Origin: Aminobacter ciceronei
GTDB lineage: Bacteria; Pseudomonadota; Alphaproteobacteria; Rhizobiales; Rhizobiaceae
Assembly (NCBI RefSeq): GCF_014138625.1
Contig: NZ_JACJHY010000010.1
Location: 62,001 to 126,000 of the forward strand
Length of the DNA stretch: 64,000 bases
Direction of reading: 5' to 3'
The number at the start of each line of letters is the position of its first letter. The stretch's first letter is position 1. Under the pieces are notes generated by a model, which worked only from the letters and a program-made list of their open reading frames with translations, searched no databases and was not told the origin of the DNA. Positions 1 through 64,000 of this stretch are shown here, piece after piece. A program made the translations under genes and the position numbers.

Positions 1-1
1 C

Positions 2-79
2 GGCGCAGTAGATCAGTTCCCGGAACAGTTTGGGTTCCTCAGCGAGTGGTTTGGCGGCCACAGCGCGCCGGCCCACTGA
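2..79 (+). CDS. 3' end of an unrecognised protein (partial)
   Basis: Only the last 25 codons lie in the window, ending GGHSAPAH and a TGA at 77-79. The frame is inferred because it is open from the window edge and is followed 16 bases later by a strong terminator hairpin. The tail is rich in aromatic residues (FGFLSEWFGG). It is too short to name a family, and no function is proposed. Confidence 0.4.
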   Translation, partial: GAVDQFPEQFGFLSEWFGGHSAPAH

Positions 80-95
80 GCCGCAGCAACAGACC

Positions 96-126
96 AAAAA
101 GGGCCGGAGTTTTTCCGGCCCTTTTT
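96..126 (+). terminator. Rho-independent terminator
   Basis: A perfect 12-bp stem (AAAAAGGGCCGG pairing with CCGGCCCTTTTT) encloses a 7-base loop, and the 3' arm ends in five T. It sits just after the partial gene ending at 79. The A-rich 5' arm would let it work on the other strand too. Confidence 0.85.
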
Positions 127-278
127 GCATGTGGCGATCAGCCGGTTTGCTTGGGCCCCGATCTGTGCTATTGCGCCGCCCGAATTGAGCTCTTTTCAGA
201 GCCGACAGATCGACACATCAACAGATTTCCGGGCCGGACCTCATGGGTTACCGGCCCGCGTCCATTGGAAACCTGCCT

Positions 279-1595
279 ATGTCAGCAGCACCCCGCGTCA
301 GCTTCGTCAGCCTCGGATGCCCGAAGGCGCTTGTCGATTCCGAACGCATCCTCACCCAGCTCCGCGCCGAAGGTTATGAGATCGCCCGCCAGCACGACGG
401 CGCCGACCTGGTCGTGGTCAACACCTGCGGCTTCCTCGATTCCGCCCGCACCGAGTCGCTGGACGCCATCGGCACGGCAATGAAGGAGAACGGCAAGGTC
501 ATCGTAACCGGCTGCATGGGCGCCACGCCCGAACTGATCCGAGAGAAGCACCCCAACGTCTTCGCCATCACCGGCCCACAGGCCTATGAAAGCGTCATGG
601 CCGCCGTGCACGAGGCTGCTCCGCCGGCGCACGACCCGTTCACCGACCTTGTGCCGCCTCAGGGCGTCAAGCTGACCCCGCGCCACTACGCCTATCTCAA
701 GATTTCCGAGGGCTGCAACAACCGCTGCACGTTCTGCATCATCCCCGACCTGCGTGGCGACCTTGTCTCGCGCCCTGCCGCCGACGTGCTGCGCGAAGCC
801 GAAAAGCTGGCCAATGCCGGCGTCAAGGAACTGCTCGTCATCTCCCAGGATACCAGCGCCTACGGCATCGACGTGAAATATGCGACCAGCGTCTGGAAGG
901 AGCGCGAGGTCCGCGCCAAGTTCCTCGACCTGTCGCAGGAACTGGGCGAACTCGGCATCTGGGTGCGCATGCATTATGTCTATCCTTACCCGCATGTCGC
1001 CGACGTCATCCCGCTGATGGCCGAGGGCAAAATCCTTCCTTATCTCGACATCCCCTTCCAGCACGCCTCGCCGCGGGTTCTGAAAAACATGCGCCGTCCG
1101 GCCCATGGCGAAAAGGCGCTCGAGCGCATCCGCGGCTGGCGTGACGTCTGCCCTGACCTCGCCATCCGCTCGACTTTCATCGTCGGCTTCCCCGGTGAAA
1201 CAGAGGAAGACTTCGAAATGCTGCTCGACTGGATCGACGAGGCCAAGATCGACCGCGCCGGCTGCTTCAAATACGAGCCGGTCAAGGGCGCGCGTTCCAA
1301 CGACCTCGGCCTCGAACAGATCCCCGAGGAGGTCAAGGAAGCCCGTTGGCATCGCTTCATGCAGCGCCAGCAGAAGATTTCGGCCGCCGCGCAGGCACGG
1401 AAAGTGGGCAAGCGCCTGCCCGTCATCATCGACGAGGCCAACGGCACGTCGGCCAAGGGCCGCACCAAGTACGACGCGCCCGAGATCGACGGTTCGGTCC
1501 ATATCCAGTCGCGCCGTCCGCTGCGCGTCGGCGACATCGTCACCGTCAAGGTCGATCGCTCCGATCCATACGATCTCTACGGCACCGCTGTCTGA
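279..1595 (+). CDS. rimO: Ribosomal protein S12 methylthiotransferase RimO
   Basis: Radical-SAM enzyme that adds a methylthio group to the conserved aspartate of ribosomal protein S12 in the cytoplasm. The 438-residue protein has three N-terminal cysteines for one iron-sulfur cluster (about residues 14, 50 and 79) and the radical-SAM motif CNNRCTFC at about 146-153. It ends with a TRAM-like region ([28 protein letters not shown]). I chose the ATG at 279, giving [18 protein letters not shown], because family members begin close to the first cysteine motif. An in-frame ATG at 243 would add 12 unlikely residues. It is a housekeeping gene followed by its own terminator and is not part of the catabolic island. 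Confidence 0.95.
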
Positions 1596-1604
1596 CACCT
1601 CTCC

Positions 1605-1636
1605 AGGGGCCGCAGCATGCGGCCCCTTTCTTTTGG
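1605..1636 (+). terminator. Rho-independent terminator of rimO
   Basis: A 10-bp stem (AGGGGCCGCA with TGCGGCCCCT) with a 3-base loop is followed by TTCTTTT. It lies 10 bases after the rimO stop codon. Confidence 0.85.
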
Positions 1637-1662
1637 CCGACACGCAGCCGAATTATCCCCGC

Positions 1663-1682
1663 GCTAGTCCGTATGACGGATG
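1663..1682 (+). promoter_or_regulatory. Degenerate copy of the island dyad upstream of the MFS gene
   Basis: GCTAGTCC-GTAT-GACGGATG keeps the distal half-site (7 of 8 against GTTAGTCC) and the proximal GATG end, but the inner part of the right arm is changed. It lies 82 bp before the ATG at 1765. It is a weaker match than the other copies and may be fortuitous. Confidence 0.35.
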
Positions 1683-1764
1683 ATCTTTCCCGGCACCGGT
1701 TCGATCTGGTGACAGGCACTCTGCCGCTCAGGCGCCTGCCATCGATCGAGCCGGGGCCAGCATC

Positions 1765-3015
1765 ATGACATCAGACCGAGAAGACCAGCAGCCCGGCCTC
1801 ATGAGCGAGCGGCGCGTGACCATCGTCGGTGCGGTGCTAGCCGGTCTCGGTCCCGCCTCGCTGTCGCTGTTCACGCCGGCCATGCCCGAAATCGTTCATG
1901 CCTTCGGCACCACCGAAGAGGCGGTGAAGATGACGCTCGGGCTGTATTTCGCCGGCTTCGCCCTCACCCAGCTGGTGTGTGGTCCTCTCTCCGACGGATA
2001 TGGCCGCAAGCCGGTGACGTTGGCCTTTCTCGGCATCTACCTTCTCGGCAGCCTGGGCGCGCTGGTCGCGCCCTCCATCGACGTGCTGATCCTGTCGCGG
2101 CTGTTGCAGGGCGCGGGCGCGGCAGTCGGGCTGTCTTTGTCGCGCGCGATCGTGCGCGACCTCTTTGCCCACGAGCAATCAGCACGCATCCTCAACCTGA
2201 TCACGCTGATCCTGGCGCTGGCGCCGGCCATCGCGCCGACAGTCGGCGGTCTGGTCATGGAAGTCGCCGGCTGGCATGCCATCTTCTCGATCATGTTCCT
2301 GATGGGCGTGGCGTCGTTGCTGACGGTCCGTTTCGCGCTGGTCGAAACCGTCGAGCGCGACCCGAGCCGGGTGCGGCTGGGCGCCGTCATGAAAACCTAT
2401 CGCAATTTGCTCGGCAGCGGCTATTTCCTGTTCTCCAGCCTCGTCATCGCCGGCACCCTGGGCGCCTACTACACCCAGGCGACCGTCCTGCCCTTCATCC
2501 TGATGGATCGGCTGGGGCTGACGCCGGCGCAGTTCGGCCTCGCGATGCTGTTCCAGTCGGCCAGCTTCATTTCCGGCTCGCTTGTCATGCGCAGTCTCAT
2601 CCCACGTTATGGTGCCTATCGTATGGTGCCCGTCGGCCTGGGGATCAGCAGCCTCGGGGCTGCTGCCATGGCGGTCTTGCTCGGACTGTACGAGCCAACC
2701 TTCCTGTCGGTCGCGCTGCCCATGGCCATGTTCGTTCTAGGCAATTCATTCGTCATGCCGGCAATGTCTGCCGCGACTGTCGCCGCCTTCCCCGACAGTG
2801 CCGGGGCCGCCTCCTCGCTGAGCGGGTTCCTGCAGATGGGCAGTGGCCTCCTGGGCACTGTCGTCGCCGGTATCCTCGGCGATGCGATGCTGGGCATGTC
2901 CGTCGTCGTGCCGTTGATGGCACTGGGGGCCGTGCTCGCTTGGCTGGCCTGGCGCAAGCTGCCGGAGCCTGCCCTTGCGCGGGCCGTCGTCACCAGGAAG
3001 GCACCGCCGCGCTGA
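1765..3015 (+). CDS. MFS transporter, Bcr/CflA drug-export type
   Basis: Inner-membrane major facilitator protein of 416 residues with about 12 hydrophobic segments. The first segment carries LGPASLSLFTPAMPEI, typical of the Bcr/CflA subfamily. The loop between helices 2 and 3 carries the MFS signature GPLSDGYGRKP, and an RLLQGAGAAVGL motif follows. Members usually export drugs or metabolites by proton antiport; the substrate here is unknown. The start could be 1765 or the ATG at 1801 (MSERRVTIVG), which fits the family length better. It lies between rimO and the island, and a degenerate dyad upstream hints that it may be co-regulated with the island. Confidence 0.85.
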   Translation: MTSDREDQQPGLMSERRVTIVGAVLAGLGPASLSLFTPAMPEIVHAFGTTEEAVKMTLGLYFAGFALTQLVCGPLSDGYGRKPVTLAFLGIYLLGSLGALVAPSIDVLILSRLLQGAGAAVGLSLSRAIVRDLFAHEQSARILNLITLILALAPAIAPTVGGLVMEVAGWHAIFSIMFLMGVASLLTVRFALVETVERDPSRVRLGAVMKTYRNLLGSGYFLFSSLVIAGTLGAYYTQATVLPFILMDRLGLTPAQFGLAMLFQSASFISGSLVMRSLIPRYGAYRMVPVGLGISSLGAAAMAVLLGLYEPTFLSVALPMAMFVLGNSFVMPAMSAATVAAFPDSAGAASSLSGFLQMGSGLLGTVVAGILGDAMLGMSVVVPLMALGAVLAWLAWRKLPEPALARAVVTRKAPPR

Positions 3016-3029
3016 AGCATGCGTCTTTT

Positions 3030-3045
3030 GTTAGCTCTCGCTAAC
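3030..3045. repeat. Perfect short inverted repeat before the operator
   Basis: GTTAGC-TCTC-GCTAAC is a perfect 6-bp inverted repeat with a 4-base spacer, 15 bases after the MFS stop and 23 bases before the perfect dyad. It has no T-tract on either strand. Its arms resemble the outer part (TTAG/CTAA) of the island dyad, so it may be a shortened relative of the operator. Confidence 0.5.
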
Positions 3046-3068
3046 GAATTCGGAAGCTCCTCCCCCTC

Positions 3069-3088
3069 CATCGTCCAAGCGGACGATG
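3069..3088. promoter_or_regulatory. Perfect copy of the island dyad (operator) for the binding-protein gene
   Basis: CATCGTCC-AAGC-GGACGATG is an exact 8-bp inverted repeat with a 4-base spacer, the only fully symmetric copy in the window. It ends 55 bp before the ATG at 3144. Confidence 0.75.
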
Positions 3089-3143
3089 TTTCGGACACAT
3101 GGCCGTGACTGTTTGTCGGTCGAAGTAAGCGGAGGAGAAACGC

Positions 3144-4361
3144 ATGAACTTCCAATGGAATGGTTCCATTACGCGTCGCACTGCCATCGGAATGGTGTCG
3201 GTGGCAGCCCTTGCCTTGTCGGCAGGTATTTCGCAGGCACAGGAGGTCGTCAAGATCGGCGGCATCATGTCGATGACCGGCGGCGGCGCCTCGATCGGCA
3301 AGACCGCCGAAGTGGGCTGGAAGCTGGCCATCGAAGACATCAATGCCGCCGGCGGCATTCTCGGCAAGAAGGCCGAGCTGGTTCTCGGCGACACCATGAC
3401 TGACCCGACCCATGCCGTTGCCGAAGTGCGTCGCCTGATCGAGAACGAAAAGGTCGAGGCGCTCGTCGGCCCGGCAACCAGCCAGGAAACCATTCCGGTC
3501 GTTCCTGTGGCGAGCGAAAAGAAGATCGCCCAGGTTTCTTCTGCTGCCTCGACTCAGCTGACGCCCGAAGCTGGTCCGTTCCACTTCTCGGGCTCGGTCA
3601 CTGGTCTCAATCAGATGAAGCCGAACATCGACTTCGCCATCGACGTGCTGAAGCTCAAGAAGCTGGCGCTGATTTCGGACAATGGCGGCATGTCCAAGGC
3701 TGCCGTGGTCGAGATCGTCGACTACCTCAAGTCGAAGGGCGTCGAGCCGACCGCGGTGCAGGAGTTCGCCTTCCGCACCGAAGACATGACCCCGCAGCTG
3801 TTCCAGATGCGCAGCTCGGGCGCCGAAGCGATCCTTCTGATCAACTCGATCGGCGACGACTCGCGCAAGCTGCTCGAAAACCGCGCCGACATCGGCTGGG
3901 ACGTGCCGGTTCTGGCCAACCAGACGATGACCAACTACGCCGTCGGCAACGTCGCAGTGGTCGGCGAAGACGCCTTCAAGGACGTCTACAGCGTGCAGTT
4001 CGTCGGCATGACCTATTGCCCGAGCGACCCAGTCGGCGAAAACGCCTTCGCCAAGTTCGCCAAGCGCGCAAAGGAACAGGTCGCCGACGTCGACCGCATG
4101 GGCGGTGCCTCGGCGCTGATCCCGTACTACATCCAGCCGATCGTGCTGGCGGCTGCCATCAACGGTTCGGGCAAGACCGACGGCGAGTCGGTCGCTGCCT
4201 GGCTGCAGGCCAATGCCGCGTCCGTCCAGATGCTCACCGGCCCGATCCAGGCGAGCGGCAAAAGCCACTTCCTGCCGGCGCCCGAGTCGATCAAGGTGGT
4301 CAAGAACCCCTACAAGCCGCGCGAAGACGGTCTGGTCGAGCGCGCCGACTGCGGCGCCTGA
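3144..4361 (+). CDS. ABC transporter substrate-binding protein, Liv/HAAT type (orphan)
   Basis: Periplasmic solute-binding protein of 405 residues of the branched-chain amino acid/amide (type 1 peripheral) family. The N-terminus has a twin arginine (residues 11-12), a hydrophobic stretch and a probable cleavage near SQA-QE at about 32-33. The mature part starts VVKIGGIMSMTGGGASIG, the usual HAAT opening. An excellent ribosome site (GGAGGAGAAACGC) fixes the start. No permease or ATPase genes adjoin it. It closely resembles the protein at 43176-44384, sharing EFAFRTEDMTPQLF and the end LVERADC. From its operator I infer uptake of a steroid-derived acid rather than an amino acid; that is not shown by the sequence. 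Confidence 0.88.
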   Translation: MNFQWNGSITRRTAIGMVSVAALALSAGISQAQEVVKIGGIMSMTGGGASIGKTAEVGWKLAIEDINAAGGILGKKAELVLGDTMTDPTHAVAEVRRLIENEKVEALVGPATSQETIPVVPVASEKKIAQVSSAASTQLTPEAGPFHFSGSVTGLNQMKPNIDFAIDVLKLKKLALISDNGGMSKAAVVEIVDYLKSKGVEPTAVQEFAFRTEDMTPQLFQMRSSGAEAILLINSIGDDSRKLLENRADIGWDVPVLANQTMTNYAVGNVAVVGEDAFKDVYSVQFVGMTYCPSDPVGENAFAKFAKRAKEQVADVDRMGGASALIPYYIQPIVLAAAINGSGKTDGESVAAWLQANAASVQMLTGPIQASGKSHFLPAPESIKVVKNPYKPREDGLVERADCGA

Positions 4362-4386
4362 TTTCCTTCTTCATCTGCTGAACGTG

Positions 4387-4420
4387 CGGGCCGGGTCGCA
4401 AGATCCGGCCCGTTTCGTTT
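4387..4420 (+). terminator. Terminator after the binding-protein gene
   Basis: An 8-bp stem (CGGGCCGG with CCGGCCCG) with a 10-base loop is followed by TTTCGTTT. It starts 26 bases after the stop at 4361. Confidence 0.7.
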
Positions 4421-4495
4421 GCACTCTGCCCAAGACTTGTCCACCACTGACACCATGTCAAAAATTCTACGCAACGCATTTCGAATTTGACGACG

Positions 4496-4511
4496 TGTCA
4501 ATTTAATGACA
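4496..4511. promoter_or_regulatory. Inverted repeat, possible operator
   Basis: TGTCA-ATTTAA-TGACA is a perfect 5-bp dyad with an AT-rich spacer in the leader of the LuxR-type gene. It is short, so chance is possible, but its place in an AT-rich promoter-like stretch makes it a candidate binding site. Confidence 0.35.
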
Positions 4512-4553
4512 TAACTGTCGACATTAATCATTTCGCATTCGGGAGGAAGCGCG

Positions 4554-4640
4554 ATGACCGGTTCGAGCCTACGCAGCATGACAACTGGATCGTCGTCCGT
4601 CCGGCATCTTGCCCGACGAGGTTTCCTCCCGCCGTCCTGA
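4554..4640 (+). CDS. Possible small leader ORF (28 codons)
   Basis: An ATG at 4554 is preceded by a near-ideal ribosome site (GGGAGGAAG, 5 bases before the ATG). It opens a 28-codon frame beginning MTGSSLRSMTTG, rich in Ser, Thr and Arg, and stopping at 4640. It lies 127 bases before the LuxR-type gene, in another frame. It could be a leader peptide or an independent small protein. There is no homology evidence, and the strong Shine-Dalgarno is the only support. Confidence 0.3.
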   Translation: MTGSSLRSMTTGSSSVRHLARRGFLPPS

Positions 4641-4767
4641 TCGGCTGACGCCGGGCCGATACCAGGCCCTCGCCAATACAATCGAACTCATGACCTCCTG
4701 GCATGCACCGCGCAGCCGGGAACCGGTCCCGCACGCCCCCGTGCGGCGGATTTTGGGAGCTCCTGCA

Positions 4768-5835
4768 ATGACTTTTCACGCCAGATCGATCGTCGAATTC
4801 GGCCATTTCCTCAACCGCGTCTCTGACAGCCTGATGAACGGCAAGCCGCTGCGCACCCCGCTCGAGCTGATCCGCGAGCAGTTCGACGCCTATGCCGCGG
4901 TGCTGGTGATCGAGGACCGCCTGCGCACCGGCGAGACCTACTACGCCTTTACCGAGATCGACGAGATGATGACCGACACGGCAGGCGCGGCCCTCACTCG
5001 CCCGGCGCAGCTCGCTTATCTCTCCGAACGCTGCCAGCCGATGTCGGCCACCTATGTGCCTACCGACGACACCGCCCGCTACACGCTCTGGGTTTTCCGC
5101 GACCGGTCGGACACCAAGTTCGATGACGATGCAGCCTCGGTCTGCGAAATTCTTGTTTCGCAGTTGGCACGTGGCGTCGAGACGTCCTGGCGCATGGGCG
5201 CCACCGAGGTCGAGCGCCGTCTCTACTCCGACGTCATGGACAAGCTCTACGTCGGTGTCGTCATCCTCGACCATTCCGGCAAGATCGTCCGCGCCTCAGA
5301 CGCGGCGACGCGCCTGCTCGAAGCCCGCGACGGCCTGCAGATCCAGGGCAACAAGCTGCGCGCCACCTCGGCCAAGGAGGACCGCGACTTCCAGACTGCG
5401 GTCAAGGCGGCCTTGCAGATGGCAGCCGACGACGCCGGCACGACTTCGCGGGGCCTGTCGCTGACCAAGCAGTCAGGCTCGCGCAATCTCGGCGTCATCG
5501 TCCGCCCGATCCGCGGCAGCAAGGATAACGCCGCCGCTGCCAACTCGGCGGTCGCTGTCTACATCCGCGATCCTGAAGCGAACCCGGAGGTCGAGGGCGA
5601 GCTCGTGCGCCAGCTGTTCGATCTGACGCCTGCGGAAGCCGCGGTCGCCCGCCGACTGACCGCCGGCCTGTCGCTGGAAGATGCCGCCACCTCGCTCGAC
5701 ATCTCCCGCAACACTGCACGTGCCCATCTGCGCTCGATCTTCTCCAAGAGCGGCATCACGCGCCAGACGGAACTGGTCCGGCTGGTGCTGAACAGCGCCG
5801 TCATCCTCGGCCACGGACCGCGCCAGGCGGCCTGA
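4768..5835 (+). CDS. LuxR-family transcriptional regulator (PAS-like sensor, TeiR-like layout)
   Basis: Cytoplasmic DNA-binding regulator of 355 residues. The C-terminal 70 residues, from about 286 (LTPAEAAVARRLTAGLSLEDAA), form a LuxR/NarL-type helix-turn-helix with the recognition helix around SRNTARAHLRSIFSKSG. The middle region (LYVGVVILDHSGKIVRASDAATRLL) looks like a PAS-type ligand fold. There is no receiver domain and no autoinducer domain. I chose the ATG at 4768, preceded by GGGAG; the frame is open further upstream to 4609 without a good ribosome site. The layout recalls TeiR, the LuxR-type steroid regulator of Comamonas. It shares its C-terminus pattern with the regulator at 46453-47586. 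It is a leading candidate to bind the island dyad. Confidence 0.85.
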   Translation: MTFHARSIVEFGHFLNRVSDSLMNGKPLRTPLELIREQFDAYAAVLVIEDRLRTGETYYAFTEIDEMMTDTAGAALTRPAQLAYLSERCQPMSATYVPTDDTARYTLWVFRDRSDTKFDDDAASVCEILVSQLARGVETSWRMGATEVERRLYSDVMDKLYVGVVILDHSGKIVRASDAATRLLEARDGLQIQGNKLRATSAKEDRDFQTAVKAALQMAADDAGTTSRGLSLTKQSGSRNLGVIVRPIRGSKDNAAAANSAVAVYIRDPEANPEVEGELVRQLFDLTPAEAAVARRLTAGLSLEDAATSLDISRNTARAHLRSIFSKSGITRQTELVRLVLNSAVILGHGPRQAA

Positions 5836-5942
5836 CAGGACATCCTCCCAACTCCCTGTCGACCCAAACTGAAAGCGCCGGCGGACACAGTCGCCGGTGC
5901 TTCTTTTTCGTCTGAGCAGATAGAAAGCTTGTCCCCTCGACA

Positions 5943-5970
5943 AGAAAGGCGCCGCGAACGGCGCCTTTCT
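5943..5970. terminator. Bidirectional terminator between convergent genes
   Basis: An 11-bp perfect stem (AGAAAGGCGCC with GGCGCCTTTCT) with loop GCGAAC lies between the LuxR-type gene ending at 5835 and the leftward operon ending at 5973. The arms carry A and T runs, so it can serve both strands. Confidence 0.75.
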
Positions 5971-5972
5971 GG

Positions 5973-7112
5973 TCAGAACAACGATTTCAGCTGTTCCTTG
6001 GCGTAGCCCACCCCTTCGTGGGCCCGGCCTTGCCGGACTTTAAGCGCCCAGGCCGGATCGGCCAATAGCGCCCGCCCGACAGCCAGGATGTCGAACTCGT
6101 TGCGTTCAAGCGGCTTCTGGATCACGTCGAGCGAAGCCGCCTCCGCCGCATTGAGCCCCGGCCGGTCGAGGCCGACGCCGCCGACTGCGATGACCGGCAA
6201 GCCGGTGATCTTCTTCGTCCAGCCGGCGAGCGTCACGTCACCCTCTGCCGCAAAACCCGGCTCCCATATGCGGCGTGTCGAGCAGTGCATGATGCTCACA
6301 CCCGCGTCGACCAGCGGCTCCAGCACCTCTGCCAGTTCGCCAGGCGTTTCGCCAAGCACGGCCTTGTAGTCCTGCTGTTTCCACTGCGAATAGCGGAAGG
6401 AGATCGGGAAGTCGGGGCCGACGCGGCTGCGCATCGCCTCGATCACTTCCACCGCAAAGCGCGTGCGCTCGCGCCGGCTACCGCCGTAGCGGTCGGTTCG
6501 GCGGTTGGACGTCGCCCAGAAGAACTCGTCGATCAGATAGCCATGCGCGCCGTGGATCTCGACGCCGTCGAAGCCAAGCCGCTGCGCCGCATCCGCCGCC
6601 TCGGCATAGGACTCGATCACCTCGAGGATTTCCGTCTCGGTCATCGCCCTGGTGGCTTCCGGATGGCCGGTGAAGGCGTTGGTGTTCTCCGATGGACCGA
6701 CGCCCGGAACACCCGGCTGCGGCGCCATGGCCGAGTTTCGGAAGCTGCCGGTGTGCCAGAGTTGAGGGAATATCTTGCCGCCGGCGGCATGCACTGCAGT
6801 GCGCACTTTGGCCCAGCCGGCCAGTGCCGCTTCGCCGGCGAAAAAAGGCACCCCCTCATAGCTCGGCGCCGTGGGGTGGCCGATATAGGTCGCCTCGGTG
6901 ATGATGAGGCCGACCTGGTTCAGCGCCCTTCGCGAGTAGTAGGCGGACACCTTCTCATGCGGCACGCCGTCGGCGCAGAAATAGCGCGACATCGGCGCCA
7001 TCGCGATGCGATTGGCAAGCTCCAGGGGGCCGATCTTGATTGGCTGGAACAGCTTGTCCGCGATCAGCCGATCCGAAGTCTTCTCAGCGCACACGGTTGC
7101 CACGGATTTCAT
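5973..7112 (-). CDS. Old Yellow Enzyme-type NADH:flavin oxidoreductase
   Basis: FMN-dependent TIM-barrel oxidoreductase of 379 residues, containing only the OYE barrel. Motifs include LANRIAMAPMSR near the FMN site, the conserved FPQLWHTGS strand, the substrate-binding EIHGAHGYLIDEF and the RTDRYGGS signature. It lacks the C-terminal FeS/FAD domains of dienoyl-CoA reductase and of BaiCD/BaiH. I chose the ATG at 7112 (MKSVATVC) with AGAGG before it, giving a 29-base overlap with the upstream SnoaL gene. It is the last gene of the operon. Family members reduce conjugated carbon-carbon double bonds, so reduction or desaturation of a steroid enone is an inference from context. Confidence 0.85.
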   Translation of the reverse strand: MKSVATVCAEKTSDRLIADKLFQPIKIGPLELANRIAMAPMSRYFCADGVPHEKVSAYYSRRALNQVGLIITEATYIGHPTAPSYEGVPFFAGEAALAGWAKVRTAVHAAGGKIFPQLWHTGSFRNSAMAPQPGVPGVGPSENTNAFTGHPEATRAMTETEILEVIESYAEAADAAQRLGFDGVEIHGAHGYLIDEFFWATSNRRTDRYGGSRRERTRFAVEVIEAMRSRVGPDFPISFRYSQWKQQDYKAVLGETPGELAEVLEPLVDAGVSIMHCSTRRIWEPGFAAEGDVTLAGWTKKITGLPVIAVGGVGLDRPGLNAAEAASLDVIQKPLERNEFDILAVGRALLADPAWALKVRQGRAHEGVGYAKEQLKSLF

Positions 7113-7719
7113 TGCCTCTTCGCATGGTTTCAATGAAGGTTTCGAGTGGCGCCGGTTCCGGCAGGGCCTCATCAGGGCCCGAACGCGTCCAGAACTCTTT
7201 CCACGACGGAAACAGCTCATGGAACGAGCCTTCATAGGGCTCGCGGCCCGGCCAGCGCATCTTGCGCGAGCCGACCGGCGGCTTGTTGAGGTCGGTGGCA
7301 TACCAGTAAAGCGGCTGGCGGCGGCGGAAGAACCAGCGGCCGTCGATGCGCTCATAGCGGTCGTAATACATCATCTGCATGATGACCCACTCGGCGCCGC
7401 ATTCGTGCTCGTTCTTGGAATAGACGACGCCCACTGCATTGTCCGCGTCGACGAACTCGATAATGGTCGAGCCGACATGATGCGAGGTGCCGTCGAACTG
7501 CTTGCGCATCGTCTCGTCGAGCCAGTCGCGCAGGGCCGCCCTGCCCGATCTGCCGCCGCCGACCTTGACGTCGGGCGCAAACAGCGAGGCCATCGCATTC
7601 ATGTCGCGCATGTCGAGCGCCAGCGAATATTTGGAAATCAGCTGGCGAATCTCGTCGCGCGACTCGAGCCTGTCCAGTCGCGCCAGGATCTCCGCCTGCG
7701 CGTCACCAGTCTTGTCCAT
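7084..7719 (-). CDS. SnoaL-like / NTF2-fold protein
   Basis: A 211-residue protein with one NTF2-like alpha+beta domain. It opens with a helix, LDRLESRDEIRQLISKYSLALDMRDMNAMASLFAPDV, typical of SnoaL_4-type proteins; the tail after about residue 140 is family-variable. The family includes steroid delta-isomerases, scytalone dehydratase and the bile acid 7-dehydratases BaiE and Hsh2. The ATG at 7719 is preceded by GGAGGTG; a GTG two codons earlier falls on that ribosome site. It is one of five such genes in the window. Exact activity is unknown; isomerisation or dehydration of a steroid intermediate is an inference. Confidence 0.75.
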   Translation of the reverse strand: MDKTGDAQAEILARLDRLESRDEIRQLISKYSLALDMRDMNAMASLFAPDVKVGGGRSGRAALRDWLDETMRKQFDGTSHHVGSTIIEFVDADNAVGVVYSKNEHECGAEWVIMQMMYYDRYERIDGRWFFRRRQPLYWYATDLNKPPVGSRKMRWPGREPYEGSFHELFPSWKEFWTRSGPDEALPEPAPLETFIETMRRGNEIRGNRVR

Positions 7720-7751
7720 TGTCACCTCCGGTGGCCGAAGCGCCGTGCGCC

Positions 7752-8210
7752 TCAGAAGTAGTAGCGGCCGACCATGTCGGCGACGCAGGCCGGCTTGGCC
7801 GAGCCTTCGATCTCAATGGTCACCCGCACCGTCGTCTGCACGGCGTTCCCCGGCAGAAACTCGGCGTTGACCAGTTCGCCCGTCGCCCGCACCTTGGAAT
7901 TGACGGGCACCGGCGCCGGAAAGCGCAGCCGGTCGCAGCCATAGTTGATGCCCATCTTCATGTCCTCCGCCTTGAACAGGTCGGGCAGGAAGCCGTTGAT
8001 CAACGAAAACGTCAGGCAGCCATGCGCAACCGTTCCGCCGAACGGGCCGTCCTTGGCGCGCACCGGATCGACATGGATCCACTGGTGATCACCGGTCGCC
8101 CCGGCGAACATGTCGATGCGCGCCTGGTCGATGGTGAGCCAATCGGTCGATCCGAGGTTCTGGCCGATGGCATCCACTGCCTCGTTGGGCGAGGAGAAGA
8201 CGAGGCCCAT
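7752..8210 (-). CDS. MaoC-like hot-dog dehydratase
   Basis: A 152-residue single hot-dog domain protein of the MaoC/(R)-specific enoyl-CoA hydratase family. It has the catalytic Asp-His pattern (FAGATGDHQWIHVDPVRAK at about 36-54) and the helix region FGGTVAHGCLTFSLINGFLP. It likely hydrates or dehydrates an acyl-CoA thioester in the cytoplasm. It begins 2 bases after the ipdF stop codon, so it is surely co-transcribed with ipdF and echA20. In this setting it may act on a CoA-linked ring C/D or side-chain intermediate; the substrate is not shown by the sequence. Confidence 0.85.
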   Translation of the reverse strand: MGLVFSSPNEAVDAIGQNLGSTDWLTIDQARIDMFAGATGDHQWIHVDPVRAKDGPFGGTVAHGCLTFSLINGFLPDLFKAEDMKMGINYGCDRLRFPAPVPVNSKVRATGELVNAEFLPGNAVQTTVRVTIEIEGSAKPACVADMVGRYYF

Positions 8211-8212
8211 GA

Positions 8213-9013
8213 TCAGGCCCTCTGGCTGGAGACGGAGACGATCTCGCCGACCATGTAGCCGGCATAGTCACTGGCGAGGAACATCATGACATTGGCGATT
8301 TCCCACACTTCCGCTGCGCGGCCAAAGGCTTCGAGGCTGGTCAGCGCGTCAAGCTGTTCCTGTGGCGCCGACTTCTTGAGGAATTCGTGCATGGCAATCG
8401 ACGGAGACACAGCATTGATGCGGATGCCGTATTCGGCTGCTTCCACCGCCGAGCAGCGGGTGAAGGCCATGACTCCGGCCTTGGCCGCGGCATAGTGCGA
8501 CTGGCCTTTCTGAGCGCGCCAGCCGAGCACGGAGGCGTTGTTGACGATGGCACCCTTGCCGCGCGGCTGCATCTTCTTGAGTGCGGCGCGCGTCATGCGC
8601 ATCGTACCGGTCAGGGTGACGTCGAGCACCAGGTTCCATTCGGCGTCGGTCATTTCCACGACGGACTTGAGGCCGCCGAGACCGGCGTTGTTGATCAACA
8701 CGTCGATGCCGCCGAGCTTGTCTTCAGCCGCATCGACAAGCGACTGCACCTGCTCCTCGTCGGTGACGTTGCAGAGCTGACTGTAGATCTCGACGGTCGG
8801 CGAGAGTTCGCGCAGCTTGTCGGCCGCTTCCGCCAGGCGCCGTTCGTGGACGTCGGAGATCATGATGGCGCGGCAACCTTCCTCGATCGCCTTGCGGGCT
8901 GCAGCGAAGCCGATGCCGACGCCGGCAGCCGCGGTAATGAGCACCGAACGGCCCTTGAGCAGGCCATGGCCTTCGACATAGGGCGGGGCGGGAAGGATCT
9001 TGGTGGCGGTCAT
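8213..9013 (-). CDS. ipdF: IpdF-type SDR, 5-hydroxy-HIP-CoA dehydrogenase
   Basis: Short-chain dehydrogenase of 266 residues. The N-terminus VEGHGLLKGRSVLITAAAGVGIG, the stretch INNAGLGGLKSVVEMTDAEWN and the block NNASVLGWRAQKGQSHYAAAKAGVMAFTRCSA follow M. tuberculosis IpdF (Rv3559c) closely in my recollection of that protein. The coenzyme loop (TAAAGVGIG) and the active-site Ser and YAAAK are present. In the actinobacterial model IpdF oxidises the 5-hydroxyl of 5-OH-HIP-CoA so that ring C can later be opened. It lies between echA20 and the MaoC gene in the same operon, which supports the assignment. Confidence 0.88.
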   Translation of the reverse strand: MTATKILPAPPYVEGHGLLKGRSVLITAAAGVGIGFAAARKAIEEGCRAIMISDVHERRLAEAADKLRELSPTVEIYSQLCNVTDEEQVQSLVDAAEDKLGGIDVLINNAGLGGLKSVVEMTDAEWNLVLDVTLTGTMRMTRAALKKMQPRGKGAIVNNASVLGWRAQKGQSHYAAAKAGVMAFTRCSAVEAAEYGIRINAVSPSIAMHEFLKKSAPQEQLDALTSLEAFGRAAEVWEIANVMMFLASDYAGYMVGEIVSVSSQRA

Positions 9014-9033
9014 GTCCGGGCGTCCTGATCTGG

Positions 9034-9792
9034 TTACTTCTTGAAGTCGGCGTCGCGTTTGCCGACGAAGGCGTCGCGCGCTTCCTGCGATTCCTGGGTG
9101 AGATAGGCCTGGGCCGTGAACCCCTGCTCCCAGCGGTATTTCTTCTCGAGATCGCCATCCTCGATGCCGTTCAGCGCCTCTTTGGCGAGACGGATCATGA
9201 TCGCGCTCTTGGCGGCGATGGTCTTGGCGAGCTTGAGGGCGGCATCTCGGAGCTCCTCGCGCGGCACCACCTTCTCGACCGCGCCGAGGCGATAGGCTTC
9301 CGCAGCGTCGATCGGCTCGCCGGTGAAATACATCTGGCGCACCTTCTGCACCGGAAACAGGCGCTGCAGATGCGCGCCGGCGCCGAGCGCGCCGCGGTCG
9401 ACCTCTGGCACGCCGAAGGTCGCGTCAGGCGAGCACAGGACGATGTCGGCCGAGCCGCAAATGCCGATGCCGCCGCCGAGGATGTAGCCATGGGCAGCCA
9501 CGATCACCGGCTTCAGGCCGCGATGGATGGCGCGGAAGGTTTCCCAGTTGCCGGCATTCACTTCGGGAATGCGCTCCGGGTGCTTCTGAAGTTCCTTGAT
9601 GTCGACGCCGGCGCAAAAGCCCCGCCCCTCGGCACGGATCACGATTACGCGGACATCGGCATTGGCGTTGAGCGCGTCGATCTCCTGCGAAAGCCTGCGC
9701 CAGCCGATACTGTCGAGCGCATTCACCGGCGCGTTCTCGATCACCAGTTCGGCAATGCCGTCCTCGATTTTGGTCCAGAATTGGTCGCTCAT
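9034..9792 (-). CDS. echA20: EchA20-type crotonase, steroid ring D hydrolase
   Basis: Crotonase-fold protein of 252 residues. Motifs RAEGRGFCAGVDIKELQ and GYILGGGIGICGSADIVLCSPDATFGVPEVDRGALGAGAHLQRL match mycobacterial EchA20 (Rv3550) in order and detail, as does the unusual GVDIKE in place of the common GADL. In the model pathway EchA20 hydrolyses ring D of the CoA-linked bicyclic intermediate, giving the substrate of IpdAB. The ATG at 9792 has GGAGAG in front, and an open frame running further upstream is antisense-like. It lies 14 bases downstream of ipdC and 20 bases before ipdF. Confidence 0.9.
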   Translation of the reverse strand: MSDQFWTKIEDGIAELVIENAPVNALDSIGWRRLSQEIDALNANADVRVIVIRAEGRGFCAGVDIKELQKHPERIPEVNAGNWETFRAIHRGLKPVIVAAHGYILGGGIGICGSADIVLCSPDATFGVPEVDRGALGAGAHLQRLFPVQKVRQMYFTGEPIDAAEAYRLGAVEKVVPREELRDAALKLAKTIAAKSAIMIRLAKEALNGIEDGDLEKKYRWEQGFTAQAYLTQESQEARDAFVGKRDADFKK

Positions 9793-9806
9793 CGAATTCT
9801 CTCCAC

Positions 9807-10880
9807 TCAATTGGCGGCGACGAGCGCCGAGATGGCCTTGAGCCGCGCTTCCGCCTCGCTGACGATGCGGGCGATCAGCTCTTCGCAGCTTTCGAGCCTG
9901 TCGATCATGGCTGCGGCCTGGCCGGAAGGCAGCAGGCCGGTTTCTGTGTTGCCTTCGACCACGCCGCGTTGCACCAGCGTCGGCAGGTTCGGCGCCATCA
10001 CGGTCTGGGCGAAGCTGTTCTCGCCGCTCGACAGCACCTTGAGGCCGAGCTTGGCCATGGCGATCGGGCCAAGCCCGCTCTCCTTGCCCCACTGGCGTGC
10101 GTACTTCATGCTCATGGCGAGGCGCGCCGGCAGGCTCATGTTTTCGAGGCGCCTGATCTCGGCATTCTCGATGAAGCGCTGCGGCAGGCCGTCGACGGCG
10201 GTGGTCGTGCGGATGAGTGTCGGGTCCTTGGTCGCGAGATAGCGATCCAGCGCCGAGCGCGGCACCGGCGATTCGTTGGTCATCAGGAAGCGCGTGCCCA
10301 TGGCGATTCCGGCGGCGCCATAGCCGAGAGCTGCAGCAAGGCCGCGCCCGTCGAAGAAGCCGCCGGCGGCAACCACCGGAACCTTCACGGCGTCGAGCAC
10401 CTGGGGCAAAAGGATGGTCGTCGGCACAGCACCGGTATGGCCACCCCCCTCACCGCCCTGGACGGTGATGATGTCGGCACCGAGCTCGACAGCCTTGATC
10501 GCGTGCTTGACCGCACCGACGGTGGGCATGCACACCACGCCGGCATCCTTGAGCCGCTTGATCGTCTTGGCATCGGGGCCGCGGCCGTAACTCACGGCGC
10601 GCACCTTGTGCTTGATGACCACCGAGATGACTTCTTCGGCGTTGGGCTGGAACATGTGGAAATTGATGCCGAACGGACGGTCCGTCTTCGACTTGATGGC
10701 GAGGATCTGGTTTTCGACATCGCCCGGCTCGGTGGTCGCACCCGCGAAGAAACCGAAGCCACCGGCATTGCAGGTCGCGGCGGTGAGGTTTGCGTCGGCC
10801 ACCCAGCCCATGGCCGTCTGCACCACCGGATAGCGGCTGCCGAGGCGTTCGCACAAGACGGTATGCAGGTTCATGGACAT
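9807..10880 (-). CDS. ipdC: IpdC-type flavin oxidoreductase (nitronate monooxygenase fold)
   Basis: A 357-residue FMN TIM-barrel protein of the 2-nitropropane dioxygenase family. The motifs YPVVQTAMGWVADANLTAATCNAGG, VQGGEGGGHTGAVPTTILLPQVLD and AAGGFFDGRGLAAALGYGAAGIAMGTRF follow M. tuberculosis IpdC (Rv3553). IpdC acts on CoA thioesters of the HIP pathway, adjusting ring C unsaturation before ring opening. The start at 10880 (MSMNLHTVL) has GAGAGA upstream; an ATG two codons later is possible. A copy of the dyad lies 96 bp upstream, so ipdC-echA20-ipdF may have their own promoter inside the longer operon. Confidence 0.88.
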   Translation of the reverse strand: MSMNLHTVLCERLGSRYPVVQTAMGWVADANLTAATCNAGGFGFFAGATTEPGDVENQILAIKSKTDRPFGINFHMFQPNAEEVISVVIKHKVRAVSYGRGPDAKTIKRLKDAGVVCMPTVGAVKHAIKAVELGADIITVQGGEGGGHTGAVPTTILLPQVLDAVKVPVVAAGGFFDGRGLAAALGYGAAGIAMGTRFLMTNESPVPRSALDRYLATKDPTLIRTTTAVDGLPQRFIENAEIRRLENMSLPARLAMSMKYARQWGKESGLGPIAMAKLGLKVLSSGENSFAQTVMAPNLPTLVQRGVVEGNTETGLLPSGQAAAMIDRLESCEELIARIVSEAEARLKAISALVAAN

Positions 10881-10976
10881 TCTCTCTCGCTGGAAGTTCC
10901 GGCGACCGCCCATCGGCCGATGGCAGAAGGGCGATCGCACTGTCTCGTTTCAAATGATGCGCCGCACAAAGCCGAA

Positions 10977-10996
10977 CATCGTCTGAATGAACTAAC
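10977..10996 (-). promoter_or_regulatory. Island dyad upstream of ipdC
   Basis: On the plus strand it reads CATCGTCT-GAAT-GAACTAAC; toward ipdC it reads GTTAGTTC-ATTC-AGACGATG. It lies in the 124-bp gap between the upstream SDR stop and ipdC, 96 bp before the ipdC ATG. Confidence 0.7.
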
Positions 10997-11004
10997 GAAA
11001 ACGA

Positions 11005-11769
11005 TCAGTAGAAGACGCGTCCGCCGTTGACCATCAAGGTCTGGCCGGTGATGAAGCGCGACTTTTCGCTCGACAGGAAAATCACAGCATTTGCAATGTC
11101 TTCCGGCTCGCTGAGTTCACCGAGCGGGATCATGTTCCTGGCCCGCTCATAGGCATCCTTGGGGATGCGCTGCATGGCGCGCGTATTGGTCGGGCCGGGG
11201 CAGACGGCATTGACGTTGACCTTGAACGGCCCGAGTTCGCGGGCAAGCGCGCGGGTGAAACCGAGCACGCCGGCCTTGGCCGAGGCGTAGTCGACAGTGC
11301 CGATATCGCCATTCATCGCCGAGTCCGACGAGATCGAGACGATCTTGCCCGAGCGGCGCTCACGCATGTCCTCGACCACCTGGCGTGTGCAGGTCAGCGT
11401 CGTCATCAGCGACACGCCGATCACGAACTGCAGCGTCTCGGGTTTGGCCTGCCAGAACTCGGAATAGTTTTCCCGCGCGGTCTGGCCGATGTTGTTGAGC
11501 AGCATGTCGACCGGCCCGAGGTCGCGCTTGATGCGGACAAAGCTCTCGGCGACGACCTCCTGATCCATCATGTCGCCGACCAGGGGCAGCGCTTTGACCT
11601 TGTGGGCGCGCACCAGTTCGGCGGTTTCGGCCAGCGCCGCGGCTTCGCGGTCGAGGATCGCGACATCGGCACCTTCCTGGGCATAGGCAATTGCCGCGGC
11701 GCGGCCGATGCCGTTGCCGGCACCGGTCACCACGGCAATCTTGCCGGCGAATTGTCTCTGGTCAGTCAT
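11005..11769 (-). CDS. Short-chain dehydrogenase/reductase
   Basis: Classical NAD(P)-dependent SDR of 254 residues. It shows TGAGNGIG at the coenzyme loop, NNIG in place of NNAG, a serine strand SISSDSA and YASAK at the active site. The family's usual C-terminal motif SRFITGQTLMVNGGRVFY is intact. An aspartate after the second strand (ILDRE) suggests NAD preference. It sits between the SnoaL gene and ipdC on the same strand. It probably oxidises or reduces a hydroxyl/keto group of a steroid-derived intermediate; I cannot name the position. Confidence 0.85.
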   Translation of the reverse strand: MTDQRQFAGKIAVVTGAGNGIGRAAAIAYAQEGADVAILDREAAALAETAELVRAHKVKALPLVGDMMDQEVVAESFVRIKRDLGPVDMLLNNIGQTARENYSEFWQAKPETLQFVIGVSLMTTLTCTRQVVEDMRERRSGKIVSISSDSAMNGDIGTVDYASAKAGVLGFTRALARELGPFKVNVNAVCPGPTNTRAMQRIPKDAYERARNMIPLGELSEPEDIANAVIFLSSEKSRFITGQTLMVNGGRVFY

Positions 11770-11815
11770 GCTTTCGCTCCCTCAGGAAGTCCTGGTCTGT
11801 GAACTGGTTTGGATG

Positions 11816-12349
11816 TCAGCCATGACGACCGAAAAGCGTCAGGGCCCGGTAGGACAGGTCGTCGGGTCCCGGCTGGCCAGGCGGGCTGCCGGCAGCGAAA
11901 TCCTTGTAGGCATCGGCGTCAACGACTCGCCTGGTCGACCAGTCGAGCGTGATCGAGCGACCGAGAAATCGCCACTCGCCGCCATCCCTCCGGTAGCGGT
12001 CGAGGCTGCGGCTGCCGGTGATCACTTCATGAGCGTCGGGGCCATGGGTGCGGTGATAGTTGATCTTGTAGACCTCGCCCTCGGCGCGGTCGCCATCGAC
12101 CTCGAAGCTGGTGTTGACCACGTAATGCGCGGTCGCGGCATAGTTCGACAGCGCCTTCTCGACGAAGGCCATATAGTCGTCCGGCCCGCCCACGAACATG
12201 TCGCCATGCTCCTCGTAGGCTTCGTCGTGATAGAGGCTGCGCAACAGCTTGAAGTCGCGCCGGTCGACGGCGCGCGAATAGGCCGTCACCAGTCGCCGCA
12301 GCGCCTCGCGCGCCGCGATCTCCTGAAGACCCGCCTCCCTGATGCCCAT
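11816..12349 (-). CDS. SnoaL-like / NTF2-fold protein
   Basis: A 177-residue NTF2-fold protein: an N-terminal helix pair (AAREALRRLVTAYSRAVDRRDFKLLRSLYHDEA), then the strand AHYVVNTSFEVDGDRAEGEVYKINYHRT, ending with a variable tail. A DAHEVITGSRSLDRYRRDGGEWRF strand resembles ring-hydroxylating beta-subunit and dehydratase relatives. The ATG at 12349 follows GGGAGGAAA. It lies directly after fadE30 (38-base gap) in the operon. The likely role is dehydratase or isomerase of a steroid intermediate; no catalytic pair can be assigned with certainty. Confidence 0.78.
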   Translation of the reverse strand: MGIREAGLQEIAAREALRRLVTAYSRAVDRRDFKLLRSLYHDEAYEEHGDMFVGGPDDYMAFVEKALSNYAATAHYVVNTSFEVDGDRAEGEVYKINYHRTHGPDAHEVITGSRSLDRYRRDGGEWRFLGRSITLDWSTRRVVDADAYKDFAAGSPPGQPGPDDLSYRALTLFGRHG

Positions 12350-12387
12350 GCCAAATTTCCTCCCTGGCCCAGGCGCGTCCTTGCCTG

Positions 12388-13563
12388 TTACAGCTTGCCG
12401 CGCGGCTCCCTGGGCATGCCGAGCCCTTGCTCGGCGATGATGTTGAGCTGGATTTCGTTGGTGCCGCCGTAGATCGTGTCGGCGCGCGCAAAAAGGAACA
12501 TCTGCTGCAGGCGTTCGCGGCGCGGATCGTCTGAAACGACGTTGGCATCCATCTTCAGCACGTCCATTGCGAGCCGGCCAAGGTCGCGGTGCCAGTTCGA
12601 CCACTGGTACTTGTAGGTCAGCGCCTCGCGCCGCGTTTCCGGCGACTGGTCGTCACTCAGTACGCGCATGGCTAGGTAACGCATGGCGCGCAGGCCGGTC
12701 CAGGCATAGGCGACGCGTTGGCGGATGGCAGGCGAGCGGTCGGAGCCGTTCTCCTTTGATATCTCGACGATCAGGTCGAGTTCCTGCTGGAAGCTCATCT
12801 GCTGGCCGAGCGTCGAAATGCCACGCTCGAAACCGAGCAGCGCCATCGCGATCTTCCAGCCGTCGCCGGGCTGTCCCAGAACATCATCAGCCTTGGCACG
12901 CGCGCCATCGAAGAACACCGAATTGAACTCGGCGCCGCCACCGATCTGCTTGATCGGATGGATTTCGACGCCCGGCTGGGCGAGCGGCATGAGCAGAAAG
13001 ATCAGGCCATTTCGGCCGACCGAGCCTTCCTCGCAGCGCGCCACGACAAAGATCCAATCGGACAGATGCGCCAGTGAGGTCCACACTTTCTGGCCCGACA
13101 CGACCCAATCGCCTGTTACAGGGTCGAGCCTGGCCCGGGTCTTGATATTGCCGAAATCCGAACCGGCGCTCGGCTCGGAATAACCCTGGGCCCAGAACTC
13201 TGTGCCGCTCCGGATGCCTGGCAAAAAGCGCTTCTTCTGCTCCTCCGTGCCAAAAGCGATCAGCGTCGGCCCCATCAAGCCCTCGCCGATATGGCCTATC
13301 CGACCGGGACCGCCGGCGCGGCTGTATTCTTCCTGGAACGCGACCTGTTCGGCGACCGACAGGCCACGCCCGCCATGTTCTTGAGGCCAGCCCGGGCAGG
13401 TCCAGCGGCCGGCGGCGAGTTCGCGCTCCCATTCCTTGCGCAGTTCCGGCAGGACGTCGCCCTCGCCCGAACCGCCGCGATATTTCAGTTCGGCAAACGT
13501 GCCGCTGAGATGGCTTGCCATCCAGTCGCGCACCTCTGTGCGGAAGGCGTTCAGGTCGCTCAT
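12388..13563 (-). CDS. fadE30: Acyl-CoA dehydrogenase FadE30-type
   Basis: FAD-dependent acyl-CoA dehydrogenase of 391 residues. The order LTCPGWPQEHGGRGLSVAEQVAFQEEYSRA (with RWTCPGWP), GEGLMGPTLIAFGTEEQKKRFLP, VSGQKVWTSLAHLSDW, GGAEFNSVFFDGAR, FERGISTLGQQ and ADTIYGGTNEIQLNIIAE parallels mycobacterial FadE30 (Rv3560c) block by block. In the model, FadE30 desaturates the propionyl side chain of 5-OH-HIP-CoA, the first beta-oxidation step after FadD3. It starts at the ATG overlapping the stop of the neighbouring dehydrogenase by 4 bases, so the two may be made together. Confidence 0.88.
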   Translation of the reverse strand: MSDLNAFRTEVRDWMASHLSGTFAELKYRGGSGEGDVLPELRKEWERELAAGRWTCPGWPQEHGGRGLSVAEQVAFQEEYSRAGGPGRIGHIGEGLMGPTLIAFGTEEQKKRFLPGIRSGTEFWAQGYSEPSAGSDFGNIKTRARLDPVTGDWVVSGQKVWTSLAHLSDWIFVVARCEEGSVGRNGLIFLLMPLAQPGVEIHPIKQIGGGAEFNSVFFDGARAKADDVLGQPGDGWKIAMALLGFERGISTLGQQMSFQQELDLIVEISKENGSDRSPAIRQRVAYAWTGLRAMRYLAMRVLSDDQSPETRREALTYKYQWSNWHRDLGRLAMDVLKMDANVVSDDPRRERLQQMFLFARADTIYGGTNEIQLNIIAEQGLGMPREPRGKL

Positions 13564-14696
13564 TTCACACCTCCGTCACCGAAGACAGATGCGGCAATGC
13601 GGTCGAGTTGCGCCTCACGCGCGCCAAGCAGCGCGGCATTCGCTTGCGCCCGCTTGAAATAGAGATGAGGGTCGTATTCCCAGGTGAAGCCGACGCCGCC
13701 ATGCAGCTGGATCGCCTCCTCGGCGGCTCGGAACTGCAGGTCGGAGGCGAGCACGCGCGCCCCAGCGATCTCCAGCGCGCTTTCTGCTGCGTCGGAAATG
13801 CCCAGACCTTGAGCGGCTCCGAAGATCAGCGACCGCGCCTCGGCAATTTCGACCACCAGCTTGGCGCAGCGGTGCTTGATCGCCTGGAACGAGGCAATGG
13901 TGCGGCCGAACTGAACACGCTCGGCGATGTAGGCAAGCGTCACCTCATGCGCGCCTTGCGCCGCGCCCAGTTGTTCGGCGGCAAGTCCGAGATTGGCAAA
14001 AGCGAGTGCCTCGCGGAACTGGCCGGCGCTGACGCACCCTTCATCGATACGGCTCTCGGCGGAAACCTCCATGGCCAGTTCGAGTGCAGCAACCGGACGC
14101 GTCCGATCAAGTACCTCGAGTGGCGCAACTGACTGTCCTGCGTCGCGCGCCAGCGCAAACAGCGCCGTCGCTCCGTCTTCCAGCGCTGCCGGTACAAGCA
14201 CGATATCGGCCGCCTCGAGGTCGATGACCTGCGCGACCTTGCCGTCCAGCCTGTAGCCACCGTCGGTCCTGAGAGCTTTGACCGCAACCGTCGCCGCCGG
14301 ATCGGCCACTGAAAGATCGGCATAGGCGACGGTCACGGCCATTTCGCCCGCGGCTATGGCGCCAAGATACTTCGCCTTGGCGGGCTCGCTTCCGGCCGAC
14401 TGCAGGAGTGGTGCCGCCAGGCACACCGTCGACCAGAATGGCACGCAGGCAAGGCGTGCACCTGTGAGTTCCATCAGGATTGCCACCTCGGTGGCGCCGA
14501 GCCCCAGTCCGCCGAATTCTTCCGGGACAGCCATCGCGCACCAGCCGAGCTCACGCGAAATGCTGGCCCACAGCCCGGCGTCATGGCTCGCGCCAGTGTC
14601 GACGATCAGCCGGATCGCCTCGGAGGAAGACTGTTCACGCAGGAAGCGCTGGGCTTCCTCGCGGATCATCTGCTGGTCTGGTGTGAATTCGAGCAT
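13560..14696 (-). CDS. Acyl-CoA dehydrogenase, short partner-type subunit
   Basis: Acyl-CoA dehydrogenase family protein of 378 residues. The C-terminal signature QLHGGVGFTWEYDPHLYFKRA is typical of the subunit type found in heteromeric steroid dehydrogenases. The N-terminus starts MLEFTPDQQMIREEAQRFLRE at the ATG at 14696. The middle half is short and divergent (VAYADLSVADPAATVAVKAL) compared with housekeeping ACADs. It overlaps fadE30 by 4 bases, which suggests translational coupling and possibly a hetero-oligomer. It is the first gene of the leftward operon, 90 bp from a dyad. The substrate may be HIP-CoA-like or a bile-acid side chain. Confidence 0.85.
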   Translation of the reverse strand: MLEFTPDQQMIREEAQRFLREQSSSEAIRLIVDTGASHDAGLWASISRELGWCAMAVPEEFGGLGLGATEVAILMELTGARLACVPFWSTVCLAAPLLQSAGSEPAKAKYLGAIAAGEMAVTVAYADLSVADPAATVAVKALRTDGGYRLDGKVAQVIDLEAADIVLVPAALEDGATALFALARDAGQSVAPLEVLDRTRPVAALELAMEVSAESRIDEGCVSAGQFREALAFANLGLAAEQLGAAQGAHEVTLAYIAERVQFGRTIASFQAIKHRCAKLVVEIAEARSLIFGAAQGLGISDAAESALEIAGARVLASDLQFRAAEEAIQLHGGVGFTWEYDPHLYFKRAQANAALLGAREAQLDRIAASVFGDGGVK

Positions 14697-14786
14697 GCGG
14701 TCCTGTCGGGCACGGATTGGAGCGGCGCCGCTGCGCCTGAAGTGGCAAAGCGCTTCATGCCGGATGCCACCGGCCAGCGCCAGCAA

Positions 14787-14806
14787 CATCGTCCAAATGT
14801 GGGATG
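14787..14806. promoter_or_regulatory. Island dyad between divergent units (GTGGGATG variant)
   Basis: CATCGTCC-AAAT-GTGGGATG lies 90 bp before the leftward acyl-CoA dehydrogenase operon and 77 bp before the rightward SDR at 14884. Toward the left it presents GGACGATG as the proximal half. The other half is a variant shared with the site at 17663. Confidence 0.65.
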
Positions 14807-14883
14807 CTGGTGCTTGGCCCGCCCTAGTCTACTCGCCTCAGACGGCCGGCGCGAAGCGGTCGCGCATTGCACTGGAGGAGACT

Positions 14884-15651
14884 ATGGCGCTCAAGCGTTT
14901 CGACAACAAGGTGGTGCTGATCACCGGCGCCGCATCCGGCATCGGCCGCGCGACCGCCCTCCGCCTGGGCTCCGAGGGGGCAACACTGATCCTCGCCGAC
15001 CGCAACGTCGAAGGCGCAAGACAGGTCTGCGCCACCGCGGCCGCGCAATACGGTGTCCGCGCCGACGCCATCGCCTATGACGCAGCCGACACCGCCTCGG
15101 CGCGCCGTATGGTCGATGACGCGCTGGCGCTGCACGGCCGCCTCGATTGTCTCATCAACAATGCCGGCATCTACCGGCGCGATCATTTCGCCAACCAGAC
15201 CGGCGAAGACTGGTCGCTGGTGTTCGGCATCAACCTCGAGAGCGTTTTCCACATCGTACATCAGGCGTTGCCGGCACTCGTCGCCTCGCGCGGCAATGTC
15301 GTCTCAACGGCGTCCACCGCCGGCGTGCAGGGCATCGCCTATGCCGCAGCCTATGCCGCATCCAAGGCCGGCATCATCGCCATGACCAAATCGCTGGCGA
15401 CGGAGTACGCCCCCAAGGGCGTACGCTTCAACGCCATCTGCCCCGGCCGCGTCCGTACCGAGATCGGCACCGGGCTGCAGCCGATCGAGAACCAGGACCC
15501 CGACATCATGGTCAAGCCGCCCAAGCTTGCCGGCAAGGAAAGCGGCGAGCCCGAGGACATCGCCAGCGCTTTCGCTTATCTGGCCTCCGAGGAGTCCTGT
15601 TTCGTCACCGGCGCCTTGCTGGTCGTCGATGGCGCCCAGACCGTGGGTTGA
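14884..15651 (+). CDS. Short-chain dehydrogenase/reductase
   Basis: Classical SDR of 255 residues with TGAASGIG, INNAG, the catalytic serine strand STASTAGV and YAASK. Aspartate at the end of strand two (ILADRN) suggests NAD use. The ATG at 14884 is preceded by GGAGGAG. It is transcribed divergently from the fadE30 operon across a dyad site. Its C-terminus ends VVDGAQTVG. The position it acts on is not evident; 3-, 7-, 12- or 17-hydroxysteroid dehydrogenases all have this form. Confidence 0.86.
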   Translation: MALKRFDNKVVLITGAASGIGRATALRLGSEGATLILADRNVEGARQVCATAAAQYGVRADAIAYDAADTASARRMVDDALALHGRLDCLINNAGIYRRDHFANQTGEDWSLVFGINLESVFHIVHQALPALVASRGNVVSTASTAGVQGIAYAAAYAASKAGIIAMTKSLATEYAPKGVRFNAICPGRVRTEIGTGLQPIENQDPDIMVKPPKLAGKESGEPEDIASAFAYLASEESCFVTGALLVVDGAQTVG

Positions 15652-15692
15652 ACGCCAAGAAGGCGCGCCGGGCCTGACGCCGGCGCCTGATG

Positions 15693-16553
15693 TCAGCCCT
15701 TGTGGGCGTGCGCGGTGATGACTGGCCTGTTCGTCCACGTGCCGTCGGCCGTCTGACGCCATCCGCCGGCGGCAAGCGCGCCGCCGTCGAGGTTGATGGT
15801 CGTACCGGTGATCCAGCTCGACAGCGGCGACGCCAGGAACAGTGCGGCGCCCGCCGTATCGTCAGGCTGTCCATAGCGTCCCAGCGGCATCCAGCGCTTG
15901 ATCATGTGCTGGTGCTCTTCCGGGATCCATTTCAGGATCTGGATCTGCTCTGTCTCGGTCGTCTCCGGCGCGATCGCGTTGACCCTGATATTCTCAGGCG
16001 CGAGTTCGAGCGCCAGGCTCTTGGTGAAGCCGGTGATCGCGGTCTTGAATGCGCTGTAGACGGCAAAGTTGGGAATGCCGCGGAAGGCCTCGATGGTCGA
16101 GATGTTGATGATGCTGGCGCTCTCACCCCGGCGCAGCAGTGGCAGTGCGGCATGCGTCATCAGGAAGATGTGCTCGAGGTTGACACCGTAGAGCGCGTTC
16201 CACTCCTCGCGCGTCGTCTCAGCGAACGGCTTATGGACGCCGAGGAAGTCACCGACATTGTTGACCAGCACGTCGAGCCGGCCGAAGCCGTCCCTGACCC
16301 GTGCGATCACCTTGTCAACGGCAGCCGCGTCAGTGACGTCGGCGCAGAGGACGATGTTGCAGACGCCGGCGGCATCGATTTCGGCCCGCACCTTGTCGGC
16401 GCGACCCTGGTCCTTCTCGGCGACGACCACGATTGCTCCGCAGCGGCCGAAGGCCAGCGCGATGGCGCGTCCAATTCCGGCGCCGGCGCCGCTGATCAGA
16501 GTGACCTTGCCGAGAAGGGAGTTGGCCATGCCGGCGAGTGAGGTGTCTGTCAT
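15693..16553 (-). CDS. Short-chain dehydrogenase/reductase
   Basis: SDR of 286 residues with SGAGAGIG at the coenzyme loop, NNVG, the serine strand NISTIEAFRG and YSAFK. It has a C-terminal extension (GGWRQTADGTWTNRPVITAHAHKG) beyond the usual final INLDGG motif. The N-terminal MTDTSLAG precedes a second ATG (MANSLLGK) that could also serve as start. It lies 37 bases downstream of a SnoaL gene on the same strand and is convergent with the SDR ending at 15651. It probably modifies a ring or side-chain hydroxyl. Confidence 0.84.
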   Translation of the reverse strand: MTDTSLAGMANSLLGKVTLISGAGAGIGRAIALAFGRCGAIVVVAEKDQGRADKVRAEIDAAGVCNIVLCADVTDAAAVDKVIARVRDGFGRLDVLVNNVGDFLGVHKPFAETTREEWNALYGVNLEHIFLMTHAALPLLRRGESASIINISTIEAFRGIPNFAVYSAFKTAITGFTKSLALELAPENIRVNAIAPETTETEQIQILKWIPEEHQHMIKRWMPLGRYGQPDDTAGAALFLASPLSSWITGTTINLDGGALAAGGWRQTADGTWTNRPVITAHAHKG

Positions 16554-16590
16554 GTCAGTCTCTTCATTTCAAATGGAGTGGCGGCTTTCT

Positions 16591-17004
16591 TCAGCCGGCG
16601 CGAAAAGTCATGTCGGTGCGCCGGTGGGCGAACTTCCAGCCATCAGTGGTGCGGACGAAGCGGTCGAAATAGCGCCCGACCACGCGCGGCAGTGTCGCCT
16701 TCGGATCGTTGCGGCTGGTGCCGTGAAAGGTGAAGATCGCAACGCCGCTCGCATTGTCTTCATCGATCACATCGATGACGATGTTGTGCGCCATGTGGAT
16801 CGTGGTGTCGGTCTGCGCCTTGGCGTCAAGATAGGCGCTCATTTCGGCATGGCCTCTGAGTGGCCCTTTCCAGGTCTCCCACAAGCCGTCAGGCGCCCAC
16901 AGCGCGACGAGCTCCTCGTGCCTGTAGTCGTCGACAAGCACGCAATAACGCTGCACCAGCTTGGCGCATTCGTGTTCGGCGGCGATCCGCTCTGCAAGAT
17001 CCAT
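16591..17004 (-). CDS. SnoaL-like / NTF2-fold protein
   Basis: A compact 137-residue NTF2-fold protein consisting of the single domain. It has helix ECAKLVQRYCVLVDDYRHEELVALWAPDGLWETWKG and strands TTIHMAHNIVIDVIDEDNASGVAIFTFHG and ATLPRVVGRYFDRFVRTTDGWKFAHRRTDM. This is close in size and shape to polyketide-cyclase SnoaL, steroid isomerases and bile acid dehydratase BaiE. Two histidines and an aspartate pair (VDDYRH) in the pocket region could be catalytic. It is divergent from another SnoaL gene with a dyad between them. Confidence 0.8.
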   Translation of the reverse strand: MDLAERIAAEHECAKLVQRYCVLVDDYRHEELVALWAPDGLWETWKGPLRGHAEMSAYLDAKAQTDTTIHMAHNIVIDVIDEDNASGVAIFTFHGTSRNDPKATLPRVVGRYFDRFVRTTDGWKFAHRRTDMTFRAG

Positions 17005-17054
17005 CCCATCCTCCCCTGATGTCCGGCCACCGTCGCGTCAGACGAAAATGCCTT

Positions 17055-17074
17055 CATCCTCCAAACGAACGATG
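17055..17074. promoter_or_regulatory. Island dyad between two divergent SnoaL genes
   Basis: CATCCTCC-AAAC-GAACGATG lies 50 bp before the leftward gene at 17004 and 56 bp before the rightward gene at 17131. Both halves end in GATG when read toward the adjacent gene, so it could serve both. Confidence 0.65.
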
Positions 17075-17130
17075 GCGGACGCGTCGAGTGGGTCAGCTAT
17101 GAGCCGACAAACGGCAGCGGAGGACGGGAA

Positions 17131-17613
17131 ATGTCTGATATCGAAGCGCGATTTGCGGCATTGGAAGCGCGCATCAAAGGACTGGAAGACCAGTTGGCCA
17201 TCTATCAGCTGATCGCCACCTATGGCCCGTCGGTCGACAGCCGCACCGCCAGTGCCACCGCTTCGCTCTGGGCCGAAGCTGGTGCATATGATTTCGGTGG
17301 AGATCCGCTCGTCGGTGCCGACAATGTCGGTTCGCTTGTCAACATCGAACCGCATATCCACTACGTCGCCGATGGTTGCGCCCACGTGCTGAGCATGCCC
17401 CACGTCACCGTCAACGGAGACACGGCCGTGGCCACCGGCTACTCTCGTGTGTACCTCAACCAGGGCGACCACTGGCGCGTCGAACGCGCCAGTGCCAATC
17501 GCTGGGAACTCGTCCGCACGTCAGAAGGTTGGCGTGTCCAGAATCGCATCAACCGTCTGCTCAACGGCCAGCCCGAAGCGCGCGACCTTTTGTCGAGCAG
17601 CGTGAAAAGCTGA
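17131..17613 (+). CDS. SnoaL-like / NTF2-fold protein, BaiE/Hsh2-like layout
   Basis: A 160-residue NTF2-fold protein. It opens with a helical segment ARFAALEARIKGLEDQLAIYQLIATYGPSVD, resembling the N-terminal coil of bile acid 7-alpha-dehydratase BaiE. Then come strands HVLSMPHVTVNGDTAVATGYSRVYLNQ and ANRWELVRTSEGWRVQNRINRLL. Family relatives dehydrate or isomerise steroids and small polyketides. The ATG at 17131 follows GGAGGACGGGAA. It heads a rightward group with two SDR genes and the TetR gene. Steroid dehydratase is a reasonable guess, not a demonstrated function. Confidence 0.78.
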   Translation: MSDIEARFAALEARIKGLEDQLAIYQLIATYGPSVDSRTASATASLWAEAGAYDFGGDPLVGADNVGSLVNIEPHIHYVADGCAHVLSMPHVTVNGDTAVATGYSRVYLNQGDHWRVERASANRWELVRTSEGWRVQNRINRLLNGQPEARDLLSSSVKS

Positions 17614-17662
17614 GCTGACCGGCTTACGGCAGTCCTCAGGCCCAAGCAGGCGCCTGCGCTGG

Positions 17663-17682
17663 CATCGTCCGAACGTGGGATG
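17663..17682 (+). promoter_or_regulatory. Island dyad (GTGGGATG variant) upstream of an SDR
   Basis: CATCGTCC-GAAC-GTGGGATG, 47 bp before the ATG at 17730. It has the same variant right arm as the site at 14787. Confidence 0.65.
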
Positions 17683-17729
17683 TCCGCCTGAGCTTGTCCG
17701 TTCAGGGTGGCCGGCTGGGAGGACACGAA

Positions 17730-18608
17730 ATGAATACACTTCAGGGCAAGTCGGTGGTCATCACCGGTGCCGGATCCGGGCTGGGCGCCGCCTATGCGCG
17801 CCATGCCGCAAGCCTTGGCGCAGCGATTGTCGTCAACGACATCAGCGTCGACGCCGCGCGGTCGACGGTCGAATCGATCGTGGCATCGGGCGGCAAGGCC
17901 GTTGCACATACCGGCGACATCTCGTCCTGGAGTTATGCCCAAGAGCTGGTCGACGCCTGCATCGATGCTTTCGGCGCCATCACAGGCGTCGTCAACAATG
18001 CCGGCATTCTCCGCATCGGCAAGATTCTCGACCTCACCGAGACGGACATGCGCCGCATGGTCGAGATCAATCTCATCGGCACCGCCGCCTGTGCCAGCCA
18101 TGCAGCCCGGCGTATGCTCGCCGCAGGCACGGGCGGCTCGATCATCAATGTCGCCTCTGGCTCCCAGGCCGGTGACGTCGCCCTTGGCGGATATGGCGCC
18201 ACCAAGGGCGGGGTGGCATCCCTTACCTACAGCTGGGCCATGGAACTGCGTGGCACCGGCGTGCGTGTCAACGCGCTGTCGCCTCTGGCGGAAACCGCAA
18301 TGGCCGCCCAGAACAAGGCGCTGATGGCCGAGCAGGCAGCGAGCCGCGAGGTGCACTACGCCGCCCTGCCCGACGCCGACGTCAACGCGCCGGTCGTCAG
18401 CTTTCTGCTTTCCGACGCCGCCGAGAAGATCAACGGTCAGGTCGTCCGCATCGCCGGCAAACAGTTGTCCTTGGTCACCCATCCACTGATCGCCGATCCG
18501 GTCCTGGAAGGCGACTGGAGCTACGGGGCGGTTGCCGAGGCTTTCGCCGGGGCTCTGGCGGGCAACCAGCAGCCGCTTGGTCTCGGCTACCAGAGGAAAC
18601 CCAATTGA
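17730..18608 (+). CDS. Short-chain dehydrogenase/reductase
   Basis: SDR of 292 residues with TGAGSGLG, VNNAG, the serine strand NVASGSQAGD and YGATK. Its N-terminal half resembles the dehydrogenase part of peroxisomal MFE-2/HSD17B4-type enzymes (VVNDISVDAARSTVESIV). The C-terminus has an extended tail (LVTHPLIADPVLEGDWSYGAVAEAF) typical of that group. The ATG at 17730 follows GGGAGGA. Such enzymes often oxidise a 3-hydroxyacyl-CoA or a 17-hydroxysteroid; either would fit. It overlaps the next SDR by 4 bases if that gene starts at TTG. Confidence 0.85.
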   Translation: MNTLQGKSVVITGAGSGLGAAYARHAASLGAAIVVNDISVDAARSTVESIVASGGKAVAHTGDISSWSYAQELVDACIDAFGAITGVVNNAGILRIGKILDLTETDMRRMVEINLIGTAACASHAARRMLAAGTGGSIINVASGSQAGDVALGGYGATKGGVASLTYSWAMELRGTGVRVNALSPLAETAMAAQNKALMAEQAASREVHYAALPDADVNAPVVSFLLSDAAEKINGQVVRIAGKQLSLVTHPLIADPVLEGDWSYGAVAEAFAGALAGNQQPLGLGYQRKPN

Positions 18609-19495
18609 GCGGCATGGAACACAGGCCGGTCGCCGTCGTCACCGGCGCCAGCCGCGGTCTCGGCCGCGGCATCGCGATTGCGCTCGGCGAAGCGGGCTTC
18701 ATCGTCTATTGCACCGGCCGCAGCGATCGTAAGGCCATCGGCCCATGGGGCGGAACCGTCCGCGACACTGCCGAGGCGATCGACCAGGCCGGCGGCAAGG
18801 GCATCGTTGCCATTTGCGATCACCTTGACGACAGCCAGACCGAGGCCCTGTTCAAACGCGTCGACGCAGAACAAGGACGTCTCGACCTGCTCGTCAACAA
18901 TGCCTTCGCCATGCCTGATTGGGCCGTACCGGACGGCAATTTCTGGGAGCGCCCACTGTCGCTCTGGCGCGACATGATCGATGTCGGGCTGCGATCGAGC
19001 TATGCGGCAAGCCACTTCGCCGCCCCGATCATGGTCCGCCAGCGCTCCGGCCTGATCGCCAACACCTCCGGCCCCGGCGGCAAGATCTACCGTCACAGCC
19101 TGCCCTACGGCGTCGGCAAGGCCGGCCAGGACAAGCTGGCCCACGACATGGCGCACGAATTGCGCCCCTTCGACGTCGCAGCGATTTCACTGTGGCCGGG
19201 CCTGATCGGCACCGAGCGCACGCTTGCCGGCATCGCCGCAGGTGGCGTCGTCGGTGACACTGCCGGCAACCTGCCGCATATCGAGACGCCGTTCTTCATC
19301 GGCCGTGTGCTGGCGGCGATCCATGCCGCCGGCGACGCCATGACGCTCAGCGGCGGCACCTTCTATTCGACCGAACTGGCTAGCCGCTATGGCGTCATCG
19401 ATGCCGATGGACGCCTGCCTCAATCGCGCCGCCCGCTGTTCGGTGCTCCGCTCTATCGGCCGATCTCCGGTGAGGCCGGTGAAGCCAGATCATGA
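18605..19495 (+). CDS. SDR-family oxidoreductase (DHRS1-like)
   Basis: A 296-residue SDR resembling the DHRS1 branch: TGASRGLGRGIAIALGEAG, CTGRSDR after strand two, LVNNAFAMP, IANTSGPGG and YGVGK, then ISLWPGLIGTERT in place of the usual PG segment. The start is either the TTG at 18605, with GAGGA at the right distance and overlapping the previous stop, or the ATG at 18614. DHRS1-type proteins reduce carbonyls on steroids and other ketones, but the substrate here cannot be read from sequence. It is co-directional with the SDR before it. Confidence 0.8.
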   Translation: MSGMEHRPVAVVTGASRGLGRGIAIALGEAGFIVYCTGRSDRKAIGPWGGTVRDTAEAIDQAGGKGIVAICDHLDDSQTEALFKRVDAEQGRLDLLVNNAFAMPDWAVPDGNFWERPLSLWRDMIDVGLRSSYAASHFAAPIMVRQRSGLIANTSGPGGKIYRHSLPYGVGKAGQDKLAHDMAHELRPFDVAAISLWPGLIGTERTLAGIAAGGVVGDTAGNLPHIETPFFIGRVLAAIHAAGDAMTLSGGTFYSTELASRYGVIDADGRLPQSRRPLFGAPLYRPISGEAGEARS

Positions 19496-19593
19496 CACTG
19501 ACGCCTGACGACGAAAATCCTGCATCGCGGCAGGCTTACAGAAACGCGAAGCGTATTATATTCGATCCGGCCAGTAGCCTGGGCTTTGGGCGA

Positions 19594-19613
19594 TTCGACC
19601 CCCGGTTGTCGAA
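19594..19613. promoter_or_regulatory. Inverted repeat upstream of the TetR gene
   Basis: TTCGAC-N8-GTCGAA is a perfect 6-bp dyad spanning 20 bp, about 45 bp upstream of the TetR coding start. Its place fits an autoregulatory TetR operator. I found no second copy upstream of the other operons. The dyad seen elsewhere in the island is absent from this gap. Confidence 0.4.
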
Positions 19614-19658
19614 CGCAGCGTCGAACATCCAAAGCGTGGAGTTGCTGATTTGAGCAGG

Positions 19659-20405
19659 ATGGCGCGTATGGCACAGATGGATGGCAGCGCAGGCGCAGAA
19701 TATCTCGATCGCGACGGCTCGGTCCGCGCGTCGACCAATCCGCGCAAGGAGCTGGTGCGCGAACAGCTGATCGACATCGCCGCGGAGCTGTTCGACAGCA
19801 AGGGCTACGTCCAGACCAGCATCAACGACATCGCCCAGGCGCTCGGCCTCGGCCGCTCGGCCGTCTACCACTACTTCCGCAACAAGGAAGAAATGCTGGC
19901 AGCACTCGTCGAGTCGGAAGCGCTGACGCCGTCACACCGGCTGCAGGAGCTGATGGCCGAGCCCGGCCTGTCGCCAACCGAGCGACTGCGCCGCGCCATC
20001 GTCGACGGCATCGTCCGCCGCCTGTCTTCCGGCTCGCGCTTCATCCTGTTGTCGCGGCTCGAAACCCAGATCCCCGAGGCGCTCGGTCCGCTCTACAACC
20101 AGGGCCGTCGCCACATCTATGATTTCTACGTCCGCTGCATCTCCGACGGTATCACGTCAGGCGAGTTTCGCACTGTCGATCCCAAGGTTACCGCCTTTGC
20201 GGTGATCGGCATGGCCAACTGGACATCGCGCTGGTACTCGCCATCAGGCGCCAAGACACCGCAGGAGATCGGCGAGATCATTGCCGACATGGCTCTGGCC
20301 GGCCTGCGTGCCCATCACGACCAGCCGCGCGATGCCGAAGCCGTGCGCCAGACCATCTCGGGACTGCGCCAGCAGATCGACGAGCTGGAAAAGCTGGTCA
20401 AATAG
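19659..20405 (+). CDS. TetR-family transcriptional regulator, KstR2-like
   Basis: DNA-binding repressor-type protein of about 248 residues. The N-terminal TetR helix-turn-helix is at about 54-76 (TSINDIAQALGLGRSAVYHYFRNKEEML). The C-terminal ligand domain includes ANWTSRWYSPSGAKTPQEIGEIIADMALAGL, which resembles the W-S-RWY-P-G block of KstR2, the HIP-regulon repressor of actinobacteria. It ends in a short predicted coiled coil (GLRQQIDELEKLVK). Starts at a TTG (19650) or the ATGs at 19659, 19668 and 19677 are all possible; I picked 19659. The ligand is plausibly a CoA thioester of the pathway, by analogy only. Confidence 0.8.
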   Translation: MARMAQMDGSAGAEYLDRDGSVRASTNPRKELVREQLIDIAAELFDSKGYVQTSINDIAQALGLGRSAVYHYFRNKEEMLAALVESEALTPSHRLQELMAEPGLSPTERLRRAIVDGIVRRLSSGSRFILLSRLETQIPEALGPLYNQGRRHIYDFYVRCISDGITSGEFRTVDPKVTAFAVIGMANWTSRWYSPSGAKTPQEIGEIIADMALAGLRAHHDQPRDAEAVRQTISGLRQQIDELEKLVK

Positions 20406-20458
20406 CAAAGGGCCGCCGGTTGTTCCGACGGCCGCGGCTGACAGCAATTTCAGCGAAA

Positions 20459-21058
20459 TCAGTCGAACGTCACGCCGGCATGCTGGATGAAGGCGCTGTA
20501 GGTGTCGAAGCGGATGATCGGATGCGTGCCGGCGTAGGCGCGGATATGGTCCAGCACCGCCTGGCGCGATCGGCGCCACATCGGCGGCACGATCTCCAGC
20601 ATCGGTCCGTAGAGGTCAGGCGAGCGGTAATAGAGGATCGACTGGTCCTGGCCGGCGACGCGGATTTCGTAGTCGCGCTCATAGCCGGCAGCCTCGACGC
20701 GAGCCGTCGCCTCGGCATGGTCATGCACCCAGAAACCCAGATGCTGCAGGCCCTCACGTCCGGCCGCCAGGAAGTCCGTGTAGGGTGACGAGGCGTTGTT
20801 GGTCTGCTCGATCAGCTCGATCTGCACATCACCCATGTAGCCGAAGGCGAGCTTGAGCTCGACCTCGACCGGCTGGCCGCGATGCCAGGTGGTGCTGACG
20901 GGCTGGCTGACGCCGCGCTCCATGAAGATGAATGGACCGACGCCGAAAACATCGATCCAGTGGCGCATCGCCTTTTCGATGTCGCGGACGACAAAGCCGA
21001 GCTGGGTTGCAGGCCCCAGAATGGGTTTGAGCCCCTGTGCAATTCCGAGATCGGTCAT
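20459..21058 (-). CDS. VOC (glyoxalase/dioxygenase fold) family protein
   Basis: A 199-residue protein with the vicinal-oxygen-chelate fold: [25 protein letters not shown] begins module one and [29 protein letters not shown] begins module two. Candidate metal ligands are H at LQHLGFW and E at PMLEIVPP. The C-terminal 40 residues are an extension. Such proteins include epimerases, lyases and extradiol dioxygenases; the size is too small for a typical extradiol enzyme such as HsaC. The closest chemical role could be a CoA-thioester epimerase. It lies downstream of the thiolase, separated by a hairpin that contains a dyad. Confidence 0.78.
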
Positions 21059-21071
21059 CGTCCCTTCCCAA

Positions 21072-21109
21072 AGGAGCGCCGTGCGTCCATTGGGACGAAG
21101 GGCGCTCCT
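21072..21109. terminator. Hairpin enclosing a dyad, between thiolase and VOC genes
   Basis: AGGAGCGCC at 21072-21080 pairs with GGCGCTCCT at 21101-21109, a 9-bp stem. The 20-base loop is itself the dyad at 21081-21100. For leftward transcription from the thiolase it could act as a partial terminator; there is no long T-run. Confidence 0.5.
21081..21100 (-). promoter_or_regulatory. Island dyad upstream of the VOC gene
   Basis: GTGCGTCC-ATTG-GGACGAAG keeps the inner CGTCC-N4-GGACG palindrome but not the outer CAT/ATG. It ends only 22 bp before the VOC ATG, closer than any other copy. Confidence 0.5.
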
Positions 21110-21128
21110 ATATCCCTACTCTGTGCGA

Positions 21129-22334
21129 TCAGTTGAAGATTTCAAACAGGCCGGCAGCCCCCATGCCGCCGCCGACGCACATGGTAACGACGCCGTATTT
21201 CACACCGCGGCGCCGGCCCTCGATCAGCACATGGCCGGCCGTGCGCGCGCCGGTCATGCCGAACGGGTGGCCGACGGCGATGGCGCCGCCGTTGACGTTG
21301 AGTTTTTCCGGGTCGATGCCGAGCGTATCGCGGCAGTAGACCGCCTGGCTGGCGAAGGCTTCGTTGAGTTCCCAAAGGCCGATGTCGTCGACCTTGAGGC
21401 CGTGCTTCTGCAACAGCTTCGGCACCGCGAAGATCGGCCCGATGCCCATTTCCTCTGGCGCGCATCCGGCGACCGCCATGCCGCGATAGGCGCCCAGTGG
21501 CTTGAGGCCGAGTTGTTCGGCGCGCTTTGCCTCCATGACCACCAGAGCGGCAGCACCGTCCGACAGCTGCGACGAATTGCCGGCAGTCACATATTCGCCC
21601 AGCTTGATCACTTCGCCGTCGGCGAAAACCGGCTTCAGCTTGGCCAGGCCCTCGAGATTGGTGTCGGCGCGGAAACCCTCGTCCTGCGCCAGCGTCACGT
21701 CCTGGAAGCTGGTCTCGTTGGTGTCCTTGTTGACCACCATCTTGCGAGAGGCCATCGGCACGATCTCGTCGTCGAAGCGGCCGGCCTGATGGGCGGCAGC
21801 CGTGCGCAACTGGCTGGCGAGAGAGAACTCGTCCTGGGCCTCGCGGCTGATGCCGTATTTCCTGGCGACGATCTCGGCGGTCTCGATCATTGTCATGTAC
21901 ATATGCGGCCACTGCGAGGTCACGGCCTGCGAGCGCGAGCGATAACTGTTCTTATGCTTGTTCTGCGTCAGGCTGATCGATTCGACGCCGCCGGCAACGA
22001 TGGTTTCCATGCCGTCGACGATGATCTGCTTGGCCGCGATCGACACTGCCATCAGGCCCGACGAGCACATGCGGTCGATCGACATGCCGGGCACGCTGTC
22101 AGGCAGTCCCGCGGCCGCTGCGGTCAGGCGGCCGATATTGTAGCCCTGCGTGCCCTGCTGGGCCGAGCAGCCCATAATGACGTCCTCGACGGCGTCGGGG
22201 GCGATGCCGGCACGAATGACGGCCTCGCGCACCGCGTGGCCCGACAGCGCCGGTGCTTCAGTGTCGTTGAAGGCGCCACGGAAGGCCTTGCCGATGGGGG
22301 TGCGGGCGACGGAAACGATGACGGCTTCGCGCAA
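21129..22334 (-). CDS. Thiolase (acetyl-CoA acyltransferase family)
   Basis: Thiolase of 401 residues with all catalytic parts: the nucleophilic cysteine in [13 protein letters not shown] (near residue 90), NEAFASQAV, the histidine in [17 protein letters not shown] and the second cysteine in [16 protein letters not shown] chose a TTG start at 22334 ([20 protein letters not shown]) because GGAG lies 7 bases before it and the thiolase core begins there; no ATG fits. In steroid catabolism a thiolase of this kind (FadA5 type) shortens the side chain, but family features alone do not distinguish that from general beta-oxidation. It has its own dyad 126 bp upstream. Confidence 0.86.
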
Positions 22335-22460
22335 AGGATTGCTCCAGAACAGTTGTTGTCGGCAGGGAACCAGGCAGGCAACGCAGAGGATATTTTCTGC
22401 TGCGAAGCGCCCGGAACCGAAGTTTTCCAACTACTTGCTAGGAGCGACGGGGCGGCCGAA

Positions 22461-22480
22461 CATCGTCTGAAAAGACTAAC
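22461..22480 (-). promoter_or_regulatory. Island dyad upstream of the thiolase
   Basis: CATCGTCT-GAAA-AGACTAAC on the plus strand; toward the thiolase it reads GTTAGTCT-TTTC-AGACGATG. It lies 126 bp before the TTG start, in the 232-bp gap upstream of the thiolase. Confidence 0.72.
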
Positions 22481-22566
22481 GGCGGGTCCATGACACGCAT
22501 CGATTGCGAACGGCCGATGCGGAAGAGGCAACGGCGCGGGCAACCGAACCCGCGCCACAGATGCGA

Positions 22567-23337
22567 TCAGACGTGATAGCCGCCGTCGACATTGATGACC
22601 TCACCGGAGATGAAACCGGCGCGGCTGGAGGCCAGGAACGACACCGCTTCCGCGATGTCCATGGCCTTGCCGTTGCGGCGCAGCGGTGTGTTCATGGCCG
22701 CCGCCTGCATGTACTTGTCGTCGATATAGCCGAGCTTGCTGAGTTCCGTGTGCTGGCCGGTCTCGATGATGCCGAGCGCTACGCCATTGGAGCGGATGCC
22801 GTAGCGCCCCTCTTCCTTTGCGACGCCCTTCATCAGGGCATGCACCGCCGATTTCGGCACCACCGAGAGGCCGTCGGCTGCGGCAAAGCGATATTGCGCC
22901 GAGCTCTGGCAAGCGACGATGGAACCGCGTGCCTTGCGCAGATGCGGAATGGCATAATGGACCACATTAAAGAAGCCGAAGGCGTCCTGCATCAGGTGCT
23001 TGCGCATCTGCTCGGGCTCAATCTTGCTGAGATGGATCAGCGGTACGAGCGGCCCGGCGGCATAGACCACCGTATGGATGCCGCCATTGGCTTCCGCCAC
23101 ACCGTCGATGAAGGCGCGGGTCGCCTCAACATCCTCGATGTTGAGTTTGTAGATGGAGGCATTGCGCCCCTCGCCGCGGACCGCTTCGGCTGCAGCTTCC
23201 GCCTTGGCCTGGTTGCTGTGATAGGTCAACGCCACGTCGCAACCGTCGCGCGCCAGCACCCGGCAAATCTCGGCGCCGACGCCGCCGCTGCCACCGATGA
23301 CGATGGCCGCTCCTTCGGCCGGATACAGTCCGCTCAT
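22567..23337 (-). CDS. SDR-family protein with atypical active site
   Basis: A 256-residue Rossmann-fold SDR (IVIGGSGGVGAEICRVLARDG at the start, SFLASSRAGFISGEVINVDGGYHV at the end). The usual NNAG is VYAAG. At the expected YxxxK position the sequence reads SVVPK, so the catalytic tyrosine is replaced by serine, although a tyrosine lies 13 residues before the lysine. It may be an enoyl-reductase-like branch or a catalytically altered member. It is the last gene of the ipdAB operon, 12 bases after the kinase-like gene. The fold is secure and the activity is not. Confidence 0.82.
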   Translation of the reverse strand: MSGLYPAEGAAIVIGGSGGVGAEICRVLARDGCDVALTYHSNQAKAEAAAEAVRGEGRNASIYKLNIEDVEATRAFIDGVAEANGGIHTVVYAAGPLVPLIHLSKIEPEQMRKHLMQDAFGFFNVVHYAIPHLRKARGSIVACQSSAQYRFAAADGLSVVPKSAVHALMKGVAKEEGRYGIRSNGVALGIIETGQHTELSKLGYIDDKYMQAAAMNTPLRRNGKAMDIAEAVSFLASSRAGFISGEVINVDGGYHV

Positions 23338-23349
23338 GTCGATCCTCCC

Positions 23350-24420
23350 TTATGATTTCATCGCCAGTTCGGCATAATGCCAGCCGAATTCGGCCACCGG
23401 CCGCGCCAAGGCGCCGGCCTCGCGAGCGTGCGCGCTCGCCGCATTGCCGTCGACCACGCGCTTCATGATGCCCTGGCGGATGCCGGAGACGCGAAACAGG
23501 CTGTAGGCGAGATAGGCGTACCAATGCCGGTCGGAAACGCCGTCCTGCCCCGTCGCCTTGAGATAGGCGTCGCGATAACTGCGCTCGTCGGGAATGCCGA
23601 GTACGCCGATGTCGAGGTCACCCAGGCCGCGATAGGGTTGATTGGGCAGGCGCCAGGTCAGCATGTGATAGGCGAAATCCGCCATCGGCTCGCCCAGCGT
23701 CGACAGCTCCCAGTCGACGACTGCCAGCACCCGCGCTTCGGTCGCGTGGAAGATCATGTTGTCGATGCGGAAGTCACCATGGATCAGCGACGTCCGTGTT
23801 TCAGGCGGGATATTGTCGGGCAACCAGTCGATCAACCGGTCCATCGCCTCGATCGTCTCGGTCTCGGACGCCCGATACTGCTTGGACCATCGTGCCACCT
23901 GGCGGGCGACATAGTCTCCCGGCCTGCCGAAATCCTCGAGCCCGGCCGCCTTGTAGTCGGTGGTGTGCAGCGCCGCTGCAACGCGGTTCATCTCGATATA
24001 GATGGCCTTGCGCTCCGCAGGCGATTGCTCTGGCAAGGCAGGCGCCCAGAACGAGCGTCCCTCGACAAAATCCATGACGTAGAACATTGCACCAACGATG
24101 CTGTCGTCGTCGCAGAGCAGCCGCGCGCCGGCCACAGGCACGTCGCTGTCGCGCAAGGCACTGATGACGCGGAATTCACGGTCGACGGCATGCGCCGAGG
24201 GCAACAGCTTGCCGTCGGGCTTCTTGCGCAGCACCAGCTTGCGCTTGCCGTCGAATGACAACAGCATGGTCGGGTTGGACTGGCCGCCGCGGAAGCGCTC
24301 GACCGAGAGCTTGCCCTCGCAGCCGTCAATGTTGGCCTTGAGGTAGGCGTGCAGCCGCGCGACGTCGATCTTGCTGTCGGCGGCGAGCGGCTCGGTTCCG
24401 ACGAAACGGCTGGCATCCAT
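23350..24420 (-). CDS. APH-like phosphotransferase, ACAD10/11 or LvaA kinase type
   Basis: A 356-residue protein of the aminoglycoside-phosphotransferase fold. The Brenner motif HGDFRIDN is at 214-221 and the metal-binding VDWELSTLGEP at about 235-245. An N-terminal nucleotide lobe holds RGGQSNPTMLL and VLRKKP. This exact type forms the N-terminal half of animal ACAD10/11 and is separate in bacteria, as in LvaA. Those proteins phosphorylate the 4-hydroxyl of 4-hydroxyacyl-CoAs. It is followed by an ACAD11-like dehydrogenase gene 14 bases upstream in the same operon, which strongly supports this reading. The ATG at 24420 has GGGAGG in front. Confidence 0.85.
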   Translation of the reverse strand: MDASRFVGTEPLAADSKIDVARLHAYLKANIDGCEGKLSVERFRGGQSNPTMLLSFDGKRKLVLRKKPDGKLLPSAHAVDREFRVISALRDSDVPVAGARLLCDDDSIVGAMFYVMDFVEGRSFWAPALPEQSPAERKAIYIEMNRVAAALHTTDYKAAGLEDFGRPGDYVARQVARWSKQYRASETETIEAMDRLIDWLPDNIPPETRTSLIHGDFRIDNMIFHATEARVLAVVDWELSTLGEPMADFAYHMLTWRLPNQPYRGLGDLDIGVLGIPDERSYRDAYLKATGQDGVSDRHWYAYLAYSLFRVSGIRQGIMKRVVDGNAASAHAREAGALARPVAEFGWHYAELAMKS

Positions 24421-24434
24421 GGCGCGCCTCCCGC

Positions 24435-25637
24435 TCAGTCCACGTATTTGGCGAGTTCGATGCGCCCGATCTGGTTGCGGTGTACCTCGTCTGGCCCGTC
24501 GGCGAAGCGCAGCTTGCGGGCATGCGCATAATAATTGGCCAGCACGAAGTCCTGCGAAACCCCGGCAGCGCCATGCGCCTGGATCGCCCAGTCGATGACC
24601 TTGCAGGCCATGTTGGGGGCGGCCACCTTGATCATGCCGATTTCGGCGCGCGCCGCCTTGTTGCCGACGGTGTCCATCATATAGGCGGCCTTCAGCGTCA
24701 GCAGGCGAGCCTGGTCGATCAGGATGCGGGACTCGGCGATGCGCTCGAGCGTCACCGACTGTTCGCCGATCGGCCGGCCGAAGGCGACGCGGCTCTTCAC
24801 CCGGCGGCACATCAGCTCCAGGCAGCGTTCGGCAAGGCCAATCAGGCGCATGCAATGATGGATGCGGCCGGGTCCGAGGCGGCCTTGCGCGATCTCAAAG
24901 CCCCGGCCTTCGCCGAGCAGGATGTTGGATGCCGGCACCCGCACGTTCTCGAACAGCATGTCCATGTGGCCGTGCGGTGCATCGTCATAACCGAACACCG
25001 TCATCGGCCTCAGCACCTTGATGCCTGGCGTGTCCATCGGCACCAGGATCATCGACTGCTGCTGGTGCTTGGCAGCACCCGGGTCGGTCTTGCCCATGAA
25101 GATCAGCAATTCGCAGTGGCGGTCGCCGACACCTGATATCCACCACTTGCGACCATTGATGACGTAGTCGTCGCCGTCGCGGACGATCGAACTCTGGATG
25201 TTGGTCGCGTCACTGGAAGCGACGTCAGGCTCGGTCATGGCGAAGGCCGAGCGGATCGACCCGTCGAGCATGGCAGGCAACCAGCGCGCCTTCTGCGCCT
25301 CGGTGCCATAGCGCTCTATGGTTTCGATGTTGCCGGTGTCAGGTGCCGAGCAGTTGAATATCTGCGACGAGAAATGCACCCGGCCCATGACTTCGCAGAG
25401 CGGTGCATATTCGGTGTTGGTCAGGCCCGCGCCATGCGAAGAATCCGGCAGGAACAGGTTCCACAGCTTGGCCGCCTTGGCCTTGGCCTTGAGTTCCTCC
25501 AAGACAGGCGGATGGCCCCAGCGGTCGGCTTCGACCTCTTGGTGATAGCGGCGCTCGTTGGGATAGACATGCTCATCCATGAAGGCATTAAGCCGTTCGA
25601 GCAGGCTTTTTGTCTTGTCGCTGTATTCGAAGTCCAT
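24435..25637 (-). CDS. Acyl-CoA dehydrogenase, ACAD11/LvaC type
   Basis: Acyl-CoA dehydrogenase of 400 residues. Sequence order [71 protein letters not shown] and ending [18 protein letters not shown] is characteristic of the ACAD10/11 group rather than medium-chain enzymes. In the animal proteins and in the bacterial LvaA/LvaC pair this domain eliminates phosphate from a 4-phosphoacyl-CoA. Here it is directly upstream of the APH-like kinase gene and downstream of ipdB, so the pair probably handles a hydroxyacyl-CoA of the same pathway. That link is inferred. Confidence 0.85.
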
Positions 25638-25699
25638 CTTGCGTCCGTCACTGCCATTCCAGGAAGAGCCGCCGGCAGCGAGTGCCGGCGGCGGGTTCG

Positions 25700-26500
25700 T
25701 CAGGCGGCGCGGACGCCGGGAGGATTGCCCTTCAGGACGGTGGCACGGACATTGTGCGGGTCGAGCCTGGCGATGATCGCCATCTGCTCCTCGGTCGGCG
25801 CCGCGGTGGTGGTCATGCCTTCGGCGCGCAGCAGCGGGAAGCCGGTCGCGTCCTGCACCTGCTCGAAGGTGACGCCAGGATGCAGCGACAGCACCTGCGC
25901 CGCATGATCAGGACCGTTGAAATCGAACACGCAGAGGTCGGTGATGACTACGCCGAGCTTGACGTCGGCGGGCTTGGCGCCTTCCGGCCAGTTCTTGGCG
26001 TTGTAGCCTACGCTCGCCACCACATCGACCTCACCCTCGACGAAGGTGCGCTTCGAGTGGCTGGGCAGGAACATCGAATTCTTGTGGCAGATCGAGTTGC
26101 CGGGGAAGCCGCGGACGCCAAGCATGGCGACCTTAGGCTTCTGGAACTCTCCGCCAAGTGCGGAGATGTTGCCCTGACCGTAGCGGTCGACCTGCACTGG
26201 CGTCACCATGGCGTGGCGGCGCCCGCTCCAGACGCTGTCGAAGACCCTGCCGTAAGGCATCCAGCCGGAAAACTTCGGCTTGTAGTCGCCGCGCGGCCCG
26301 AGCGGGATCGGGTCCTCGACAAGATAGGCCTCGCCGTCGGTCATCATGATGCCGGGCGCGCAGGTGAGCTTGGCAAGACCGGCCGCAAGACGCGGCAGCG
26401 GGCCGATGCCGGTGGCGAGAACCTCACCATCGGAGGCCCAGGCCTGTGCACCGACAGCTACGATCAGTTCGGCAAGCGTGAATTCTTTTGCAGTCGTCAT
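25700..26500 (-). CDS. ipdB: IpdB, beta subunit of COCHEA-CoA (steroid ring C) hydrolase
   Basis: Class I CoA-transferase-fold protein of 266 residues. Landmarks [74 protein letters not shown] and [25 protein letters not shown] match mycobacterial IpdB (Rv3552) throughout. With IpdA it hydrolytically opens the last steroid ring (ring C) of COCHEA-CoA; despite the fold it is not a CoA transferase. It lies 11 bases downstream of ipdA on the same strand, the usual order. The ATG at 26500 gives the expected length. Confidence 0.92.
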
Positions 26501-26511
26501 GTCGTGTCCGA

Positions 26512-27390
26512 TCAGAAAATGGGGAGCGGCAGGGCGCGGATCTTGGCTTCGCCGCCAACGCTCGAGGCGTAGCTGGCATCGCCGCCCTTCACATATTGGT
26601 CGAAATAGCGCTGCCAGCCGCCCTCTTCACCAGCTGACGCGGCGTAGTCCTTGAGGTGGCCCATGTCCCAACCATAGGCCTCATGCGCAGCCGTCGGATG
26701 CGCACCGAGCGGTGCCGACACCACGCCAGTCACCAGGCAGCGTTCGAACAGCTGGCTCTTGGCCTTGTCGGAGTGTTCATCCCCGATGCGGTCGACCAGC
26801 ACCTCGGTGGTAACGAACACCTTGTCGGCGGCACGAGCGAACAGGCCATCGAAGAACGGATCCGGACCGTCGGTCTGGGTGTTGCCCAGCCGGTCGGCGC
26901 GGCTCGCATGGATCAGCGCCACGTCGAGCTTGATCGCCGGCATCGCCAACAGCACTTCGCCGTCGTCATAGGGCGACTTCACCGTCTTGAAGTGCGGGTT
27001 GTACTTCATGACGTCGGAGCCGAGGCCGACGCGGGTCGCCGCAAACGGCAGGTTGTGGCCGGCTGCCTGCAGGCCGAGCAGCAGCAGGCCCTCGTCCAGC
27101 TCCGACACCTCGACCGCTCCGGCTTCGCGCGCCTTGCGGAAGTAGGGTTCGATCGGCATCACGTCGAGCGACACGAAGCCGTAGATCAGCTTCTTGACCT
27201 TGCCCGCAGCACAAAGCATGCCGATTTCCGGCCCACCATAAGCCACCAGCGTCAGGTCCTTGAGGTCCGAGCGCAGGATCTCGCGCACCAGCGCCATCGG
27301 CTTGCGCCGCGGACCCCAGCCGCCGAAGCCGATCGTCATGCCGTCGCGCAGCTGGGCGACGACCGCTTTCAGGTCCATTTCCTTGTTCAT
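26512..27390 (-). CDS. ipdA: IpdA, alpha subunit of COCHEA-CoA (steroid ring C) hydrolase
   Basis: Class I CoA-transferase-fold protein of 292 residues. GMTIGFGGWGPRRKPMALVREILRSDLKDLTLVAYGGPEIGMLC and KVKKLIYGFVSLDVMPIE follow mycobacterial IpdA (Rv3551) almost residue by residue. The glutamate of ELDEG at residue 100 appears to match the glutamate implicated in catalysis in IpdA. It acts in the cytoplasm with IpdB on the last ring. It is preceded by the FadB-type gene (49-base gap). The ATG at 27390 has AGGA 5 bases upstream; MDLKAV four codons later is an alternative. Confidence 0.92.
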   Translation of the reverse strand: MNKEMDLKAVVAQLRDGMTIGFGGWGPRRKPMALVREILRSDLKDLTLVAYGGPEIGMLCAAGKVKKLIYGFVSLDVMPIEPYFRKAREAGAVEVSELDEGLLLLGLQAAGHNLPFAATRVGLGSDVMKYNPHFKTVKSPYDDGEVLLAMPAIKLDVALIHASRADRLGNTQTDGPDPFFDGLFARAADKVFVTTEVLVDRIGDEHSDKAKSQLFERCLVTGVVSAPLGAHPTAAHEAYGWDMGHLKDYAASAGEEGGWQRYFDQYVKGGDASYASSVGGEAKIRALPLPIF

Positions 27391-27439
27391 AGCATCCTAG
27401 TCCGTCTGTTCTTCATTCTGTTTCGGCAGGGATACGGCC

Positions 27440-29533
27440 TCAGCCGTAGAAGCCCTTGCCCTCGGCAACCAGCCGCTCGATCAGCGCGGCCGGCTTGAAA
27501 TATTGGTCGCCCACAAGGCCCGCATATTTGTCGAGCGCCGCCTTGACCTTCGGCAGGCCGACCTGATCGGCATAGAACATCGGGCCGCCCAGATAGGTCG
27601 GGAACCCGAAGCCGTTGGTCCAGATGACGTCGATGTCGCTCGGTCGCGCCGCCGCACCCTCGTCGAGGATCTTGGCCGCCTCGTTGACCATGGCAAACAG
27701 GCAGCGTTCGAGGATTTCCTCGTCGCTGATGGTGCGTGCGGTGAAGCCCCGCTCCTTGCGGTGCGCTTCCAGCAGTTCATCGACAGCGGGATCGTGCGAA
27801 GCCTTGCGGTTCTCGTCATAGACGTAATAGCCCGCGCCGGACTTCTGGCCGAGGCGGCCAGCGGCCACCAGCCTGTCGACGATATTGCACTGCTGCTCGC
27901 GCAGCGACATGCGGGCGACGCGTGCCGCCCGCGCTGCGGCCATGATGTCCATGCCGGCGAGATCGGCCAGCGCGAACGGGCCGATCGGGAAGCCGAAGGC
28001 GGTTAGCACGCGGTCGACTTGTAGCGGCGTCGCACCGTCCTCGAGCAGGAATTGAGCCTCGCGCGTACGCTTGGAAAGCATGCGATTGGCAACGAAACCT
28101 TCGGAGCGCCCGACCATCACAGGCACCTTGCCGAGGCGCTTGCCCAATGCTGTGGTGGTCGCCAGGACATCGGCGGCGGTACTGGCTGCACGCACATTCT
28201 CAAGCAGCTTCATGACATTGGCCGGGTTGAAGAAATGCATGCCGGCGACACGCGCCGGGTTCCTCGACGATCCGGCTAGTTCCTCGATGTCGAGGAACGA
28301 GGTGTTGGTGGCGACGATGGCGTCGTTGCGCAGCACGGCATCGAGTTTGGCGAAGACGTCCTTCTTGACCGCCATGTCTTCGGTCACCGCCTCGATCACC
28401 AGGTCGACGTCGGCAATGCCGTCATAGGACGTCGTCGGCGTTAGCAGCGCCATGCGGCGCTCCATCTCTTCGGACGACAGGCTGCCGCGCTTGACGCTGC
28501 CTTCATAGATCTTGCCGATGGCCCTGACCGCGGAAGCCAGGCCTTCATCCGTGAGGCCGATCAACGTCACCGGGATGCCGATGTTGAGGAAGCAGGAAGC
28601 AATCCCGCGCCCCATGGTACCGGGGCCGACGATGGCGACCTTCTTGACGTCGCGCGGCTTCACCCCGGCGTCGACACCGTCGATCTTGAGCGCCTCGCGC
28701 TCGGCGGCGAAGATGTGGCGCAGCGCCTTGGACTGCGGCGAGACCAGCAACTCCTTGCAGGTCTTGTATTCGAGGGCGATGGCCTCGGCGACAGGCGTTT
28801 CGGTGACCATCTTGATCAGGTCAACCGCAACAAGAGGTGCCTTGAAGCCTTTGTATTTCTTGGCCAATGCGGCGCGGCTCATCTCCAGGACGGCAGCGTC
28901 GAATGCCGGCACCGGCAGGTCGCTGGTACGGCGCAGCCTGGCGCCGTCGGCAATCACCTTCCCTGTGAAGGCGATTGCTGCCTCCTTGAGGTCACCCGAA
29001 ACGACTTCGTCGACGATGCCCTTTTCCTGGGCATCGCGCGCCGAAATCTGGCCGCCCTCGCTGATCATCGCCAGCGCCTGCTCGACACCGGCAAGGCGCG
29101 GCAGTCGAACCGTGCCGCCAGAACCCGGCAGGATGCCGAGCTTGACTTCCGGCAGGCCGACCTTCGAGCCTTCGAGCGCTATGCGATAGCTGCAGGCAAG
29201 CGCCACTTCAAGGCCGCCGCCGAGCGCCGTGCCATGAATGGCGGCGACTATGGGCTTGGTTGCCGCGTCGAGCGTATCGATCACCTCGCCCAGCAACGGC
29301 GCCACCATCGGTTTCTTGAACTCGTGAATATCGGCGCCGGCGATAAAGGTGCGACCATCGCAGACGATGACCATGGCGTGCGCCTCGGCATCGCTTTCCA
29401 GTGCCTTCACTGCCGCGATCAGCCCGGACCGGACCGAATGCGACAGCGCGTTGACGGGAGGGTTGTCGACGGTCGCGACCAGAATGTTGCCTTGCTTTGC
29501 GACCGAAACGGTCCTTGCGAGCAGCTCGGTCAT
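27440..29533 (-). CDS. FadB/FadJ-type enoyl-CoA hydratase/3-hydroxyacyl-CoA dehydrogenase
   Basis: Bifunctional beta-oxidation enzyme of 697 residues. Residues 1-190 form a crotonase domain with GADIHEF, GTALGGGLEVALAC (Glu109) and GLPEVKLGILPGSGGT (Glu129). Residues 295-480 form the NAD-binding dehydrogenase domain with GPGTMG at 303-308 (proline where alanine is usual) and MHFFNPANVMKLLE. The C-terminal helical domains follow (VDRVLTAFGFPIGPFALADLAGMDI). The size and order match the monomeric FadJ/PEX-type enzyme. It would supply the hydratase and 3-hydroxyacyl dehydrogenase steps for the CoA intermediates after IpdAB. It overlaps the upstream oxidoreductase gene by 4 bases. Confidence 0.9.
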   Translation of the reverse strand: MTELLARTVSVAKQGNILVATVDNPPVNALSHSVRSGLIAAVKALESDAEAHAMVIVCDGRTFIAGADIHEFKKPMVAPLLGEVIDTLDAATKPIVAAIHGTALGGGLEVALACSYRIALEGSKVGLPEVKLGILPGSGGTVRLPRLAGVEQALAMISEGGQISARDAQEKGIVDEVVSGDLKEAAIAFTGKVIADGARLRRTSDLPVPAFDAAVLEMSRAALAKKYKGFKAPLVAVDLIKMVTETPVAEAIALEYKTCKELLVSPQSKALRHIFAAEREALKIDGVDAGVKPRDVKKVAIVGPGTMGRGIASCFLNIGIPVTLIGLTDEGLASAVRAIGKIYEGSVKRGSLSSEEMERRMALLTPTTSYDGIADVDLVIEAVTEDMAVKKDVFAKLDAVLRNDAIVATNTSFLDIEELAGSSRNPARVAGMHFFNPANVMKLLENVRAASTAADVLATTTALGKRLGKVPVMVGRSEGFVANRMLSKRTREAQFLLEDGATPLQVDRVLTAFGFPIGPFALADLAGMDIMAAARAARVARMSLREQQCNIVDRLVAAGRLGQKSGAGYYVYDENRKASHDPAVDELLEAHRKERGFTARTISDEEILERCLFAMVNEAAKILDEGAAARPSDIDVIWTNGFGFPTYLGGPMFYADQVGLPKVKAALDKYAGLVGDQYFKPAALIERLVAEGKGFYG

Positions 29534-30540
29534 GCCGGCACTCCTTCCTTGCTATGTCCTGAATTGCCCGTCACCAGCACGACCTTGCCTTTGACGGTGC
29601 GCTCCATGACGACGTCGAGCGCCTCGGCGAAGCGATCGAGCGGATATTCGGCCGAGATATGCGGCCTGAGCTTGCCCTTGGCGAACCAGTCCATCAGTTC
29701 GGCGATATTCTCGGCATTCTTCTCCGGCGCCGAGCGTGCATAGGCGCCCCAGAACACACCGATCAAAGCCGACTGCTTGAGCAGCAAAAGGTTGAGCGCG
29801 ATCTTGGGGATGTCGCCGGCGGCAAAGCCGATCACCAGCAGCCGGCCGAAAAGTGCCAGACCGCGCACCGCCGTTTCCGTCATGTTGCCACCGACGGGAT
29901 CATAGACCACGTCGACGCCCTGCCCGTCCGTCAGTTCCTTGAGCCGCTGGCGCAGGTCCTCGGTCGAATAGTTGATCGTCTCGTCGGCCCCGTATTCGCG
30001 GCATAGCGCCAACTTCTCGTCGCTGGAGGCGGCAGCAATGACGCGCGCACCCATCTGCTTGCCGAGCTCGACCGCTGTCAGCCCGACGCCGCCGGCAGCG
30101 CCGAGAACCAACATCGTTTCGCCCGGCCTGATCTGCGCACGATCCTTGAGGGCATGGTGCGATGTCGCATAGGTGATCAGGAAGCCGGCGGCTTCGACGA
30201 AGCTCATCTCGGCGGGGATCGGAAACACCTTCCAGGCATCGACCGCGACCTGCTCGCCATAACCACCGATGCCGGCAAAGGCCAACACGCGCGCGCCGAC
30301 CTTCAGACGCTCGACACCATCGCCGACCGCGATGATCGTGCCGGCGGCTTCGCTGCCCGGCGTGAAGGGTCGCTCGGGCTTGGTTTGATACTTGCCCTCG
30401 ACCATCAGTCCGTCGAAGAAGTTGATGCCGCATGCCTCGATGCGGATGACCACCTGGCCCGGTTTCACCAACGGTTCAGGGACCTCTTCGATCCTGAGCT
30501 GCGCCCTTGGGGCGAACTCCTTGCAGATCACTGCCTTCAT
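29530..30540 (-). CDS. Zinc-free medium-chain dehydrogenase, NADPH:quinone oxidoreductase type
   Basis: Protein of 336 residues in the MDR superfamily, quinone oxidoreductase branch. It has ACGINFFDGLMVEGKY, PFTPGSEAAGTI, LVLGAAGGVGLTAVELGKQMGARVIAAASSDEKLAL and the DVVYDPVGGN motif. The zinc-ligand cysteines of alcohol dehydrogenases are missing. Relatives reduce enoyl-CoA or quinone double bonds with NADPH. It is first in the operon with fadB, ipdA and ipdB, 84 bp from a dyad. A role as enoyl-CoA or unsaturated-ketone reductase is plausible but not specific. Confidence 0.85.
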   Translation of the reverse strand: MKAVICKEFAPRAQLRIEEVPEPLVKPGQVVIRIEACGINFFDGLMVEGKYQTKPERPFTPGSEAAGTIIAVGDGVERLKVGARVLAFAGIGGYGEQVAVDAWKVFPIPAEMSFVEAAGFLITYATSHHALKDRAQIRPGETMLVLGAAGGVGLTAVELGKQMGARVIAAASSDEKLALCREYGADETINYSTEDLRQRLKELTDGQGVDVVYDPVGGNMTETAVRGLALFGRLLVIGFAAGDIPKIALNLLLLKQSALIGVFWGAYARSAPEKNAENIAELMDWFAKGKLRPHISAEYPLDRFAEALDVVMERTVKGKVVLVTGNSGHSKEGVPA

Positions 30541-30624
30541 TTTCCTACGCCGCTTGTTGCTGCCATTTCGGCACTGCCAATTTCTTCAATCGAAGCAAGG
30601 AATGGGACAGGGGCAGACCGCTAA

Positions 30625-30644
30625 CATCGTCTGATGGGACTAGT
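30625..30644 (-). promoter_or_regulatory. Island dyad for the ipdAB operon
   Basis: CATCGTCT-GATG-GGACTAGT; toward the operon it reads ACTAGTCC-CATC-AGACGATG. It lies 84 bp before the ATG at 30540. A second copy 50 bp further on faces the opposite way. Confidence 0.75.
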
Positions 30645-30694
30645 CACAAGGCTGCACGCATTGTGGCCGCCAAGCCGCTGAAATGTCCGGCAAT

Positions 30695-30714
30695 CTTAGT
30701 CCCTTCGGACGATG
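30695..30714 (+). promoter_or_regulatory. Island dyad for the rightward SDR
   Basis: CTTAGTCC-CTTC-GGACGATG lies 52 bp before the ATG at 30767. It has the consensus orientation, GATG toward the gene. Confidence 0.75.
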
Positions 30715-30766
30715 TTGAAGGCGCCCGGGCGCGCAGGTTCGCGGATAACGTTTCGAGGAGATCATC

Positions 30767-31522
30767 ATGGCCCGTCTGGCAGGCAAAGTGGCATTCATTT
30801 CAGGCGCGACCGGCGGCATTGGCGAGGCTGCGGCGCGGCTCTTTGCACGTGAAGGCGCCAAGGTGGCGGTGGCCGGCCGCAGCCGCGACAAGGGCGAGGC
30901 CATCGCCTCCTCCATTAATACATCGGGAGGCACAGCACTCTATGTCGAGACAGACGTCACCGAGCCTGACAGCGTCGAGGCGGCGTTCAAGCTGGTGATG
31001 AACGCCTGGGGTCGGCTCGACGTGCTCTACAACAACGCCGGCGGCTCGAGTTCAGCCGACGGCCCGGTGACGGTTGCGCCGTTCGAGGAGTTCTGGCGCT
31101 GCATCAAGCTCGACCTGTTCGGCACCTGGGTCTGCTGCCGCAACGCGATTCCCCTGATGCAGCGGTCTGGCGGCGGCTCGATCATCAATTGCTCGTCGAT
31201 CGTCGGGGCCATGGGCATCCCCAACCGCGACGCCTACTCGGCGGCCAAGGGTGGCGTCATCTCGCTCACCCGCTCGATGGCAGTGGAATTCGCCAAGGAC
31301 AATATTCGCGTCAACGTGCTGGTGCCGGGCGCGGTCGCCACCGACCGAGTCCTCGGCTTCTTCGAGCGCGAGCCGCATCTCAAGGCACAGTTCGACGCCT
31401 ATCTGCTCGGCATCGCCGAACCGGTCGATGTCGCCAACGCAGCACTTTATCTAGCCTCGGACGAGTCACGGAAAATGACCGGTCACCAGTTGCCCATCGA
31501 TGGCGGCATCCTGATTTCATGA
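30767..31522 (+). CDS. Short-chain dehydrogenase/reductase
   Basis: Classical SDR of 251 residues with SGATGGIGEAAARLF, YNNAGGSSSAD, the serine strand INCSSIVGAMGI and YSAAKGGV. The arginine pair after strand two (AGRSRDKGE) suggests NADP preference. GAGGAG ends 6 bases before the ATG at 30767. It begins a rightward pair with the CoA ligase at 31627 but each has its own dyad. The substrate is not evident; it probably acts on a hydroxyl of the ring or side chain. Confidence 0.86.
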   Translation: MARLAGKVAFISGATGGIGEAAARLFAREGAKVAVAGRSRDKGEAIASSINTSGGTALYVETDVTEPDSVEAAFKLVMNAWGRLDVLYNNAGGSSSADGPVTVAPFEEFWRCIKLDLFGTWVCCRNAIPLMQRSGGGSIINCSSIVGAMGIPNRDAYSAAKGGVISLTRSMAVEFAKDNIRVNVLVPGAVATDRVLGFFEREPHLKAQFDAYLLGIAEPVDVANAALYLASDESRKMTGHQLPIDGGILIS

Positions 31523-31540
31523 CCGGCGCGCCCGGACTGG

Positions 31541-31560
31541 CTTAGTCTGTGCAGACGATG
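31541..31560 (+). promoter_or_regulatory. Island dyad for the acyl-CoA synthetase
   Basis: CTTAGTCT-GTGC-AGACGATG lies 66 bp before the ATG at 31627 and 18 bp after the stop of the preceding SDR. It is an excellent match to the consensus. Confidence 0.75.
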
Positions 31561-31626
31561 CCTGCTCATGCGGGCAAGTTCTCTAGTCGCCACAAAATCC
31601 CAATTTCGACTGCAGGAAATACGAGC

Positions 31627-33165
31627 ATGGAAATCCTGAGCCAGGTGCTGGCGCGGAACGCACGGCTGATCGGCGAGCGCAACTTCATCATCTCCGACAA
31701 GGAGACGATCACCTATGCCCGCTTCGCCGAACTGACGGCACAGCTGGCAAATGTGCTCAAGGCGCGCGGCGTGGCCAAGGGTGACCGCGTCGGGCTCTAT
31801 CTGCCGAGCACGCCGATGATGGCGATCGGCTTCTGGGCCTGTCAGCGCCTCGGCGCGATCCCGGCCCCGCTCAGCGCCATGTTCCGCCACGCCGAGCTGC
31901 GCAAGATCGTTGCCCAGACCGGCATGAAGGCGCTCGTCGCTGACAGCTCGACCTGGTCCTATTTTTCCGAGATCAGGGCCGAGTTCGCCGATCTCGCCCA
32001 TTGCCTGGTCGTTTCGGGCGACGGCAGCACCGACGACCTCACCTCGCTGATGGCCACGGCACCCGCGACATTCGAAGACGTCGCTTGCCACATGGACGAC
32101 ATCTGCGCCCTGTTCTTCACCTCCGGCACGACCGGCGCGCCCAAGGGCGCCGCGCAATCGCAGTTCAACCAGTGCTCGACACTGCGCGACATGATGGTCT
32201 CGCACCGCACGCGCTTTGCCGAGGAAGTCTATCTCTGCGCCGTGCCGCTGTTCACCAATTTCGGCCTGACCGTGACGCTCAACCTCTGCCTGTACACCGG
32301 TGGCACCATCGTCCTGCACGAGCGCTGGGATACCCAGCGTGTGCTTTCCGAAATCGGCGAATACAAGGCTACCTATTTCGGCGGCACGCCGACCATGTAT
32401 GTCTACATGGTCAACGAGGTCGATCCGGCCAAGCACGATCTGTCGTCGCTGCGCATCTGCACCACGGGCGGCTCGCCGGTGCCCCAGCCGGTCATCCGAC
32501 GCTTCGAGGAGTTGTCGGGCGCCCGCGTCACGCAAGTTTACGGCTCGACCGAGACCAGCGGCCAGAACGTCATGGAGCCGACGGCAGGCATCCGGAAGCC
32601 AGGCTCCGCCGGCCTGCCCGTCGGCAGCTCGCGTATCTCGATCGTCGACGACGAAGGCAACGCCGTCCCACAGGGCCAGATCGGCGAGGTCATCATCTCG
32701 GGCGATTGCGTCGCCCAAGGCTACTGGATGGACGAAAAGGCGTCTGCCGAGGCCTTCGGCAATGGCGGCTGGAAGTCGGGCGACCTCGGTTACGTCGACG
32801 AGGACGGCTACCTGTTCATCGTCGACCGCAAGAAGGACGTCATCATCGCCGGCGGCCACAATGTCTATCCGCTGGAAATCGAGGCCCTGCTCTACAAGCA
32901 TCCGGCGGTCGCCATGTGCGCGGTGGTCGGCGCGCCCGACGAGAGCAAGGGCGAAATCCCGGTCGCGGTCATCGTGAAGGCAGAGGGACAGGACGCGACC
33001 GCGGATGAGCTGATCCGCCACTGCCGCGAGAGCCTTGCCGCCTACAAGGCCCCGCGCGCCGTCCACTTCATCGACACCATGCCGGTCGAGGCCGCCAAGA
33101 TCCGCAAACGCGAGCTGGTGCTGGCGCTGCGCGAAAACCGACTGGACGATTTCAGGAACAAGTGA
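31627..33165 (+). CDS. AMP-dependent acyl-CoA synthetase (second CoA ligase)
   Basis: ANL-superfamily ligase of 512 residues that activates a carboxylic acid with ATP and CoA. The P-loop LFFTSGTTGAPKG is at 164-174, YGSTETSGQNVMEP at mid-protein and GWKSGDLGYVDEDGYLFIVDRKKDVIIAGGHNVYPLEIE in the hinge. The C-terminal AAKIRKREL is present, with a likely catalytic Lys491. The start at 31627 follows AGGAAATACGAGC. It is distinct from the FadD3-like ligase at 48588. By context it may activate a steroid side chain acid or another degradation product; substrate class cannot be read from sequence. Confidence 0.88.
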   Translation: MEILSQVLARNARLIGERNFIISDKETITYARFAELTAQLANVLKARGVAKGDRVGLYLPSTPMMAIGFWACQRLGAIPAPLSAMFRHAELRKIVAQTGMKALVADSSTWSYFSEIRAEFADLAHCLVVSGDGSTDDLTSLMATAPATFEDVACHMDDICALFFTSGTTGAPKGAAQSQFNQCSTLRDMMVSHRTRFAEEVYLCAVPLFTNFGLTVTLNLCLYTGGTIVLHERWDTQRVLSEIGEYKATYFGGTPTMYVYMVNEVDPAKHDLSSLRICTTGGSPVPQPVIRRFEELSGARVTQVYGSTETSGQNVMEPTAGIRKPGSAGLPVGSSRISIVDDEGNAVPQGQIGEVIISGDCVAQGYWMDEKASAEAFGNGGWKSGDLGYVDEDGYLFIVDRKKDVIIAGGHNVYPLEIEALLYKHPAVAMCAVVGAPDESKGEIPVAVIVKAEGQDATADELIRHCRESLAAYKAPRAVHFIDTMPVEAAKIRKRELVLALRENRLDDFRNK

Positions 33166-33182
33166 ACGCGGGCCACCAGAAC

Positions 33183-33215
33183 GCAAAAGGCCGCGTCAAA
33201 TGCGCGGCCTTTTGC
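33183..33215. terminator. Bidirectional terminator between convergent genes
   Basis: A 13-bp stem (GCAAAAGGCCGCG with CGCGGCCTTTTGC) with a 7-base loop lies between the ligase stop at 33165 and the SDR end at 33243. The arms carry A4 and T4 runs for use on either strand. Confidence 0.8.
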
Positions 33216-33242
33216 ATTGCAGCTTACACCTGGCCATTGTCC

Positions 33243-34028
33243 CTAAGCGGACACCACATCACCCGCGCCACCGAATGCGCTCCAGCCGCCATCGACCGGC
33301 AGAACCGTGCCTGTGATGTAGGACGCCCAGTCCGACAGCAGGAACACGGCGGCTCGCGCCATTTCTTCCGGCAGCGCCAGTCGGCCGAGCGGCGTACGCC
33401 GTTCCAGGATCGTCGGGTCGAATGCCTTGCGCTCGAGCAAAGCCTGAACCATCGGCGTGCGCGTGTAAGCCGGCGCGATCGCATTGACGCGAATGCCCGA
33501 GGGACCCCATTCGCAGGCCAGCGTGTGCGTCAGGTGATTGATCCCTGCCTTGGCAGCGGCATAGGCCGAGCGACGCGGGAAGCCGCCGAGCCCGACGATG
33601 GACGACACATTCACGATGGCGCCGCATCTCTGTCGGAGCATCGGTCGCGATGCGGCGCGGCACATCAGGTAGGTGCCCTTGAGGTTGACGTCGATGACGC
33701 GCTGCCAGCGTTCCACCGACTGGTCGTGCACCGGCACGAGGTCGTCGCCGATGCCGGCAGAGTTGAAAACGAGATCGAGGCCGCCGAGAGCCGTGATCGC
33801 TTCCCTGACCATGCGCTCGGCATCGTCCTCACTTGCGACGTCGCCTTGGGTGACCTCGGCTGCTGCGGTGCGCTGTAGCGCCGGATCGAGTTGTTCGCGG
33901 TTCAGGTCGGCAATGACCACGCGTGCGCCGAGATCCGAGAGCAGCCTTGCCACCGTTTCGCCAATGCCGCTGGCGCCGCCAGTCACCAGCACCCGCTTGC
34001 CGTCGAACCTGATCGCGGGCGCGCTCAT
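33243..34028 (-). CDS. Short-chain dehydrogenase/reductase
   Basis: Classical SDR of 261 residues: VTGGASGIGETVARLL, the loop VIADLNRE, FNSAG in place of NNAG, IVNVSSIVGLGG and YAAAK, with a last motif PVDGGWSAFGG. The ATG at 34028 overlaps the upstream SDR stop by 4 bases. It is the final gene of the operon running from the binding protein at 39786. The substrate is unknown; co-transcription with a transporter suggests it works on the imported compound early. Confidence 0.86.
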   Translation of the reverse strand: MSAPAIRFDGKRVLVTGGASGIGETVARLLSDLGARVVIADLNREQLDPALQRTAAAEVTQGDVASEDDAERMVREAITALGGLDLVFNSAGIGDDLVPVHDQSVERWQRVIDVNLKGTYLMCRAASRPMLRQRCGAIVNVSSIVGLGGFPRRSAYAAAKAGINHLTHTLACEWGPSGIRVNAIAPAYTRTPMVQALLERKAFDPTILERRTPLGRLALPEEMARAAVFLLSDWASYITGTVLPVDGGWSAFGGAGDVVSA

Positions 34029-34780
34029 ACGTCGGGATCCCCGCCGTCTTCGGCGTCCTGCTTGAAGTGGAAGTCCGGCTGCCATTCTGCGCGCGTCTGG
34101 ACATGCAGCCTCCAGTAGGCAGCGGCGACCAGATCGTGATCGTAAGGCGTTCCGGCCTGCATCGTGCCATGGATGGCGACAGTCGACACATGAATACCCG
34201 CAGGGGTGAGTTCCTTCTCCAGCGAGTGTCCAAGGCTGCGCAGCGCAGCCTTGCCGAGCGAGGTCACGCCCCATTCGATCCACGGGCCAAAGGCAAGCAC
34301 ACCACCGGTGAGCAGGATCGTACCGCGGCCGCGGTCGATCATTCCTGGCGCAACGGCCTGGGCCGCATGCAGCGCACCAGCCACGTTGGTCCTGAAGGCG
34401 TCGACGACGTAGTCGACGCTGGCCGCCTCACCATGCGACTTCCAGCCGTCGGCGGTGCCGTATTTCACCTCGCCCAGCCGCGACGGCGTGACGAACCGCG
34501 CCGGCTCGATGATGGCGGCATTGTAGATCAGCGCCTCGGCATCGCCATGCCGCTCGCGGATCGCCGCATGGACATGGTCCATCTCTTCGGGCTTGCCGGC
34601 GTCGCCGACAAATCCGGCAACGTCGAGGCCCTCGGCCCGCAGCTCCTGCTCGTAGCGTGCAATCGATTCTGCGCGGCGGCCGACAAAGGCAACACGATGT
34701 CCTTCACGCGCGAACTTCTTCACCAAAGCCTGGCCAAGCCCAGGCCCCATGCCGATGACCAGAGTCGACGGCGCGCTCAT
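34025..34780 (-). CDS. SDR-fold protein without the catalytic tyrosine
   Basis: A 251-residue Rossmann protein of the SDR type (VIGMGPGLGQALVKKFAREGHRVAFVGRRAESI). The NNAG motif is YNAA. The TGG strand leads to GPWIEWGVTSLGKAALRSL, where the lysine of YxxxK is kept but the tyrosine is threonine. So it may not act as a typical alcohol dehydrogenase. It ends with a long tail (HVQTRAEWQPDFHFKQDAEDGGDPDV). It lies between the fused LivHM gene and another SDR, overlapping both by 4 bases. Its function cannot be assigned beyond the fold. Confidence 0.78.
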   Translation of the reverse strand: MSAPSTLVIGMGPGLGQALVKKFAREGHRVAFVGRRAESIARYEQELRAEGLDVAGFVGDAGKPEEMDHVHAAIRERHGDAEALIYNAAIIEPARFVTPSRLGEVKYGTADGWKSHGEAASVDYVVDAFRTNVAGALHAAQAVAPGMIDRGRGTILLTGGVLAFGPWIEWGVTSLGKAALRSLGHSLEKELTPAGIHVSTVAIHGTMQAGTPYDHDLVAAAYWRLHVQTRAEWQPDFHFKQDAEDGGDPDV

Positions 34781-36729
34781 GGTGCTGCCGTGATTTTGGT
34801 GGTGGCCTCGGTGTGGTCGGCCGTCTGCTTGGCCTTGCGCTCGGCGCGGTTCGCCAGGAATTCCTCCAGCGTGCCGATGATGCCCTTGCGCAGGAACAGC
34901 ACGCAGAGAACGAATATGATGCCCTGCACCACCACGACCCAGGCACCGAGGGTGGCCAACTCGCGTTGCAGCGTCACCAGCACTGCCGCACCGACCACCG
35001 GTCCAAGCAGCGTGCCGACGCCGCCGATCAGCGTCATCAGCAGCACGTCGGCCGAGGTCATGAAGAAGACGTCGGCCAGCGACGCCAGCTGGAAGATGAT
35101 CGCCTTGAGGCCGCCTGCTACGCCCGACAGCATCGCCGAAAGCGTGAATGCGATCAGCTTGAACCGGTCGGTCGAATAGCCGAGCGAAATGGCGCGCGGC
35201 TCGTTCTCGCGGATCGACTTCAACGTCTGGCCGAACGGCGAGTGGATGATGCGGTAGATGAAGGCGAAGCCGGCCAGGAACACGGCGAGGGTCACGTAGT
35301 ACATGTTCAGCGTGTTGGAGAGATCGATGACGCCGAACAGCATGCCGCGCGGCACCGACTGGATCCCGTCCTCGCCATGGGTCCATGGCGCCTGCACTCC
35401 GTAGAAATAGATGATCTGCGCCAGCGCCAGCGTGATCATGGCGAAGTAGAGCCCCTGCCGGCGGATCGCCAGCCAGCCGAACAACGCGCCGATCGCCGTC
35501 GCCACCATGACGCCCAGAAGGATGCAGAGCTCGGTCGGCAGGCCCCAGGCGGCAGCGGCATGCGCAGTCACATAAGCCGATGCCCCGTAGAAGGCGGCAT
35601 GGCCGAAGGCGAGGAGGCCGACGCAACCGAAGATCAGATTGTAGGCGAGTGCGAACAGTGCCAGCACCAGGATCTTCATGCCCATGACGGGATAGACGAG
35701 GAACGGCAACGCCACGCCGCCGACCGTGAAGATCGCGAGCCACAGGCGACCGTTCTCGAGGAAGCTGCCGGAGCGGCCCGACGAGACGTCGGCGACCGAG
35801 TGGCTCGTCGTCTCCTTGCCGAACAGGCCAGCCGGGCGGAAGATCAGCACCAGCGCCATGATGATGAAGATCACGGTTGCCGAGGCCTGCGGATAGAAGA
35901 CCTTGGTCAGGCCCTCGATCACGCCGAGCATCAGGCCGGAAACGATGGCGCCGAAGATCGAGCCCATGCCGCCGATGACCACGACGGCGAAGATGGTGAT
36001 GATCATGCCCTGCCCCATCTGCGGGCTGACCTGGTAGATCGGGGCTGCCATGACGCCGGCGAAACCGGCAAGACCGACACCGAACGCGTAGGTCAGCATC
36101 AACAAGCGCGGCACGTTGATGCCGAAAGCACGGACGAGATCGGGATTTTCGGTCGCGGCCCGGAGGTAAGAGCCGAGCTTGGTTCGCTCGACCATGTACC
36201 AGGTGCCGAAGCAGACGACGATTGCCGCAGCGATCACCCAGGCGCGGTAGATCGGCAGGAACATGAATCCGAGATTGATGCCGCCTTTCAGAGACTCCGG
36301 CACGCCATACATCTGGCCGGCGGCACCGTAGTAGACGTTGAAGGCACCCTCGATCGCCATGGCGAGGCCGACGGTCAAAAGCAGGCCGTAGGCATGGTCG
36401 AGATCGTAGACGCGGCGGATGAAGATGCGCTCCATCAGCGCGCCGATGACAGCCACCACCAGCGGAACGATGACCAGCGCCCACCAGTAGCCGATCGACG
36501 GCAGACCAAGACCCGGGAACAGTTCAGGCAAGCGCATGAGATACCAGGCGCCGAACGCACCCAGCATGTATTGCGCGCCATGGACGAAGTTGCCGATGCG
36601 CAACATGCCGAAGATGATCGCCACGCCCAGGCTCATCATGGCGTAGAACGAACCGTTGATGAGGCCGACGAGCAGCTGGCCGAAAAGAAGGGTTGGCGGA
36701 ACGCCAATCAGGTCCATCATGGCCATCAC
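34777..36729 (-). CDS. Fused LivH-LivM permease of a Liv/HAAT ABC transporter
   Basis: A 650-residue inner-membrane protein holding both permeases in one chain. Residues about 5-310 match LivH (LLVGLINGSFYAMMSLGVAIIFGMLRIGNFVHGAQYMLGAFGAWY). Residues about 335-610 match LivM (NLIFGCVGLLAFGHAAFYGASAYV and ISLGYSTDRFKLIAFTLSAMLSGVAGGL). A polar linker (TTSHSVADVSSGRSGSFLENGR) joins them. The usual split of these genes is lost, but both conserved EAA-like segments seem present. It overlaps livF by 4 bases. With the neighbouring ATPases and binding protein it makes a full importer, probably for an organic acid. Confidence 0.86.
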   Translation of the reverse strand: MMAMMDLIGVPPTLLFGQLLVGLINGSFYAMMSLGVAIIFGMLRIGNFVHGAQYMLGAFGAWYLMRLPELFPGLGLPSIGYWWALVIVPLVVAVIGALMERIFIRRVYDLDHAYGLLLTVGLAMAIEGAFNVYYGAAGQMYGVPESLKGGINLGFMFLPIYRAWVIAAAIVVCFGTWYMVERTKLGSYLRAATENPDLVRAFGINVPRLLMLTYAFGVGLAGFAGVMAAPIYQVSPQMGQGMIITIFAVVVIGGMGSIFGAIVSGLMLGVIEGLTKVFYPQASATVIFIIMALVLIFRPAGLFGKETTSHSVADVSSGRSGSFLENGRLWLAIFTVGGVALPFLVYPVMGMKILVLALFALAYNLIFGCVGLLAFGHAAFYGASAYVTAHAAAAWGLPTELCILLGVMVATAIGALFGWLAIRRQGLYFAMITLALAQIIYFYGVQAPWTHGEDGIQSVPRGMLFGVIDLSNTLNMYYVTLAVFLAGFAFIYRIIHSPFGQTLKSIRENEPRAISLGYSTDRFKLIAFTLSAMLSGVAGGLKAIIFQLASLADVFFMTSADVLLMTLIGGVGTLLGPVVGAAVLVTLQRELATLGAWVVVVQGIIFVLCVLFLRKGIIGTLEEFLANRAERKAKQTADHTEATTKITAAP

Positions 36730-37439
36730 ACCCCGAGATAAGCTTGGATTTTGGCTTCATTGCCGGCGAGTTCGTCGCGGCTGAAGCGCTCGACCACCTT
36801 GCCGTGGTCGACGACGAAATGCCGGTCGGCGAGCTTGGAAGCGAAGCGGAAGTTCTGCTCGACCAGAAGGATGGTGAAGCCCCTCGCCTTCAGCTTCTCG
36901 AGCACGACGGCGATCTGCTTGACGATGACCGGCGCAAGGCCTTCGGTCGGCTCGTCGAAGATCAAAAGCTTGGCGCCCGTGCGCAGGATGCGGCCGATGG
37001 CCAGCATCTGCTGCTCCCCGCCTGACAGCTTGGTGCCGGGGCTCTGCCAGCGCGCCTTGAGGTTCGGGAACAGCTCGAGGATCTCGTCCACGGTCATGCC
37101 GCCCTTGGCGATGACCGGCGGCAGCTCCAGATTCTCGGCCACCGACAGGCTCGAGAAGATGCCGCGCTCCTCCGGGCAGTAGGCGATGCCGCGCCGGGCG
37201 ATGATCTCGGGCGCCCGCTTCGCAACGTTCTCACCGCGATAGGTGATAACACCGGTCTTCTTGCGCACGAGGCCCATGATACAGCGCAGCGCTGTCGTCT
37301 TGCCGGCGCCGTTGCGGCCCAGCAGCGTGACGAGTTCACCCTCGCGGATGTCGAAATTCATGCCGTGGAGCGCCTTGCTCTCGCCGTACCAGGCATGCAG
37401 GTCGGCGATGTCGAGCACCACCTGGGAAGTCTCAGTCAT
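36726..37439 (-). CDS. LivF-type ATP-binding protein
   Basis: ABC ATPase of 237 residues with Walker A GRNGAGKTTAL, Q-loop, signature LSGGEQQMLAIGRIL and Walker B LLIFDEPTEGLAP. It lacks the LivG insertion and has LivF length. I chose the ATG at 37439 (MTETSQVVLD), 8 bases inside the livG end; a start upstream would add ten residues. It powers the importer with LivG and the fused permease. The substrate is inferred from the operon, not from the ATPase. Confidence 0.88.
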   Translation of the reverse strand: MTETSQVVLDIADLHAWYGESKALHGMNFDIREGELVTLLGRNGAGKTTALRCIMGLVRKKTGVITYRGENVAKRAPEIIARRGIAYCPEERGIFSSLSVAENLELPPVIAKGGMTVDEILELFPNLKARWQSPGTKLSGGEQQMLAIGRILRTGAKLLIFDEPTEGLAPVIVKQIAVVLEKLKARGFTILLVEQNFRFASKLADRHFVVDHGKVVERFSRDELAGNEAKIQAYLGV

Positions 37440-38211
37440 CTGCGCCACCGATATAGGCTTCGACAACGCGCGGATCGCGCGACACGGTTTCGTAGTTGCC
37501 TTCGGCCAGCACCCGTCCCTGCGCCAGCACGGTGATGGTGTCGGAAAGGGCTGAAACCACCGACAGATTGTGCTCGACCATCAGGACAGTGCGGTCGCTT
37601 GCTACCTTGCGGATCAGTTCGGCGATGCGGTCTACGTCCTCGTGGCCCATGCCCGAGGTCGGCTCGTCGAGCAGCAGCATCTCGGGATCCAGCGCCAGCG
37701 TCGTGGCAATCTCCAGCGCGCGCTTGCGACCGTAAGGCAGATTGACCGCGACATGGTTGCGATAGGAAAGCATGCCGACAGCGTCGAGCAGTTCATCGAT
37801 GCGATCGTTGAGCACGCCGAGCGTGCGTTCGCTTTGCCAGAAGCGATAGGAGGTCCCCGTCGGCCGCTGCAGTGCCATGCGCACGTTTTCACGCACGCTC
37901 ATGCGCGGAAACACCGCCGAAATCTGGAACGATCGAACAATGCCCTTGCGCGCCACCTCTTCCGGCTTCAGCGCGGTGATGTCCTCGCCGTTGTATCGGA
38001 TCGTACCTTCGCTGGGCTGCAGGAACTTGGTGATCAGGTTGAAGGTCGTCGTCTTGCCGGCGCCGTTGGGGCCGATCAGGGCGTGGATGGTATTGCGCCG
38101 GACCTTGAGGTCGACGTCTTTTACGGCGGCGAAGCCATAGAAATACCGGCTCAGCCCGGACGCCTCGATGATGTAGTCGTCCGCAGTGCCTTGCTGCACC
38201 TTGTCCTCCAC
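37432..38211 (-). CDS. LivG-type ATP-binding protein
   Basis: ABC ATPase of 259 residues: Walker A GPNGAGKTTTFN, the LivG-typical KGIVRSFQISAVFPRMSVRENV, an altered signature LPYGRKRALEIA (LSGG replaced by LPYG) and Walker B MLLLDEPTSGM. LivG proteins often carry LSYG-like variants. It starts with a GTG at 38211 (MEDKVQQGTA) and overlaps livF. It forms the ATPase pair of the importer. Confidence 0.88.
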   Translation of the reverse strand: MEDKVQQGTADDYIIEASGLSRYFYGFAAVKDVDLKVRRNTIHALIGPNGAGKTTTFNLITKFLQPSEGTIRYNGEDITALKPEEVARKGIVRSFQISAVFPRMSVRENVRMALQRPTGTSYRFWQSERTLGVLNDRIDELLDAVGMLSYRNHVAVNLPYGRKRALEIATTLALDPEMLLLDEPTSGMGHEDVDRIAELIRKVASDRTVLMVEHNLSVVSALSDTITVLAQGRVLAEGNYETVSRDPRVVEAYIGGADD

Positions 38212-38244
38212 GTACTCTAGGAAATATGCGGCACAGGGCGCCCG

Positions 38245-38529
38245 TCATACGTCGACGAGAATGCCCTTGCCGCGTGATGCCAGCTGCCTGAGTGCCACCA
38301 CCTTCTGGTAGTCGTCAGAATGGTAGAATTGGCGCGCCGCGTCAGCGCTCGGGAACTCGACCACCGAGATCGTCGCCGGCTGCCAGCCGCCTTCGAGGCT
38401 TTCGATTCGATCGCCCGACAAGACGAAACGCCCGCCGCCGGCGGCCATGATCGGCCCGGCGACCTCGCGATAGTGCTGCCAGGCGGCCTCGTCGGTAATT
38501 TCGATCTCGAAGATCAGATAGCCGGGCAA
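38245..38529 (-). CDS. DUF1330 small protein
   Basis: A 94-residue ferredoxin-like alpha+beta barrel protein of the DUF1330 family: PGYLIFEIEITDEAAWQHYREVAGPIMAAGGGRFVLSGD, EGGWQPATISVVEFPSADAARQFYHSDDYQ and a final GKGILVDV. The family is small, dimeric and mostly uncharacterised. It sits between livG and the binding-protein gene. The co-transcribed setting suggests a role on the imported compound, but nothing specific can be said. Confidence 0.85.
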   Translation of the reverse strand: MPGYLIFEIEITDEAAWQHYREVAGPIMAAGGGRFVLSGDRIESLEGGWQPATISVVEFPSADAARQFYHSDDYQKVVALRQLASRGKGILVDV

Positions 38530-38552
38530 GTCGTCACTCCCATCGGGTGGAC

Positions 38553-38582
38553 GCGCCGGACGGCGAGCGTGCCGTCCGGCGC
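38553..38582 (-). terminator. Strong hairpin after the binding-protein gene
   Basis: GCGCCGGACGGC pairs with GCCGTCCGGCGC (12 bp, loop GAGCGT), 8 bases after the binding-protein stop (38590) on the minus strand. No U-tract follows. Such hairpins often stabilise the upstream message, or reduce read-through, so that binding protein exceeds permease. Confidence 0.6.
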
Positions 38583-38589
38583 TGTCGGA

Positions 38590-39786
38590 TCAGCCTTTGG
38601 CCAGCTTGCAGGCGCTCTTGTCGATCGAGCGGAAGGCGATGTCGGCAGGAACGGTGGTCACGACCTTGAACACGTCCTGCGCATCGGATGCCTCGCCGGG
38701 CGCACGCACCTCAAGCAGCTGCATGTCATGCACGAGGCGGCCGTTGGGCAGCAGCGTCGCATTCTTTGCGAACAGGTCGTTGATCTTGCCTTCGCGCAGC
38801 TTGGCGAGCACCGCGGTCGGCTCGTCGGTACCGGCGGCCTTGACGGCGTTCAGATAATTGGTCGCTGCGGAATAGGCACCGGCCGCAACCCAGCCCGGAG
38901 CATTGCCGGTCTTCTTCTGCATCTCTTCCTTGAAGTGCTTGGAAGCGTCGTCGGTGTTCCAATACCAGGCGGCGGCAAACTGGATGCCCTTCAGCGCTTC
39001 AAGGCCGATGGCGCGCGCATCCGACTGGTGCAGCACGGTCAGCGCCACGCGCATGCCCTGGTCGATCAGGCCGAACTCCTGGACCTGCTTGAGCGCATTG
39101 ACCAGTTCAGGACCATTGACCGTCAGCGCCAGAACCTTGGCGCCCGAGGCCTGGGCCTGCAGGATGTAGGACGAGAAGTCGGTGGTGCCGAGCGGCGCCC
39201 GCACCGAACCCAGTATCTTGCCGCCTTCTTCCTCGACGGCGGTCTTCACGCCGGCTTCCAGCACCTTGCCGGCTTCATAGTCGGGCGACAGGATGAACCA
39301 GGTCTCGCCACCGGCCTTGAGCTGGGCGCTGACCGACGAACGCACCTGCGAATAGGCGTCGTATGCCCAGGCCATGCCGTAGCCGTTGCAGTCGGCCTCG
39401 GTCATCTTGTCGGTCATCGGCGAGACGAAGAAGCCGAGCTTCTTCTGTTCGCCCAAAAGGTTGTTGACCGAAAGCGCGATTGCCGAATTGGCGACATCGA
39501 ACAGCGCGTCGACATTGTCGCGCTCCAGCCATTCGCGGGCGATGGACAGTGCGATCTCGGGCTTGTTCTGATGATCGGCCGAGACCAGTTCGATCGGCTT
39601 GCCCAGCACCTGACCGCCAAAGTCGGAGATTGCCAGCTTGACTGCCTCGGTCACCTCGGTGCCGCCGAGCGCGGAGAAGGAAGAGCTCTGGTCGTTGAGC
39701 ACGCCGAGCTTGACGCTGGTGTCCTGTGCTGCGGCAGTCAGCGCGGTCGACAGCAGCAAAGCTGCCGCGAGAATGGATTTCTTCAT
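38590..39786 (-). CDS. ABC transporter substrate-binding protein, Liv/HAAT type
   Basis: Periplasmic binding protein of 398 residues with a Sec signal peptide (MKKSILAAALLLSTALTAAA, cleavage after about residue 20). The mature part begins VKLGVLNDQSSSFSALGG, a form common in HAAT proteins for aromatic or organic acids. It is only distantly related to the two other binding proteins of the window. The ATG at 39786 is preceded by GGGAGGA. It heads the transporter operon, 133 bp from a dyad, and is the dedicated receptor for the LivG/LivF/LivHM system. The ligand is inferred to be a steroid-derived acid. Confidence 0.88.
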   Translation of the reverse strand: MKKSILAAALLLSTALTAAAQDTSVKLGVLNDQSSSFSALGGTEVTEAVKLAISDFGGQVLGKPIELVSADHQNKPEIALSIAREWLERDNVDALFDVANSAIALSVNNLLGEQKKLGFFVSPMTDKMTEADCNGYGMAWAYDAYSQVRSSVSAQLKAGGETWFILSPDYEAGKVLEAGVKTAVEEEGGKILGSVRAPLGTTDFSSYILQAQASGAKVLALTVNGPELVNALKQVQEFGLIDQGMRVALTVLHQSDARAIGLEALKGIQFAAAWYWNTDDASKHFKEEMQKKTGNAPGWVAAGAYSAATNYLNAVKAAGTDEPTAVLAKLREGKINDLFAKNATLLPNGRLVHDMQLLEVRAPGEASDAQDVFKVVTTVPADIAFRSIDKSACKLAKG

Positions 39787-39919
39787 GTCATTCCTCCCCA
39801 GGAACGTAGGCTTTGGTGCCGGTCTGGATGCGCGCCGGCATTGATGTGCGCGCAAGGCCGCCACGCGGCATGGCGTGACGACTCCTCAAGGAGAAATCAC
39901 AGGATGCAGGCGAGCCGAA

Positions 39920-39939
39920 CATCGTCCATGCGGACTACC
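39920..39939 (-). promoter_or_regulatory. Island dyad for the first Liv operon
   Basis: CATCGTCC-ATGC-GGACTACC; toward the operon it reads GGTAGTCC-GCAT-GGACGATG. It lies 133 bp before the ATG at 39786. Confidence 0.75.
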
Positions 39940-39976
39940 GCATATGTCGGCCTGGGCCTGAACAACGCTTGCCTGG

Positions 39977-39996
39977 GCTAGTTCGTTTGCAGGATG
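39977..39996 (+). promoter_or_regulatory. Degenerate island dyad before the GMC oxidoreductase
   Basis: GCTAGTTC-GTTT-GCAGGATG has the consensus orientation but differs at 2 of 8 positions in each half. It lies 32 bp before the ATG at 40029. Confidence 0.4.
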
Positions 39997-40028
39997 CGAG
40001 CCGACACGCACGCGCAAGACATCGCGGC

Positions 40029-41633
40029 ATGAGAGAATTCGACACGATCATCGTTGGCGCCGGCTCGGCCGGCTGTGTGGTGGCCAACAGGCTAAGCGAA
40101 GACCCGGGACATAGGGTGCTTGTCCTCGAGGCCGGACCATCGGACCTTCATCCCTTGGTCCGGATGCCCCGGGGATGGGTCAAGCTGACGAAGCATCCGA
40201 AACGCTCATGGAACTTTCCTGTCGAGCATGAAGAAGGTCGGCCGGAAGCCGAGACATGGGCGCGCGGCCGCGGGCTTGGCGGATCGAGCTCGATCAACGG
40301 AATGCTCTATTGCCGGGGCGCCCCCGAGGACTACGACGGCTGGGCCGACTTCGGCGTCACGGGCTGGAGCTGGACCGAGATGGCGCCAGTCTTCCGCAAG
40401 ATCGAGAACCATCAGCTTGGTGGCGATGTCATCAGGGGCGGCAATGGTCCCTTGCAGGTCAGTGTTCGTCCTCTCGCCGACCCTCTCGGCCAGGCGATCC
40501 TCGATGCAGGTGCTTCGCTCAGCCTCGACCATCTCGACGACCTCAACGGCGCCAGACGCGATGGCGTCGGTACCTACACGCATACGGTCGACCACATGGG
40601 GCGGCGCATGAGCGCGGCCCGCGCCTTCCTCCGACCGGCGATGCGGCGCAAGAACCTCGTCGTCCAAACCGGCGCGCAGGTTCTGCGTATCCTGTTCGAC
40701 GGTCGTCGGGCAGTCGGCGTCGAATATCTCGTGGGCGGTCGCCAACGCACCGCCCGGTCGGCAAGCGAGGTCATCGTTGCCTGCGGCGCGATCCAGTCAC
40801 CGCAACTGCTGCAGGTGTCAGGCGTCGGCCGCCATGATGTGCTTTCGGCGGCTGGCGTCCAGACTGTGACCGAATTGCCCGGCGTCGGCCGCAACTTTGC
40901 CGAACACCTCGTTGTGGCGCTGCCCTATCGCCTTGCCGGAATGCATGGCCACAACCGCAGCTTCAGTGGCCTGCGCCTCGTCGGCGAGGTGCTACGCTAT
41001 TATCTCGCCGGCACGGGGCTGATGAGCTTCGGTGCGTCCGAAATCGGCGCGTTCGTCCGCTCCTCGTCAGACGTCACCTATCCGGATCTGCAGCTATCGC
41101 TGTCACCCTACACCTTCGCCCGTGGGCTGCTGCAAGGCCGCCTGAAGCTAGAGGCCGAGCCCGGCATCACCATCATCGGCTATGCCCTGCGGCCGGAAAG
41201 CCGCGGCGAGATTACCATCCGCTCGGCCGACATGCGCGACATGCCGCCGATCCGGCCGAACTGGCTGGCGACGGAAAACGACCGGCGCACCGCCATTTCG
41301 ATGATGCGCATCATGCGCGACTTCGTCGCCCAGCCTGCATTGCAGCCCTTCGTGAAGCAGGAGCTTTGGCCTGGCCCAGCAGTGCAATCGGACGACGACA
41401 TGCTCGCTGCCTTCCGCGCGACCTTCGTGTCGGGGCTGCATGCGGTCGGCACTTGCCGGATGGGCAATGACGCCGACGCCGTCGTCGACGAGCGATTGCG
41501 CGTCCATGGCGTCGATGGCCTCCGTGTGATCGATGCCTCGGTCATCCCGGCACCGATATCGGGTAACACCAACGGCCCTGTGATGGCGCTGGCCTGGCGC
41601 GCTGCTGACCTGGTACTTGAGGAAAGGCGCTGA
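40029..41633 (+). CDS. GMC-family FAD oxidoreductase
   Basis: FAD-dependent alcohol oxidase/dehydrogenase of 534 residues. The dinucleotide motif IVGAGSAGCVVANRLSEDPGHRVLVLEAG is at the N-terminus, followed by RGLGGSSSINGMLYCRGAPEDYDGW. The C-terminal active-site histidine and asparagine lie in LHAVGTCRMGNDADAV and SGNTNGPVM. It resembles choline dehydrogenase-like GMC enzymes rather than cholesterol oxidase of the ChoA type. It could oxidise a primary or secondary alcohol on the side chain or ring. The ATG at 40029 has no strong ribosome site. It is probably in the regulon through a degenerate dyad. Confidence 0.88.
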   Translation: MREFDTIIVGAGSAGCVVANRLSEDPGHRVLVLEAGPSDLHPLVRMPRGWVKLTKHPKRSWNFPVEHEEGRPEAETWARGRGLGGSSSINGMLYCRGAPEDYDGWADFGVTGWSWTEMAPVFRKIENHQLGGDVIRGGNGPLQVSVRPLADPLGQAILDAGASLSLDHLDDLNGARRDGVGTYTHTVDHMGRRMSAARAFLRPAMRRKNLVVQTGAQVLRILFDGRRAVGVEYLVGGRQRTARSASEVIVACGAIQSPQLLQVSGVGRHDVLSAAGVQTVTELPGVGRNFAEHLVVALPYRLAGMHGHNRSFSGLRLVGEVLRYYLAGTGLMSFGASEIGAFVRSSSDVTYPDLQLSLSPYTFARGLLQGRLKLEAEPGITIIGYALRPESRGEITIRSADMRDMPPIRPNWLATENDRRTAISMMRIMRDFVAQPALQPFVKQELWPGPAVQSDDDMLAAFRATFVSGLHAVGTCRMGNDADAVVDERLRVHGVDGLRVIDASVIPAPISGNTNGPVMALAWRAADLVLEERR

Positions 41634-41637
41634 ACGC

Positions 41638-42093
41638 TCAGAAATCGAAGAATTCGCTTCGTGCGCTGCTGAACGCCTTTTCCAATCGATGGACCATGCG
41701 CCAGCCCTTTTCGGTCCTGCGATAACGCACGTCATATTGGCCGCAAGCTGTGCGGCTCATCGTGTGGTTCGGTGTTAACCGGCCGATGGCGACGAACTGG
41801 AAATGCAGGTGACCGGTCGCCTCGTCCCCGTCGATGTCGAGCAACGGCAGACCGGGCACATGAACGCCGGAGAATTTCGCCGTGAAATCGAAGCAGAAAG
41901 CCGACAGTTGCTCCCTGCCCTCAACCTTGAGCGCCGAGCGGTCGCCGACGGCCGCGATTTCGAACACGCCGTCCGCAGTGAACACATCGGCCCATGCCTT
42001 GCCATTGCAGCAGTCCCAGGCGCGCGCATAGCGCGCCTCGAGCGCGATGATGTCGAGCATTGCCTCGGCGCGCGCCAGCCTTGCCTCCAGCAT
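41638..42093 (-). CDS. SnoaL-like / NTF2-fold protein
   Basis: A 151-residue single-domain NTF2-fold protein: IALEARYARAWDCCNGKAWADVFTADGVFEIAA, then SGVHVPGLPLLDIDGDEATGHLHFQFVAIG and GQYDVRYRRTEKGWRMVHRLEKAF. Catalytic residues cannot be named confidently; a pair of histidines lies in the central sheet. The ATG at 42093 follows the esterase stop by one base (TGAGATG), with AGGA before it; an ATG at 42117 would add 8 residues. It is expressed with the esterase. Another dehydratase/isomerase-like member. Confidence 0.74.
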   Translation of the reverse strand: MLEARLARAEAMLDIIALEARYARAWDCCNGKAWADVFTADGVFEIAAVGDRSALKVEGREQLSAFCFDFTAKFSGVHVPGLPLLDIDGDEATGHLHFQFVAIGRLTPNHTMSRTACGQYDVRYRRTEKGWRMVHRLEKAFSSARSEFFDF

Positions 42094-42094
42094 C

Positions 42095-43036
42095 TCAGGC
42101 GTTCCTGGCAAATGCATCGCGCAGCCTGGCGCCACCGTGGTCGATCGCCAGCCGCGCTTTGCCGATCAATCCGACCATGCTGGCAAAGCCGTGCGAGACA
42201 CCGTCGTAGCGCCTGGCTTCCACATCAACACCGGACTCGGCCAGCGCTGTGTAAAGGGCCTCGACCTCACTGCGCAAGGGATCGAATTCGGCAATGGCGA
42301 TCGTCGTCTGCGGCAGCCCGGCAAGATCGACGGACCGAAGCAGCGCGACACGGGGATCTGCCAAGCCAGCCGGCTCACCCACATATTGCCGCCAGTACCA
42401 GCGCATCATTCCCGCGCTAAGGAATGGAGTCTGCGGGAAAGTGTCGTAACTCGTGCCGGAAGCCGTGGGATCCGAAGCAGGATAGAAAAGCAACAGGTGT
42501 CGCAGTTTCAGGCGGACCTCCGATGAGGCATGGAGTGCGGCAGCTGCCGCCAGATTGCCCCCGGCACTATCTCCGGCAAGCGCCAGCCTCCTGCCGTCGC
42601 AGCCGAGCGTGATAGCGTTGGCCGCCGCCCACTCCAGAGCCGCCAAAGCATCCTCGTAGGCTGCCGGGAACCTGTGTTCCGGCGCCAGCCGGTAGTCGAT
42701 CGACAGCACCGCGCAATCGCCCGCCTTGGCAAGCGCCCGGCAGAAATTGTCATGCGTATCCAGCGAACACAGCACGAAGCCGCCGCCATGCAGGAAGACC
42801 AGCAGCGGCAATGCCTTGCCCTGACGTGGCTTGTAGAGTCGCGCCGGGATGTCTCCGGCACCGCCGGCAACGGTGATGTTCTCGACCGCGGCCATCTCGG
42901 TGCGCTCCGTCGGCCATCCCGCCGCGTTCACGGCAACGCGCAACGCCGGGATGTCGACATTGACGAGGTCGAGTGGCGGCCGCCTGGCGACGACCTCCGC
43001 CATCGCGGCAATATCTGCATCGAGCGCCAATTCCAT
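42095..43036 (-). CDS. Alpha/beta hydrolase, HSL-type esterase
   Basis: Esterase of 313 residues of the hormone-sensitive-lipase family: oxyanion-hole motif LVFLHGGGFVLCSLDTHDN, nucleophile GDSAGGNLAAAAAL, an acidic residue in AIAEFDPLRSE and the histidine in GVSHGFASM. No signal peptide is seen, so it is cytoplasmic. It would hydrolyse a short ester or lactone. The ATG at 43036 follows GGAGG. It is driven from a dyad 57 bp upstream. In steroid degradation esterases of this sort may cut conjugates or ring lactones; this is inferred. Confidence 0.87.
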   Translation of the reverse strand: MELALDADIAAMAEVVARRPPLDLVNVDIPALRVAVNAAGWPTERTEMAAVENITVAGGAGDIPARLYKPRQGKALPLLVFLHGGGFVLCSLDTHDNFCRALAKAGDCAVLSIDYRLAPEHRFPAAYEDALAALEWAAANAITLGCDGRRLALAGDSAGGNLAAAAALHASSEVRLKLRHLLLFYPASDPTASGTSYDTFPQTPFLSAGMMRWYWRQYVGEPAGLADPRVALLRSVDLAGLPQTTIAIAEFDPLRSEVEALYTALAESGVDVEARRYDGVSHGFASMVGLIGKARLAIDHGGARLRDAFARNA

Positions 43037-43093
43037 AACCAACCTCCGCGGCATTTCTTCGGCTGGAGTGAAAGCCAGCCCCAAGACTCGCCG

Positions 43094-43113
43094 CATCGTT
43101 CGATCGGGTGAGC
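43094..43113 (-). promoter_or_regulatory. Island dyad, GCTCACCC subclass, for the esterase
   Basis: Toward the gene it reads GCTCACCC-GATC-GAACGATG, 57 bp before the ATG at 43036. It is almost identical to the site at 44514. Confidence 0.7.
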
Positions 43114-43120
43114 CAATGAA

Positions 43121-43151
43121 AAAGGCGCCGCCGGAAACCGGCGACGCCTTT
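43121..43151 (-). terminator. Terminator of the second binding-protein gene
   Basis: AAAGGCGCCGCCGG (43121-43134) pairs with CCGGCGACGCCTTT (43138-43151) with one mismatch and loop AAA. On the minus strand it follows the binding-protein stop at 43176 and precedes a T-run. Confidence 0.75.
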
Positions 43152-43175
43152 CGCAAGTTGAAACCGTTCTGCTGC

Positions 43176-44384
43176 TTACTGGGCGCAGTCGGCACGTTCG
43201 ACGAGACCGTCCTCGCGCAGCTGGTATGGGTTCTTGACGACCTTGAGGCTCTCGACCGACGGCAGGAAGTGGTTGTCGGCGCTGGCCGCCAGTTTGCCCG
43301 TCAGCGTCTTGATCTCGCCGGCGTTGGCCTCGATCCAGGCCGCAACCGACTTGCCGTCGGTCTTGCCCGAACCGTTCATGGCGGCAGCCAGGATGAAGGG
43401 TTGGATGTAATAGGGCACCAGCGCCGAGGGTCCGCCCATGCGGTCGAGATCGGCAATATCGGCCTTGGCCTTCTCGGCGAACTTGGCGAACGGCTTCTCG
43501 CCGAGCGCGTCGCCCGGGCAGAAGGTCATGCCCTCGAACTGCACCGAATACACGCCCTCGAACGGCTCGGTGCCGATTGTGGCGGCGTTGCCGACGGCGT
43601 AGTTGGTCATGGTCAGGCTCGCCAGCACGGGAACGTCCCAGCCGATGTCATAGCGATTTTCCAGCATCTTGCGGGCGTCGTCGCCGATCGAGTTGATCAG
43701 CAGCACCGCTTCGGCCTCGGAGTTTCGCAGCGAAAACAGCTGCGGGGTCATGTCCTCGGTGCGGAAGGCGAATTCCTGGATGGCGACCGGCTCCACGCCC
43801 TTGCCCTTCATGTAGTTGACGATGTCGGACACCGCCGCCTTCGACATGCCGCCATTGTCCGAGATCAGCGCCAGCTTGGTCAGCTTCAGCGTATCGAGCG
43901 CATAGGCGATGTTGGGGATCATCTGGTTCTCACCGATCGGCGAGGTGGAGAAGTGGTACGGGCCGACCTGCGGGGTCAGCTGCGTCGAGGCGGCGCTTGA
44001 AACCTGGGCGATATTGGCTTCGGTGCCGATCGGCATCAGCGGCGTCGTTTCCTGGCTGGTTGCCGGGCCAACTACCGCCGCAACCTTCTCGCTTTCGATG
44101 AGGCGGCGCATCTCGCTGACGCCATGCGTCGGGTCGGTCATCGTGTCGGCCAGCACCAGCTCGACCTTCTTGCCGAGAATGCCACCGGCGGCGTTGATGT
44201 CGTCGACAGCACGCTTCCAGGCGACCTCGGCATTCTTGCCGATCGAGGCGCCCGCGCCGGTCAGCGACATGATGCCGCCGATCTTGATCGTCTCTTCGGC
44301 CCTGGCCGTGCCGGCAGCTGCCAGGGCGGTGAACGACATCAGGGCGGCGACAATGGCGCGCCGGCTGCGAATGCTGGAAGTCAT
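43176..44384 (-). CDS. ABC transporter substrate-binding protein, Liv/HAAT type (orphan)
   Basis: Periplasmic binding protein of 402 residues with a twin arginine at 8-9 and cleavage after ARA at about residue 29. The mature form starts EETIKIGGIMSLTGAGASIG. It is strongly similar to the protein at 3144-4361, sharing GGILGKK-ELVL, DNGGMSKAAV, EFAFRTEDMTPQLF, LINSIGDD and the C-terminus LREDGLVERADC. There is no adjoining permease, so it may feed one of the two Liv systems in the window. The ATG at 44384 is preceded by GGAGA. A dyad lies 55 bp upstream. Confidence 0.88.
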   Translation of the reverse strand: MTSSIRSRRAIVAALMSFTALAAAGTARAEETIKIGGIMSLTGAGASIGKNAEVAWKRAVDDINAAGGILGKKVELVLADTMTDPTHGVSEMRRLIESEKVAAVVGPATSQETTPLMPIGTEANIAQVSSAASTQLTPQVGPYHFSTSPIGENQMIPNIAYALDTLKLTKLALISDNGGMSKAAVSDIVNYMKGKGVEPVAIQEFAFRTEDMTPQLFSLRNSEAEAVLLINSIGDDARKMLENRYDIGWDVPVLASLTMTNYAVGNAATIGTEPFEGVYSVQFEGMTFCPGDALGEKPFAKFAEKAKADIADLDRMGGPSALVPYYIQPFILAAAMNGSGKTDGKSVAAWIEANAGEIKTLTGKLAASADNHFLPSVESLKVVKNPYQLREDGLVERADCAQ

Positions 44385-44439
44385 AGTCTGGTCTCCACGG
44401 AAATCGATGCCGCCGTTTCGGCCTAACGTGATTGGCAGG

Positions 44440-44459
44440 CATCGTCCATAAGGACCATT
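44440..44459 (-). promoter_or_regulatory. Island dyad for the second binding-protein gene
   Basis: CATCGTCC-ATAA-GGACCATT; toward the gene it reads AATGGTCC-TTAT-GGACGATG. It lies 55 bp before the ATG at 44384. Confidence 0.7.
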
Positions 44460-44513
44460 GAATTGAGCCAGCAGCTGCCTCGCCTGGCCCAATGCCATCA
44501 GCAGCAAAACGGC

Positions 44514-44533
44514 CCTCACCCGATCGAACGATG
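44514..44533 (+). promoter_or_regulatory. Island dyad, CCTCACCC subclass, for the monooxygenase
   Basis: CCTCACCC-GATC-GAACGATG lies 73 bp before the GTG at 44607. Apart from the first base it equals the esterase site at 43094. Confidence 0.7.
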
Positions 44534-44606
44534 AATTTCGTGATTGCCAGCCGGACACTCCAGCTCATGCCGAAAGGGCAATTGTCTCAAGCGGAGGATC
44601 CTGCCA

Positions 44607-45755
44607 GTGAAATTTTCCATGATCTACGAGGCGCAGATCGCCGAAACCCATCGGGAGGCCGAGCAGCAGGTTTTCCGCGAGATGGTGGAACAGTGCGTGC
44701 AGCTCGACAGGAGCGGCTTCGACGGGGTCTGGTGCGTCGAGCACCATGGCCTGACGCAATATTCGCACATGTCGGCACCGGAAACCTTCCTCGCCTTTGT
44801 CGCCGGCCAGACGAAGAGGCTCGAGATCGGCCATGGCGTCGTCTGCCTGCCGCCGGCGATGAACCATCCCATCAAGGTCGCCGAACGTGTCGCCATGCTC
44901 GACATCCTGTCGAATGGCCGCGTCAATTTCGGTGTCGGCAAGGGCGGCAGCCAGCAGGAGGCCGGTGCCTTTGGCTACCAGTTGGCCGAGTTGCAGCCGC
45001 TGATCGACGAGAGCATGTATCTGATCCCGCGCCTCTTCACCGAAGAAGTGGTCGAGCATGACGGCCGGTACATCAGGTTTCCAGCCCGCCCCGTCCATCC
45101 CAAGCCGCTGCAGCAACCGCACCCGCGCATGTACATGGCCTGTACACGCTGGGAGGCGGTGGTGACAGCCGGCTCGCGTGGCCTCGGTGCGCTGGTCATG
45201 GGTTTCGGCGGCCCCGACGAGATCAAGACCAAGAGCGATGCCTATCGGAAGGCCTTTGCCGAGCGCAAACCGGAGGACCAGGTCGGGTTCCGCCCGACCG
45301 AGCACCTCTCCGCCCTGTGCCCGGCCATCGTCCTGCGCGACCGGGACAAGGCCCGCCGCATCGGCTTGCGTGGACAGCGCTTCTTCGCCGAGGCGCTGTC
45401 GCACTGGTACCAGCGCGGTCCCAAGCCTGAGGTCGACGACATGAGCCCGGAAGAGCATCTGGCGGCGCTCGACAAGGTGCGCGAGCACAAGTTCGCCAAG
45501 CTCGGCGAAGACAAGATCGCCTACAATCCGCAGGCCTATGGTTATCTCGACGACATCAACGACGCCTATGGCACGCCAGAGGATTGTATCCGCTATGTCG
45601 AGCGCCTGTCCGAGGCCGGTGCCGACGAGATCATGTTCCTGTCGCAGATGGGCACCGTGCCGCATGAAGCGATCATGGAGACGATCGAGCTGATTGGCAG
45701 CGAGGTGATCCCGCATTTCCGCGGCAAGAAGCTGCGCGTCGCTGCCGCCGAATAG
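44607..45755 (+). CDS. Luciferase-like (LLM) flavin-dependent monooxygenase
   Basis: A 382-residue bacterial-luciferase-fold protein: FDGVWCVEHHGLTQYSHMSAPETFLAFVAGQTKRLEIGHGVVCLPPAMNHPIKVAERVAMLDILSNGRVNFGVGKG. These features match FMNH2-dependent alkane/ester monooxygenases of the LuxA type. It starts at GTG 44607 with GGAGG 9 bases upstream; ATG 44619 is an alternative. A flavin reductase gene follows nearby (45857-46354, opposite strand), so the two may form a two-component monooxygenase. It could hydroxylate or do Baeyer-Villiger chemistry on a steroid-derived ketone; this is inferred. Confidence 0.86.
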   Translation: MKFSMIYEAQIAETHREAEQQVFREMVEQCVQLDRSGFDGVWCVEHHGLTQYSHMSAPETFLAFVAGQTKRLEIGHGVVCLPPAMNHPIKVAERVAMLDILSNGRVNFGVGKGGSQQEAGAFGYQLAELQPLIDESMYLIPRLFTEEVVEHDGRYIRFPARPVHPKPLQQPHPRMYMACTRWEAVVTAGSRGLGALVMGFGGPDEIKTKSDAYRKAFAERKPEDQVGFRPTEHLSALCPAIVLRDRDKARRIGLRGQRFFAEALSHWYQRGPKPEVDDMSPEEHLAALDKVREHKFAKLGEDKIAYNPQAYGYLDDINDAYGTPEDCIRYVERLSEAGADEIMFLSQMGTVPHEAIMETIELIGSEVIPHFRGKKLRVAAAE

Positions 45756-45762
45756 GTTACCA

Positions 45763-45793
45763 GCGGTCGGCACCCAGGTGCCGGCCGCCTTTT
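45763..45793 (+). terminator. Terminator of the monooxygenase gene
   Basis: GCGGTCGGCACC (45763-45774) pairs with GGTGCCGGCCGC (45777-45788) with one mismatch, followed by TTTT. It starts 7 bases after the stop at 45755. Confidence 0.65.
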
Positions 45794-45810
45794 CCCGCAC
45801 CGAAAATGGC

Positions 45811-45838
45811 AAAGGCCGGCACCACCATGCGGGCCTTT
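45811..45838 (-). terminator. Terminator of the flavin reductase gene
   Basis: AAAGGCC at 45811-45817 pairs with GGCCTTT at 45832-45838. Read leftward it follows the flavin reductase stop at 45857 by 18 bases and ends in three U, so it is weak. Confidence 0.45.
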
Positions 45839-45856
45839 CCGCTGCCTGCGTTCGTA

Positions 45857-46354
45857 TCACATTGCCAGATGCGCGCCGACGTAGCGGGCGTCAGCATAGA
45901 TCAGCGGCTCGATGCTGCCGAACAGTGCGACGTCGGTAACCCGCCCCACGAACACGCCATGGGTACCATAATAGAATTCTCCGTCATTGGCGCAGAAGAT
46001 GTTGGCTTGGGCGTCGCCAAGATAAGGAATGCCCTGGCGCTCGCGCCAGTCACCCTCGGCGAAGCGCGCCTCGCCCTTCACCTGACCGCCACAACGTTGC
46101 GCCAATGCTTCATGATTTCGTGCCAATATGTTGACACAGAATGGCAATTTCGCCTGGAACGCGGCAAAGATCGAGGCGCTCCGGTTGACGCAGGCGAGCA
46201 GTGACGGCGGCTCCATGCTCAGGCTGTCGACAGCGGTCGCGGCCATGGCCAGCCGCTGGCCTTGATGGCTCGTGGTCAGGATCACCACCGACTTCGCCAG
46301 CCGGCGCATCGCCGCTCGCGTGTCCGCCACCAGCTCATTGACCTCAATGGACAT
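45857..46354 (-). CDS. Flavin reductase family protein (HsaB-like fold)
   Basis: A 165-residue FMN-binding split-barrel reductase. The region RRLAKSVVILTTSHQGQRLAMAATAVDSLSMEPPSLLACVNRSASIFAAF and the PFCVNILARNH helix are family hallmarks. The C-terminus FYYGTHGVFVGRVTDVALF carries the FMN contact. It would supply FMNH2 to an oxygenase by oxidising NADH. HsaB does this for HsaA in steroid ring A degradation, but here no hsaA-like gene adjoins; the luciferase-type monooxygenase is the likely partner. The ATG at 46354 follows GGAGGAG. Confidence 0.86.
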   Translation of the reverse strand: MSIEVNELVADTRAAMRRLAKSVVILTTSHQGQRLAMAATAVDSLSMEPPSLLACVNRSASIFAAFQAKLPFCVNILARNHEALAQRCGGQVKGEARFAEGDWRERQGIPYLGDAQANIFCANDGEFYYGTHGVFVGRVTDVALFGSIEPLIYADARYVGAHLAM

Positions 46355-46412
46355 TCCGCGCTCCTCCACGTCCTGCAACGATCGCAGCATCGCGCAGAAC
46401 AGGGCCCTGAGG

Positions 46413-46432
46413 CATCGTTCGAACGGGCGAGC
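46413..46432 (-). promoter_or_regulatory. Island dyad, GCTCGCCC subclass, for the flavin reductase
   Basis: Toward the gene it reads GCTCGCCC-GTTC-GAACGATG, 58 bp before the ATG at 46354. It shares the unusual distal half with the sites at 43094 and 44514. Confidence 0.7.
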
Positions 46433-46452
46433 CCAGCAATTGGGGTTGGCCG

Positions 46453-47586
46453 TTAGCTCAGCTCGTCGACCGAGCGCAGCAGCAGCCGCACGAGCTCACT
46501 CTGCCTGCTCACTCCGGTCTTGGAAAACACCATGCGCAAATGCGCCTTGGCGGTGTTCTTGGTGATGCCGAGCGCGGCACTGGCATCGTCGAGGTCGAGT
46601 CCCTGCCCCATCAGCGCCGCAAGCTCGGCTTCTGCCGGCGTCAGGCCAAACAGCCTGACAAGCACCGCAGGCTGCGGCGCAACGTTGCTGCCGGCGTCGG
46701 CGATGATGACGAGTGCCGCGCCGCGCAGCGGCGCATGCAGCTTGGCCGAATGCGGTGCCGGCCTGACGACGAGCCCGAGCGCCTCGCCGCAGGAACGATG
46801 AATCGAAAACGCGCGCGAGCCGGCAAAGGAGGCGTCGCTCGTCTCGGCAATCTCGGCCACCGCCGTGGTGAACGCACCGCTCGGTCCGGCCTCGTCGAGC
46901 AGGCGCAGCCTGCCGCGATCGTTCTTTAGCACGTCCCTTTCGGCCAGGATCGCTTCGGCCTGTGGCGTTGCCTGCAGAATGCGGCAGTCACGGTCGACAA
47001 TGATGGCGCCCACCGCCAACCGCCCCAGCGCACCCGCGAACAGCTCGCGCTCGGCCTCGAGCCCGTTCAGCCTGAGGAATAGCCCCATCGCCTGCGTCAG
47101 ATGCGGCAACAGCCGTCGGAACGACTCTCGTTCGGCCGTACCGAAATTGTCCCGACCCAGCACACGTGTCGCACGCATCCGCACCCGCGCCCCGGAGGGC
47201 TCGACGATATCGGCACCCACGACATGCATCCAGCCCGAGCCGGTCATGAAACTCGTCATGAATTCCGAGCGGGAAAATCCTCCCTCGCCGACAAGCTCGG
47301 CAAGCGTCGTAACCTTGCCGAGCGGCAGGTCGATGAACGGGTCTTGCGTGTAGAGGTCGTTGTAACGCGCGATGCGCTCTTCCGACGCCGCCCCGGAATA
47401 GATCGCACCCGGTCGGTCGCGGCGCTGCCGCTCGATGATCAGCGTACTGCTTTCAGCATCAACCGATGCCCGCAACCCCTTGAGAAAACTGTCGAAGGGT
47501 TTTGCTTCGCCGATACCGGCATAGAGCAGTTCGACCAGCCGGTCGTGATCGGGCGCGGCACCAGATACTTCCGCGCGATCGGCCAC
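46453..47586 (-). CDS. LuxR-family transcriptional regulator (second, TeiR-like layout)
   Basis: A 377-residue regulator whose C-terminal LuxR-type helix-turn-helix begins at about 315 (LTPAEAELAALMGQGLDLDDASAALGITKNTAKAHLRMVFSKTG). The N-terminal 300 residues hold no receiver or autoinducer domain. A segment (VGAIIVDRDCRILQATPQAEAIL) looks PAS-like. The C-terminus has the same pattern as the regulator at 4768, notably SRQSELVRLLL versus TRQTELVRLVL. It begins with a GTG at 47586, two bases after the SDR stop, with no clear ribosome site, so its translation may be coupled to the SDR. It is a candidate reader of the dyad. Confidence 0.84.
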   Translation of the reverse strand: MADRAEVSGAAPDHDRLVELLYAGIGEAKPFDSFLKGLRASVDAESSTLIIERQRRDRPGAIYSGAASEERIARYNDLYTQDPFIDLPLGKVTTLAELVGEGGFSRSEFMTSFMTGSGWMHVVGADIVEPSGARVRMRATRVLGRDNFGTAERESFRRLLPHLTQAMGLFLRLNGLEAERELFAGALGRLAVGAIIVDRDCRILQATPQAEAILAERDVLKNDRGRLRLLDEAGPSGAFTTAVAEIAETSDASFAGSRAFSIHRSCGEALGLVVRPAPHSAKLHAPLRGAALVIIADAGSNVAPQPAVLVRLFGLTPAEAELAALMGQGLDLDDASAALGITKNTAKAHLRMVFSKTGVSRQSELVRLLLRSVDELS

Positions 47587-47588
47587 GG

Positions 47589-48392
47589 TCAGTTCGCGTC
47601 CGGCGCGTAACGCTTGATCAGGTCGAGGAACAGCGGTGTCTCGCCGCCGCCATGCACCTCAAGCTGCGCACCGGTGACGAAGGTCGCCGTCGGACTGGCG
47701 AGGTAGAGGGCGGCGCGGGCGATGTCGTCTCCACGCCCCATGCGCTTCATCGGCACCGAGGCGGCAATCGCCTGCTGTGCCTCGCGTGAGCCATAGGTCT
47801 CATCGGCTTTTTCGGTCTCGATGAGGCCGACGATGATGGCGTTGACGCGCACCTTGGGCGCCCATTCCTGCGCAAGGCTGGTGGTCAGGCTGAGCAGGCC
47901 AGCCTTGGCCGCGCCGTAGACCGAGGTGCCTGGCGACGGCCGGCGGCCGGACACGCTGGCGATGTTGATGATGTTGCCGCCTTCCGGCAGCCTCGCCATC
48001 CAGTGGTAAACGGCCTGCGACATGTAGACGGGCGCCATCAGGTTGAGATTGACGATGGCGTCGGAGAAGCGCGGCGATACCGTCGCTGCGTCGACATGGG
48101 GCGAGCCGCCGGCGTTGTTGACCAGCACGTCGATACGGCCATGCTCCTCGCCGACACGGTCGACCAGCTCCTTGCAGGCCTGGGCCGTGCGCACGTCGCA
48201 TTGCATGAAGATCGCCCTGTTGCCGTTCGAATGCGGCAGGCTGTCCGGCTCGGTGCGTGCGCAGACGACGACGGTTGCGCCCGCGCCGAGAAAACCCTCG
48301 GCGATCGCCCGGCCGATGCCCTTGGTGCCGCCGGTCACGATGACGACCCTGCCCTCGAAGGTCGAGCCAACAGGTTGCGGGGCATTGCTCAT
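47589..48392 (-). CDS. Short-chain dehydrogenase/reductase
   Basis: Classical SDR of 267 residues: VTGGTKGIGRAIAEGFLGAGATVVVCARTEPD (NADP-like ARTE), VNNAGGSPHVDAA, INIASVSGRRPSPGTSV and YGAAK. The ending is extended (LEVHGGGETPLFLDLIKRYAPDAN). The ATG at 48392 follows GGAG. It is transcribed together with the second LuxR regulator. A dyad lies 77 bp upstream, shared with divergent fadD3. Its substrate is unknown. Confidence 0.85.
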   Translation of the reverse strand: MSNAPQPVGSTFEGRVVIVTGGTKGIGRAIAEGFLGAGATVVVCARTEPDSLPHSNGNRAIFMQCDVRTAQACKELVDRVGEEHGRIDVLVNNAGGSPHVDAATVSPRFSDAIVNLNLMAPVYMSQAVYHWMARLPEGGNIINIASVSGRRPSPGTSVYGAAKAGLLSLTTSLAQEWAPKVRVNAIIVGLIETEKADETYGSREAQQAIAASVPMKRMGRGDDIARAALYLASPTATFVTGAQLEVHGGGETPLFLDLIKRYAPDAN

Positions 48393-48469
48393 GTCATAAC
48401 TCCAGGCATGGTCCGTCGCGCGCGTCTGTACGCAGTCCTACAGCCTTTATGTCGGTCGCCGTAAGGTTT

Positions 48470-48489
48470 ATTCGTCTCTTCGGACGATG
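48470..48489. promoter_or_regulatory. Island dyad between fadD3 and the SDR-luxR unit
   Basis: ATTCGTCT-CTTC-GGACGATG lies 98 bp before fadD3 and 77 bp before the leftward SDR. It shows consensus orientation toward fadD3. Confidence 0.72.
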
Positions 48490-48587
48490 CTGGCCGCCCG
48501 CCGACGCCTATGTTCCCGCCAAACTAGCCCGGTGACCGTCCGCGGCCGCCATACCGTCGAACAGGCCCAGTGCCTCCAGGTAGACAG

Positions 48588-50174
48588 ATGATCTCAGAAG
48601 ACGCCGACTGGAAGTTCACCACCATTCCTGCCCTCTGCGCGCGGGCGGCCGAGCTCTATGGCACACGCACGGCAGTTGAAGACAACGGCGTCGTACTGAA
48701 CTTCGCCGAGCTCGACACGATGCGCAAGCGCGTCGCCAAGGCGATGATCGCAGCCGGTGTCGAGAAGGGCGACCGCATCATGGTCTGGGCGCCCAACACC
48801 TGGAAATGGTTCGCCACAGCCCTTGGCCTCGTCACCGCAGGCGCCGTGCTCATTCCCGCCTCCACCCGCTTCAAGGGCGCGGAGATCGCCGAGCTGGTCA
48901 AGCGCAGCGGCACCTCGGTGCTGTTTTCGGTCGGCGACTTCCTCAACACCTATTACCCTGACCAGCTCCGTGCCGAGACGCGCGACCTGCTGCGCGAAGT
49001 GGTCGTCATCGGCGAAGGCAGCAAAGGCGATCGCGACTGGGAGAGCTTCGTTGCATCGGGCGACAGCATCAGCGATGCCGAGCTTGCCGCACGCGAGGCC
49101 ACTGTCGGCCCGGACGATCTCTGCGACATGCTGTTCACCTCGGGCACCACGGGTTATCCCAAGGGCGTCATGTACGGTCACCAGCAGTGCCTTCGGGCGA
49201 TCGATGCCTGGGCAACGCGTGTCGGTATCCGCGAGCATGACCGCATCCTGGTCATCCCCCCTTTCTTCCACGCCTTCGGCTATCGCTCCGGCGCCATCGT
49301 TTCGCTGATGCGTGGCGCGGTCCTGATGCCGCATCTCACCTATGATGCCGGCGAAATCCTCAAGCGCGTCGCCGAAGAGAAGATCAGCGTCATCCCCGGT
49401 CCGCCCGCCATCTTCCAGGGCATGCTCCAGCATCCGGACCTGGCAAAATTCGACACCTCCAGCCTGCGCCTCGGCGTCACCGGCGGCGCGGTCGTGCCGT
49501 CGATCCTCATCCGGCGCATGCGCGAGGAACTTGGCTTCGCCGGCGTTGTAAACGGCTATGGGCTGACCGAGTGCGGCGGCTACGGCACCATGTGCCTGGC
49601 GTCGGACCCGGATGAGGTGATTGCCAACACTGCCGGCAAGGCAGCTCCCGGCGTGGAAGTGCGTATCATGGGCGACGACGGCCATTTCCTGCCCGACGGC
49701 AAGCCCGGCGAAGTGGTGATCCGCGGCTACATCGTCATGAAGGGCTACTTCAACGATCCAAAATCGACGGCCAAGACCATCGACCCCGAGGGCTGGCTGC
49801 ACACCGGTGATATCGGTTACTTCGACAGCGACGGCAACCTGCGCATCGAGGACCGTCTCAAGGACATGTACATCACCGGTGGCTTCAACTGCTATCCGGC
49901 CGAGATCGAGCGCATCCTGAGTCAGCATCCGGCCATCGGCATCGTTGCCGTGATCGGTGTGGCAGACGAGCGTCTCGGCGAGGTCGGCAAGGCCTATGTG
50001 GTGCTGCGCCCGGGCACCAGCGCCACCGAGAAGGACATCATCGACTGGTCGCGCGCCAACATGGCCAACTACAAATGCCCGCGCAGCGTCGAGATCCGTC
50101 CGTCCCTGCCCACCAGCCCGCAAGGCAAGGTGCTCAAGAACATTCTGCGCGAAGAGGTCCCCCAAGACGCCTGA
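48588..50174 (+). CDS. fadD3: FadD3-type HIP-CoA ligase
   Basis: AMP-forming CoA ligase of 528 residues. FTSGTTGYPKG is at 183-193, then FFHAFGYRSGAIVSLMRGAVLMPH, YGLTECGGYGTMC and GWLHTGDIGYFDSDGNLRIEDRLKDMYITGGFNCYPAEIERIL. The catalytic lysine is in SPQGKVLKN (Lys514). The succession of blocks matches mycobacterial FadD3 (Rv3561), which adds CoA to HIP and commits the C/D rings to degradation. The ATG at 48588 follows AGG. It lies across a dyad from the LuxR/SDR unit and faces a convergent operon with fadA6. Confidence 0.88.
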   Translation: MISEDADWKFTTIPALCARAAELYGTRTAVEDNGVVLNFAELDTMRKRVAKAMIAAGVEKGDRIMVWAPNTWKWFATALGLVTAGAVLIPASTRFKGAEIAELVKRSGTSVLFSVGDFLNTYYPDQLRAETRDLLREVVVIGEGSKGDRDWESFVASGDSISDAELAAREATVGPDDLCDMLFTSGTTGYPKGVMYGHQQCLRAIDAWATRVGIREHDRILVIPPFFHAFGYRSGAIVSLMRGAVLMPHLTYDAGEILKRVAEEKISVIPGPPAIFQGMLQHPDLAKFDTSSLRLGVTGGAVVPSILIRRMREELGFAGVVNGYGLTECGGYGTMCLASDPDEVIANTAGKAAPGVEVRIMGDDGHFLPDGKPGEVVIRGYIVMKGYFNDPKSTAKTIDPEGWLHTGDIGYFDSDGNLRIEDRLKDMYITGGFNCYPAEIERILSQHPAIGIVAVIGVADERLGEVGKAYVVLRPGTSATEKDIIDWSRANMANYKCPRSVEIRPSLPTSPQGKVLKNILREEVPQDA

Positions 50175-50231
50175 TCGCGTGCGCCTGCCCTCCGATGCGG
50201 GGTCCGGAGCGGCAGGTGCAGACTTTTCCTC

Positions 50232-50265
50232 AAGGGCCGGTGCGCAAGCGCCGCCCTTTTTTCTT
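50232..50265 (+). terminator. Terminator of fadD3
   Basis: AAGGGCCGGTGC and GCGCCGCCCTT form an imperfect stem (one bulge, one wobble) with loop GCAA, followed by a run of T and TTCTT. It lies 57 bases after the fadD3 stop. Confidence 0.65.
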
Positions 50266-50304
50266 GGCCGCGTTGCCCAGACTGCGCGTCCCCCGGGATG
50301 CGGC

Positions 50305-50316
50305 ATCCCCGGGGAT
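50305..50316. repeat. Perfect 12-bp palindrome
   Basis: ATCCCCGGGGAT lies between the two convergent terminators after fadD3. It is part of a larger GC-rich hairpin with the preceding CCCGGGATGC. No function can be assigned. Confidence 0.4.
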
Positions 50317-50324
50317 ACTGCAAA

Positions 50325-50348
50325 AGGGCGCCGGTTGCCCGACGCCCT
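50325..50348 (-). terminator. Terminator of the SDR-fadA6 operon
   Basis: AGGGCGCCGG (50325-50334) pairs with CCGACGCCCT (50339-50348) with one mismatch. On the minus strand the hairpin is followed by TTTT. It lies 28 bases after the SDR stop at 50376. Confidence 0.65.
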
Positions 50349-50375
50349 CCAGTTCTTCCTGACGCAGTGGCTCGG

Positions 50376-51281
50376 CTACGCCCCGTAGACCGCCTTCGGT
50401 GCCGGACGCGTGGCCACCAGTTCCTTGATCCGGTCGCCGAGCTCGGCTGCGTCCCATCGGCTGCCCTTGTCGAATTCAGGGCCGTCGTTCCAGCCGAGGC
50501 AGATGCGGATCTTGCCGCCGATCAGCTCGAAGATCTGGCCGGTCACTTCAGCCGACGCCGAACTGCACAGCCAGGCAACCAGGGGTGCGGTGTTCTCAGG
50601 CGCGAAGATATCGAACTCGCCGTCCTTGGCCTGCATGGCCTCGGCAAAGGCGGTCTCTGTCATGCGCGTGCGGGCATTCGGCGCAAGACCATTGGCGGTG
50701 ATGCCGTAGCGGCGGAGCTCGGCTGCCTGGACCAGGGTCAGCGAAGCGATGCCGCCCTTGGCCGCTGAATAGGCGCTCTGGCCGACGCTACCCTGCAGGC
50801 CGGCGCCCGAAGAGGTGTTGATGATGCGGGCGTCGACCGTCTTGCCGGCCTTCTGCTGGGCGCGCCAATAGTCGACGGCGTGTCTGCTGACGCAGAAATG
50901 GCCGCGCAGATGCACGCGCAGCACCGCGTCCCATTCATCGGGCGTGCATGACACGAACATGCGGTCGCGCACGAAGCCGGCATTGTTGACCACGGCATGC
51001 AGGTCACCAAAGGCGTCGAGTGCGGCCTTGACGATGCGGCCGCCGGCCTCGAAATCGGTGACGTCATCATAGTTGGCGACGGCCTGGCCGCCCATGGCCT
51101 TGATCTCGTCGACCACCTGCTGCGCCGGCGTCTCCGCCGTCGCGTCGCCATGAGTGCCGACGCCGAGATCGTTGACCACGACCTTCGCGCCTTCGGCCGC
51201 GAGGCCCAGCGCATAGGCGCGACCGAGGCCGCGGCCGGCGCCGGTGACGATCACAACCCTGTTTTCGCAGATCGCTGCCAT
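50376..51281 (-). CDS. SDR of the MFE-2/HSD17B4 type (Rv3548c-like)
   Basis: SDR of 301 residues: VIVTGAGRGLGRAYALGLAAEGAKVVVNDLGVGTHGD, VNNAGFVRDRMFVSCTPDEWD, INTSSGAGLQGSVGQSAYSAAKGGIA and a tail GGKIRICLGWNDGPEFDKGSRWDAAELGDRIKELV. This is the dehydrogenase domain form of peroxisomal multifunctional enzymes. It matches my memory of mycobacterial Rv3548c, which lies in the same HIP region. It probably oxidises a 3-hydroxyacyl-CoA in ring C/D or side-chain breakdown. The ATG at 51281 follows AGAAGGA. It is the last gene of the fadA6 operon. Confidence 0.85.
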   Translation of the reverse strand: MAAICENRVVIVTGAGRGLGRAYALGLAAEGAKVVVNDLGVGTHGDATAETPAQQVVDEIKAMGGQAVANYDDVTDFEAGGRIVKAALDAFGDLHAVVNNAGFVRDRMFVSCTPDEWDAVLRVHLRGHFCVSRHAVDYWRAQQKAGKTVDARIINTSSGAGLQGSVGQSAYSAAKGGIASLTLVQAAELRRYGITANGLAPNARTRMTETAFAEAMQAKDGEFDIFAPENTAPLVAWLCSSASAEVTGQIFELIGGKIRICLGWNDGPEFDKGSRWDAAELGDRIKELVATRPAPKAVYGA

Positions 51282-51292
51282 GTCAGTCCTTC

Positions 51293-51895
51293 TCACTTTG
51301 TCTTGGTCGACAGGCGCACAGCGCGCGCCTTGCCGGTGTTGCGTTTGCGGCCAGGTTCCGCGACGCGGAGCGGTTCGCATTCCACGAGATCGGCAAGCGA
51401 CCGGTCCGCCAGCCGCTGATACTCACCGTCGCCATTGTTGCGCCAGATGATAGCGGCTTCCGGCATTTCCTTGATCACCTTGGCTGGATTGCCGGCGATC
51501 AGGCTACGTTGAGGCGTCACCACCTCGTTCTTCACCAGGCTGAGCGCTGCCACCAGGCTGTCGTCGCCGATAACGGCGCCGTCGAGCACCACTGCATTCA
51601 TGCCGATAAGTGCATTCTCGCCCACCGTGCAGCCATGCAGGATGGCGCCGTGGCCTACGGTCGCGCCGCGGCCGACGATGCAGTCCGAGCCCGAGCCGGT
51701 GTGCAAGGTGCAATTGTCCTGCACGCTGGCATCGCCGATGACTGTGATGCGGCCGAAATCGCCCCGCAGCGACGCCCCGGGGCCGATGTAGCAGCGCGGC
51801 CCGATGGTCACGTCACCGATCAGCACCGCCGTCGGATGCAGGTAAGCAGTGGGGTCGACCACCGGCACGATGCCTTCAAAGGCATAGCACGGCAT
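51293..51895 (-). CDS. Gamma-carbonic-anhydrase-like hexapeptide protein (PaaY/CaiE type)
   Basis: A 200-residue left-handed beta-helix protein with repeated hexapeptides (VLIGDVTIGPRCYIGPGASLRGDF). The three metal histidines appear in LHTGSGSD, ATVGHGAIL and LHGCTVGENAL, as in gamma-carbonic anhydrase. It is closest to PaaY, which in phenylacetate catabolism is a thioesterase that clears blocked CoA intermediates. It begins 2 bases after the fadA6 stop, so it is an operon member. A similar housekeeping role here is a fair inference. The last 25 residues are basic and unstructured. Confidence 0.86.
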   Translation of the reverse strand: MPCYAFEGIVPVVDPTAYLHPTAVLIGDVTIGPRCYIGPGASLRGDFGRITVIGDASVQDNCTLHTGSGSDCIVGRGATVGHGAILHGCTVGENALIGMNAVVLDGAVIGDDSLVAALSLVKNEVVTPQRSLIAGNPAKVIKEMPEAAIIWRNNGDGEYQRLADRSLADLVECEPLRVAEPGRKRNTGKARAVRLSTKTK

Positions 51896-51897
51896 GG

Positions 51898-53049
51898 TCA
51901 GAGCCTCTCGATGATGGTCACGTTGGCCTGGCCGCCGCCTTCGCACATGGTCTGCAGCGCATAGCGGCCGTTGCGGCGCTCGAGTTCGTTCAGCATCGTG
52001 GTCATGATGCGCGCGCCGGTGGCGCCTAGCGGATGGCCGAGTGCGATCGCGCCGCCATTGACGTTCACCTTGTCCCGTGGAATGCCAAGGTCCTTGATCC
52101 AGGCGAGCGGGACCGAGGCAAAGGCCTCGTTGCACTCGAACAGGTCGATGTCCTCGATCTTCAGGCCGGTCTTCATAAGCGCATGGCGCGTCGCCGGGAT
52201 CGGCGCTGTCAACATCCATACCGGATCGTCGCCGCGCACGCTGATGTGGTGGATGCGGGCGCGCGGCTTGAGGTTGTGGTCCTTCACCGCCTGTTCCGAG
52301 GCGATCAGCAGCGCAGCCGCCGCATCGGCGTTCTGGCTGGCGACGCCGGCATGCACGCGACCGCCTTCGACCAGCGTCTTCAGCGTCGCCATCCTGTCGA
52401 GCGATGTGTCGCGGCGCGGCGTCTCGTCCACGGCGAAGTCGCCGACCGGCGCGATCTCATTGGTGAACCGTCCCGCGTCGATGGCGGCAATGGCGCGCCG
52501 GTGGCTCTCCAGCGCGAACTGCTCCATCTCGTCGCGGCTGCACTGCCACTTCTCGGCGATCATTTCGGCCGAGCGAAACTGGCTGACCTCCTGGTCGCCG
52601 TATCGGGCGCGCCAGCCCGGCGAGGTGCTGAACGGATCGGGGAAGCCGAACTGCGGCCCGACCAGCATAGCCGACGCCATCGGGATCATGTTCATGTTCT
52701 GCACGCCGCCGGCAATCACTAGCTCCTGCGTACCGCTCATCACCGCCTGCGCGGCGAAGTGCACCGCCTGCTGTGCCGAACCGCACTGGCGGTCGACGGT
52801 TACACCAGGCACATGGTCGGGCAGACCCGCCACCAGCCAGCAGGTGCGGGCGATGTCGCCGGCCTGCGAGCCGATCGTGTCGGTGCAGCCATAGATGACG
52901 TCATCGACCGCGTTCGGGTCGATGCCGGTGCGGGCGATCAGCGCCTTGATCGGCTGGGCACCAAGGTCTGCCGAATGCAGGGCGGCAAGCGAGCCCTTCT
53001 TGCGGCCGACCGGCGTACGGACGGCGTCGACGATATAGGCTTCAGGCAT
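51898..53049 (-). CDS. fadA6: Thiolase FadA6
   Basis: Thiolase of 383 residues. The nucleophile is in VTVDRQCGSAQQAVHFAAQAVMSGTQELVIAGGVQNM; the other motifs are FECNEAFASVPLAW, NGGAIALGHPLGATGARI and LQTMCEGGGQANVTIIERL. The last string is the C-terminus of mycobacterial FadA6 (Rv3556c), and the whole protein tracks it well. FadA6 carries out thiolytic steps in HIP catabolism, including release of small CoA units after ring C opening. The ATG at 53049 has GGAGAGG; the upstream dehydrogenase stops at 53051. It lies between acyl-CoA dehydrogenase and PaaY-like genes. Confidence 0.9.
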   Translation of the reverse strand: MPEAYIVDAVRTPVGRKKGSLAALHSADLGAQPIKALIARTGIDPNAVDDVIYGCTDTIGSQAGDIARTCWLVAGLPDHVPGVTVDRQCGSAQQAVHFAAQAVMSGTQELVIAGGVQNMNMIPMASAMLVGPQFGFPDPFSTSPGWRARYGDQEVSQFRSAEMIAEKWQCSRDEMEQFALESHRRAIAAIDAGRFTNEIAPVGDFAVDETPRRDTSLDRMATLKTLVEGGRVHAGVASQNADAAAALLIASEQAVKDHNLKPRARIHHISVRGDDPVWMLTAPIPATRHALMKTGLKIEDIDLFECNEAFASVPLAWIKDLGIPRDKVNVNGGAIALGHPLGATGARIMTTMLNELERRNGRYALQTMCEGGGQANVTIIERL

Positions 53050-53050
53050 A

Positions 53051-54106
53051 TCAGGCCTCTCCGGCAAAGGTGTGTTCGGGTCCGAGCGGACGCGCAAAGA
53101 CGCGGGCTGCGACGCGCTCGCGATGGAAGGCAGTGCCGCCCCACCAACTGGTCAACGCGATGCCACGCTTGAGGAAGAAGTGAACGTCCACCTCCCAGGA
53201 ATAACCCATGGCGCCATGCACCTGGATCGAGGTCCGAGCCGCGACGTCGGCGGCATCAGTGCAGGCAAGCTTGGCCTGCGAGATGCGAGCGCGGCTGTAG
53301 AGATCGCTCTGCTCGAGCTGGGCGGCTGCCGCATGCAGCACCGGACGAGCGAACTCGATCTTCACCTGGGCGGTCGCGAGGTGATGCTTGACCGCCTGGT
53401 AGGAGCCGATCGGCTTGCCGAACTGCTGGCGTTCCTTGGCATACGCGACACCGAGATCGACGCAGCGCTGGGCTAGACCCAGCATCTGAGCGGCTGCAAA
53501 CAGCGCGCCACGGTCGAGAGCGGCAGCCAGCGGGACTGCGGCCTCACTGGCGCCGGCAACCAGCGTTGCGTCGCTCGGCTCGAATTCAACCGTGAACAGC
53601 CGGCGGAACGGATCGACACTCGGCTGCGCCACGATCCTTGCCTTGGCGGTTTCGACGAGATGGACAGCACCGTCGCGGACGACGAGTACCGCCTCGGCCG
53701 TATCGGCATCGGCGACGAACGAATTGGCCGGATGTGCCACCGTGACGGTTACATCGCCGGCGAGCGCACGCTTGAGCAGCGCGGCCACCCGGGCATTGTC
53801 GGAGAAGGCAGCAAGCAGCGGCAACGCCACGCCTGCATTCTCGACCAGCGGCTCCGGCAGCCCGGCGTAGCCGCAAGCCTCGGCGATCTGCACGAAGTCG
53901 ATGGCCGACAGTCCGAGGCCGCCATTGTCTTCAGCCACCAGGGCACCGGCGAGGCCCATCTCCAAAATCTTGGCCCAGCGGGAAGCGTCGCGGGCAGCGC
54001 CCTCGCCCATCAATCGGCGCAGGTCGGCGGGCTGGCAGACGTCAGCGAGCAACTCACGGACCACGTCAGCCGTCATCGTCTGTTCTTCGGAGAAACGGAA
54101 ATCCAT
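53051..54106 (-). CDS. Acyl-CoA dehydrogenase, FadE32/33-like short subunit
   Basis: A 351-residue ACAD family protein: MDFRFSEEQTMTADVVRELLADV, LVAEDNGGLGLSAIDF, EFARPVLHAAA and QVHGAMGYSWEVDVHFFLKRG. The middle domain is truncated relative to typical ACADs, as in mycobacterial FadE32/FadE33, which partner FadE31 in dehydrogenation of the ring-opened MOODA-CoA. It follows fadE31 by 14 bases. The candidate catalytic glutamate is that in YSWEVD. It would form a hetero-oligomer with FadE31. I cannot say whether it is nearer FadE32 or FadE33. Confidence 0.85.
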   Translation of the reverse strand: MDFRFSEEQTMTADVVRELLADVCQPADLRRLMGEGAARDASRWAKILEMGLAGALVAEDNGGLGLSAIDFVQIAEACGYAGLPEPLVENAGVALPLLAAFSDNARVAALLKRALAGDVTVTVAHPANSFVADADTAEAVLVVRDGAVHLVETAKARIVAQPSVDPFRRLFTVEFEPSDATLVAGASEAAVPLAAALDRGALFAAAQMLGLAQRCVDLGVAYAKERQQFGKPIGSYQAVKHHLATAQVKIEFARPVLHAAAAQLEQSDLYSRARISQAKLACTDAADVAARTSIQVHGAMGYSWEVDVHFFLKRGIALTSWWGGTAFHRERVAARVFARPLGPEHTFAGEA

Positions 54107-54120
54107 CTTTTCGCCTCCCC

Positions 54121-55284
54121 TTATGCGCGCGGCAGCCCAAGCATACGCTCGGCGATGATGTTGCGCTGGATCTCGTTCGAGCCGGCATAGATCGGTCCGG
54201 CCAGCGAGAAGAAGTAGCCGTCCAGCCAGCGGCCGATGTCGCCCGCCTCGGGCGCCGTACGCAGCAGTTCCGCACGGGCGCCCAGGATCGACAATGCCGC
54301 CTTGTGCATGGCGATGTCCATTTCCGACCAGAAGATCTTGTTGGTGCTGGCCTCGGCGCCGATATGGCCGCCTGCGGCAAGCCGCGATGCGGTGGCGTAG
54401 ATCGACAGCGCATAGGCCTCGGCGTCCATCCAGGACTGCAGCACCGCCGTGCGCACCGTTGGCTCGACCTCGGCCTCATGCGCCTTGTAGAGCTCGACCA
54501 GCTTGCGCGCCGCCACCTGGAAGCGCGCCGGGCTGCGCAGCATCAGGCCGCGCTCGAAGCCGGCAGTTGCCATACAGATGTTCCAGCCCTCGCCCTCGCC
54601 GCCGAGTCGGTTGAAGGCGGACACGCGGACATCGTCGAGGAAGATTTCGGCAAAGCCGGTCTCGCCGTCGATCTGCGGGATCGCCTGCACCCGCACGCCG
54701 GGGGCGTTGAGCGGGAAAAAGATCAGGGACAAGCCCTTATGGCGCTGCGACGCCGGATCGGTGCGGAACAGCCCAAAGGCCCAGTCGGCGAAGACCGCGC
54801 GCGACGACCAGATCTTGTGGCCCTTGAGCACATATTCGTCGCCTTCAAGCACGGCGGTCGCGCGCACCGAGGCCAGGTCGGAACCGGCTTGAGGCTCGGA
54901 CCAGGCTTGCGCCCAGATCTCGTCGCCTGAGGCCATGGAGGTCAGGAAGCGCGCCTTCTGCTCCTCGGTGCCATATTCCATCAGCGTCGGCCCGAGCAGG
55001 AAGATGCCGTTCTGGTTGACGCGCAGCGGCGCGCCGGCACGGTAATATTCTTCTTCGAAGATCAGCCACTGGATCAGGTCGAGCCCGCGCCCGCCATAGC
55101 TTTCCGGCCAGGTCACCATGCCCCAGCGGCCCTCGGCCAGCACGCGCTCCCATGCGCGATGCGCCTCAAAACCCTCGCGGCTGGCATCGAAGGACGGCAG
55201 CGGCTTGCTGGGCACATGCTTTTCGAGCCAGGAGCGCACTTCCTGGCGGAAGGCCTGCTGCTCGTCGGTGTAATCAAGATCCAC
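54121..55284 (-). CDS. fadE31: Acyl-CoA dehydrogenase FadE31-type
   Basis: Acyl-CoA dehydrogenase of 387 residues. AFRQEVRSWLEKHVPSKPLPSFDASREGFEAHRAWERVLAEGRWGMVTWPESYGGRG, EEYYRAGAPLRVNQNGIFLLGPTL, AQAWSEPQAGSDLASVRAT, GETGFAEIFLDDVRV and AGPIYAGSNEIQRNIIAERMLGLPR align with mycobacterial FadE31 (Rv3562). In the HIP model FadE31 with FadE32/33 acts on ring-opened CoA esters. It lies downstream of the enoyl-CoA hydratase gene. The final RNIIAERMLGLPR is the standard ACAD ending. Confidence 0.88.
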   Translation of the reverse strand: MDLDYTDEQQAFRQEVRSWLEKHVPSKPLPSFDASREGFEAHRAWERVLAEGRWGMVTWPESYGGRGLDLIQWLIFEEEYYRAGAPLRVNQNGIFLLGPTLMEYGTEEQKARFLTSMASGDEIWAQAWSEPQAGSDLASVRATAVLEGDEYVLKGHKIWSSRAVFADWAFGLFRTDPASQRHKGLSLIFFPLNAPGVRVQAIPQIDGETGFAEIFLDDVRVSAFNRLGGEGEGWNICMATAGFERGLMLRSPARFQVAARKLVELYKAHEAEVEPTVRTAVLQSWMDAEAYALSIYATASRLAAGGHIGAEASTNKIFWSEMDIAMHKAALSILGARAELLRTAPEAGDIGRWLDGYFFSLAGPIYAGSNEIQRNIIAERMLGLPRA

Positions 55285-55315
55285 GCTTGGAAATTCCCGT
55301 TGGTCGGTGGCGGGC

Positions 55316-56212
55316 TCAAGCCTCGCCGGCCTGCTTCTTGTTGGCGGCGGCCATGCTCTTGGCGTCTTGTCCGCCCAGCGTGTTGCCGGTGGTCAGGTCG
55401 TTCTGGGCATGGGCGAAATGATGCATGTGATAATGCGCGTCCATGGCGGTGCGCTTTCCGCGCAGGTCCTCGACATGATTGATCGCCTGCTTGGACAGCC
55501 AGAGGCCGAGGCGCGGATACTGCGCCAGCTTTTCGGCCATGGCCCGACCGGCGCCTTCCAGTTCGTCGCGGGCAACCACCTTGTTGACCATGCCGAACTG
55601 CTCGGCGCGTGACGCCGGCATGCGTTCACCCATCATCAGGAATTCCTTGGCGACGCGCGGCGGCAGCTCGAAGGCATGTGCGAAATACTCGACGCCTGGA
55701 ATGCCCATGCGCACCACCGGATCCTGGAAGAAGGCATCGTCGGTGGCGACGATGAAGTCGCAGACCCAGGCAAGCATCAACCCGCCGGCGACGCAAGCGC
55801 CCTGCACAAGTGCGATCGTGGGCTTGGGGATGTCGCGCCAGCGTCGGCACATGCCGAGATAGACCTCGTGCTCCCTGGTGTAGAGCATTTCGGCAGCCGG
55901 CTTGTTGGTGTGGTCGGACCACATCAGGCGACGGTCGAAGGTCTTGTTGACGTCGCGACCCGGCGTGCCGATGTCGTGGCCGGCAGAGAAATGCTTCCCC
56001 GCGCCGCGCAGGATGATGACCTTCACCGTGTCGTCGTCGACTGCGCGCTTGAAGGCATCGTCGAGCGCATAGGTCATCTGGGAGTTCTGGGCGTTGTTGA
56101 ACGTCGGGCGATTCATCGTCACCCAGGCGATCGGTCCCTCGGTTTCGTAGAGGACCGGCTCGCCCGTCTCATAGGTGATGTCTGCCGTACGCGGCTCAAC
56201 CAGATCGCTCAT
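55316..56212 (-). CDS. Enoyl-CoA hydratase/isomerase (crotonase family)
   Basis: A 298-residue crotonase: VILRGAGKHFSAGHDIGTPGRDVNKTFDRRLMWSDHTNK, LVQGACVAGGLMLAWVCDFIVATDDAFFQDPVVRMGIPGVEYFAHAFELPPRVAKEFLMM. A long insertion before the second motif and histidine at GHDIG differ from EchA20. The expected glutamates are replaced by other residues (GGLMLAW and PVVRMGI), so the chemistry may not be plain hydration. I chose the ATG at 56212; an in-frame TTG at 56233 is possible. It is the first gene of the operon to fadA6. Confidence 0.85.
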   Translation of the reverse strand: MSDLVEPRTADITYETGEPVLYETEGPIAWVTMNRPTFNNAQNSQMTYALDDAFKRAVDDDTVKVIILRGAGKHFSAGHDIGTPGRDVNKTFDRRLMWSDHTNKPAAEMLYTREHEVYLGMCRRWRDIPKPTIALVQGACVAGGLMLAWVCDFIVATDDAFFQDPVVRMGIPGVEYFAHAFELPPRVAKEFLMMGERMPASRAEQFGMVNKVVARDELEGAGRAMAEKLAQYPRLGLWLSKQAINHVEDLRGKRTAMDAHYHMHHFAHAQNDLTTGNTLGGQDAKSMAAANKKQAGEA

Positions 56213-56280
56213 ATCAAGGGTTTCCGCTGACAATTCAACTTGGTAGCTCCGGAGAAACTACGTTCCCCGCCAAGGGGTGC

Positions 56281-56300
56281 AATCGTCCAAAGGGACTAAA
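56281..56300 (-). promoter_or_regulatory. Island dyad for the echA-fadE31-fadA6 operon
   Basis: AATCGTCC-AAAG-GGACTAAA; toward the operon it reads TTTAGTCC-CTTT-GGACGATT. It lies 68 bp before the ATG at 56212, in the 130-bp gap after the aldo-keto reductase gene. Confidence 0.72.
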
Positions 56301-56342
56301 GCGCCGGCAACTTTGTGCGCCGCACAATCACTTGCCGCACGA

Positions 56343-57287
56343 TCATTTGCAGATCGTATCGATCTCGGCGAGCTCCGCTGCCGTCAGATTCCACGAGGCA
56401 GCCGCTGCATTGGCCACCACCTGCTCGGGACGGGTGGCACCCGCAATTACGCTGGAAACGATCGGCTGGCAGGCCAGCCAGGAAAACGCCAGCTCGAGGA
56501 TGGTGCGTCCGCGCGCTTCACTGAAGCCGATCAGCTTCTCGACCTTGTCGAGATTGGCGTCGGTCAGGCCGGATTTGAAATAGGCCATGTTCATGCGCGT
56601 GTCCTCCGGCAGCGCCTGACCCTTGCGGTATTTGCCGGTCAGGAGGCCGCTCGCCAGCGGGAAATAGGGCAAAAGCGTCATGCCGGTGCGGTGCATCGCC
56701 GGGAACAGCTCGGTCTCGGCCGTGCGCGAGATCAGATTGTATTCGGCCTGGGTGGATTGCAGGCTGTGCAGATTGTGATGGCGCGAAGTCCAACTGGCAT
56801 CGACCAGCATCCATGCCGGCAGGTTCGAGCAGCCGAGATAGCGGACCTTGCCCTGCTTCACGAGATCGTCGAGCGCCCGCAGCGTCTCCTCGACTGGCGT
56901 CTGCGGATCTGGGAAATGGTACTGGTAGAGGTCGATGTAGTCAGTCTTGAGCCGGCGCAGGCTGTCTTCGACAGCATTCATGATGTAGCCGCGCGATCCG
57001 TTGTAGCGATTGCTCTTCTCGCGGTTGAGCGGCGAGGCGAACTTGGTCGCCAACACCACATCCTTGCGCCGGTCGCCGAGCACCTCGCCCAAAGTGATCT
57101 CCGACCCACCATTGACGCCGTAGGAATCCGAGGTGTCGAGCAGCGTGATGCCGGCATCGAGCGCGGCATGCACCACTTTGCGGGCGCCCTCGGTGTCGAG
57201 ACTCCTGATCATGCCGCCAAAATTGTTGCAGCCGAGACCGACAACCGAAACCTCAAGGCCCGTGCGGCCGAGAACGCGCTTTTCCAT
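56343..57287 (-). CDS. Aldo/keto reductase
   Basis: NAD(P)H-dependent AKR of 314 residues with a TIM barrel: GLGCNNFGG, DTSDSYGVNGGSE (catalytic Asp and Tyr), DVVLATKF (Lys), LYQYHFPDPQTPVEETL (His) and the NADP-binding SVIAGATRPEQV near the end. The catalytic tetrad is complete. It follows the GMC gene by 55 bases on the same strand, and so is probably the last gene of the second Liv operon. AKRs can reduce steroid ketones such as the 3-keto group, but also many aldehydes. Confidence 0.88.
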   Translation of the reverse strand: MEKRVLGRTGLEVSVVGLGCNNFGGMIRSLDTEGARKVVHAALDAGITLLDTSDSYGVNGGSEITLGEVLGDRRKDVVLATKFASPLNREKSNRYNGSRGYIMNAVEDSLRRLKTDYIDLYQYHFPDPQTPVEETLRALDDLVKQGKVRYLGCSNLPAWMLVDASWTSRHHNLHSLQSTQAEYNLISRTAETELFPAMHRTGMTLLPYFPLASGLLTGKYRKGQALPEDTRMNMAYFKSGLTDANLDKVEKLIGFSEARGRTILELAFSWLACQPIVSSVIAGATRPEQVVANAAAASWNLTAAELAEIDTICK

Positions 57288-57342
57288 CTCGTCTACTCCA
57301 TCATCTTCGTTCGCTAACTATCTTATTTCAAAGGCAAACAGC

Positions 57343-58956
57343 CTATGCGGCCGCCTTGACAATATCGGCAGCCTTCTCCGCGATCATGACTGTCGCGGCA
57401 TAGGTGTTGCCGTTGACCAGCACCGGCATGATCGACGCGTCGGCGACACGCAGCCTTTCGACACCACGCACCCGCAGTTGCGGATCGACCACCGAGTCTG
57501 TGTCCGCACCCATCCGGCAGGTGCCGGCAGCGTGGTAGTGCGTCACGGCCGTCGCCAAAATGTCCTCGGCGATGTCGTCGAGCGAACGGATCGACCGCGC
57601 CGGCAACAGTTCCTTGGCGAGCACATTGCGCAAAGCCGGCTGGTTGACGATCGCACGCGTCCGGGCGGCTCCCTCCGTCAGTATCTTGAGATCGCGCGGA
57701 TCAGAGAAATAGTTCGGCGAGATCGCGGCATGCGCCATCGCATCGGCCGACTTGAGTGTGACTTGGCCCCGGCTGTAGGGCGAGCCATGGTTGAGCAACA
57801 GCGTGAAGCCATGTTCCCGCGGCAGGATACCAAGCACCCCAGGACCACGGCGGATCACTGTTGCCGGTGCCATGCAGACCTGGATTTCGCTGCCGGGATC
57901 GCCCTCGACGGCGTTGAGATAGCCTGATGTTGGAAACAGCCCGCGGCTCAGGACGCCACGACGCTGGAACACATATTGCGCGCCGGCCTTCAATGCGCCC
58001 CACGGCTTGACGTGACTGTAGGCGCTGACCGGCTTTGTCGTCGTGTACATCAGCCGGTACATCGGGTGGTTCTGCAGGTTCTGTCCGACCTCGGGGCTGT
58101 CTGCGTTTACCTTGATGCCGAGACGCTGCAGGCTGCCCGCGTCGCCCACGCCCGACAGCATCAACAATTGCGGCGAGTTGACTGCGCCACCGCTGAGTAT
58201 CACTTCCTTGACCGCGCGCGCCACGCGTGGCCGGCCCTCATGGGCAAACACCACACCGGTGGCGATCCCCGCCTCGATCACCACCCGCTTGACCAGGGCG
58301 TTGACGATCAGCGTCAGGTTCGGCCGCTTCAGCGCCGGGTGCAGGAAGGCCGCAGCCGTGCTTGAACGCTTGCCCTTGCCAATGGTCAGGTCGACATGAC
58401 CGAAGGCTTGGGCCGCGTCCTTGTTGAGGTCGTCGGTCAGCGGCAAGCCTTCGTCGGCCGCCGCATCGAGGAACATGTCGCAGACGGGGGCAGTGCCCTG
58501 TCCCTTCGACACCTGCATCGGCCCGCTGCCGCCATGAATGTCGTTGGCGCCGCGCTCGTTGGTCTCGGATTTCTTGAAATAGGGCAGAACATCGTCATAC
58601 CCCCAGCCGTCATTGCCCAGCGCCTTCCAGTTGTCGTAGTCGCGCCGGTGGCCGCGCATGTACATCATGCCGTTGATCGAACTGGAGCCGCCGACGAGCT
58701 TGCCCTGGGCCCAATAGAGCTTGCGGCCGCCCAGCGCTTGCACCGGTTCGCTCTCGTAGCTCCAGTTGTAGGCGGGATGCGTGCCGGTCACGACATTGGC
58801 GCCCGGAATACGGATCAACATGTCCTTGTCCAGCCCGCCGGCCTCTATGACGGCAACCCGCACATTGGGGTTCTCGGACAGGCGTGCGGCGAGCACGCAG
58901 CCGGCCGCACCTGCGCCCACGACGACATAGTCGAATTCGAGGTCGCTGAACGTCAC
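57343..58956 (-). CDS. GMC-family FAD oxidoreductase
   Basis: Flavoprotein of 537 residues: VVGAGAAGCVLAARLSENPNVRVAVIEAGG, KLVGGSSSINGMMYMRGHRRDYDNW, SGGAVNSPQLLMLSGVG, and the active-site HYHAAGTCRMGADTDSVVDPQLRVRG and NGNTYAATV. It resembles choline dehydrogenase/alcohol dehydrogenase GMC proteins and the other GMC enzyme of the island at moderate level. It starts with a GTG at 58956 that overlaps the thioesterase stop in GTGA; an upstream open frame is not real coding. It likely oxidises an alcohol group; substrate unknown. Confidence 0.88.
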   Translation of the reverse strand: MTFSDLEFDYVVVGAGAAGCVLAARLSENPNVRVAVIEAGGLDKDMLIRIPGANVVTGTHPAYNWSYESEPVQALGGRKLYWAQGKLVGGSSSINGMMYMRGHRRDYDNWKALGNDGWGYDDVLPYFKKSETNERGANDIHGGSGPMQVSKGQGTAPVCDMFLDAAADEGLPLTDDLNKDAAQAFGHVDLTIGKGKRSSTAAAFLHPALKRPNLTLIVNALVKRVVIEAGIATGVVFAHEGRPRVARAVKEVILSGGAVNSPQLLMLSGVGDAGSLQRLGIKVNADSPEVGQNLQNHPMYRLMYTTTKPVSAYSHVKPWGALKAGAQYVFQRRGVLSRGLFPTSGYLNAVEGDPGSEIQVCMAPATVIRRGPGVLGILPREHGFTLLLNHGSPYSRGQVTLKSADAMAHAAISPNYFSDPRDLKILTEGAARTRAIVNQPALRNVLAKELLPARSIRSLDDIAEDILATAVTHYHAAGTCRMGADTDSVVDPQLRVRGVERLRVADASIMPVLVNGNTYAATVMIAEKAADIVKAAA

Positions 58957-59495
58957 GTCCTTGCCCCGAAGTCTCGCCGCGCTACGCCCTTGGGCCACGG
59001 CAGGCGCGCGTGCTCCTGGGCAAGCCTTGTCAGCGGATCGGCCACGGCAGCCTCGACGATCCTGGCTGCCTTGCGCAGGCGCAGGTCGACATGGATCGAC
59101 AGGCCTTCGACCGTCGCGGCGCGGTAATTTTGGTCGACATTCCACAATTCGTGGAAGTGGTGGACGCGCTTCAGGTCGGTCCACAGCACGACGCTGCGGG
59201 CTTCCAGCTTTGCATCCGGCATCAGTTCCCGTTCGTAGCGAACGCTTTTCTCCAGCCGAAAGAAGCTGTAGCTGGTGCGCCTGATGTAGTCGTCATGGAT
59301 ACCAAAGACTTCGAACAGGTCGCTTTCGGCGATATCGAACACATGGTCGTACCAGGACACGTTCATGTGCCGGTTGACGTCGAGCCAGCGCGGCTCGACC
59401 TGCCCCCGGAAACTGATATAGACGCGCGGCCCGTTTTCAGGGTCTCCGGCGTTCGCGCCCGAAACTTGGTCCCCGACCGCGCACTCGTCGTTCAT
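58953..59495 (-). CDS. Hot-dog thioesterase (4-HBT/YbgC-like)
   Basis: A 180-residue hot-dog protein with the active segment VEPRWLDVNRHMNVSWYDHVFDIAESDLFEVFG, close to the DxNxHxNN motif of 4-hydroxybenzoyl-CoA and carnitine-type thioesterases, followed by SYSFFRLEKSVRYERELMPDAKLEARSVVLW. The catalytic aspartate is in LDVNRH. It hydrolyses an acyl-CoA thioester in the cytoplasm. It lies between a transporter ATPase (7 bases) and the GMC gene (4-base overlap). It may recycle CoA or release an intermediate; this is inferred. Confidence 0.83.
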   Translation of the reverse strand: MNDECAVGDQVSGANAGDPENGPRVYISFRGQVEPRWLDVNRHMNVSWYDHVFDIAESDLFEVFGIHDDYIRRTSYSFFRLEKSVRYERELMPDAKLEARSVVLWTDLKRVHHFHELWNVDQNYRAATVEGLSIHVDLRLRKAARIVEAAVADPLTRLAQEHARLPWPKGVARRDFGART

Positions 59496-59501
59496 CAGCC
59501 C

Positions 59502-60206
59502 TTACTCCGCCGCGACAGCCGGAGCGTTCAGCTTCTCGTCCAGTTCGGAGGCGAGGCACGAGAACTTCACCTGGCCGCGCTCGATGATCATGGCGCGGTC
59601 GGCATAGGGGGCGGTAACAGCCAGATGCTGCTCGACGATGACAACCGCCGTGCCGGTCTGCGCCCAGCGACGCAGGAAGGCGAGGATCGGTGGCAGCAGC
59701 GCCTGGGCGAGGCCCATCGACGGCTCGTCGCAGAGCAGCACCTTGGGCTGGGCGATGAAGGCTTGGCCGAGCGCCAGCATCTGCTGCTGACCGCCTGAGA
59801 GATCACGAGCGTAGAGTTTCTGCTTTTCCTTCAGGATCGGGAAGACCGAGTAGATTTCCTCGACCGCGTTGTTGAAGCCGGCACGGTCGCCACGCCGGGC
59901 GGCGGCGCCCATGCGCAGATTGTCGAACACGCTGAGCTCGGGAAACACACGGTGCCCGTCAAGCACAAGGCGCAAGCCCGACTGCGCCACCTTCTCCGGC
60001 GCGACCCCGCCGATCGCCTTGCCGTCGAGCAGGATCTCGCCGCTGTCGGGTTTGTTGAAGCCGGCGATCGCCCGCATCAGCGTCGACTTGCCGGCGCCAT
60101 TCTCGCCGCCGATGAGCAGGATCTCGCCCGCCTTTGCGGTCAGCGACACATCGCGCAGCACCGGGATGGTGCCATAGCCTGCAACCAGATTCTTGACCTC
60201 AAGCAT
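59502..60206 (-). CDS. LivF-type ATP-binding protein (second system)
   Basis: ABC ATPase of 234 residues: Walker A GGENGAGKSTLM (GEN instead of GRN), signature LSGGQQQMLALGQAFI and Walker B VLLCDEPSMGLAQ. It overlaps the fused LivM-LivG gene by 8 bases. The ATG at 60206 gives MLEVKNLVAGYG. It is the second ATPase of the importer encoded here. Confidence 0.88.
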   Translation of the reverse strand: MLEVKNLVAGYGTIPVLRDVSLTAKAGEILLIGGENGAGKSTLMRAIAGFNKPDSGEILLDGKAIGGVAPEKVAQSGLRLVLDGHRVFPELSVFDNLRMGAAARRGDRAGFNNAVEEIYSVFPILKEKQKLYARDLSGGQQQMLALGQAFIAQPKVLLCDEPSMGLAQALLPPILAFLRRWAQTGTAVVIVEQHLAVTAPYADRAMIIERGQVKFSCLASELDEKLNAPAVAAE

Positions 60207-62007
60207 GGCGCGACCCCACGAACATATGCTGCACAGCCGGGTCCTTGGCGACTACGTCCGGCTTGCCTGAAGAAACCACTCGGCCCTGTTCCAGCACAGT
60301 GATGGTGTCGGCAATGCCCCACACCAGGTCGAGATCGTGCTCGACCAGGATGACTGTCTTGCCCATCTGGCGGCTCAGGAACTTGACGAGATTGGCGAAG
60401 TTGGTGCGCTCGCTCTGCGACAGGCCGGCAGCCGGCTCGTCGAACAAGACGATGGTTGCCTCCTTGAGCACCGTGCGCATCACTTCGACCAGACGACGTT
60501 GGCCGTGCGACAGCAGCGTCGCGCTGTCCTGGCCAAAGCTCTTCTCCATCGCCTTGGCGAGCGCGGTCATGTCAGCGCTGGCAGGGCCGACGCGGGCATC
60601 GATGCCGATCTTCAAGTTGTCCCACAGCGACATCTGGCTGAAGATGCGCGGCGCCTGGAAGGTGCGGCCGAGGCTCATATTGGCGATGCGGTCGGCCGCC
60701 ATGTTGGTCGCGTCTACCCCGTTGATCATGAAGGAGCCGGTGTTCAGGCGCGACAGACCGCTCAGCACGTTGAGCAGGCTGGTTTTGCCCGAGCCGTTGG
60801 CGCCGATCAGTCCGTGCACCTCACCCTTGCGAACCTTGAGGTCGACAGCACTGACAGCCACCACCTCGCCGAACTTCTTGGTGCCGTTGCGCACCTCGAC
60901 GGCGATCTCCTCGCTCGGCTCGCGGACCGTCTTGCCGGCCTGCAGGTCGGCGAGAAAACCGTCGATGCGGAAGGCCTGCTCGCCGCCGCCGGTCTGCTTG
61001 CGCTTGGCGCGCAGGCGCTCGACCGAGCCGACGATGCCATCGGGGAAAGCCATGACCGCAACAAGCGTCAGGCAGCCATACATCAAGAGGCGATACTCGA
61101 CGAAACCGGCCAAGAGGATGTTCGGCAGGATGTAGACGATCCAGATGCCGATGATCGGACCGAGCATCTGTCCGCGACCGCCGACAACGACCGCGAAGAA
61201 GAACACGAAAGACAGCTCGATGTTGAAGCCCTGCGGGCTGACGAAAGCTACCGTCGGCAAGTAGAGGATACCGCAGATACCGGTCCCGATCGACGCGACG
61301 ATGAAGGCGGTGAAGCGCATCACTCCCGGCTTGATGCCCAGGGAACGCGCCGCTTCCGGGCTCAGCGCCGCCACGAACATCATACGGCCGAGCTTCGAGC
61401 GCCGAATACCGTAATGGACGAACAGCGCGATCATCGGGAATACCGCAACCGCGATCGCCAGCAGCGACATGCTACCCACGATCGGATTGGTCAGCGCCGG
61501 TACGGTGACGCTGATACCGTTGATGCCGTTGGTCCACTTGTCGAGCGTCACCAGAAGCTGCGGGAAAACGATCGCGGCACTCATGGTTACGAAGCCGAGG
61601 TGGAAGCCTTGTACACGCAACGCCGGCAGGGCAAACAGCAGGCCGCCAAGCATGGCAGCGACGATGCCACCCATCGCGGCGGCTGCAAACGACCAGCCAT
61701 GCAGGCCGAACAGGATCGCAGCGACATAGGCGGCAAGTCCGAGGATGGCGCCCTGGCCGAACGACTTCTGGCCAGCATCGACGAACAGCATGTTCTGGAA
61801 GATGGCTGCTGCGATATAGATGTTCACCAGCTGGAACGTGTGAATCCAGTAGGAGTTGCCGGCGATCACCGGGCCGAAGCCGGTGATCGCGATCAGCGCC
61901 ACGCCGATCCAGACCTGCGTCAGGTCGGAGTTGAAGCGGCCTTTCGGCTTGGTTTCAGCCATGGAAACGGGTCCGGTTTGTACGTTCGCGGTCGCCTGCA
62001 TGATCAC
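60199..62007 (-). CDS. Fused LivM-LivG protein of a Liv/HAAT transporter
   Basis: A 602-residue protein with a permease half (residues about 25-320, including FVDAGQKSFGQGAILGLAAYVAAI and GFHLGFVTMSAAIVFPQLLV) followed by an ABC ATPase half (about 350-600). The ATPase half has Walker A LIGANGSGKTSLLN, signature LLSHGQRRLVEVMR and Walker B IVLFDEPAAGLS. This M-to-G fusion is known in the HAAT family but is less common than separate genes. The start is GTG 62007, in GTGA with the livH stop, or ATG 62001. Together with LivH and LivF it makes a full importer lacking its own binding-protein gene. Confidence 0.86.
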   Translation of the reverse strand: MIMQATANVQTGPVSMAETKPKGRFNSDLTQVWIGVALIAITGFGPVIAGNSYWIHTFQLVNIYIAAAIFQNMLFVDAGQKSFGQGAILGLAAYVAAILFGLHGWSFAAAAMGGIVAAMLGGLLFALPALRVQGFHLGFVTMSAAIVFPQLLVTLDKWTNGINGISVTVPALTNPIVGSMSLLAIAVAVFPMIALFVHYGIRRSKLGRMMFVAALSPEAARSLGIKPGVMRFTAFIVASIGTGICGILYLPTVAFVSPQGFNIELSFVFFFAVVVGGRGQMLGPIIGIWIVYILPNILLAGFVEYRLLMYGCLTLVAVMAFPDGIVGSVERLRAKRKQTGGGEQAFRIDGFLADLQAGKTVREPSEEIAVEVRNGTKKFGEVVAVSAVDLKVRKGEVHGLIGANGSGKTSLLNVLSGLSRLNTGSFMINGVDATNMAADRIANMSLGRTFQAPRIFSQMSLWDNLKIGIDARVGPASADMTALAKAMEKSFGQDSATLLSHGQRRLVEVMRTVLKEATIVLFDEPAAGLSQSERTNFANLVKFLSRQMGKTVILVEHDLDLVWGIADTITVLEQGRVVSSGKPDVVAKDPAVQHMFVGSRHA

Positions 62008-62882
62008 ACCCGCCTTGCGCCGACGCGCCCGAACAGGCCTTGCGGCCGGAACATCAGGATCAGCACCAGAACCAGCAACGATGCGAGGTCCTGATAGGCA
62101 CCACCGACCTTGTAGGCGGTCAGCATCGCCACCACGCCCACCAGAGGTCCACCGATCAGCGTGCCGGCGTTGGAACCGATGCCGCCGACGACGGCGGCGA
62201 CGAAGCCGTTGAGCACATATTTCAGGCCGGCGTCAGGGCTGACCGAGATCACAGGAGCAACGAGGAAGCCGACGGTACCGACCATCAGGCCGCTGATTGC
62301 AAAGGAGATGAGCTGCAGCCGGCGCACCGGCAGGCCGGCAGCACGCGCGGCGTCGAAATCCTGCGACAGCGCGCTGATGGCGAGACCGATGAAAGTGCGG
62401 CGCAGGAAGTAGCGCAACGCGAAAAACCAGAAGATCATCGCAGCGATCGCCAAGGCATAGGCACCCGGCGTGCGGGTCCCGAAGATGCGGAAGCTCGGCA
62501 CGACGCTCTGGACGGAATAGGCGAACGGCCCCTGTGTGATCATCAGCAACGCCGCCACGATCACCGAGACCGACACCGTCGAAATCAGCCAGCTGTCCTG
62601 CTCGACCGAGGAGCGCAGCGGCAAAAGCGTGATGTAGCCCTGGACGGCGACGACGGCGGCGATGCCCAGGCCAGTCAGCAGCAGCATCAGACTCCACTGG
62701 CCAAGCCCGACCTGGTTGGCCAGGAAATAGGCGGCGAAGCCGCCGAGGATGAACATGTTGCCTTGGGCGAAGTTGAAGATGTTGGTCGCGCCATGGACGA
62801 TATTGAAGCTCATCGCGATGGTGGCAAAGATCGACCCGATGGCGATCCCGCGTATCACGATGATCAGTATTTCGCTGAGCAT
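62004..62882 (-). CDS. LivH-type permease (second system)
   Basis: Inner-membrane permease of 292 residues with 7-8 hydrophobic segments. IAIGSIFATIAMSFNIVHGATNIFNFAQGNMFILGGFAAYFLANQ opens the protein and is typical of LivH. A SFAISGLMVGTVGFLVAPVISVSPDAGLKYVLNGFVAAVVGGIGSNAGTLIGGPLVGVV block follows. GGGAGG ends 7 bases before the ATG at 62882. It begins the operon, 119 bp from a dyad. Its binding protein may be one of the orphan proteins at 3144 or 43176. Confidence 0.88.
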   Translation of the reverse strand: MLSEILIIVIRGIAIGSIFATIAMSFNIVHGATNIFNFAQGNMFILGGFAAYFLANQVGLGQWSLMLLLTGLGIAAVVAVQGYITLLPLRSSVEQDSWLISTVSVSVIVAALLMITQGPFAYSVQSVVPSFRIFGTRTPGAYALAIAAMIFWFFALRYFLRRTFIGLAISALSQDFDAARAAGLPVRRLQLISFAISGLMVGTVGFLVAPVISVSPDAGLKYVLNGFVAAVVGGIGSNAGTLIGGPLVGVVAMLTAYKVGGAYQDLASLLVLVLILMFRPQGLFGRVGARRV

Positions 62883-62943
62883 AAGCTCGCCTCCCTGACC
62901 TCACTTATGAACCCGCCCTGCCTGCACCGCGGGCAAGCCCGGA

Positions 62944-62978
62944 AAGCTGACGAGGAAGGCGTATTTTGAGGTCAGCTT
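62944..62978. repeat. Inverted repeat in the livH promoter region
   Basis: AAGCTGAC at 62944-62951 pairs with GTCAGCTT at 62971-62978, 19 bases apart. It lies between livH and its dyad at 63002. It could be a hairpin in the leader; no T-run follows. Chance cannot be excluded. Confidence 0.35.
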
Positions 62979-63001
62979 ATGCGTGCCAGCGACGCCCGCA
63001 A

Positions 63002-63021
63002 CATCGTTCGAACGGACTAAC
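63002..63021 (-). promoter_or_regulatory. Island dyad for the second Liv operon
   Basis: CATCGTTC-GAAC-GGACTAAC; toward livH it reads GTTAGTCC-GTTC-GAACGATG. It lies 119 bp before the ATG at 62882. Confidence 0.75.
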
Positions 63022-63135
63022 GACAATTGCAGGAAAACGGAGCGGTCGGTCGCCCCGTGCAAGGTTCGGACGCGGTTGTTCAGACGCCGACTTTGTCGTC
63101 GTCATCCATGGCCGCCCCCCCTTGGGCGCTAATGG

Positions 63136-63972
63136 TCAGGAAAAGCAGTCCCGTGCCGTGTCGAACGAAATTTTCGCCGCCTCATTCCGGCCGAGAGCCG
63201 CGAGTTCGGGCGAAATCACCTCGACGCTGAACGGCGCGGCAACGCCCATATCATCCAGCGTCGCAGCGAAGGCGGAAAGATCGAATGCGCCCTGCCCGCA
63301 CAGGCTGCGGTTCATGGTCTCGGCCGAGCGCTGGCCGACCGGCACCTTGCCGGCATCGTTCACCTGCACGCACAGGATCCTGTTCGCGGCAATCCGCCTC
63401 AGATCCTCCAACGGCACGTCGGCGCGGAAAACATGCCACGAATCGATGACCAGCCCGGCATTGGGAATGTCGGCGATGATCGCCAGCGCCGTGTCTACGT
63501 CACGCACATTGCCCCAGGCCACCAGTTCCAGCGCGATCGAAAGCCCATGTTCGACCGCCTGGCCGCAGAGGTCGCGGAATTTCCGCTGCATGGTCTCGAG
63601 CGATATGCCACGTTCGCCAAGATCGGGTCCGACATTGATGACCTTGGCGCCGAACGCGGCCGCCGCCCGGAACGCCGTCTCTTCGTTGCGGCGGGAAACA
63701 AGCCCCGCCTCGCCGTCCATGAACCAGTCGGTCAGAAACTCGACCGACACATGCTTCATGCCGTGTGCATCGAGAATGGCGCGAAGCTCGCCATCGCCAA
63801 ACCCACGCGCCCGCTGCTCGGCATAGTCGCGGAAATGCAGGCACATGCCGGTGTAGCCGGCCGCAGCACACGCCTCCACACGCTCGGCAAAGCCATGGCG
63901 CGAGGCAACGGGGTTGCCTGGCATGACGCCGCTTATCGTGTGCGAGCTGCAGACATATTCGCGCGTCTTCAT
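63136..63972 (-). CDS. Sugar phosphate isomerase/epimerase-type TIM-barrel protein
   Basis: A 278-residue protein of the xylose-isomerase-like/AP-endonuclease-2 TIM-barrel family. VEACAAAGYTGMCLHFRDYAEQ begins it, HVSVEFLTDWF and INVGPDL follow, then ALELVAWGNVRDVDTALAIIADIPNAGLVIDSWHVFRADVP and VEVISPEL. Glu and His candidates for metal binding fall at ALELVAW, IDSWHVF and VEVIS. Such proteins act on sugars or on myo-inositol-like and dehydroshikimate-type acids. It ends 115 bp from the dyad at 63002 and is probably outside that operon. The substrate is unknown. Confidence 0.82.
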   Translation of the reverse strand: MKTREYVCSSHTISGVMPGNPVASRHGFAERVEACAAAGYTGMCLHFRDYAEQRARGFGDGELRAILDAHGMKHVSVEFLTDWFMDGEAGLVSRRNEETAFRAAAAFGAKVINVGPDLGERGISLETMQRKFRDLCGQAVEHGLSIALELVAWGNVRDVDTALAIIADIPNAGLVIDSWHVFRADVPLEDLRRIAANRILCVQVNDAGKVPVGQRSAETMNRSLCGQGAFDLSAFAATLDDMGVAAPFSVEVISPELAALGRNEAAKISFDTARDCFS

Positions 63973-64000
63973 TGGTCATCCCGGGGCTGGCTGCAATCGG

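Follow-up and report, generated by a model that had tools for sequence, protein, structure and literature searches.

How are the genes of a catabolic island switched on together, and which protein would read the signal? This question is raised by the window, a 64,000-nucleotide stretch of Aminobacter ciceronei DNA, most of which is occupied by an apparent steroid C/D-ring (HIP) catabolism cluster of Aminobacter. The gene for a LuxR-type protein, LuxR2, lies in this steroid degradation cluster with a FadD3-type ligase, an EchA20-type hydratase and a CoA transferase nearby (Table 1). A sequence-only reading of the window had listed 20 copies of one dyad and had assigned almost every transcription unit of the island to its control.

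A recurrent dyad in front of island genes

All 20 listed sequences were found at their positions, and the 20-bp dyad in front of the island gene groups was confirmed as a real motif, with the consensus (G/C)(T/C)TAGTCC-nTTC-GGACGATG in gene orientation. An oriented matrix trained on the 18 sites initially regarded as good (listing limit, 13) gave 15 of the 20 sites scores above 16, with 15.3 for both 14787 and 17663, 14.1 for 21081, 13.1 for 1663 and less than 13 for 39977. The earlier division into 18 good and two degenerate sites held for 17 good sites and for the weak pair 1663 and 39977, but 21081 proved weak as well, and these three were rejected as boxes. When the window was scanned with a half-site matrix, 17 listed sites took ranks 1 to 17, the matrix having been trained on the same sites. 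The spacer has a constant length of 4 bp, as had been proposed, with 17 half-site matches above 14 at this spacing versus no more than 5 at each of the other spacings between 0 and 11. Its sequence varies only in part and is not free, since T occupied dyad position 10 in 78 and position 11 in 82 of the 123 non-redundant sites used for base counts by position.

The claimed direction of the motif was borne out in 141 asymmetric intergenic sites scoring above 16, where the GATG side faced a gene start within 300 bp in 126 cases, the opposite side alone did so in 5, and neither side in 10. The sites are intergenic, as described, given sensible start codons, although 14787 falls within one mis-called start. 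The reported distance of 22-133 bp to the start codon applied to all sites but two, whose values varied with the start chosen: 285 bp (RBS rule) versus about 30 bp (start of the sequence-only reading) for 22461, and 247 bp versus about 82 bp for 1663.

With up to two mismatches, the plain pattern CATCGTYYNNNNRRACKAWS matched the window 26 times, against a mean of 2.2 and a largest value of 8 in shuffles. The same loose pattern produced 477 matches genome-wide (89 for the reversed pattern) and was dropped as a site finder because it is unspecific. The genome-wide scan suggested earlier was run with the exact directional pattern and returned 8 matches across the 6.77 Mb, of which the window holds 6; the box is also present outside the island. 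Six own-genome stretches of 120 kb, picked without regard to matches, contained no matrix match above 14, and one match above 16 within the window, at 60435, was internal to an open reading frame.

Table 1. Box sites and relevant genes in the window, with oriented-matrix scores and occurrence of the box at orthologous promoters.
Feature	Coordinates	Strand	Score	Context	Occurrence
Listed site, rejected as box	1663..1682	+	13.1		
Box, perfect palindrome	3069..3088	+	22.9	Before SBP1, with LuxR2 behind SBP1	Other genera 10/10
Box	10977..10996	-	20.2	Before NMO/IpdC-like gene	Other genera 8/10
Box	14787..14806	.	15.3	Between divergent ACAD_b and SDR_c	Other genera: ACAD_b 4/4, SDR_c 3/4
Box, near-symmetric	17055..17074	.	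20.1	Between two divergent SnoaL genes	Kept in genus; other genera 0/2
Box	17663..17682	+	15.3 (opposite strand scores better)	Before SDR_e	Other genera 1/6
Listed site, rejected as box	21081..21100	-	14.1		Other genera 0/5
Box	22461..22480	-	21.5	Before thiolase_a	Other genera 5/11; 15 genomes overall
Box	30625..30644	-	21.1	Before zinc ADH gene heading FadB/IpdA run	Other genera 7/7
Box	30695..30714	+	24.2	Before SDR_h	Genus only; other genera 0/5
Box	31541..31560	+	21.9	Before acyl-CoA ligase 1	Other genera 6/7
Box	39920..39939	-	20.7	Before SBP2 and ABC genes	Other genera 9/9
Listed site, rejected as box	39977..39996	+	<13		Other genera 0/2
Box, divergent distal half	43094..43113	-	16.9	Before alpha/beta hydrolase	Three genus members and one other
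Box	44440..44459	-	19.9	Before SBP3	Genus only
Box, divergent distal half	44514..44533	+	17.3	Before luciferase-like monooxygenase	G000 and G207
Box, divergent distal half	46413..46432	-	18.7	Before flavin reductase	G000 and G207
Box	48470..48489	.	21.6	Between FadD3-type ligase and SDR_j-LuxR1 pair	Other genera: ligase 10/11, SDR_j 4/7
Box	56281..56300	-	19.6	Before ECH_b	Other genera 13/13; all 17 genomes
Box	63002..63021	-	23.4	Before second ABC permease/ATPase operon	Other genera 6/7
LuxR2, proposed binder	4768..5835	+		355 aa, PAS and GerE	Ortholog in 17/297 family genomes
TetR protein, not favoured as binder	19668..20405	+			
Presumably IpdB-like, by position only	25700..26500	-		Neighbour of CoA-transferase; no Pfam/NCBIfam match	
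CoA-transferase family protein, which we take to be IpdA-like	26512..27390	-		PF01144	
LuxR1, probable second reader of the box	46453..47586	-		377 aa; GerE match 21.5, just below the cut-off of 23.5; helix NTAKAHLR	
FadD3-type acyl-CoA ligase	48570..50174	+		NF005801, 663.7 (cut-off 657)	

Conservation of the box and its register

Our held-out test took its training sites for the matrix from the window only and applied a threshold of 16 to 13 genomes of other genera; it recovered the box at 86 of 127 orthologous promoters compared with 4 of the 231 promoters belonging to island genes that lack a site. Ten promoters recurred above this threshold in other genera (3069, 10977, 14787, 22461, 30625, 31541, 39920, 48470, 56281 and 63002), so that the conservation in relatives anticipated by the sequence-only reading was observed at orthologous promoters across genera. 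No box above 16 was present at the other-genus promoters corresponding to 17055, 30695, 21081 and 39977. For 1663, 43094, 44440, 44514 and 46413, the genes behind the sites lacked a usable ortholog in the other-genus genomes of this test, and the sites were seen only within the genus, apart from one weaker match in genome G055 for the hydrolase behind 43094.

Among 297 family genomes, of which 17 encode a LuxR2 ortholog, the exact box pattern was found in 14 of these 17 versus 1 of the 280 others (Fisher p 3e-20), and the three LuxR2 genomes without it each contained 5-11 matches above 16, where permuted matrices lead one to expect at most 0.1. The KshA_C model matched in none of the 17 genomes, but 14 controls were also without a match, and the model does match three sphingomonad proteins. 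The held-out counts, the cross-genus conservation and the exact-pattern scan support a shared operator that would unite the operons for transport, CoA ligation and ring opening in one regulon, as had been proposed. Control of almost every unit was a broader claim; it stands for many operons, but the TetR gene lacks a box and 3 of the 20 sites are doubtful.

A -10-like element lies at +21 to +26 past the box, with A at +22 in 67 of the 123 sites, the next highest count of A at any offset being 43. Class II LuxR activators bind dyads roughly 20 bp long whose centre lies near -42.5, and the register to the -10-like element would put the centre of the 20-bp island dyad at this position. The register is also kept outside the family, where 26 of the 43 oriented readings from distant proteobacterial clusters show A at +22.

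Candidate proteins reading the box

Because the box co-occurs with LuxR2, reappears at held-out promoters and keeps its register to the -10-like element, LuxR2 is proposed as the binder. The dyad very probably serves a TeiR-like LuxR activator, here LuxR2, as its operator, with LuxR1 probably acting on the same box. Pfam detected only GerE (PF00196, 30.8; cut-off 23.5) and PAS (PF00989, 23.8; cut-off 22.6) in LuxR2 and no autoinducer-binding domain, so that by this domain test LuxR2 is not a quorum-sensing LuxR; its predicted structure, from a two-row alignment, had a mean pLDDT of 45.9. A dimer would grip the two 8-bp half-sites through the C-terminal GerE helix-turn-helix. Centred near -42.5, the box would overlap a poor -35 element, and the bound LuxR would act as a class II activator, recruiting RNA polymerase to the -10 element that begins 21 bp downstream of the box. 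The ligand, presumably a steroid ring intermediate, would be sensed by the N-terminal part and the PAS domain, and one signal would then induce uptake (ABC systems and binding proteins) together with CoA ligation, the opening of the rings and beta-oxidation, with at least one unlinked dehydrogenase gene joining the same regulon.

Several observations count against LuxR2. No box lies within 250 bp of the LuxR2 start (0 of 10 other-genus genomes), which is 293-415 bp behind SBP1, and autoregulation of LuxR2 is therefore uncertain. Genomes G338, G465 and G562 encode the NTARAHLR helix yet lack a box scoring above 18 in the vicinity of the gene. The TetR protein co-occurs with the boxes almost equally (16 of 17 genomes; E <= 1e-97), which would suit a KstR2-like repressor released from the dyad by a CoA-thioester intermediate. 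KstR2 governs the C/D-ring genes in Actinobacteria (PMC8399759, accessible text), and the island TetR is weakly similar to KstR2 structures (E 1.8e-12), with many other TetR chains closer. This assignment is nevertheless unlikely. The constant distance between the box and the -10-like element fits an activator, and the TetR promoter has a box above 16 in only 1 of 10 other-genus genomes, a self-site being usual, though not universal, for KstR2-type regulators. Genome G031 carries boxes without a TetR match (its contig ends nearby), and no TetR ortholog was seen at distant box loci, which are stretches of 20-60 kb. An inspection by eye of 15 aligned upstream regions revealed no obvious palindrome of TetR's own.

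LuxR1 instead of LuxR2 as the main binder is very unlikely. It sits with SDR_j behind box 48470 at a gap of 2 bp and has a GerE-type helix close to that of LuxR2, but it is full length in only G000 and G207 of the 297 family genomes, fragmentary in G143 and absent from G051, and boxes persist in both of the latter, disfavouring it as the sole binder. We consider it highly improbable that the box is an extended promoter element of an alternative sigma factor: the fixed distance to the -10-like element would fit, but the dyad reaches about -52 and goes with LuxR2 genes, and Pfam scans recognised no sigma-factor gene in the island. The chance of an artefact of coincidence or codon usage is negligible, since the frequent loose versions and the match inside a reading frame are opposed by the shuffles, the permuted matrices, the held-out promoters and the empty own-genome stretches.

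For the LuxR2 operator, distant loci chosen for relatives of LuxR2 or of the luciferase-like monooxygenase provided a wider comparison. Boxes scoring above 18 turned up in 5 of the 12 plasmid regions, in 1 of the 5 genomes from the class and in 4 of the 5 from the phylum. Where the helix is NTAKVQLR, in three Novosphingobium loci, the boxes had an altered half-site at an unchanged register. That a single TeiR-type LuxR family recognises 20-bp boxes near -42.5 across Alpha-, Beta- and Gammaproteobacteria, with the half-site following the helix, seems to us an even bet; the clearest contrast would be NTARAHLR with TAGTCC/GGACGATG versus NTAKVQLR with TAACCC/GGGTTATG. Counting against such a code, the sites next to NTARSHLR proteins are of the TCTGATCC type in three loci of sphingomonads, whereas G964 and Burkholderia arboris combine this helix with the canonical box. 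With these two exceptions, a strict pairing of NTARSHLR with TCTGATCC boxes does not hold, and because one helix adjoins two kinds of box, our estimate was lowered from slightly favourable to even.

Relation to known systems and implications

The lux box of class II LuxR activators is likewise a 20-bp dyad near -42.5 read by a GerE helix-turn-helix, but its half-site sequence differs from that of the island box, and LuxR2 carries a PAS domain without an autoinducer-binding domain. TeiR/TesR of Comamonas testosteroni is described as a LuxR-type activator of steroid genes and as a polar membrane protein with kinase activity, and no operator for it is given in the accessible text of these sources (PMC6678751, PMC8700777, PMC8399759). 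By these descriptions, TeiR/TesR and LuxR2 are both LuxR-type proteins in a steroid cluster proposed to activate most cluster genes. A statement cited in the accessible text of PMC6895838, which confines tesR-like genes to C. testosteroni, counts against the LuxR2 assignment. In the pdc cluster of Caenibius and Novosphingobium, a luciferase-like monooxygenase adjoins a LuxR gene (Saro_3594/Saro_3595), and the accessible text describes no operator for the pdc regulators (PMC12239570). The window also pairs these two kinds of gene, its luciferase-like monooxygenase and LuxR1 being 60% and 33% alike to the pNL2 proteins, but the pNL2 regulator, unlike the island, has the helix NTAKVQLR and a changed box. 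The KstR2 regulon of Actinobacteria resembles the island in covering C/D-ring genes as one regulon (PMC8399759, PMC6678751, accessible text), although KstR2 is a TetR repressor and the island evidence favours a LuxR activator. The EdcR operator of Caenibius tardaugens is also palindromic and located at steroid-gene promoters of an alphaproteobacterium, but it consists of TnnCnnTACnAnTnGTAnnGnnA, overlaps the -10 element and serves a TetR repressor, according to the accessible text of PMC8700777. The island box was not found as an operator in the mainly open-access literature searched on steroid-degradation regulation; the LuxR-activator kind is known, whereas the operator and regulon appear to be new.

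Reports of TeiR/TesR as a LuxR-type activator of steroid degradation go back to 2004 (cited in PMC6678751), yet according to the accessible text of a 2021 review, how Proteobacteria regulate bile-acid degradation is still largely unknown (PMC8399759). The box brings with it a candidate operator and a candidate regulator identified by name, as well as a predicted transcription start and a list of targets, and it offers a compact test of helix-to-half-site specificity in the LuxR family. It would allow steroid regulons to be predicted by genome scanning, and, if the helix code is true, such regulons would be readable from sequence in many proteobacteria.

The box in the window and the source genome

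Every one of the 20 boxes listed by the sequence-only reading was found where it had been placed, and in gene direction they approximate (G/C)(T/C)TAGTCC-N4-GGACGATG. The plain pattern occurred in the window far more often than in shuffled sequences, and the half-site spacing of 4 bp, described there as invariant, stood out. The division into 18 good and two degenerate copies held only in part: with an oriented matrix built from the 18 good sites, 15 of the 20 scored above 16 and two more reached 15.3, while 21081, counted as good, proved weak along with 1663 and 39977. An unlisted ORF-internal match at 60435 (16.2) also exceeded 16. This box-like sequence (60435-60454) lies inside an ABC permease/ATPase gene and recurs at the same place in genomes G207 and G031 and, more weakly, in G051 and G053, a recurrence that probably reflects coding constraint.

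The proposed regulon was borne out by a scan of the whole source genome (G000; 6.77 Mb, 96 contigs; window at C10:62001-126000), in which YTAGTYYNNNNRRACGATG occurred exactly eight times, six of them inside the window. One mismatch added 15 matches, three inside the window, and the reversed control gave 8 in all. Both exact matches outside the window were on contig C5. The first (G000:C5:150958) lies about 50 bp before the start of an SDR gene at a distant locus, and the counterparts of this gene in G207 and G051 carry a box at the same place, which makes three Aminobacter-group genomes (stretch positions L034 10001, L141 9943, L146 10206); the regulon thus extends beyond the island. The second is upstream of a gene of SMP-30 type, with a LysR gene and a thiolase close by. 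Of the four exact matches that a looser symmetric pattern gave beyond the window, two fell inside ORFs (C39, C41). Six source-genome stretches (120 kb) picked without regard to matches held none above 14; ten further stretches were picked for holding matches and are no fair control.

Conservation and register

The sequence-only reading proposed conservation at orthologous promoters as a check, and this was observed. In 13 held-out family genomes of other genera (genes of at least 45% identity, 200 bp of upstream DNA), 86 of 127 promoters orthologous to those of window genes that we took as box targets scored above 16, versus 4 of 231 for the orthologs of box-free window genes (p 2e-45). Doubtful targets among the 127 gave none above 16 (glyoxalase 0/5, SDR_h 0/5, SDR_g 0/7, GMC1 0/2, SnoaL_d 0/2). 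Sites chosen by score recurred before the window genes ECH_b in 17 genomes, thiolase_a in 15, the binding-protein genes SBP1 in 13 and SBP2 in 12, FadD3 in 12, and the IpdC-like gene in 11. Across 60 pairs from within Aminobacter, the G000-G207 pair being excluded, half-sites were 96% identical versus 55% for ungapped 30-bp flanks. Matches above 16 numbered 167 intergenic and 20 ORF-internal, in DNA of which about 20% is non-coding.

From the islands and three additional stretches we aligned 157 intergenic sites with scores of 16.5 or more, and kept 123 whose flanks were less than 60% identical. Columns past the box were nearly featureless save +21 to +26: of the 123 sites, 67 had A at +22, 40 had T at +21 and 51 had T at +26; elsewhere the highest A count was 43 (mean 26). 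If +21 to +26 were a -10 hexamer with its first base at -12, the box would end at -33 and the dyad centre would lie at -42.5, where LuxR-type activators of class II sit.

Candidate regulators

Among 297 family genomes, exact CATCGTYYNNNNRRACTAAS occurred in 15 (reversed control, 3), and orthologs of LuxR2, the proposed box binder, in 17 (E <= 1e-88; next-best genome 9.8e-30). The exact pattern was present in 14 of these 17, while of the remaining 280 genomes only G284 had it, at a single site (p 3e-20), and the three LuxR2 genomes without it, G031, G049 and G235, held 6, 5 and 11 matches above 16, with at most 0.1 expected. Only two genomes, G000 and G207, encoded LuxR1, the probable second reader, at full length; G143 had a fragment, and G051, which holds six exact box matches, lacked it. 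The TetR protein co-occurs almost as well, its ortholog being found in 16 of the 17 LuxR2 genomes, so that co-occurrence alone cannot decide the binder. A repressor requires no fixed register to the -10, and the register observed stands against TetR, as do its own promoter, with a box above 16 in only 1 of 10 genomes, and the distant box loci, in whose 20-60 kb stretches no TetR ortholog showed. Judged from sequence comparison, the box is very probably a real, conserved operator with its regulon, most likely that of a TeiR-like LuxR activator.

Regulators and gene groups of the window
Feature	Coordinates	Description
LuxR2	4768-5835	PAS + GerE
LuxR1	46453-47586	regulator
TetR	19668-20405	regulator
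SBP1-LuxR2	3144-5835	adjacent genes
LLM, flavin reductase, LuxR1	44544-47586	pdc-like group

In all 12 genomes with both genes called, the gene for the periplasmic binding protein SBP1 immediately precedes LuxR2 in the same orientation (gap 293-415 bp), a possible link of uptake and sensing.

LuxR2 relatives were found in 6 of 385 genomes of the class (E <= 1e-35), in 49 of 398 of the phylum (E <= 1e-40; seven at 1e-90 or better) and in 37 plasmid records; relatives of the luciferase-like monooxygenase (LLM) were found in 22 plasmid records. In an outside-family set to which these relatives led, and which was therefore chosen, not sampled, boxes above 18 occurred in five of 12 plasmid regions (Caballeronia 5, one Sphingobium region 4, Vibrio alfacsensis 3, Cupriavidus necator C39 1, Burkholderia arboris 1) and not in the remaining seven; in one of five class genomes (G622, 1; none in G338, G465, G562 or G542); and in four of five phylum genomes (G947 8, G730 7, G964 6, G745 2; none in G944), permuted matrices predicting at most 0.1 per stretch. 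Several of these boxes, three of them in Vibrio, sit immediately at the starts of catabolic genes; where a box accompanies IpdA, as in Caballeronia, G730 and B. arboris, it is about 1 kb upstream. Of 43 oriented readings scoring over 17.5, in which three symmetric places count twice, 26 had A at +22. In a Sphingobium plasmid region (L219 20330-22745), boxes lie beside two adjoining LuxR2-like genes whose products are annotated as hypothetical.

All 17 LuxR2 proteins have the recognition-helix sequence NTARAHLRSIF(S/A)KSG in common. No canonical box was present at three Novosphingobium loci whose helix is NTAKVQLR (N. aromaticivorans pNL2, PP1Y, ES2-1); each had a single dyad resembling CATAACCC-N4-GGGTTATG immediately upstream of LLM, and three sphingomonad loci with NTARSHLR had TCTGATCC-N4-GGAYGATG before LLM, both with TA at +21/+22. 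These patterns were drawn from the same loci, so the counts are descriptive and the register is the independent part. Two observations speak against a clean helix code: in G964 and B. arboris the boxes next to NTARSHLR are canonical, and NTARAHLR also occurs in G338, G465 and G562, which have no box above 18 near the gene.

The island and known systems

From domain searches, the island looks like one for steroid C/D-ring (HIP) catabolism. It encodes an IpdA-like CoA-transferase protein, an IpdC-like NMO-family protein, an EchA20-type hydratase of NF005925 (364.6 bits, cut-off 260), a FadD3-family ligase (663.7, cut-off 657), acyl-CoA dehydrogenases, thiolases and SnoaL proteins, together with two branched-chain-type ABC systems and three binding proteins. 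The Ipd and EchA20 names are our presumed assignments; the presumed IpdB gave no family match in these searches. LuxR1 is 91% identical to an Aminobacter anthyllidis protein and 90% to one of A. carboxidus.

In the literature searched, TeiR/TesR is the nearest described regulator to the LuxR candidate; tesR-like genes are given there as known from C. testosteroni only (PMC6895838), and TeiR-like genes as reported in Pseudomonas stutzeri Chol1 (PMC8399759). In its arrangement, the window group of LLM, flavin reductase and LuxR1 is similar to the pdc cluster for progesterone in Caenibius (PMC12239570). The proposed operators compared (PMC8700777, PMC12882949) belong to TetR or AraC regulators and differ from the box. 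The literature searched held no description of the box operator. The kind is already known and the operator apparently new, and operator and regulon are directly testable.

The KshA_C model (PF19298) matched none of the 17 LuxR2 genomes, but the 14 controls of that search gave no match either; the model does match sphingomonad proteins. Given their FadD3-type and Ipd-like genes, LuxR2 carriers may be scavengers of indane acids that other steroid degraders leave behind.
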